From positions 1 to 20,041 of the forward strand of contig CAMOGT010000015.1 in assembly GCA_946614295.1 (NCBI GenBank): a DNA stretch of 20,041 nt. The letters are read 5' to 3'. Shown one piece after another: positions 1 through 20,041 of this stretch. Position 1 is the stretch's first letter. The number at the start of each line of letters is the position of its first letter. The translations under genes and the position numbers were made by a program. The notes under the pieces were generated by a model. It had not been told where the DNA came from, made no database searches, and was given only the letters and a program-made list of their open reading frames with translations. The DNA is from an uncultured Bacteroidales bacterium (GTDB lineage Bacteria; Bacteroidota; Bacteroidia; Bacteroidales; Paludibacteraceae).

Positions 1-2
1 CC

Positions 3-76
3 GAAAAAGTGGTTTATGGGACAAAGGTACTATATTTTTTTTGAAATATAGTAATAAAATTTGAAAAAGTGCTTTA
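3..76. repeat. Pair of 14-bp direct repeats 60 bp apart
   Basis: GAAAAAGTGGTTTA at 3-16 recurs as GAAAAAGTGCTTTA at 63-76 with one mismatch. The copies are spaced by exactly 60 bp and flank the palindrome at 29-52. In AT-rich DNA a 14-bp near-match this close is suggestive but could be chance. It might be a protein-binding pair for the gene left of the window or a remnant of a local duplication. No function can be assigned. Confidence 0.35.
29..52. terminator. Perfect 9-bp inverted repeat, possible terminator or operator
   Basis: ACTATATTT at 29-37 pairs perfectly with AAATATAGT at 44-52 around a 6-nt loop (38-43). The stem has only one G-C pair per arm, so it is weak for an intrinsic terminator, although the plus-strand loop is T-rich. 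It may end a gene entering from the left of the window, or be an AT-rich operator. The dyad is seen directly; the role is inference. Confidence 0.35.
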
Positions 77-102
77 AAATTTGGCTGTTTCAAAAAAAAT
101 CA

Positions 103-142
103 GTAACTTCGGACTCCGCCACTACGTTTCCCCCGAAGTTAC
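103..142. repeat. 10-bp inverted repeat with a 20-nt GC-richer loop
   Basis: GTAACTTCGG at 103-112 is the exact reverse complement of CCGAAGTTAC at 133-142, with a 20-nt loop at 113-132. It is a GC-richer island within AT-rich spacer DNA. CACTACGTT, half in the loop (120-128), recurs at 194-202. Such islands in Bacteroidota spacers are often parts of dispersed intergenic repeats, so this may be a small REP-like element. It could instead be a transcribed hairpin or a terminator without a U-tract. Only the symmetry is certain. Confidence 0.45.
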
Positions 143-166
143 GTTTGCAAAATCCTGCAAATGGCA

Positions 167-186
167 AAATAAAATCAATTTTATTT
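167..186. repeat. AT-only inverted repeat upstream of recN
   Basis: AAATAAAAT at 167-175 and ATTTTATTT at 178-186 are perfect reverse complements separated by 2 nt; a real hairpin would open to 8 bp with a 4-nt loop. It lies about 40 bp upstream of the predicted -33 element of the recN promoter, where an operator or an UP-like curved tract could sit. Composition alone can produce such symmetry here. Confidence 0.25.
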
Positions 187-226
187 CTTATTTCACTACG
201 TTCAAACGATTATTTTGAAAAAAATC

Positions 227-257
227 TTGCACATTCGGATTTTTTGTTGTAACTTTG
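227..257 (+). promoter_or_regulatory. Bacteroidota-type promoter of the recN operon
   Basis: TTGC at 227-230 and TAACTTTG at 250-257 match the Bacteroidota primary sigma consensus (-33 TTTG-like, -7 TAnnTTTG) with a 19-nt spacer, which is the expected distance. Transcription would begin near 263, leaving a leader of roughly 20 nt before the recN ATG at 282. No Shine-Dalgarno sequence precedes the ATG, as is common in this phylum. Because the next eight genes follow with almost no gaps, this is the best candidate for driving the whole rightward operon. Confidence 0.75.
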
Positions 258-281
258 TGCCAGTTTTTATGAACTGGAATT

Positions 282-1898
282 ATGCTAAGGCATTTACACA
301 TACAGAACTACGCGCTGATAAGCCATCTGGACATTGATTTCGGTCCGGGTTTCTCGGTGCTTACCGGTGAAACGGGTGCGGGTAAGAGTATTATCCTCGG
401 CGCTCTGGGGCTGGTTTTAGGCGCAAGGGCAGACAGCAAAGCTATCACCGACGGCGAGGACAAATGTATCATAGAGGCGGAGTTTAGCCAGATTACGGAT
501 GACGAATTACGAATTACGAATGATATAATCATCCGGCGTGAGTTGTACGCCAACGGGAAGAGCCGTTCGTTCGTGGACGACAGCGTAGTGAGTCTGCAGG
601 AGTTGAAGAGCCTGGCGACGAAGCTGATTGATATCCACAGCCAGCACGCCAATCTCCTGATTGAGAACGCGGATTTCCAGTTGGAGATCGTAGATGCCGT
701 AGCGCATAACAGTGTGCAGTTAGAGGCTTATCAGACTATCTACCAACGCTATACTGCGGCTGTGGAAGAGTGGCAGCGGTTGCAAGCGCTCGCGAAAAAG
801 AGCCAGCAGGACGCGGACTATATCCAATACCGGTTCAAGATGCTGGACGAGGCGGAGCTGCGTGAAGGCGAGATGGAGGAGCTGGACGAAGAGCAGTACC
901 GGCTGAGCCATGCGGAGGAGATCAAGCACGCTCTGATGCTTGCATCGCTTGCTCTGAACGGCGGTCCGGAAGGCGGCGGCGCAATAGAGGCTATCCGTTC
1001 GTGCCGCTTAGAAGATGCGGCGCCGGAGTTACAGGAACGATTAGAGAGCGCACGGATCGAGTTGAAGGACATCGCAGAGGAAGCGGAGAGGAAGATGTCC
1101 AGCGTAGAGATGGATCCGCAGCGGTTAATGTGGGTAGAAGAGCGTATCGGGAAGTTAGAGGAACTGAAGCATAAGTTCAACGCCGGGAGCGTGGAGGAAC
1201 TGATCCGGATGCGCGACGAGTTAGGCGAACAAGTGAGCCGGATGGACAGTTTCGATTTCGACATCGAGCAGGCAAAGAAAACTGTCGAAAAGGAGAAAGA
1301 GTTGTTGGGTAAAGCCGGCGAGGCGCTAAGTAAGAGCCGCAAAGCGGTGATTCCCGGGATCTGTGAGAAACTGGCAAACGATCTGACACGCTTAGGTGTC
1401 GCGCACGCAAAAATAGAAATAGCAATAACACCGACTGCGGATTTCACGGAACACGGTTGCGACGAGGTACAGCTGCTCTTTGCAGCCAACCTCAACCAGA
1501 GTCTGCGCGCCGTAAGCGAGGTAGCGTCCGGCGGTGAGATAAGCCGGTTGATGCTCTGCGTGAAGGCTCTCATCGCCAGCACAAAGGGTCTGCCTACTAT
1601 TATCTTCGACGAGATAGACACCGGCGTCAGCGGCAGTATTGCCACGCAGATGGCTGGTATCATGAAAGAGATGGCGAAGCACCGGCAAATCATCGCTATT
1701 ACCCATCTGCCGCAGATAGCAGCACAGGGCGAGAGCCATTACAAGGTCTATAAAGCCGACACGGACAAACGCACGGAGACCCATATCAACCGTCTGAACG
1801 AAGAAGAAAGAGTAAAAGAGATCGCCACGATGCTGAGCGGAAACCCAATTACCAATGCCGCACTCCAAACGGCACAAGAGTTATTATGTTACCATTAG
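282..1898 (+). CDS. recN: DNA repair protein RecN
   Basis: RecN is an SMC-like cytoplasmic ATPase that binds DNA ends and supports RecA-dependent double-strand-break repair. The 538-residue protein is slightly shorter than the usual 550-560. The N-terminal ATPase half has Walker A GETGAGKS at 29-36; the middle (about 140-370) is charged and heptad-rich, fitting the coiled-coil arms; the C-terminal half has the ABC signature ASGGE at 415-419, Walker B IIFDE with D443/E444, and the ITHLPQIA switch. The ATG at 282 gives the canonical N-terminus (LRHLHIQNYALI) and follows the promoter at 227-257. The stop overlaps the rarA start by 13 bp. Oddity: about residues 70-82 are built from heptamer repeats (491-525), just before the conserved IIIRREL strand, where the family is variable. 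The reading frame is intact and all ATPase motifs are present. Confidence 0.97.
   Translation: MLRHLHIQNYALISHLDIDFGPGFSVLTGETGAGKSIILGALGLVLGARADSKAITDGEDKCIIEAEFSQITDDELRITNDIIIRRELYANGKSRSFVDDSVVSLQELKSLATKLIDIHSQHANLLIENADFQLEIVDAVAHNSVQLEAYQTIYQRYTAAVEEWQRLQALAKKSQQDADYIQYRFKMLDEAELREGEMEELDEEQYRLSHAEEIKHALMLASLALNGGPEGGGAIEAIRSCRLEDAAPELQERLESARIELKDIAEEAERKMSSVEMDPQRLMWVEERIGKLEELKHKFNAGSVEELIRMRDELGEQVSRMDSFDFDIEQAKKTVEKEKELLGKAGEALSKSRKAVIPGICEKLANDLTRLGVAHAKIEIAITPTADFTEHGCDEVQLLFAANLNQSLRAVSEVASGGEISRLMLCVKALIASTKGLPTIIFDEIDTGVSGSIATQMAGIMKEMAKHRQIIAITHLPQIAAQGESHYKVYKADTDKRTETHINRLNEEERVKEIATMLSGNPITNAALQTAQELLCYH
491..525 (+). repeat. Heptamer array (AATTACG family) inside recN
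   Basis: Five consecutive 7-bp units: GATTACG, GATGACG, AATTACG, AATTACG, AATGATA. They encode ITDDELRITND in the RecN frame. The second and fifth units carry G at the fourth position, so the array also repeats at 21 bp. The gene-sense strand and peptide are the same as in the three arrays inside addA, more than 17 kb away on the other strand. The array replaces a variable segment ahead of the conserved IIIRREL strand. Whether it is an insertion or a replacement cannot be told without a relative lacking it. Confidence 0.85.
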
Positions 1899-3121
1899 CG
1901 GAGAGACTGCGTCCGAAGACGCTAAACGAATACATAGGTCAGAAACACCTGGTGGGGCAAGGAGCCATCCTGAGACAGATGATTGAGAGCGGTAACATCG
2001 CCAGTTTCATCTTGTGGGGTCCTCCGGGCGTGGGCAAGACGACTCTCGCGCGCATCATTGCGCATGAACTACAGCGTCCGTTCTATACGCTGAGCGCAGT
2101 GACGAGCGGCGTGAAGGAAGTGCGCGACGTGATCGACAAAGCCAAGCGGAATGCAAGCCTCAACAGCGGACTCTTTGCGCCGGCTGACAGCCGCAGTCCA
2201 ATCCTGTTCATCGACGAGATCCACCGGTTCAGCAAGAGCCAGCAGGACAGTCTGTTAGGCGCGGTGGAGGAAGGTACCATCACTTTAGTGGGTGCGACGA
2301 CAGAGAACCCGAGTTTCGAGGTCATCACTCCGCTGCTGAGCCGGTGCCAGGTGTATGTGCTCAAGGCCTTGGAGAAAGCGGATTTGCTGGAACTGCTCAA
2401 CCGCGCGCTGACGCAAGACGAATATATCAAGTCGCTCGGGTTGCAGGTCAAAGAGACGGAAGCGCTTCTGCGGTACAGCGGAGGCGATGCACGCAAGTTA
2501 CTGAATATCATTGAGTTAGTAAGCAACAGCGGTGTGAAAGTCATTGATAACGAGACCGTCACCAAGCAGTTGCAGCAGAACCCCGTGGCGTACGACAAAG
2601 ACGGCGAGATGCATTATGACATCATCTCCGCCTTCATCAAATCGGTACGCGGGAGTGATCCGCAGGCGGCTATTTACTGGCTGGCGCGGATGATAGAAGG
2701 CGGCGAAGATCCCAAGTTTATTGCACGGCGGTTGGTTATATTAGCGAGCGAAGACATCGGTTTGGCAAACCCGAACGCCCTGCTGTTAGCTAACGCCTGT
2801 TTCGACACGGTGAACAAGATCGGATGGCCGGAAGGGCGTATTCCGTTGGCAGAAACGACCATCTATTTAGCGACCTGCAAGAAAGACAACTCCGCCATCA
2901 TGGCTATCGACGGCGCACTCGCAAAGGTGCGAGAGACAGGCAATCTGCCTGTTCCGCTGCACTTGAGGAACGCACCAACGAGTCTGATGAAGGAATTAGG
3001 CTATGCCGACGGATATCTGTATCCGCATGATTTCCCCGGGCACTGGGTAGCGCAACAATATCTGCCGGACGAGTTGACGGGAACAGTCTTTTGGGAAGTG
3101 AAGAACCAAAAGGAGAAGTAA
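1886..3121 (+). CDS. rarA: Replication-associated recombination protein RarA (MgsA), AAA+ ATPase
   Basis: RarA is a clamp-loader-like AAA+ ATPase that acts at stalled replication forks and gaps with RecA, SSB and the replisome. The 411-residue protein starts with the family N-terminus PLAERLRPKTLNEYIGQ. Walker A GPPGVGKTT lies at 45-53 and Walker B ILFIDEIH has D110/E111. The sensor-like GATTENPSFEV and the arginine-finger region LLSRC follow, and the C-terminal tetramerisation region contains YWLARMIEGGEDP and LASEDIGLANP. It is near the usual 420-450 residues. The ATG lies inside the last codons of recN (13-bp overlap), so translation is probably coupled. The TAA stop is in the same frame as hemW, only one codon before the hemW GTG. 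Identification is secure. Confidence 0.97.
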   Translation: MLPLAERLRPKTLNEYIGQKHLVGQGAILRQMIESGNIASFILWGPPGVGKTTLARIIAHELQRPFYTLSAVTSGVKEVRDVIDKAKRNASLNSGLFAPADSRSPILFIDEIHRFSKSQQDSLLGAVEEGTITLVGATTENPSFEVITPLLSRCQVYVLKALEKADLLELLNRALTQDEYIKSLGLQVKETEALLRYSGGDARKLLNIIELVSNSGVKVIDNETVTKQLQQNPVAYDKDGEMHYDIISAFIKSVRGSDPQAAIYWLARMIEGGEDPKFIARRLVILASEDIGLANPNALLLANACFDTVNKIGWPEGRIPLAETTIYLATCKKDNSAIMAIDGALAKVRETGNLPVPLHLRNAPTSLMKELGYADGYLYPHDFPGHWVAQQYLPDELTGTVFWEVKNQKEK

Positions 3122-3124
3122 CGC

Positions 3125-4210
3125 GTGGCTGGGCTATACGTACATATACCTTTCTGCAAGCGGCGATGCCTGTATTGCGATTTCTACTCCACCACCCTAT
3201 TGGCGCGGCGCGAGGAGTACGTGAGAGCCGTAGTGAAAGAGATCGAACAACGGCAGCACGAGGCAGGAGAACCGATACGAACGGTGTATATCGGCGGCGG
3301 TACGCCAAGCACGCTGGAGATTGAGTTGGTAACAGCACTTACTAAGGCAATAGATAGCACAAACATAGCAGAATATACCGTTGAAATCAATCCGGGCGAT
3401 GTGACAGAAGAGTATCTGATGGGCTTGAAAGCGTTGGGTGTGAACAGGCTGTCGATGGGTGTGCAGTCGTTTCAGGACGAGTTGCTGCAGAAAATAGGCA
3501 GAAGGCATACCGCCGCGGAAGCGATTGAGGCAGTGCGGACGGCACAAAAAGCAGGGTTTGAGAACCTCTCCATTGATCTGATGTATGCCCTGCCGGGACA
3601 GACGATGGCGCAATGGAAAGCCGATATAGAGACAGCAATAGGATTAGGCGTACAGCATCTGTCGTCGTACGGGCTGATGTACGAAGAAGGTACGGCAATG
3701 ACGCAGATGCGCGACCGAGGCGAGCTACAGGAGACGGACGAGGAGACGGAGAACGCCATGTACGACTACCTGTGCGAAAGGGTCAAAGAAGCAGGGTTCC
3801 GGCATTACGAGGTCAGTAATTTCGCGCTGCAGGGATATGAAGCCCAACATAACAGCAGTTACTGGAACGGTACTCCTTACGTGGGCGTGGGTGCCGGTGC
3901 GCACAGCTATACAGGGAATGTGCGGAGTTGGAATCCCAATGATCTGGAGGGGTATATACAAGGGATAGAGAAAGGCACCTTAGTACGCGAGAGCGAGACG
4001 CTGAGTGAAGCGGATTTGTATAACGAGCAGGTCATGTTGGGGCTGCGTACAGATAAGGGATGTTGGCTTTCACCGTCGGTCGACCGTCGGGAGACCGTCG
4101 GGAAACTAAGGCAAAAAGGCTTAGTCAGAGTGGAAGAAGACGGGAGAGTCATTGCGACCCAGGAAGGCCTGCATGTGCTCAACAGAATAATAGAAGAATT
4201 GATGATATGA
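3125..4210 (+). CDS. hemW: Radical SAM family haem chaperone HemW
   Basis: HemW is a radical-SAM protein once annotated as oxygen-independent coproporphyrinogen III oxidase; characterised members bind haem and deliver it to respiratory enzymes. The protein has 361 residues, a little short for the family (about 375-380). It opens with AGLYVHIPFC; C11, C15 and C18 form the CxxxCxxC 4Fe-4S site, followed by YIGGGTPSTL, EINPGD, RLSMGVQSF, DLMYALPGQT and VGVGAGAHSY. The lack of the longer HemN N-terminus and the CxxxCxxC followed by DFY argue for HemW rather than a true HemN. A GTG start is the only option: an in-frame stop (that of rarA) lies 6 nt upstream. The 3' end overlaps PBP1A by ATGA. The C-terminal segment at 4072-4104 carries an 11-bp tandem repeat. 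Confidence 0.93.
   Translation: MAGLYVHIPFCKRRCLYCDFYSTTLLARREEYVRAVVKEIEQRQHEAGEPIRTVYIGGGTPSTLEIELVTALTKAIDSTNIAEYTVEINPGDVTEEYLMGLKALGVNRLSMGVQSFQDELLQKIGRRHTAAEAIEAVRTAQKAGFENLSIDLMYALPGQTMAQWKADIETAIGLGVQHLSSYGLMYEEGTAMTQMRDRGELQETDEETENAMYDYLCERVKEAGFRHYEVSNFALQGYEAQHNSSYWNGTPYVGVGAGAHSYTGNVRSWNPNDLEGYIQGIEKGTLVRESETLSEADLYNEQVMLGLRTDKGCWLSPSVDRRETVGKLRQKGLVRVEEDGRVIATQEGLHVLNRIIEELMI
4072..4104 (+). repeat. Three 11-bp tandem repeats near the hemW 3' end
   Basis: ACCGTCGGTCG (4072-4082), ACCGTCGGGAG (4083-4093) and ACCGTCGGGAA (4094-4104) lie head to tail. They encode about SVDRRETVGK in the variable C-terminal region of HemW. Each unit can also be read as a 7-bp core [C/G]ACCGTC plus a 4-nt spacer, which hints at a link with the 7-bp arrays of this window. 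Since 33 bp is 11 codons, the frame is undisturbed. Confidence 0.7.
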
Positions 4211-6477
4211 AAATGAAGAGTTGGTACAAACCTTTTTTATTGTGGTTCTGGGGATTGTTCTTCGGAGGCATATTAGTCGTATGGTTCGTAATGTGGCTGA
4301 TCATCCGCGGGGTGTTAGGCTATATGCCGCCGTTGGAGGAGTTGCAGAACCCGAAAAACACGTTCGCGAGTGAGATCATCTCGTCGGACATGCAGTCGTT
4401 AGGACGTTACTACCGGTACGAGAACCGTATCGGCGTGGAGTACACCGACCTTTCGCCTAACCTCATCAATGCCCTGATAGCCACAGAGGATGTGCGGTTC
4501 TACGAACACACGGGTGTGGATTTCAAATCCATGTTCCGCGCGATACTCAAGTTAGGCCGTGCGGGCGGCGGTTCGACCATTACCCAGCAGTTGGCGAAAC
4601 AGTTGTGGTCACCGCGTGCGAACAACAAGTTAGAGCGCGCGATGCAGAAACCGATCGAGTGGATCATTGCCACGAAGTTAGAGCGGTTGTACAGCAAGGA
4701 CGAGATTTTGCTGATGTACCTCAACCAGTTCGACTTTCTGTATAATGCCGTTGGCGTACAATCGGCGTCACAGGTGTATTTCTCCACCACTCCGGCTGAG
4801 TTGAAGTTGGAGCAAGCGGCGATGTTAGTGGGCATGTGCAAAAACCCGTCTCTTTATAACCCCGTCCGTCACCCTGAGCGCGCAACCGGCCGACGCAACA
4901 CGGTACTCGGGCAGATGGAGAAATACGGTTACATAGACGAAGCTACGCGTGACTCGGTAGCTGCAATCCCTCTGGAGTTGCACTACAGTTCAGTGGATCA
5001 CAAACAGGGTATTGCGCCGTATTTCCGGGAGTACCTGCGCGGTGTGCTGACCGCCAAAGAGCCTAAAGAGAGCGATTACTCGGAGTGGAACAAACAGCAG
5101 TACCAACTGGATGCCTGGCAATGGGAGAACAACCCGTTGTACGGTTTTTGCGAGAAGAACAAGAAACCCGACGGCAGCCGTTATGACCTGTACCAGGACG
5201 GTCTGAAGATCTATACGACGATTGATTCGCGCATGCAGCGTTACGCGGAAGAGGCAGTGAACGAGCATATGCAGGCACAGCAGAAATCGTTCTTCAAGGA
5301 ACTCAAGCGTAAGAAGAACGCTCCCTTCTCGCGCCAGTTGACGCAGGAAGAAGTGGACGGCATCATGAACCGCTCGATGCGTCAGACCGACCGCTACCGG
5401 ATGATGAAGCGCGCGGGCGTAAGTCATGACTCGATCATGAGGTCATTCAAAGAGCCTCGGGAGATGCAGATATTCACGTACGACCGCGGGATGATCGACA
5501 CGACGATGAGCCCGTACGACTCCATCAAATGGCAGAAGAGCTATCTGCGTTGCGGTTTCATGTCGATGGATCCGCACACGGGTCATGTGAAGGCGTATGT
5601 GGGCGGTCCCAATTTCGCACATTTCCAGTACGACATGGCCACCAAAGGCCGCCGTCAGGTAGGTTCGACCGTCAAGCCGTACCTCTATACGCTGGCGATG
5701 GACGAAGGCATGTGGCCCTGCGAGAAATGGGTGTATGACTCGGTTGTCTTCGTACTGCCGGACGGAAAGAAATGGGTACCGCGCGACACGCATGAAAAGT
5801 ATCAGGGCGACACCGTGAGTCTGACCTGGGGTCTGAAAGAGTCGTCCAACTGGATGGCAGCGTATCTGATGTCGCTGTTCACACCTGAGCAGTTGGTGAA
5901 AATGATGCAATCGTTCGGCATCCAGGGTCAGTTAGACCCGGTGGTATCGCTGTGTCTGGGTCCGTGCGAAGTGAGCGTGGAAGAGATGGTGGACGCCTAT
6001 ACGGCTTTCGCGAACAAAGGTATCCGCACCGAGCCGCTGTACGTGACGCGTATAGAGGACGCCAACGGCAATGTAATCGGTATGTTCACGCCTCGGACGC
6101 ATGAGATCATCAGCGAGACAACCGCCTACAAGATGATTTACATGCTGCGCGCGGTAATCGATCATGGTACCGGTGTGCGTACCCGTTACCGGTACGGTAT
6201 CAAAGCCCCGATGGGCGGCAAGACAGGAACAACGAACAACAACTCCGACGGCTGGTTCATGTGCTTCACGCCATCTCTGGTCAGCGGCACATGGGTCGGC
6301 GGTGAAGACCGTGGCATACATTTTGATAACATGGCTGAAGGACAGGGTGCGTCCATGGCACTGCCTATCTGCGCGCTGTACATGCAGAAAGTGCTGGCAG
6401 ACCCGGATTTAGGGTACAGCGAGGACGAGCAGTTTGACGTACCGGCATGGTTTGACCCGAATGAAGGATGTAAGTAA
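4207..6477 (+). CDS. mrcA: Class A penicillin-binding protein 1A (transglycosylase/transpeptidase)
   Basis: Bifunctional peptidoglycan synthase: the GT51 domain polymerises lipid II and the transpeptidase domain cross-links peptides in the periplasm. From the ATG at 4207 (ATGA overlap with hemW) it is 756 residues; an upstream in-frame GTG at 4060 would lie inside hemW and add a non-conserved tail. A short basic start precedes one membrane anchor (about 10-38, Trp/Phe-rich). GT51 shows TEDVRFYEHTGVD with catalytic E94 and GGSTITQQLAKQ. The transpeptidase has S487 in STVKP, SSN at 546-548 and KTGT at 672-675, so it should be active. The linker at about 290-450 is long and charged, as is usual in Bacteroidota. 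It starts the envelope part of the operon, followed by four exported proteins. The 3' end overlaps the TPR gene by 17 bp. Confidence 0.95.
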   Translation: MKMKSWYKPFLLWFWGLFFGGILVVWFVMWLIIRGVLGYMPPLEELQNPKNTFASEIISSDMQSLGRYYRYENRIGVEYTDLSPNLINALIATEDVRFYEHTGVDFKSMFRAILKLGRAGGGSTITQQLAKQLWSPRANNKLERAMQKPIEWIIATKLERLYSKDEILLMYLNQFDFLYNAVGVQSASQVYFSTTPAELKLEQAAMLVGMCKNPSLYNPVRHPERATGRRNTVLGQMEKYGYIDEATRDSVAAIPLELHYSSVDHKQGIAPYFREYLRGVLTAKEPKESDYSEWNKQQYQLDAWQWENNPLYGFCEKNKKPDGSRYDLYQDGLKIYTTIDSRMQRYAEEAVNEHMQAQQKSFFKELKRKKNAPFSRQLTQEEVDGIMNRSMRQTDRYRMMKRAGVSHDSIMRSFKEPREMQIFTYDRGMIDTTMSPYDSIKWQKSYLRCGFMSMDPHTGHVKAYVGGPNFAHFQYDMATKGRRQVGSTVKPYLYTLAMDEGMWPCEKWVYDSVVFVLPDGKKWVPRDTHEKYQGDTVSLTWGLKESSNWMAAYLMSLFTPEQLVKMMQSFGIQGQLDPVVSLCLGPCEVSVEEMVDAYTAFANKGIRTEPLYVTRIEDANGNVIGMFTPRTHEIISETTAYKMIYMLRAVIDHGTGVRTRYRYGIKAPMGGKTGTTNNNSDGWFMCFTPSLVSGTWVGGEDRGIHFDNMAEGQGASMALPICALYMQKVLADPDLGYSEDEQFDVPAWFDPNEGCK

Positions 6478-8425
6478 AATATTAGTCCTTTGTCTTATGT
6501 CTTTGAGTGCAGCCGTTTTTACTCCTGCGCAGGCTCAGCTGAATACCGACCGCATTACCGCAATCGGGAGAAATGCGCTGTATTTCGAAGACTATGTGCT
6601 CTCTATCCAGTATTTCAACCAAGTCATCCACCTCAAGCCATATCTGCCGGAGCCGTATTTCTACCGCTCGATAGCGAAGATTCAGTTGGAGGACTATCAG
6701 GGAGCGCTCAATGATTGCAATGCCGCCATCGAGCGCAACCCATTCTCACCGGGGTATTACTATGCGCGCGGGTACATCTACCGCCAGTTAGGGCGAAACG
6801 AAGACGCCGAAGCGGACTACACGCAGGCGTTGCGTTTTGCGCCGGAGAACCGCACCTATATGTTACTGCGCGCGGACACACGCGCTTCATTGAAGCGTTA
6901 CGACGAGGCGCTGGAGGACATAGAGCAGATGCTCAAACGCGAGCCGCAGTCCGCCTCCGTGTGGTCGGAGAAAGGGCATGTTTGTATTCTCAAAAAAGAT
7001 ACAATGAGTGCGCTGGAAGCCTTTGAGCAGGCGTCCAGATACGATAAGACGAACCCGGCAGTATGGTCGGCGTTGGGCGTGACGAACCTCATGCTGGAAC
7101 GCGAAGACGAAGCCTATGTACAACTGACACAAGCCATCAACTTAGGTTCCAAATGGGCAGGCGACTATATCAACCGCGGTATTATCCATTACCACCGGCA
7201 TAATTTCCGCGGGGCGTTGGCGGACTACGACCAAGCTGTGAAGATAGCTCCCAAAGATGCCGATTGTTACTATAACCGCGGCGTAATGCGACAGGAGGTA
7301 GGCGACTACAACCGGGCGTTGGAGGATTTTAACACCGCTATCTCCCTGGAGCCGGAACGCACGGAGATGCGTTACCAGCGAGGACTCGTAGAGATGCAAC
7401 TCAAGCAGTGGAGCGCCGTAGTGAAAGACATGAACGCACTCATTGCACAGTACCCGTATTTTCTGCCGGCTTACTACATGGCGGCACAGGCGAAGACGCA
7501 CCAAGGCGATACCAAAGAGGCGTACCGATACCGTAAAGAGGCGTACGACCTGGAGCAACGCAAAGACGAGATACAAGCCAAGCAAGCGGCACAGCCTAAT
7601 ACAGACATACTGATTGCTGACGCCCAGCCGCAGAAGAAAGACCACCGTAAGGAATTCTCCACCTCGGCGGCGCAGAACCAGCCGGAGGTACCGGACGAGG
7701 AACAGAAATACGACTCGCAGACCCGCGGAACGGTACAGAAGAAATACCAGGACGTCGTGAACGAGCCAAATATCGTGCTGTCCTATTACACGCACGACCA
7801 GAGCCTCAAGAGCACGAACTACTACCACCCCACTGTGGATGCCATCAACAAGAGTGAGATGCTACCGGCAGCACTCAGGTTCACCAGCCAGGAACTGACC
7901 CTGACCGCCGAGATGGTGGATTACCATTTCAGCCAGATTAACCGCCTGACAGCCATCATGAACGAGGCTCCGACGGCACAACTGTATTTCGCGCGCGCCA
8001 TGGAGTTCGCTATTATCAAGGACTATGCGAGCGCGATTGACGATTGCACGAAAGCGATTGTCATTGCGGATAAAGAGTTAGAAGCCGTACTGTGCTTCTG
8101 CCGCGCCAACTGGCGGTACAGATTAGAGGAAGTGGATTACGAACTGATGCACCGCGACTATGATCAGGTGCTCCGTCTGCAACCGGATTTCTCCTTTGCG
8201 CTTTACAACAAAGCGAATATCCTCTGCGCACAACGCGAATACAAGGATGCCATCAACTATTATACAAAGGCTATCGCCATCGACCGCGATTTCGCGGAGG
8301 CGTATTTTAACAGAGGTCTGACCTATATCTATACCGGCGAGAACGAGAAAGGTCTGGCGGATCTGAGCAAAGCCGGTGAGTTAGGTATCTATCAGGCTTA
8401 TAACTTAATCACACGGTTCAAGTAA
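6461..8425 (+). CDS. Exported tetratricopeptide-repeat (TPR) protein
   Basis: Starting at the ATG at 6461, the 654-residue protein begins with a signal peptide (KILVLCLMSLSAAVF, cleavage near AQA^Q at about 25-26), so it should be periplasmic or outer-membrane associated. An earlier in-frame start at 6434 would hide this signal inside a longer tail. About nine TPR units follow at about 30-370; clear examples are YNRGVMRQEVGDYNRALEDF and YARGYIYRQLGRNEDAEADY. A charged, Gln-rich linker at about 375-430 leads to a region without repeats, then three or four more TPRs (about 510-650), ending LITRFK. TPRs are protein-binding scaffolds; the partner is unknown. Translational overlap with PBP1A suggests a role with peptidoglycan synthesis, but that is inference. 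No enzymatic motif is visible. Confidence 0.88.
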   Translation: MKDVSKILVLCLMSLSAAVFTPAQAQLNTDRITAIGRNALYFEDYVLSIQYFNQVIHLKPYLPEPYFYRSIAKIQLEDYQGALNDCNAAIERNPFSPGYYYARGYIYRQLGRNEDAEADYTQALRFAPENRTYMLLRADTRASLKRYDEALEDIEQMLKREPQSASVWSEKGHVCILKKDTMSALEAFEQASRYDKTNPAVWSALGVTNLMLEREDEAYVQLTQAINLGSKWAGDYINRGIIHYHRHNFRGALADYDQAVKIAPKDADCYYNRGVMRQEVGDYNRALEDFNTAISLEPERTEMRYQRGLVEMQLKQWSAVVKDMNALIAQYPYFLPAYYMAAQAKTHQGDTKEAYRYRKEAYDLEQRKDEIQAKQAAQPNTDILIADAQPQKKDHRKEFSTSAAQNQPEVPDEEQKYDSQTRGTVQKKYQDVVNEPNIVLSYYTHDQSLKSTNYYHPTVDAINKSEMLPAALRFTSQELTLTAEMVDYHFSQINRLTAIMNEAPTAQLYFARAMEFAIIKDYASAIDDCTKAIVIADKELEAVLCFCRANWRYRLEEVDYELMHRDYDQVLRLQPDFSFALYNKANILCAQREYKDAINYYTKAIAIDRDFAEAYFNRGLTYIYTGENEKGLADLSKAGELGIYQAYNLITRFK

Positions 8426-8475
8426 AGTGAAAGATGATGAAAGATGAAAAATGAAAGATGAAGAATGAAAAGTGA
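8424..8475 (+). repeat. Heptamer array (AARRTGA family) between the TPR and TraB-like genes
   Basis: Seven 7-bp units with one 3-nt interruption (TGA at 8438-8440): AAAGTGA, AAGATGA, AAGATGA, AAAATGA, AAGATGA, AGAATGA, AAAGTGA. The array begins at the stop codon of the TPR gene and runs into the first codons of the next gene, supplying its ATG (8465) and encoding M-K-S. The tandem contains TGA in every forward frame, so it could not sit inside a plus-strand gene. It fills the only spacer longer than 7 nt in the rightward operon. Confidence 0.8.
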
Positions 8476-9361
8476 ACGGATCATAGTAATACTCCTGTTC
8501 TTAGTTTGCACGACGATGAGTATTCGGGCACAGCTCCTGTATGAGATCTCGGGCAACGGAGCGAAGGCGAAATCCTATCTGCTGGCGACCAACCGGTTTG
8601 TGGACATGACTTTCCTGGACACGATTCCCAATGTGTTCAAGTGTTTCGGGCGATGCAAGAGTGTGGTAACGGAGTTTGCGATGCAGGACTACGAAGCCCT
8701 CGCGGCACTCCGTCAAGCCGCCATCCTACCAGACTCCGTCAAACTGAGCAATTTCTATACCGCAGAGGAGTACACCTATATCGACAACTCGTTGAAAATC
8801 AATCTGGGCATGGGGCTCGACCAACTATGCCGCATGAAACCGTCATACCTGACGGAAATGTTCCGCACCGAGCTCATGAAACAGTGGATCGGATACAGCG
8901 AGGAGCGGTCCATGGAGTCGTTCTTCGAGAACGTGGCGGCACAACGCGACATGCCGGTAATCGGTCTTGACAACATAGGCGAAACAATGTATATGCTCTT
9001 TGACCGCGAGCCTTTCCACTGGCAGTGCAAGGAGCTCCTGAAAGTGATTGAGTACCCGGAGAAAGAGGTACAACAGGAGCGTACGCTCAAGGCGATGTAC
9101 CTGGACGGACGGTTGTCAGACGTCGCGTACCAAGTCGAGGGTCCGGACAACACAACCTCCATCTCGTTCTCCGACTACAAGGTCTATACCCAGCGCAACC
9201 AGCAATGGGTCAAACGCCTCAAACCGATCCTCACGAACGGAGAAGCATTTATTACCCTCAATGCCATCTATTTAGGCGGCGAGAAGGGCTTGATCGAACA
9301 ACTGCGGGCAGCCGGTTACCGCGTGCGCCCCGTAAACCGCAAACTACAAATCAAACAATAA
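8465..9361 (+). CDS. Exported TraB/GumN-fold protein with degenerate metal motifs
   Basis: The 298-residue protein has a signal peptide (IIVILLFLVCTTMSIRA, cleavage near A22^Q23). The rest follows the TraB/GumN (TIKI-like) fold: LLYEISGNGAKAKSYLLATN at the start and AIYLGGEKGLIEQLRAAGYRVRPV at the end match the conserved ends of the family. Members normally carry two GxxH motifs that bind metal in putative or proven metalloproteases. Here the first is ATNR (41-44) and the second NAIY (266-269): both glycines and both histidines are replaced, while the glutamate of the first block (E70) remains. The protein is therefore probably a pseudoenzyme or has another role. The start lies within the heptamer array at 8424-8475; no other start gives a signal peptide. 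The next gene follows after 6 nt. Confidence 0.8.
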   Translation: MKSERIIVILLFLVCTTMSIRAQLLYEISGNGAKAKSYLLATNRFVDMTFLDTIPNVFKCFGRCKSVVTEFAMQDYEALAALRQAAILPDSVKLSNFYTAEEYTYIDNSLKINLGMGLDQLCRMKPSYLTEMFRTELMKQWIGYSEERSMESFFENVAAQRDMPVIGLDNIGETMYMLFDREPFHWQCKELLKVIEYPEKEVQQERTLKAMYLDGRLSDVAYQVEGPDNTTSISFSDYKVYTQRNQQWVKRLKPILTNGEAFITLNAIYLGGEKGLIEQLRAAGYRVRPVNRKLQIKQ

Positions 9362-9367
9362 AAACAA

Positions 9368-9931
9368 ATGAAAAAGGTATTTTCTGTATTCGCAGCGCTG
9401 GTAATGGCGCTGAGCATGAGTGTTAACGCTGCAGAGCGCGGCAAGTTTATCCACGTGGACATGACTACGGCGAAAAATATCAAGCCGCAGATTGCTTTCT
9501 GTCAGGAGCATAAGGACGGCACGGATGTCACCACTCTGATCGTCAAGACTGTTAACACGAATGAATTTTATGATTTTAACGATGCTTCGCGTGTGCTGAT
9601 CCGTTTTGCGGACGGAAAAGCTGTGCGCCTTAATCGCGTGCCGGGAAGCGAAGTAAAAAAGAACAAAGTAACGGAGAAAGTAGCGCGCGCCACAGTAACC
9701 AAATACTGGACAGAGACAACCTATGAGGTAACACCGGAGGTGATTGAGAGACTGGAAGCCGGCGTAGCTATCATCAAACTGCGTATTGTCTTCAAAGAGA
9801 ATGATGCCAAGGACTATGAGATCGCTGAGGGTTATCAAGCCAAGATGGCCGAGGACCTGCTGAAGTCTTATCAGGAAGCCGCTCTGAAGAACAAGAAAGC
9901 GAACACCGATATTAGCGATGAGGATTTCTAA
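9368..9931 (+). CDS. Exported protein of unknown function, 187 residues
   Basis: I do not recognise a family. The ATG at 9368 follows an A-rich leader (AAAACAA), typical of Bacteroidota translation starts. A clear signal peptide (MKKVFSVFAALVMALSMSVNA, cleavage near A22) precedes a 165-residue mature domain of alternating short strands and loops: KFIHVDM, TTLIVKTVN, RVLIRFADGKAVRL, YEVTPEVIERL and VAIIKLRIVF. The end is helical and Lys-rich, closing with an acidic tail (NTDISDEDF). This looks like a small beta-sandwich in the periplasm. It has no lipobox and the mature part has a single Cys. The 14-bp overlap with the amidase-like gene suggests coupled expression and a shared process. A real gene is well supported by the signal peptide and the intact frame. 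Confidence 0.8.
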   Translation: MKKVFSVFAALVMALSMSVNAAERGKFIHVDMTTAKNIKPQIAFCQEHKDGTDVTTLIVKTVNTNEFYDFNDASRVLIRFADGKAVRLNRVPGSEVKKNKVTEKVARATVTKYWTETTYEVTPEVIERLEAGVAIIKLRIVFKENDAKDYEIAEGYQAKMAEDLLKSYQEAALKNKKANTDISDEDF

Positions 9932-12137
9932 GCGCATTCTTCTCATTTTTCTTGGAATTATTCTCATGACTCCTGCTTATGCCCAGATAGGCATGCAGGA
10001 GTTAGGGGATTCACTTTTTGCGTACACCGGTTTCTCGCGTGTATGGTCCCCTGCCGTGCGGGTAAAGAACCTCCGCGTGAACGGCAATAAAGTTAGTCTG
10101 TACACCAACGGAACTCTCCGTGATGTACGTTGGACGCCTGCGTCTGTCGCTGATATTAAACGCAAAGTCAGTCTCTGGACTTTGGGGCACGAGAACGGAC
10201 GGGTGACAATCTACTCCAACAAGACGGATATAGAGACACTTATCACCGCCTGTGCGAAAGGTTCTACAGCGGCGCCCAAAGAGAAAGATCTGACCGACCG
10301 CACGGTAGTGGTTTATCCCTCTCATGGTCTTTATTTCAACCGCGAGCGGGACGAATGGATCTGGCAGCGTGCCACACTCTGGACAACTGTCGAGGATCTC
10401 TATTCGCAGGAGTACGTGCGGCTCATCAAACAGATGTTAGAGAACGCCGGCGCCACCGTGCTCTCCCCTCGTGCAGGACTGGACGAGCAGGAGTTAGGCG
10501 TCTCGGGTATGCCCAAATGGACTGAGGGCGCGCGGTATTGGCTCGCCGGCCAAGGCGAGGACTCTACCCTCTGGGACCTATACCAAGGAAACGAATACAA
10601 GGACGATATGAAATGCCGGGGTATGTGGGTCAATAGTCTGGAAAACGCTCCTGACCTTTGCCTCGCGCTGCATACCGACGGCCTGGATAGTGGCAACGAC
10701 TCCACAATCGCCGGCACACTCGCCATATACACCGCCCGTGACGATGAAGGGAAAACCGTACTGCGGGACGGTCGGGACCGCGAGAAGGTCAATCGGAACT
10801 TAGCCGACTGGATTCAGACGACCGTTACGGAGGATCTGACGCGCTGGGCACCCGAGTGGACGCGCCGCCAGCTCAAAGAGGCGAACTACTGCGAGACGCG
10901 CGTACCCGTGGTACCGAGTATCATTCTGGAGTTGCTTTCTCATAAGAACATGGCAGATATGCGGTACGGTCTCAATCCGGCTTTCCGTTTTGCTGCCGCG
11001 CGCGCTGTCTATAAGGGTATTCTGAGGTATTTCAACGGTCCGAACGCCATCGTTCAACCGCTACCGGTGAAGCAGGTGGCTCTCCATCCGGACGGACTGT
11101 TGCAATGGGCTCCTGCTACGGACACACTCGAGCAAAGCGCTGCACCTACTTATTATATGATTTACACCCGTGCCAACGATGGCGAATGGGATGTACAGCA
11201 GGTGGAGAACGCGACCCGGCTTAAACTCACGCTGGAGCACGGAGTACTCTATTCCTGCTATATAGTAGCCGGCAACGAAGGCGGTTTGAGTATGCGCAGC
11301 CCGATTGTCAGCGCCTATCTAAGCGACCGTGACGAGACGACGATGGCGCTGGTGGTAGATGGGTTTGACGAGGTGTACGGACCGGAATGGTTCGCCGACT
11401 CCACCTTTGCAGGAATAGTGCCGGGCACTTATGCCTGCGAGGACGAGTTCTCCTGCGCCTATATAGGTCAGCAATGGAACTACAACCGCACAGATGAGTG
11501 GAAGAACGATGATAACTGCGGCTGGGGTTCCTGCTACCGCGATCACTCAGGCCAACTGACCATCGGCAACACCCGTGACTACGCCTTCCAGCACGGACGC
11601 GAGTTACGCAAGATGCATATCAGCTACGGGAGTTGCACGGCGGCATTCTTGGAGGACTGCCTTAGGGATACCACCTCGCATTTCACGATGATTGACTATG
11701 TCTGCGGAAGGAACAGACAACCGCTGAACGCCCTTACACAAATGCTGCTAAGCGGCTATCTGGCGCAAGGCGGACGGCTGCTCATGAGCACCGATCACTT
11801 CAGCGCGATCGATCCCGCTTGGGCTAAGACACAATTCCACGCTACGTATTATGCCGCACAGGCTACGCGCTCCGGAAGGGTCTCCACGCCACGGCACAGG
11901 ATGTACCACCTATACCTGGAGCCTAACCCGGACCAGCTCTTCACCGCTCATCCGGAAGCACTCAAAGCAACGGACACTGAGGCCGTGAAGATGGCGACTT
12001 ACGAGGATATGCGTTGCACGGCTGCTATCGGGCAACCCGGCAGAACGCTGGTATATGCGTTCCCGCTGGAGGCTGTCATGGATTTTGACAAGATTTACCG
12101 CCATTCGGTAGAATGGCTGTTAGACAGACGGAGATGA
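9918..12137 (+). CDS. Exported Amidase_3-like protein with FN3-like domain
   Basis: The 739-residue protein has a signal peptide (ILLIFLGIILMTPAYA, cleavage near residue 22). The region at about 125-365 resembles the zinc-dependent N-acetylmuramoyl-L-alanine amidase fold: VYPSHGLY with H136, a likely second ligand E159 in TTVEDLY, LALHTDG with H252, and IILELLSHKN with the likely catalytic E338. This arrangement occurs in Bacteroidota proteins commonly labelled xanthan lyase; cleavage of peptidoglycan stems is the more likely role. An FN3-like segment (about 380-470) and a C-terminal alpha/beta domain (about 475-739, VVDGFDEVYGP, ISYGSCTAAFLED) follow; the last is unassigned. I do not see the golvesin-type domain frequent in relatives. 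It overlaps the gene before by 14 bp and mtaB by 4 bp. Substrate unproven. Confidence 0.72.
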   Translation: MRISKRILLIFLGIILMTPAYAQIGMQELGDSLFAYTGFSRVWSPAVRVKNLRVNGNKVSLYTNGTLRDVRWTPASVADIKRKVSLWTLGHENGRVTIYSNKTDIETLITACAKGSTAAPKEKDLTDRTVVVYPSHGLYFNRERDEWIWQRATLWTTVEDLYSQEYVRLIKQMLENAGATVLSPRAGLDEQELGVSGMPKWTEGARYWLAGQGEDSTLWDLYQGNEYKDDMKCRGMWVNSLENAPDLCLALHTDGLDSGNDSTIAGTLAIYTARDDEGKTVLRDGRDREKVNRNLADWIQTTVTEDLTRWAPEWTRRQLKEANYCETRVPVVPSIILELLSHKNMADMRYGLNPAFRFAAARAVYKGILRYFNGPNAIVQPLPVKQVALHPDGLLQWAPATDTLEQSAAPTYYMIYTRANDGEWDVQQVENATRLKLTLEHGVLYSCYIVAGNEGGLSMRSPIVSAYLSDRDETTMALVVDGFDEVYGPEWFADSTFAGIVPGTYACEDEFSCAYIGQQWNYNRTDEWKNDDNCGWGSCYRDHSGQLTIGNTRDYAFQHGRELRKMHISYGSCTAAFLEDCLRDTTSHFTMIDYVCGRNRQPLNALTQMLLSGYLAQGGRLLMSTDHFSAIDPAWAKTQFHATYYAAQATRSGRVSTPRHRMYHLYLEPNPDQLFTAHPEALKATDTEAVKMATYEDMRCTAAIGQPGRTLVYAFPLEAVMDFDKIYRHSVEWLLDRRR

Positions 12138-13444
12138 AGATAGCTTTTACCACATTAGGATGCAAACTCAATTTTGCAGAGTCCAGCGCCTTGGGTAAGG
12201 CGCTCTTGGAGCGTGGCCACACGCGCGCCAAGCAAGGCGAGGAGGCGGATATATGCGTCATCAACACCTGTTCCGTCACGGACGCCGCGGACCATAAGGA
12301 CCGCCAGATGATCCATCGCATCCGCCGCAATAACCCGAAGGCTATTCTCATCGTCACGGGCTGCTATGCGCAACTCAAGCCCGAAGAGATAGCACACATA
12401 GAGGGAGTGGATTATGTCCTTGGTCAGAACGAGAAATTCAACCTCCCGGCTTTCATCGATAAACTGGAGGCTAATCAGCAATCAGCAATCAGCAATCAGC
12501 AATCAGCAATCCATCTCTCCCCCATCCGCGAGATCGATGATTTCTACGGGGCATACAGCAAGGACGACCGCACGCGGTGCTTCCTCAAGGTACAGGACGG
12601 CTGCAACTATTTCTGCTCCTATTGCACCATTCCTCTGGCGCGCGGCAAGAGCCGCAACCCGTCCATCGAATCGCTGGTAAAAGAAGCCCGAGAGGCACTT
12701 TCCGGCGGAGCAAAGGAGATTATTCTGAGCGGTGTAAACATCGGTGATTTCGGGCGGTCCACCAACGAGCACTTCATCGACCTGCTCCGCGCGCTGGATG
12801 GTATTGAGGGCGATTTTAGGATCCGTATATCCAGTTGCGAACCCAACCTGCTGAGCGACGAAATTATTGATTTTGTAGCTGCCAGCCGCCATTTTGCGCC
12901 GCATTTCCATATACCTCTCCAGAGCGGTAGTAACACCGTTCTCAAGATCATGGGACGGCGATATACACGCGAACTGTTTGCCGAACGCGTGGCGCATATC
13001 AAGTCTCTCATGCCGCACGCCTTCATCGGCGTGGATTGTATGGTGGGAGTTCGCGGCGAGACGGAAGAGTGCTGGGCGGAGTACGTTGATTTTATCAGCT
13101 CGCTGGATGTGAGCCAGCTGCACGTCTTCACCTATTCGGAGCGCGCGAACACAAGGATGTTGGAGATGGATCTGATCGTTGTGCCGCAACGCGAGCGGGA
13201 GCGCCGCAGCAAACAGCTCCACGCCATCTCGGCAGCGAAGACAGAAGCGTTCTACCGCGCCCACGAGGGCTACGAAGCTACCGTTCTATGGGAGGCAAAG
13301 AAAGCCGACGGACTCATGTACGGATTTACGGAGAACTACATCAAAGTATCCTGTCCGTACAACAAGGCTAAAGTGAACACATTTGAGCGCATAACCGTGC
13401 CGCGTCCGGATTCGGCAGACATTCCAACCGGTACACCGGCGTAG
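12134..13444 (+). CDS. mtaB: tRNA t6A37 methylthiotransferase MtaB
   Basis: MtaB adds a methylthio group to N6-threonylcarbamoyladenosine at position 37 of ANN-decoding tRNAs. Start at the ATG at 12134, which overlaps the upstream stop as ATGA; a start at 12113 would only add seven unconserved residues. The 436-residue protein has the UPF0004 cluster cysteines C10 (TLGCKLN), C46 (NTCSVT) and C77 (VTGCYAQ), then the radical-SAM site DGCNYFCSYC with C157, C161 and C164, ISSCEPN, FHIPLQSGS and GVDCMVG, and a C-terminal TRAM-like strand region. The linker between the first two domains (about 114-126, NQQSAISNQQSAI) is made of heptamer repeats. The C-terminus overlaps the convergent P-loop gene by 77 bp, and its last residues (PRPDSADIPTGTPA) look unlike family ends. 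Confidence 0.95.
   Translation: MKIAFTTLGCKLNFAESSALGKALLERGHTRAKQGEEADICVINTCSVTDAADHKDRQMIHRIRRNNPKAILIVTGCYAQLKPEEIAHIEGVDYVLGQNEKFNLPAFIDKLEANQQSAISNQQSAIHLSPIREIDDFYGAYSKDDRTRCFLKVQDGCNYFCSYCTIPLARGKSRNPSIESLVKEAREALSGGAKEIILSGVNIGDFGRSTNEHFIDLLRALDGIEGDFRIRISSCEPNLLSDEIIDFVAASRHFAPHFHIPLQSGSNTVLKIMGRRYTRELFAERVAHIKSLMPHAFIGVDCMVGVRGETEECWAEYVDFISSLDVSQLHVFTYSERANTRMLEMDLIVVPQRERERRSKQLHAISAAKTEAFYRAHEGYEATVLWEAKKADGLMYGFTENYIKVSCPYNKAKVNTFERITVPRPDSADIPTGTPA
12473..12511 (+). repeat. Heptamer array (AATCAGC x5) inside mtaB
   Basis: Five perfect copies of AATCAGC (12473-12507) followed by AATC. The array encodes NQQSAISNQQSAI between the UPF0004 and radical-SAM domains of MtaB. It is the most uniform array in the window, which suggests it is recent or still changing in copy number. 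The forward strand has no stop in any frame; the reverse strand would contain TGA. The unit differs by one base from the AGTCAGC unit in addB. Confidence 0.92.
13368..13444. other. 77-bp tail-to-tail overlap of mtaB and the P-loop gene
   Basis: The plus-strand mtaB frame ends at 13444 and the minus-strand P-loop frame ends at 13368, so both C-termini (about 25 codons each) are encoded by the same DNA. No inverted repeat with a T-tract lies at the junction, so neither operon has a recognisable intrinsic terminator here. Transcripts would be complementary at their 3' ends, or termination is factor-dependent. Confidence 0.8.
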
Positions 13445-14243
13445 TCTCCAACAGCTGCGCAATCGTCTCGTAGAGCCGATCCATCATATCCGGGCGAATC
13501 TTCAGCCCGCTCACGGAGGCTAAGATATACGGGTACGCCTGTGACATTCTCAGTTTGGATATCTCATTATGCGGCGCTTGGGCTAACTGCACGAGCGCCG
13601 CTACCGGTGCGCTTTCGTTCTTGTAGCACGGCGTCTTTCCCGACCACGGCGTGCCATAGACCGTTACCTGCCCTGCCCCGTCGATACGCACCGCAGGGTT
13701 GTCGTCGTTGAGCAGCGTGGCATCCTCAAACGCCGCTTTCCACTGCTGCGAGTGGGTGCTCTTCCCGGTACCCGAATGCCCGAGGAACATATACCCTTTT
13801 CCGCCGCGTACCGTCACGGACGAATGGAAAAGAAGGGTCTTTTTATCCGCCGTAGCAAAAGCGAATGTAAGCATCGCGGCATTGTCTATCGCAAACCGCG
13901 CACTCTCGTCCCGCAGGTACAGTCGGACTTCCCGCCAATCCCCGCTGCAGACCATTGCACTGACGATCTCGCCTTCACGGCTCATTGACACCGCAAAGAA
14001 CCATTCACCCTCGCGGTGGTACATCTCTATGCGCGGCATATCGGCGTCCGAGCTATCGGTATAGAGGTGCTCCCACCCTTCCGTAGAAGGGATTGCTTCT
14101 TCGCTCGCGCGGATGATGAAGAGCGGTGTTGGAGCACTCGGTTCTATCCTGAAAGGAGCGTAGTTGGACAGCCTTTGGAGATATTTCTCTTCGGCCTCGA
14201 TGCCGAACACATGTCCGGCGACTTGGTAGTATTGTTTCGTCAT
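13368..14243 (-). CDS. HPr-kinase-like P-loop protein (HprK/PEPCK-type fold)
   Basis: The 291-residue cytoplasmic protein has an N-terminal half of strands without known motifs and a C-terminal P-loop domain. Walker A is GHSGTGKST at 155-163 (K161), followed by TLLNDDNPAVRI, with a possible metal-binding DD, and YGTPWSGKTPCY, as in HPr-kinase C-terminal and PEPCK-like proteins. Bacteroidota carry many such stand-alone proteins, often listed as HPr kinase or phosphoenolpyruvate carboxykinase-like, without the HprK N-terminal domain. The substrate is unknown; no HPr or PTS gene is in the window, so true HPr phosphorylation is not supported. The gene starts 5 nt after the addB stop and is probably co-transcribed with addAB. 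It overlaps mtaB by 77 bp at the 3' end. Confidence 0.78.
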   Translation of the reverse strand: MTKQYYQVAGHVFGIEAEEKYLQRLSNYAPFRIEPSAPTPLFIIRASEEAIPSTEGWEHLYTDSSDADMPRIEMYHREGEWFFAVSMSREGEIVSAMVCSGDWREVRLYLRDESARFAIDNAAMLTFAFATADKKTLLFHSSVTVRGGKGYMFLGHSGTGKSTHSQQWKAAFEDATLLNDDNPAVRIDGAGQVTVYGTPWSGKTPCYKNESAPVAALVQLAQAPHNEISKLRMSQAYPYILASVSGLKIRPDMMDRLYETIAQLLETTPVYRLECLPNPDAARLCAQMCSL

Positions 14244-14248
14244 AATCG

Positions 14249-17014
14249 TTAGAATTCTTTTACTTTACGTCCGCAGAGGGTGAAGAACGGACAGAACGAC
14301 GGACACTTGCTCTCCTCGCACTGCGGGTACTCGGTGGCGGTCATCACCTCCTTGAGTTTTTGCTGTAGTGCCTCGTAGAACTCACTCGCTACCGCGCGGT
14401 AGTCGTGCACCGTATCATTCTCTACATCTATGGTTGTCACTATTCCTGTCAGTTTGCGACGGCAGAAGAACAGGTTCGGTTCTATCGGCAGCCCCGTCTT
14501 GTCGGCTCTCATCACCGCGTGGCTGTAGATCATCGTCTGGCGCATGTAGCCCTTGTCCTCGCCCGCCATCAGTTCATCCCAGCCGGCGGACATCTTCTGC
14601 GTGTGCGTCAGGTCGTTGTAACCGCCGGATTTGTAATCCACCACGCGGAGCGTCTCGTTCCCTTCCTCGCCGTATATATCCAGACGGTCGATTGTACCGC
14701 CAGTCTGCACTTCGCCCACGCCTTCAACCTCCACGGGGAAGTACCGTGGCTGCTCCAGGAGATAGATTTGCAGACCTTTTCTTGCATCCTCGCGGTCGCG
14801 TTCCAGGATATTCCGCACGTAGCCTTTAATAATCACGTTTTCCGCCACGTGCCGCTCCGGCAGGTAATGATCCTCCGTCTCCTCCGGATAGTCCTCGCGC
14901 CACTCGTCGTTCATCGCCTGGTACGCCGCCATGAGCGCCTCTTGCATCTTCTCTTCGTCGGTACGGACTGCCTCAATCGCTTCGGGCGTAACCTTCACCG
15001 GAGCGGTGTTGTCGCAGTGCATGAAACGGGTGTAGATATACTCCATCGCGTGATGTACGAACGATCCCATCGTGTTGCTCTCGAACGGTCCGTCCTCTTT
15101 CTTCTCCGGTCGTTTCAGCCCCTCTATATATTGGTGGTAGAACGACCTCGGGCAGGATATATACGTATTCAACGCACTGGGCGAGAGGCGCAGCCTGCCC
15201 ATCGAAGCGAGCGACTCTTTGCGGGGTTCGACAGGTGTGAAAGCCTGCACCGCGTTCGGCTCTTGCAGCACGCCGCGCGTCACCTCGAACTCGTCCGAAT
15301 AGAGGATCTGCATGATGAACCGCGACATGCCTCTGCTCCCGCCTATCGTGTCCGGCTGACCGTATAGCAGCGTCGTGTGACCCGAGCGGCTCAGCAGCCG
15401 GAAGAAGTTGTAGGCATAGACCGTAGCACGCTCGTCCGGGGTCTGCATGTGGTAGGTCTTGCGCAGGTAGAAAGGTATAAAACTGATATCCGCCTGACGT
15501 TGCGGCAGGATTCCCTCGTCCACGTTCAATAGCAGTAGCCTGTCAAAATCCAGCAGTCGTGTCTCCAGCACTCCCATTACCTGCATATCCGTCACCGGCT
15601 CGCCGTGGAAAGGCATGGAGACCGCCTCCATCGCCCTGCGCATCAGCATCCTCAGCAGTTTGAGTGTGAACGGTACATTCCCTAAACCGGTAGCGAGAAC
15701 GAGCCGCATCTGGTTGATGATTTTATGCACCTGGTATTCGGACTCTAACACCAATAACTCACGCCATGTGAGGTCTTGGCTGTCCTCCGCGGGCTGCTCT
15801 GCTGCCGTCTCTTCAAACACCGCCTTCACCAACTCCTCCATGATCCCGGGCCCGACGACCTCTTCGGCTTTGCCGCGTGCCTTGTCGTACAGCCACGCCA
15901 CCACGCGGGCATAGACTGCCGTATTACGGAGCGGAAAACCCTTGGTGATATTCACCGGTTCGGGTGTTTCCTGTCCCTTTAAGGTGATCGCCGGCAGGGC
16001 GTAAATCACAGGCTCTAACATCGTCTCGTCGCAGATTACGACACCCACTTTCTGTCCCTTCGCCGTGTAGTTCTCCTCCAGCCATCGGTGTACGTACTGC
16101 GCCTGCGCCTCTTTGGACGCACAACTCACCACCGCCACCCGCATCTTGCCGTTCCGCGTCTCGTGCTTTCCGCTATCGCCTAAGATGCCGCTGTTCAGTC
16201 GGGCGAACGAGAACGCTTTGGTGTTGGTCTCAAAATCCGGCACGTAGTCCCAATAGAACTGTGCCTGCCCTTGGTCACGGAGCCGCATCATCAACTCGCG
16301 CTCTACCGGCAGCAGGTAGTTAAAGCCCACGAAGATATACGTTCTTCCCTTTATTTTCTCCTGTGTCTCCTCGTCCTCCCAGTGCTCGATCACGGCTCTC
16401 TGCCTGAGTCCCGGATAACCTTTTTGCTCCGCCTCCATCTCTGCGCGCAGACCCTTGTACAGCACATACAACTGCCGCCAGAGCACCTCGTATCGGGCTC
16501 TCACGGAGTCTTCGCTGTACGTAGCCTGGTCCTCGCGAAAGAGCGCTTTGAGCCGGGACTCGATCTCTTCGTCCAGTTTCCACTGCTCCAATTCATGTGC
16601 GGCGATAGTATTGTCAAAGAAATTCGGCACTTCGGCTGCAGGCATGGACGCGTCCACGTTCGTAAAATCGGTCACCATCTGCCTGCCCCAGCCGTAGAAG
16701 AGATCAAGCGGCATCGGCTCCTCTGACGGCCGACTGCTGACTGCTGACTGCCTATAAAGTTTGTACAACCGCAGCACGGTGAACAGTTCGTCCTCCGGAT
16801 ACAGCGGCGAGAGCTCGTCCTGCAACTGCGTGAGGGTCTGAACCCGCGGCGCCCAGACGGCTTGCGCGTGTTGTTCCTGTTGCAGCCGCAGCAACTCGTC
16901 CTTCAGCACTAACCCTGCACGGTGAGACGGCAGCACAAGCGTCGTGTGCTGTAACTGTTGCCAATCGATACTCTCCAAGATCGATTCCGCCGTTGTTCTC
17001 AAGAAACTATCCAT
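14249..17014 (-). CDS. addB: AddB-like PD-(D/E)XK nuclease subunit
   Basis: Probable second subunit of the AddAB helicase-nuclease that resects double-strand breaks. Of 921 residues, the N-terminal part (TLVLPSHRAGLVLK) is the degenerate helicase region of Bacteroidota AddB-like proteins, with no Walker A. A late helicase-like segment (DRLLLLNVDEGILPQ) precedes the C-terminal nuclease: LSPSALNTYISCPRSFYHQ with C621, a GTIDRLDIY strand and the catalytic D793-Y-K795. The last cysteines are C899, C904, C908 and C914. With C621 they probably hold a 4Fe-4S cluster, but the spacing C-x3-C-x5-C differs from the usual C-x2-C-x5-C. The start overlaps the addA stop by 8 bp. A heptamer array lies at about residues 88-97. 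Length is shorter than Firmicutes AddB (about 1150), as in other Bacteroidota. Confidence 0.87.
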   Translation of the reverse strand: MDSFLRTTAESILESIDWQQLQHTTLVLPSHRAGLVLKDELLRLQQEQHAQAVWAPRVQTLTQLQDELSPLYPEDELFTVLRLYKLYRQSAVSSRPSEEPMPLDLFYGWGRQMVTDFTNVDASMPAAEVPNFFDNTIAAHELEQWKLDEEIESRLKALFREDQATYSEDSVRARYEVLWRQLYVLYKGLRAEMEAEQKGYPGLRQRAVIEHWEDEETQEKIKGRTYIFVGFNYLLPVERELMMRLRDQGQAQFYWDYVPDFETNTKAFSFARLNSGILGDSGKHETRNGKMRVAVVSCASKEAQAQYVHRWLEENYTAKGQKVGVVICDETMLEPVIYALPAITLKGQETPEPVNITKGFPLRNTAVYARVVAWLYDKARGKAEEVVGPGIMEELVKAVFEETAAEQPAEDSQDLTWRELLVLESEYQVHKIINQMRLVLATGLGNVPFTLKLLRMLMRRAMEAVSMPFHGEPVTDMQVMGVLETRLLDFDRLLLLNVDEGILPQRQADISFIPFYLRKTYHMQTPDERATVYAYNFFRLLSRSGHTTLLYGQPDTIGGSRGMSRFIMQILYSDEFEVTRGVLQEPNAVQAFTPVEPRKESLASMGRLRLSPSALNTYISCPRSFYHQYIEGLKRPEKKEDGPFESNTMGSFVHHAMEYIYTRFMHCDNTAPVKVTPEAIEAVRTDEEKMQEALMAAYQAMNDEWREDYPEETEDHYLPERHVAENVIIKGYVRNILERDREDARKGLQIYLLEQPRYFPVEVEGVGEVQTGGTIDRLDIYGEEGNETLRVVDYKSGGYNDLTHTQKMSAGWDELMAGEDKGYMRQTMIYSHAVMRADKTGLPIEPNLFFCRRKLTGIVTTIDVENDTVHDYRAVASEFYEALQQKLKEVMTATEYPQCEESKCPSFCPFFTLCGRKVKEF
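16724..16751 (-). repeat. Heptamer array (GCAGTCA family) inside addB
   Basis: On the coding strand four 7-bp units follow each other: GCAGTCA, GCAGTCA, GCAGTCG, GCCGTCA. They encode QSAVSSRPS, between the helix ending LYKLYR and the conserved LDLFYGWG. Rotated, the unit is AGTCAGC, one transition away from the AATCAGC unit in mtaB. The coding strand is stop-free; the other strand contains TGA. The array is partly decayed. Confidence 0.8.
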
Positions 17015-20000
17015 GTACTTCTCTTAATTCGTTTTTACGGGCGAACCACAGATAGCCGCGCACAGGGCTATGCCCCATCCGCCGCAGCGCCTCCATGTAT
17101 TCGCGCACCTGGGTCAGGTAATGGTCGTCCCATCCGCCGAACTTGTAATCCAGCACGACGGCCTCGTTCGTCTCGGGATTGATCATCACACGGTCGGGAC
17201 GCAACTCGCGGTGGTCCGTGTATATTGCCTCCTCGAGCCGCAATTCCCAGGGTTTGGTAAACCAGTCCCGCATCTTCGGACTGCCTTCCCACGCCGAGGA
17301 AATCAGATTTCTCAGTTCCTCTCTTTTCTCCTGGGAACTGATCTCTCCGCGGGTCTCGAAATCGTCCAGCACAGCCTCTAACTCATCGGCTTTGCGGATA
17401 TGCGCGAAAATCTCGTGGCAGAGCGTGCCTTCGTCCATCCGCGCCACGCGCCGGTACGCCTCGTCGCCGTAGTCCGTGTATAGCGCACCTTCCTGCGATT
17501 GCACAAACCGCACGTGGTCACTGTTCGCCCACAACTCTGCCATCAATTCGTCATTCGTAATTTTTAATTCGTAATTTTTAATTTTCACTTTCCCTGCCTC
17601 GTATCCTTCCTCTCCGGCGAAATCCAGCAGATACTTGCCCACATGGTTGCACGCGCCGCGTTTGCCGTCTTTCGTCACCGAATAGGAGGTGTTTACAAAC
17701 AGGTTGTCCTCGGCTCTCGTCAGTGCTACGTAGAGCATGTTCAGGTTGTCGATCCGCAGGTTCGTCTGTTCCTCCGTATACTCCGCTGCGTAGTCGGAGT
17801 CCGCCATCTCGGCTCCGTAGAGCACCGGCACGTAGTCACCCCGCTCGTCAATCCGCCTGGACACCTCGCACCACACTTTGGGTTTATGCCTTCCGTCCTC
17901 TTTCTCCCAGTGGCAGAAAGGCACGAAGAGCGTCTGCGTCTGCAGACCCTTGCTCGCATGAACGGTCATGATTTGGATGGCGTTCGCAGCGGTCACAGGA
18001 ATCGGTTTGGCGTGCATCGTGTCGTCCCAGTAAACGAGAAAATCCTCAATCGAACTCCCGTACGCACCCACGTACTCGCGCGTGCGGTCTAATAAGGAGT
18101 TGAGGTACGCCGTCTCGGTGCCTTTATACTGTCCGTTCTCGTCCGTCAGCAGCACGCGCACCAGCTCGCTCACCGCCTCATACAGCGGCGTCTTGGCGTT
18201 GATTTTTAATTCGTCATTCGTAATTTTTAATTCGTCATTATTCACCATCCTCCCTGCTACTTCATCGCCGTGCACCAGGTATCGCAGCGCCGCGATGATG
18301 AGTTGCACGTCTGCCGAGGCGTCGAGTTGGAAACTGTCTGCCGACACTACCGCCGTCTTCGTCAGCAGCGGGAACTGCGCCTCGTCCAACTCGGCTTTCA
18401 TGTCGGTGATGGCGACTGCCTCTGACCGGAACCGCACCAGTACCATCATATCCTCCGCCCGCACGCCTTTCTGCAGCAACGCCTCCATCTGTTCGAACAT
18501 ATCCGCCGCCAACTCGTCGTCCTTCGCGTTCGGGAACGCCTTGAACCGCACATAACCGCCCCGCTTCTTGTCCGCCTGATAGAAATGCTCCAGATTCTCC
18601 GGTTTGTATCCCTCGCCGTATATCCGTTCCGCCAATTTTCCTAATTCGTCATTCGTAATTCGTAATTCGTCATTCGTAATATAGTCAAACAGCGCCAGAT
18701 TGAATTTCACCACCTCTTCGCTGCTTCGGAAATTCCGCGTCAGTGAGGTGAACCGCTCATTGATGCTCCCTTTGCCTCTAACCTTTCTACTTTCGTCCTT
18801 TAATTCTTCCATGATATGCCAGTCGCCGTTGCGCCAGCGGTAGATGGACTGTTTGATGTCCCCCACAATCAGCAGCGTGTTGCCCGAGCCGGCGAGTACG
18901 TCGCGCAGCAACTGTTCTATTACGCTCCACTGAAGCCGGCTCGTGTCCTGAAACTCATCGATCAGCACGTGCTTGTAGCGGATGCCTGCTTTCTCCAGAA
19001 TAAAATCCGCGTCTCCTGTCTTCAGCGCTTTGCTCAGCGTGCTTGCCGTACGGGCTAACAGCGCACTGTTCGCTTCCGCCAAATCACGCAGGATAATAGC
19101 CTGCAGCGAAGCCATCAGCTCTTGGTCCCTGCTGAACTTGACTGTTAGGAAGAGCGTGTTGTACGTCTTTGCCAGCTCCTCGGCAATCGCCGTTGCCTGC
19201 GCCATCTCCTCCGTGCTGCAGAACTTGCCCGTCACCCCGCGGAAACGGTCCTTGGCGGACACTTTCTCCGGCTTCTCCACGGACCTGCTCAGCCGCTCGT
19301 ACGCCGCTTTGGAATAGCGGTTATAGCCCTCATACTGCATCTTGCATGTATCCAAGACCGCCTTCAACTCCTTCACCCGCTCGTCGTTCTCCCACTTCTG
19401 CTCCACCTGCTCACGGCGGCGTTGGATCGCCTTGGCGTCAAAGAGGATCTTTCCCTCCGCGTCTAACATCTGCACCGACTCGTTGTACAGCTCTTTGACC
19501 ATCGCCACCAGACTGCCGCGTACATCCCATTGGCTCTCCTGATCCAGTTTGAGCAGCATGTAATCCTCCAATATCTCCTTGTCCGCCGCCGTCATCTCGG
19601 TGCTCAGTAACTCATCCACAGCCGTCCTTATCACATGATCGACATCCAGCTCCGTACTCTGCCCTGCCCCGACGCGCAGCACGCCCGCCAGACCCGAGAG
19701 CAGACTCTGCAGAAACGAGTCTATCGTCTGCACCTGCACATTGTCATAGTCTAACAGCATTTTCCGGAAACACTCGCCGGCGCGTGCACGCAGCAAGCTC
19801 TCCGGCGCACCCGCGTCGCGGACCATGAACGAACGTGTGTACTCCAGGAACGCGCTCTCGCCGCCTTCCGCTATGCCGTGCAGGTAACCGATGATACGCT
19901 CGCTCATCTCCGCCGTCGCCTTGTTCGTAAAAGTGATAGCGAGAATCGAGCGGTAGTCCTCGCCCGACAACAGCAACCCCACGTAATACGCCGCCAGCGT

Positions 20001-20041
20001 GTACGTCTTTCCCGTGCCCGCCGATGCCCTGCATATCGTCA
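17007..20041 (-). CDS. addA: AddA-like UvrD/RecB helicase-nuclease (5' end missing)
   Basis: Partial gene: the frame stays open to the window edge, giving 1010 residues; only the first few codons are missing, because Walker A RASAGTGKT lies at 4-12 of the visible part. Superfamily 1A helicase motifs follow in order: ITFTNKATAEM (Ia), LIDEFQDTSRLQ (II, near 360), GDIKQSIYRWR (III), LTRNFRSSEEV (IV), IMTVHASKGLQ (V) and MLYVALTRAEDN (VI). The C-terminal PD-(D/E)XK nuclease has RPDRVMI and LDYKFGGW with D964-Y-K966. With AddB it should unwind and degrade broken DNA ends to load RecA. Three heptamer arrays add DEL-[RK]-ITN peptides at about 452-466, 600-613 and 818-832, all between motifs. A GTG at 19982 is internal, not the start. 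It is the first gene of the leftward operon visible. Confidence 0.94.
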   Translation of the reverse strand, partial: TICRASAGTGKTYTLAAYYVGLLLSGEDYRSILAITFTNKATAEMSERIIGYLHGIAEGGESAFLEYTRSFMVRDAGAPESLLRARAGECFRKMLLDYDNVQVQTIDSFLQSLLSGLAGVLRVGAGQSTELDVDHVIRTAVDELLSTEMTAADKEILEDYMLLKLDQESQWDVRGSLVAMVKELYNESVQMLDAEGKILFDAKAIQRRREQVEQKWENDERVKELKAVLDTCKMQYEGYNRYSKAAYERLSRSVEKPEKVSAKDRFRGVTGKFCSTEEMAQATAIAEELAKTYNTLFLTVKFSRDQELMASLQAIILRDLAEANSALLARTASTLSKALKTGDADFILEKAGIRYKHVLIDEFQDTSRLQWSVIEQLLRDVLAGSGNTLLIVGDIKQSIYRWRNGDWHIMEELKDESRKVRGKGSINERFTSLTRNFRSSEEVVKFNLALFDYITNDELRITNDELGKLAERIYGEGYKPENLEHFYQADKKRGGYVRFKAFPNAKDDELAADMFEQMEALLQKGVRAEDMMVLVRFRSEAVAITDMKAELDEAQFPLLTKTAVVSADSFQLDASADVQLIIAALRYLVHGDEVAGRMVNNDELKITNDELKINAKTPLYEAVSELVRVLLTDENGQYKGTETAYLNSLLDRTREYVGAYGSSIEDFLVYWDDTMHAKPIPVTAANAIQIMTVHASKGLQTQTLFVPFCHWEKEDGRHKPKVWCEVSRRIDERGDYVPVLYGAEMADSDYAAEYTEEQTNLRIDNLNMLYVALTRAEDNLFVNTSYSVTKDGKRGACNHVGKYLLDFAGEEGYEAGKVKIKNYELKITNDELMAELWANSDHVRFVQSQEGALYTDYGDEAYRRVARMDEGTLCHEIFAHIRKADELEAVLDDFETRGEISSQEKREELRNLISSAWEGSPKMRDWFTKPWELRLEEAIYTDHRELRPDRVMINPETNEAVVLDYKFGGWDDHYLTQVREYMEALRRMGHSPVRGYLWFARKNELREVHG
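17545..17586 (-). repeat. Heptamer array 1 in addA (motif VI to nuclease linker)
   Basis: Six 7-bp units, read on the coding strand: GAAAATT, AAAAATT, ACGAATT, AAAAATT, ACGAATG, ACGAATT. They encode about KIKNYELKITNDEL, between helicase motif VI and the nuclease domain. The array is exactly 42 bp (14 codons). The AAAAATT unit differs from ACGAATT at two bases and gives Lys in place of Arg. Confidence 0.85.
18201..18242 (-). repeat. Heptamer array 2 in addA (between motifs IV and V)
   Basis: Six units, read on the coding strand: AATAATG, ACGAATT, AAAAATT, ACGAATG, ACGAATT, AAAAATC. They form two 21-bp super-units (AATG, ACGAATT, AAAAATT order) and encode NNDELKITNDELKI. The array is 42 bp and lies in a variable insertion between helicase motifs IV and V. 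Confidence 0.87.
18643..18684 (-). repeat. Heptamer array 3 in addA (after motif IV)
   Basis: Six units, read on the coding strand: CTATATT, ACGAATG, ACGAATT, ACGAATT, ACGAATG, ACGAATT. They encode about YITNDELRITNDEL, shortly after RNFRSSEEVVKFN. The ACGAATG units are three units apart (21 bp) and in phase with the frame. A further AATTTTC-like unit lies 2 nt beyond (18634-18640). Confidence 0.87.

Follow-up and report, generated by a model that had tools for sequence, protein, structure and literature searches.

Heptanucleotide tandem repeats with rapid turnover within and between conserved genes of gut Paludibacteraceae

Bacterial microsatellites are usually viewed as sequences in which the number of units changes and the identity of the unit does not. 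Among the heptamers described to date, the hosts of the TAACTGA repeats include five Bacteroidetes, one of them Paludibacter, in the excerpted text of MacGregor (2015, PMC4679880). In Geobacter metallireducens, an element composed of four heptamers is described in 49 copies, both intergenic and within genes (PMC2700814, in excerpt). In the P6b stem-loop of the Nostoc trnL intron, one heptanucleotide class repeatedly replaces another at the same site, and the authors, as far as the excerpted text goes, consider an exchange of the entire region likelier than numerous small mutations (Kaasalainen 2015, PMC4476775). This is the one precedent found for unit replacement; no report of same-site heptamer replacement in protein genes was found among titles and abstract openings, with the subscription literature mostly outside reach.

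The window, that is, the whole stretch of 20,041 nucleotides analysed here, comes from an uncultured member of the Paludibacteraceae (Bacteroidales), in close relatives of which such arrays abound. The original prediction listed seven 7-bp arrays, and Tandem Repeats Finder places all of them where they had been located, with period-7 rows at 492–521, 8437–8476, 12473–12511, 16723–16751, 17545–17576, 18207–18239 and 18638–18680. A lag-7 scan (cut-off score of at least 13; periods 2–15) keeps five of them, at 491–521, 8436–8476, 12473–12511, 16725–16751 and 18644–18677. Those at 17545 and 18201, which mix units, do not reach this cut-off, and lag 14 reveals the former at 17553–17583. Seven is the dominant strong period of the window with these five arrays, and the only other independent array at periods 2–15 has period 11 (4072–4103). 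At the same periods and cut-off, 100 first-order Markov shuffles of the window gave no arrays, and the tandem 7-nt units are beyond chance, as in heptanucleotide tandem repeats (STRR, or long simple sequence repeats).

Six of the seven arrays lie inside genes. The assignment of these genes to recN, mtaB, addB and addA is correct by profile scores: RecN matches at 432.6 bits (cut-off 407.85) and MtaB at 388.7 bits (cut-off 357.05), while the AddB- and AddA/RecB-like matches are under the cut-off yet clear. The arrays were compared with a set of 80 relatives (loci, numbered L) and with stretches of related genomes (numbered G), the window's own genome not being among them.

The recN array (491..525, plus strand) combines the units AATTACG and GATGACG, encodes the peptide ITDDELRITND and represents a 33-nt gain relative to the sister genome, G001. 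The site has the short form in 19 of 21 aligned relatives, G001 included, and the other two carry other heptamer-like inserts. By eye, the empty site contains only a partial seed, GATGA. The recN unit is common in the sister genome, whose 399-kb sample, itself without the recN array, yields 117 word matches to the 14-mers of the array. The intergenic array (8424..8476, plus strand; AAAGATG/AAAAATG) runs on into the start codon, at 8465, of the ORF that follows, and its counterpart in L061 is 17 nt shorter. The mtaB array (12473..12511, plus strand) comprises 5.6 copies of AATCAGC, encodes NQQSAISNQQSAI and lies within a hypervariable linker, where relatives have other sequences, several of them heptamer arrays.

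The remaining arrays are on the minus strand. The addB array (16723..16751; AGTCAGC; peptide RQSAVSSRPS) has no counterpart in L061, which is 9 nt shorter at the site, and 14-mers of its unit are matched nowhere in the five genome samples and once in the whole sister genome. The first addA array (17545..17586; AATTAAA/AATTACG/AATGACG; peptide KIKNYELKITND) has equal length and partly different content in L061. At the second (18201..18242; AATGACG/AATTAAA/AATTACG; peptide NNDELKITNDELKIN), L061 has AATTGTA/AATTGTG (window strand), again at equal length. The third (18638..18684; AATGACG/AATTACG; peptide ITNDELRITNDELGKL) is identical in L061 and by eye absent from the other 30 aligned relatives, where the length of the site varies. 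Several genic arrays thus occupy sites that are variable in relatives too, and alignment variability suggests that the MtaB and AddA arrays would lie in surface loops. Conserved amino-acid segments coded by unrelated DNA, which by the original prediction's own terms would have refuted it, can be discarded, as neither the sequence nor, in most cases, the length is constant at the MtaB, AddA and AddB sites. An assembly artefact was likewise rejected, since the addA array of L005 is also present in L008, by its name a record of a different project.

Heptamer arrays are very abundant and turn over fast in this clade of gut Paludibacteraceae. Their density is 140–198 per Mb in five genomes, against 4–24 in wider samples. 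Period-7 arrays number 56 in 399 kb of G001, 79 in 400 kb of G002, 77 in 400 kb of G012, 39 in 240 kb of G003 and 21 in 142 kb of G022, constituting 48–72% of the arrays of periods 1–15 in these genomes; a third-order Markov copy, one per sample, contained no period-7 arrays. As with STRR repeats, there are many dispersed copies in each of these relatives. The genome-wide system of the original prediction is borne out as far as the relatives are concerned, with several unit families per genome and genic arrays whose sites are empty in other species. Its placement inside conserved genes is not, because density is higher outside genes, as is also typical of STRR repeats. A count over 1.2 Mb from three genomes, 74–83% of which is coding, gives 51 arrays within genes, 104 between genes and 57 at gene edges; these ratios are rough, as the purpose-made codon-usage finder used in the relatives under-calls genes. 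Its calls can also be inconsistent, a swap in the mtaB linker between L010 and L011 being 'genic' from the L010 side, 'inter' from L011 and 'non' elsewhere.

The prediction also held that the arrays are neutral to reading frame and follow a coding logic. ACGAATT, AATCAGC and AGTCAGC are indeed stop-free one way (TNYELRI, NQQSAIS and SQQSAVS) and have TAA or TGA the other way. The genic arrays of the window, however, also include AATGACG and AATTAAA, either of which reads as a stop in one of its phases on the coding strand and is found, in the addA arrays, in safe codon phases only, so that these genic arrays are not frame-neutral as a whole. Nor is neutrality supported by the 62 genic comparisons with relatives, where length changes are filtered: 21 comparisons show no change, and among the other 41 the difference is a multiple of 3 in 38 cases and of 7 in 6. 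The corresponding intergenic figures are 1 and 4 of 10. As for orientation, a surviving gene must be open, and of 134 genic arrays 20 have a consensus unit that is not open on the coding strand and 47 have units open both ways. Among these 47, which count orthologous arrays of related loci more than once, the more hydrophilic sense is read in 37 (p = 1e-4); in the four genome samples alone it is read in 19 of 24. A 21-nt super-period, as in-frame slippage would leave, was absent from genic arrays (Mann–Whitney p = 0.48, 50 genic against 105 others). Both the hydrophilicity and the super-period counts leave out 7 of the 80 loci as near-duplicates (2, 4, 6, 10, 11, 56 and 61).

The genic survivors mostly keep the frame, are stop-free and are mostly read in the more hydrophilic sense. 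Selection against frameshifting, stop-bearing and hydrophobic copies would produce this apparent coding logic, a pattern that selection is bound to leave behind and that is less strict than the prediction held. It is barely credible that the arrays are selected contingency (phase-variation) loci, in which genes are switched by changes in unit number. Seven is not a multiple of 3 and a single-unit change would shift the frame, as such a switch needs, but nearly all nonzero genic changes keep the frame, as judged across species rather than inside one population, and the genes concerned in the window have housekeeping roles.

Between conserved flanks, arrays are gained, lost, altered in unit number and replaced in place. 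From 510 site comparisons, 138 were left at a flank identity of at least 84%, and removal of reciprocal pairs gave 102 (62 genic, 13 intergenic and 27 edge). With flanks at least 90% identical, 61 comparisons comprise 12 with a different unit (one weak), 17 with no array and 32 with the same or a similar unit; they are not independent, one site being compared with several partners, and L010/L011 give 10 of the 61. In the swaps, one unit stands in place of another at the same site between relatives whose flanks are 90–99% identical. Swapped sites would also result from independent insertion into permissive sites. At least one swap (L033 16881 against L022 16911) is found away from called genes or at the border of one. 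One pair at 5% divergence was scanned, G003 against G022 (84.7 kb, 95.3% identical): divergent islands coincide at least partly with 8 of 16 arrays, and heptamers occur in 13 of 35 such islands while arrays cover 0.7% of the sequence.

Plain replication slippage would have arrays grow in place from a local seed by 7-nt slips, with different units at one site being independent births after loss. Whole-unit changes of this kind are seen, of 14 nt between L002 and L004 and of 7 nt between L038 and L041 and between L062 and L063, and unit number varies between relatives as it does in STRR repeats. Heptamers are also reported to be the most abundant repeat category in the majority of genomes (Mrazek 2007, cited through the excerpted text of PMC4679880). 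Period 7 is commonest in the phylum (8 of 11 arrays) and family (7 of 21) control samples, though not in that of the order (1 of 6), each taken from the start of contig 1 in 20 genomes, with some contigs short (294, 251 and 347 kb). However, the two dated gains, in recN (+33) and addB (+9), are not multiples of 7, unit identity differs at equal length in addA array 2, and the empty recN site offers only its partial seed despite a unit common in the sister genome. Together with the unit sharing described below, this makes slippage on its own rather unlikely.

If pre-formed heptamer pieces were inserted independently into permissive sites and later deleted, each swap would be two unrelated events and not a conversion of one array by another. 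This agrees with the hypervariable sites of MtaB, AddA and AddB and a RecN site, which hold different units and other dispersed repeats across species, and with the recN array as an insertion into an empty site. Some swaps, on the other hand, keep the exact length between near-identical flanks, and the L033/L022 swap has no protein loop to focus events. This explanation is considered unlikely.

The comparison of unit sets bears on the origin of new arrays. Two arrays of one genome have the same consensus unit with a probability of 0.035–0.064, and arrays of two genomes with a probability of 0.003–0.016 (four genomes). Some units are therefore reused at scattered sites within a genome more often than they are common to two genomes, by a factor of 2 to 21. 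The between-genome figure is a better control than the chance value of 1 in about 1170, which presumes even base composition. Inspection by eye of families with at least four arrays shows mostly unrelated flanks, and arrays of the same unit vary in length and flank. At the 14-mer level, unit sets are not private to a genome: for G001, a 14-mer was found elsewhere in its own sample for 42 of 56 arrays and in G002 for 34 (reversed-word control, 20), and for G003 in its own sample for 25 of 39, in G022 for 23 and in G002 for 22 (control, 6). Own-sample counts against the control are 62 and 12 of 79 in G002, 72 and 46 of 77 in G012, and 15 and 6 of 21 in G022. The order of units was discarded as the mark of one source array; AATTAAA is ahead of AATTACG by 12 to 2 in the available sequence, and this polarity is uneven across 200 genomes of the family (14:5 in G001, 43:15 in G199, 45:46 in G039).

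A dedicated writer of heptamers, either a mobile element or an enzyme that works from a template, such as a reverse transcriptase or a telomerase-like enzyme, would account for units recurring at scattered sites. It is very improbable, however, given 23–39 distinct consensus units per sample (four genomes), too many for one template, and RVT_1 in only 1 of 19 draft genomes. The latter also led to rejection of a reverse-transcriptase system (diversity-generating retroelement or retron), with the caveat that a single family model makes absence uncertain. Also against such a writer, no inverted repeats of at least 8 nt were detected around the recN and addB arrays, and one overlapping palindrome lies beside the mtaB array (three of the seven arrays tested); terminal inverted repeats like those of Rickettsia palindromic elements or MITEs were not seen at these three.

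The evidence leans towards heptamer repeats of the known type (STRR or long simple sequence repeats), with rapid and perhaps templated turnover and a filter for frame and hydrophilicity. New arrays would arise as copies of arrays elsewhere in the genome, made through short-homology template switching or ectopic conversion, presumably during replication or repair. Ordinary 7-nt slippage would then alter unit number, and frameshifting, stop-bearing and hydrophobic copies would be purged by selection. In its favour are the abundance and unit sets of the arrays, the recN gain, the replacements in place, the divergent islands, the frame and hydrophilicity counts and the potential donors in the sister genome. 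Against it, no donor–recipient pair was traced, 14-mers are shared between genomes, the addB unit is nearly unmatched and the polarity of unit order is confined to some genomes. This explanation needs no cellular function. A stronger version is possible, if doubtful: arrays may overwrite each other in place across the genome by templated copying, perhaps with a dedicated repair or replication factor, and variable stretches of MtaB, AddA, AddB and RecN would repeatedly become new in-frame, mostly hydrophilic peptides.

Arrays sometimes rewrite a variable stretch of a conserved protein with the reading frame kept. At such a pace in housekeeping genes, same-site replacement would turn array conversion into a mutational process that can be measured and into a supply of new protein sequence. 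The turnover also bears on why unrelated bacteria favour 7 nt, and heptad-like linkers in proteins of such genomes may be repeat DNA rather than domains.

The suggestion that the arrays may be undescribed is not supported, in view of the closely similar forward/reverse frame argument published for TAACTGA heptamers (PMC4679880). In the excerpted text, these repeats of Beggiatoaceae, cyanobacteria and some Bacteroidetes are, as here, open one way and stopped the other, and chiefly intergenic with some in ORFs. In contrast, the account concerns a single unit, which in the main genome mostly lies directly ahead of start codons, and that text mentions no protein gene in which another unit has taken over the site. 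The GGGNATC-type heptamers of Xanthomonas and Nostoc (Rehm 2015, PMC4692102) and the long simple sequence repeats (Mrazek 2007, via PMC4679880 and PMC4692102) are described in these excerpts as dispersed, over-represented outside genes and variable in unit number, like the present arrays; the former have a G-rich, quadruplex-forming unit, whereas here there are many units, mostly not G-rich. The Geobacter element is likewise a heptamer array of intergenic and genic location, but in one fixed four-unit form that its authors, in the excerpt, read as a regulatory RNA element. Rickettsia palindromic elements (Delihas 2007, PMC2229807, in excerpt) are also small repeats that have joined conserved protein genes in frame, but they are longer and palindromic, with terminal inverted repeats, none of which were found around the recN and addB arrays. 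The unusual feature is turnover, seen in the 33-nt recN gain and in same-site unit replacement. The latter is shared with Nostoc trnL, which, in the excerpted account, is a single RNA locus with two classes of common stem structure, whereas here replacement involves many protein-coding and intergenic sites and dozens of units.

The window comprises bacterial DNA encoding recN, a RarA-like AAA ATPase, hemW, a PBP1A-like protein, mtaB, addB and addA, together with a 739-aa ORF (9918-12137) without any NCBIfam match. The seven heptamer arrays of the original prediction were borne out in recN (491-525), a spacer (8424-8476), mtaB (12473-12511), addB (16723-16751) and addA (17545-17586, 18201-18242 and 18638-18684), with 7 as the main strong period. 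Five of them pass the strict lag-7 cut-off; one period-11 array at the 3' end of hemW (4072-4103; ACCGTCGGGAG x 2.9) also passes, and no array of periods 2-15 reached the cut-off in 100 shuffles of the window. Among the 80 loci that the scan recovered, L061 ('Paludibacteraceae bacterium isolate Sheep_1_mag_28'), from the sister genome, lies closest to the window, with 97% identity in MtaB and 91% in DNA over window 2187-20041. Opposite window position 6481, it carries an 87-nt insert with near-repeats of GACCGCTCACTGCGTTCGCTGAAAG.

Heptamer arrays are a clade-wide habit of the window's relatives. In the 80 mtaB loci (1.41 Mb), 173 of 304 arrays have period 7, followed by period 11 as the second commonest (50), period 8 (24) and period 9 (20). 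Among the 35 sequences whose MtaB is at least 77% identical (window included), heptamer arrays number 187 per Mb; the density drops with distance, to 80 and 72 per Mb in two more distant MtaB-identity bins. Five genomes sampled at 142-400 kb contain 140-198 per Mb, with genome-wide statements referring throughout to the relatives' genomes only. Control samples of 20 genomes each gave 24 (family), 4 (order) and 23 (phylum) per Mb, the arrays being confined to 3, 1 and 4 genomes, respectively. AATTACG in three exact copies occurs in 4/41 order genomes and 2/61 phylum genomes, counting the reference genome G001.

The favoured units in four of the relatives' genomes are AATTACG, AAAAATG and AAATCTC in G001; AATTCTC, AATTATC, AAAGGTG and AAAGTCG in G002; AACTATC and AATTATC in G012; AATCTCC and AACCCGT in G003. 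The probability that two arrays have a common consensus unit is 0.035-0.064 within one genome and 0.003-0.016 between two, neighbouring arrays being counted separately. The sets overlap: of the 56 G001 arrays, 42 have 14-mers that are found again elsewhere in G001, and 34 have 14-mers that are found in G002. Families of at least four arrays have mostly unrelated flanks; in G012, several arrays have a flanking repeat in common. In stretches L151-L170 of that genome, a repeat ending in AGCCGAGATAAG or starting with GTACGGCTTTAGCCGATCGTTCGAG directly abuts several arrays.

The alignment of relatives, proposed in the original prediction as a search for empty sites, revealed such sites at recN and addB. 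In recN the array amounts to a gain of 33 nt: 19 of the 21 relatives aligned over the site, including the sister genome G001, show the short form, and loci L193 and L196 carry other heptamer-like inserts here that exceed the short form by 30 nt. L061 lacks the addB array (window +9 nt), and at addA 18201-18242 the window and L061 have equal-length arrays of different units between near-identical flanks. The MtaB linker differs between species, several versions being heptamer arrays, and in a MiaB alignment the array coincides with six gapped residues; both MtaB and RecN have structurally solved relatives. A second mtaB site lies some 330 nt further downstream than the linker; several relatives have heptamers of different units there (L010 10676, L011 1947, L021 10669, L022 10677, L024 10674, L025 10672, L033 10677 and others), and the window has none. 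Where other species have heptamers, the mtaB linker of L008 and L051 and addA of L051 contain a palindromic CCCCCTAAAGGGGG repeat and a GRVGVGL-coding stretch.

Among 61 site comparisons with flanks at least 90% identical, the unit was the same or similar in 32 and different in 12 (one weak), and 17 had no array. Locus L006, titled Oscillospiraceae, matches Paludibacteraceae L005 at 98-100% identity around the compared arrays and is probably a mis-binned contig. The scan of G003 against G022 (84.7 kb, 95.3% identical) yielded 35 divergent islands, 13 carrying heptamers (six on both sides); arrays total 583 bases, and 8/16 overlap an island. Length differences in the six heptamer islands labelled genic are 18, -6, 39, 3, 18 and 33 nt, each divisible by 3. 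Those in the seven labelled non-genic are 3, 0, -27, 33, 5, 30 and -3 nt; the island with the difference of +3 is the mtaB linker, which is in fact coding.

Slippage in unit number does occur among relatives. Some gains, however, are not multiples of 7, units change while the length stays constant, and unit sets are shared in part. These features suggest a further step, in which arrays would be copied from other arrays; donor tests of this copying are suggestive, not decisive. Transposon-like ends were found at neither of two arrays tested, and reverse transcription is an unlikely source.

Three relatives' genomes contain 51 genic and 104 intergenic arrays, plus 57 that lie at the edges of genes. 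The original prediction attributed a coding logic to genic arrays, with units open in the sense direction. Of 134 genic consensus units, 67 are open in sense only, 47 both ways, 14 in antisense only and 6 in neither. The arrays as they stand are open in 134/134 because each sits in an open frame, and closed consensus units persist in genes because variants take their place wherever the codon phase would be dangerous. All 6 occurrences of AATGACG (or GATGACG) in the window are in phase 0, and none of the 4 occurrences of AATTAAA, which would there read TAA. Units open both ways are read in the more hydrophilic direction in 37/47 (p = 1e-4 if independent), as expected of tolerated exposed stretches. 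We therefore take the coding logic to be a trace that selection has left on the arrays that survived.

This logic, thought possibly undescribed, has a close precedent: a closely similar frame argument accompanies TAACTGA heptamers, with ORF cases and Bacteroidetes hosts (MacGregor 2015, PMC4679880). Dispersed heptamers also appear in Rehm 2015 (PMC4692102) and the Geobacter metallireducens genome paper (PMC2700814), and in the Nostoc trnL intron one heptamer class has repeatedly been replaced by another (Kaasalainen 2015, PMC4476775). The window's clade goes beyond these published systems in having many different units at many sites, and in having them in protein-coding genes.
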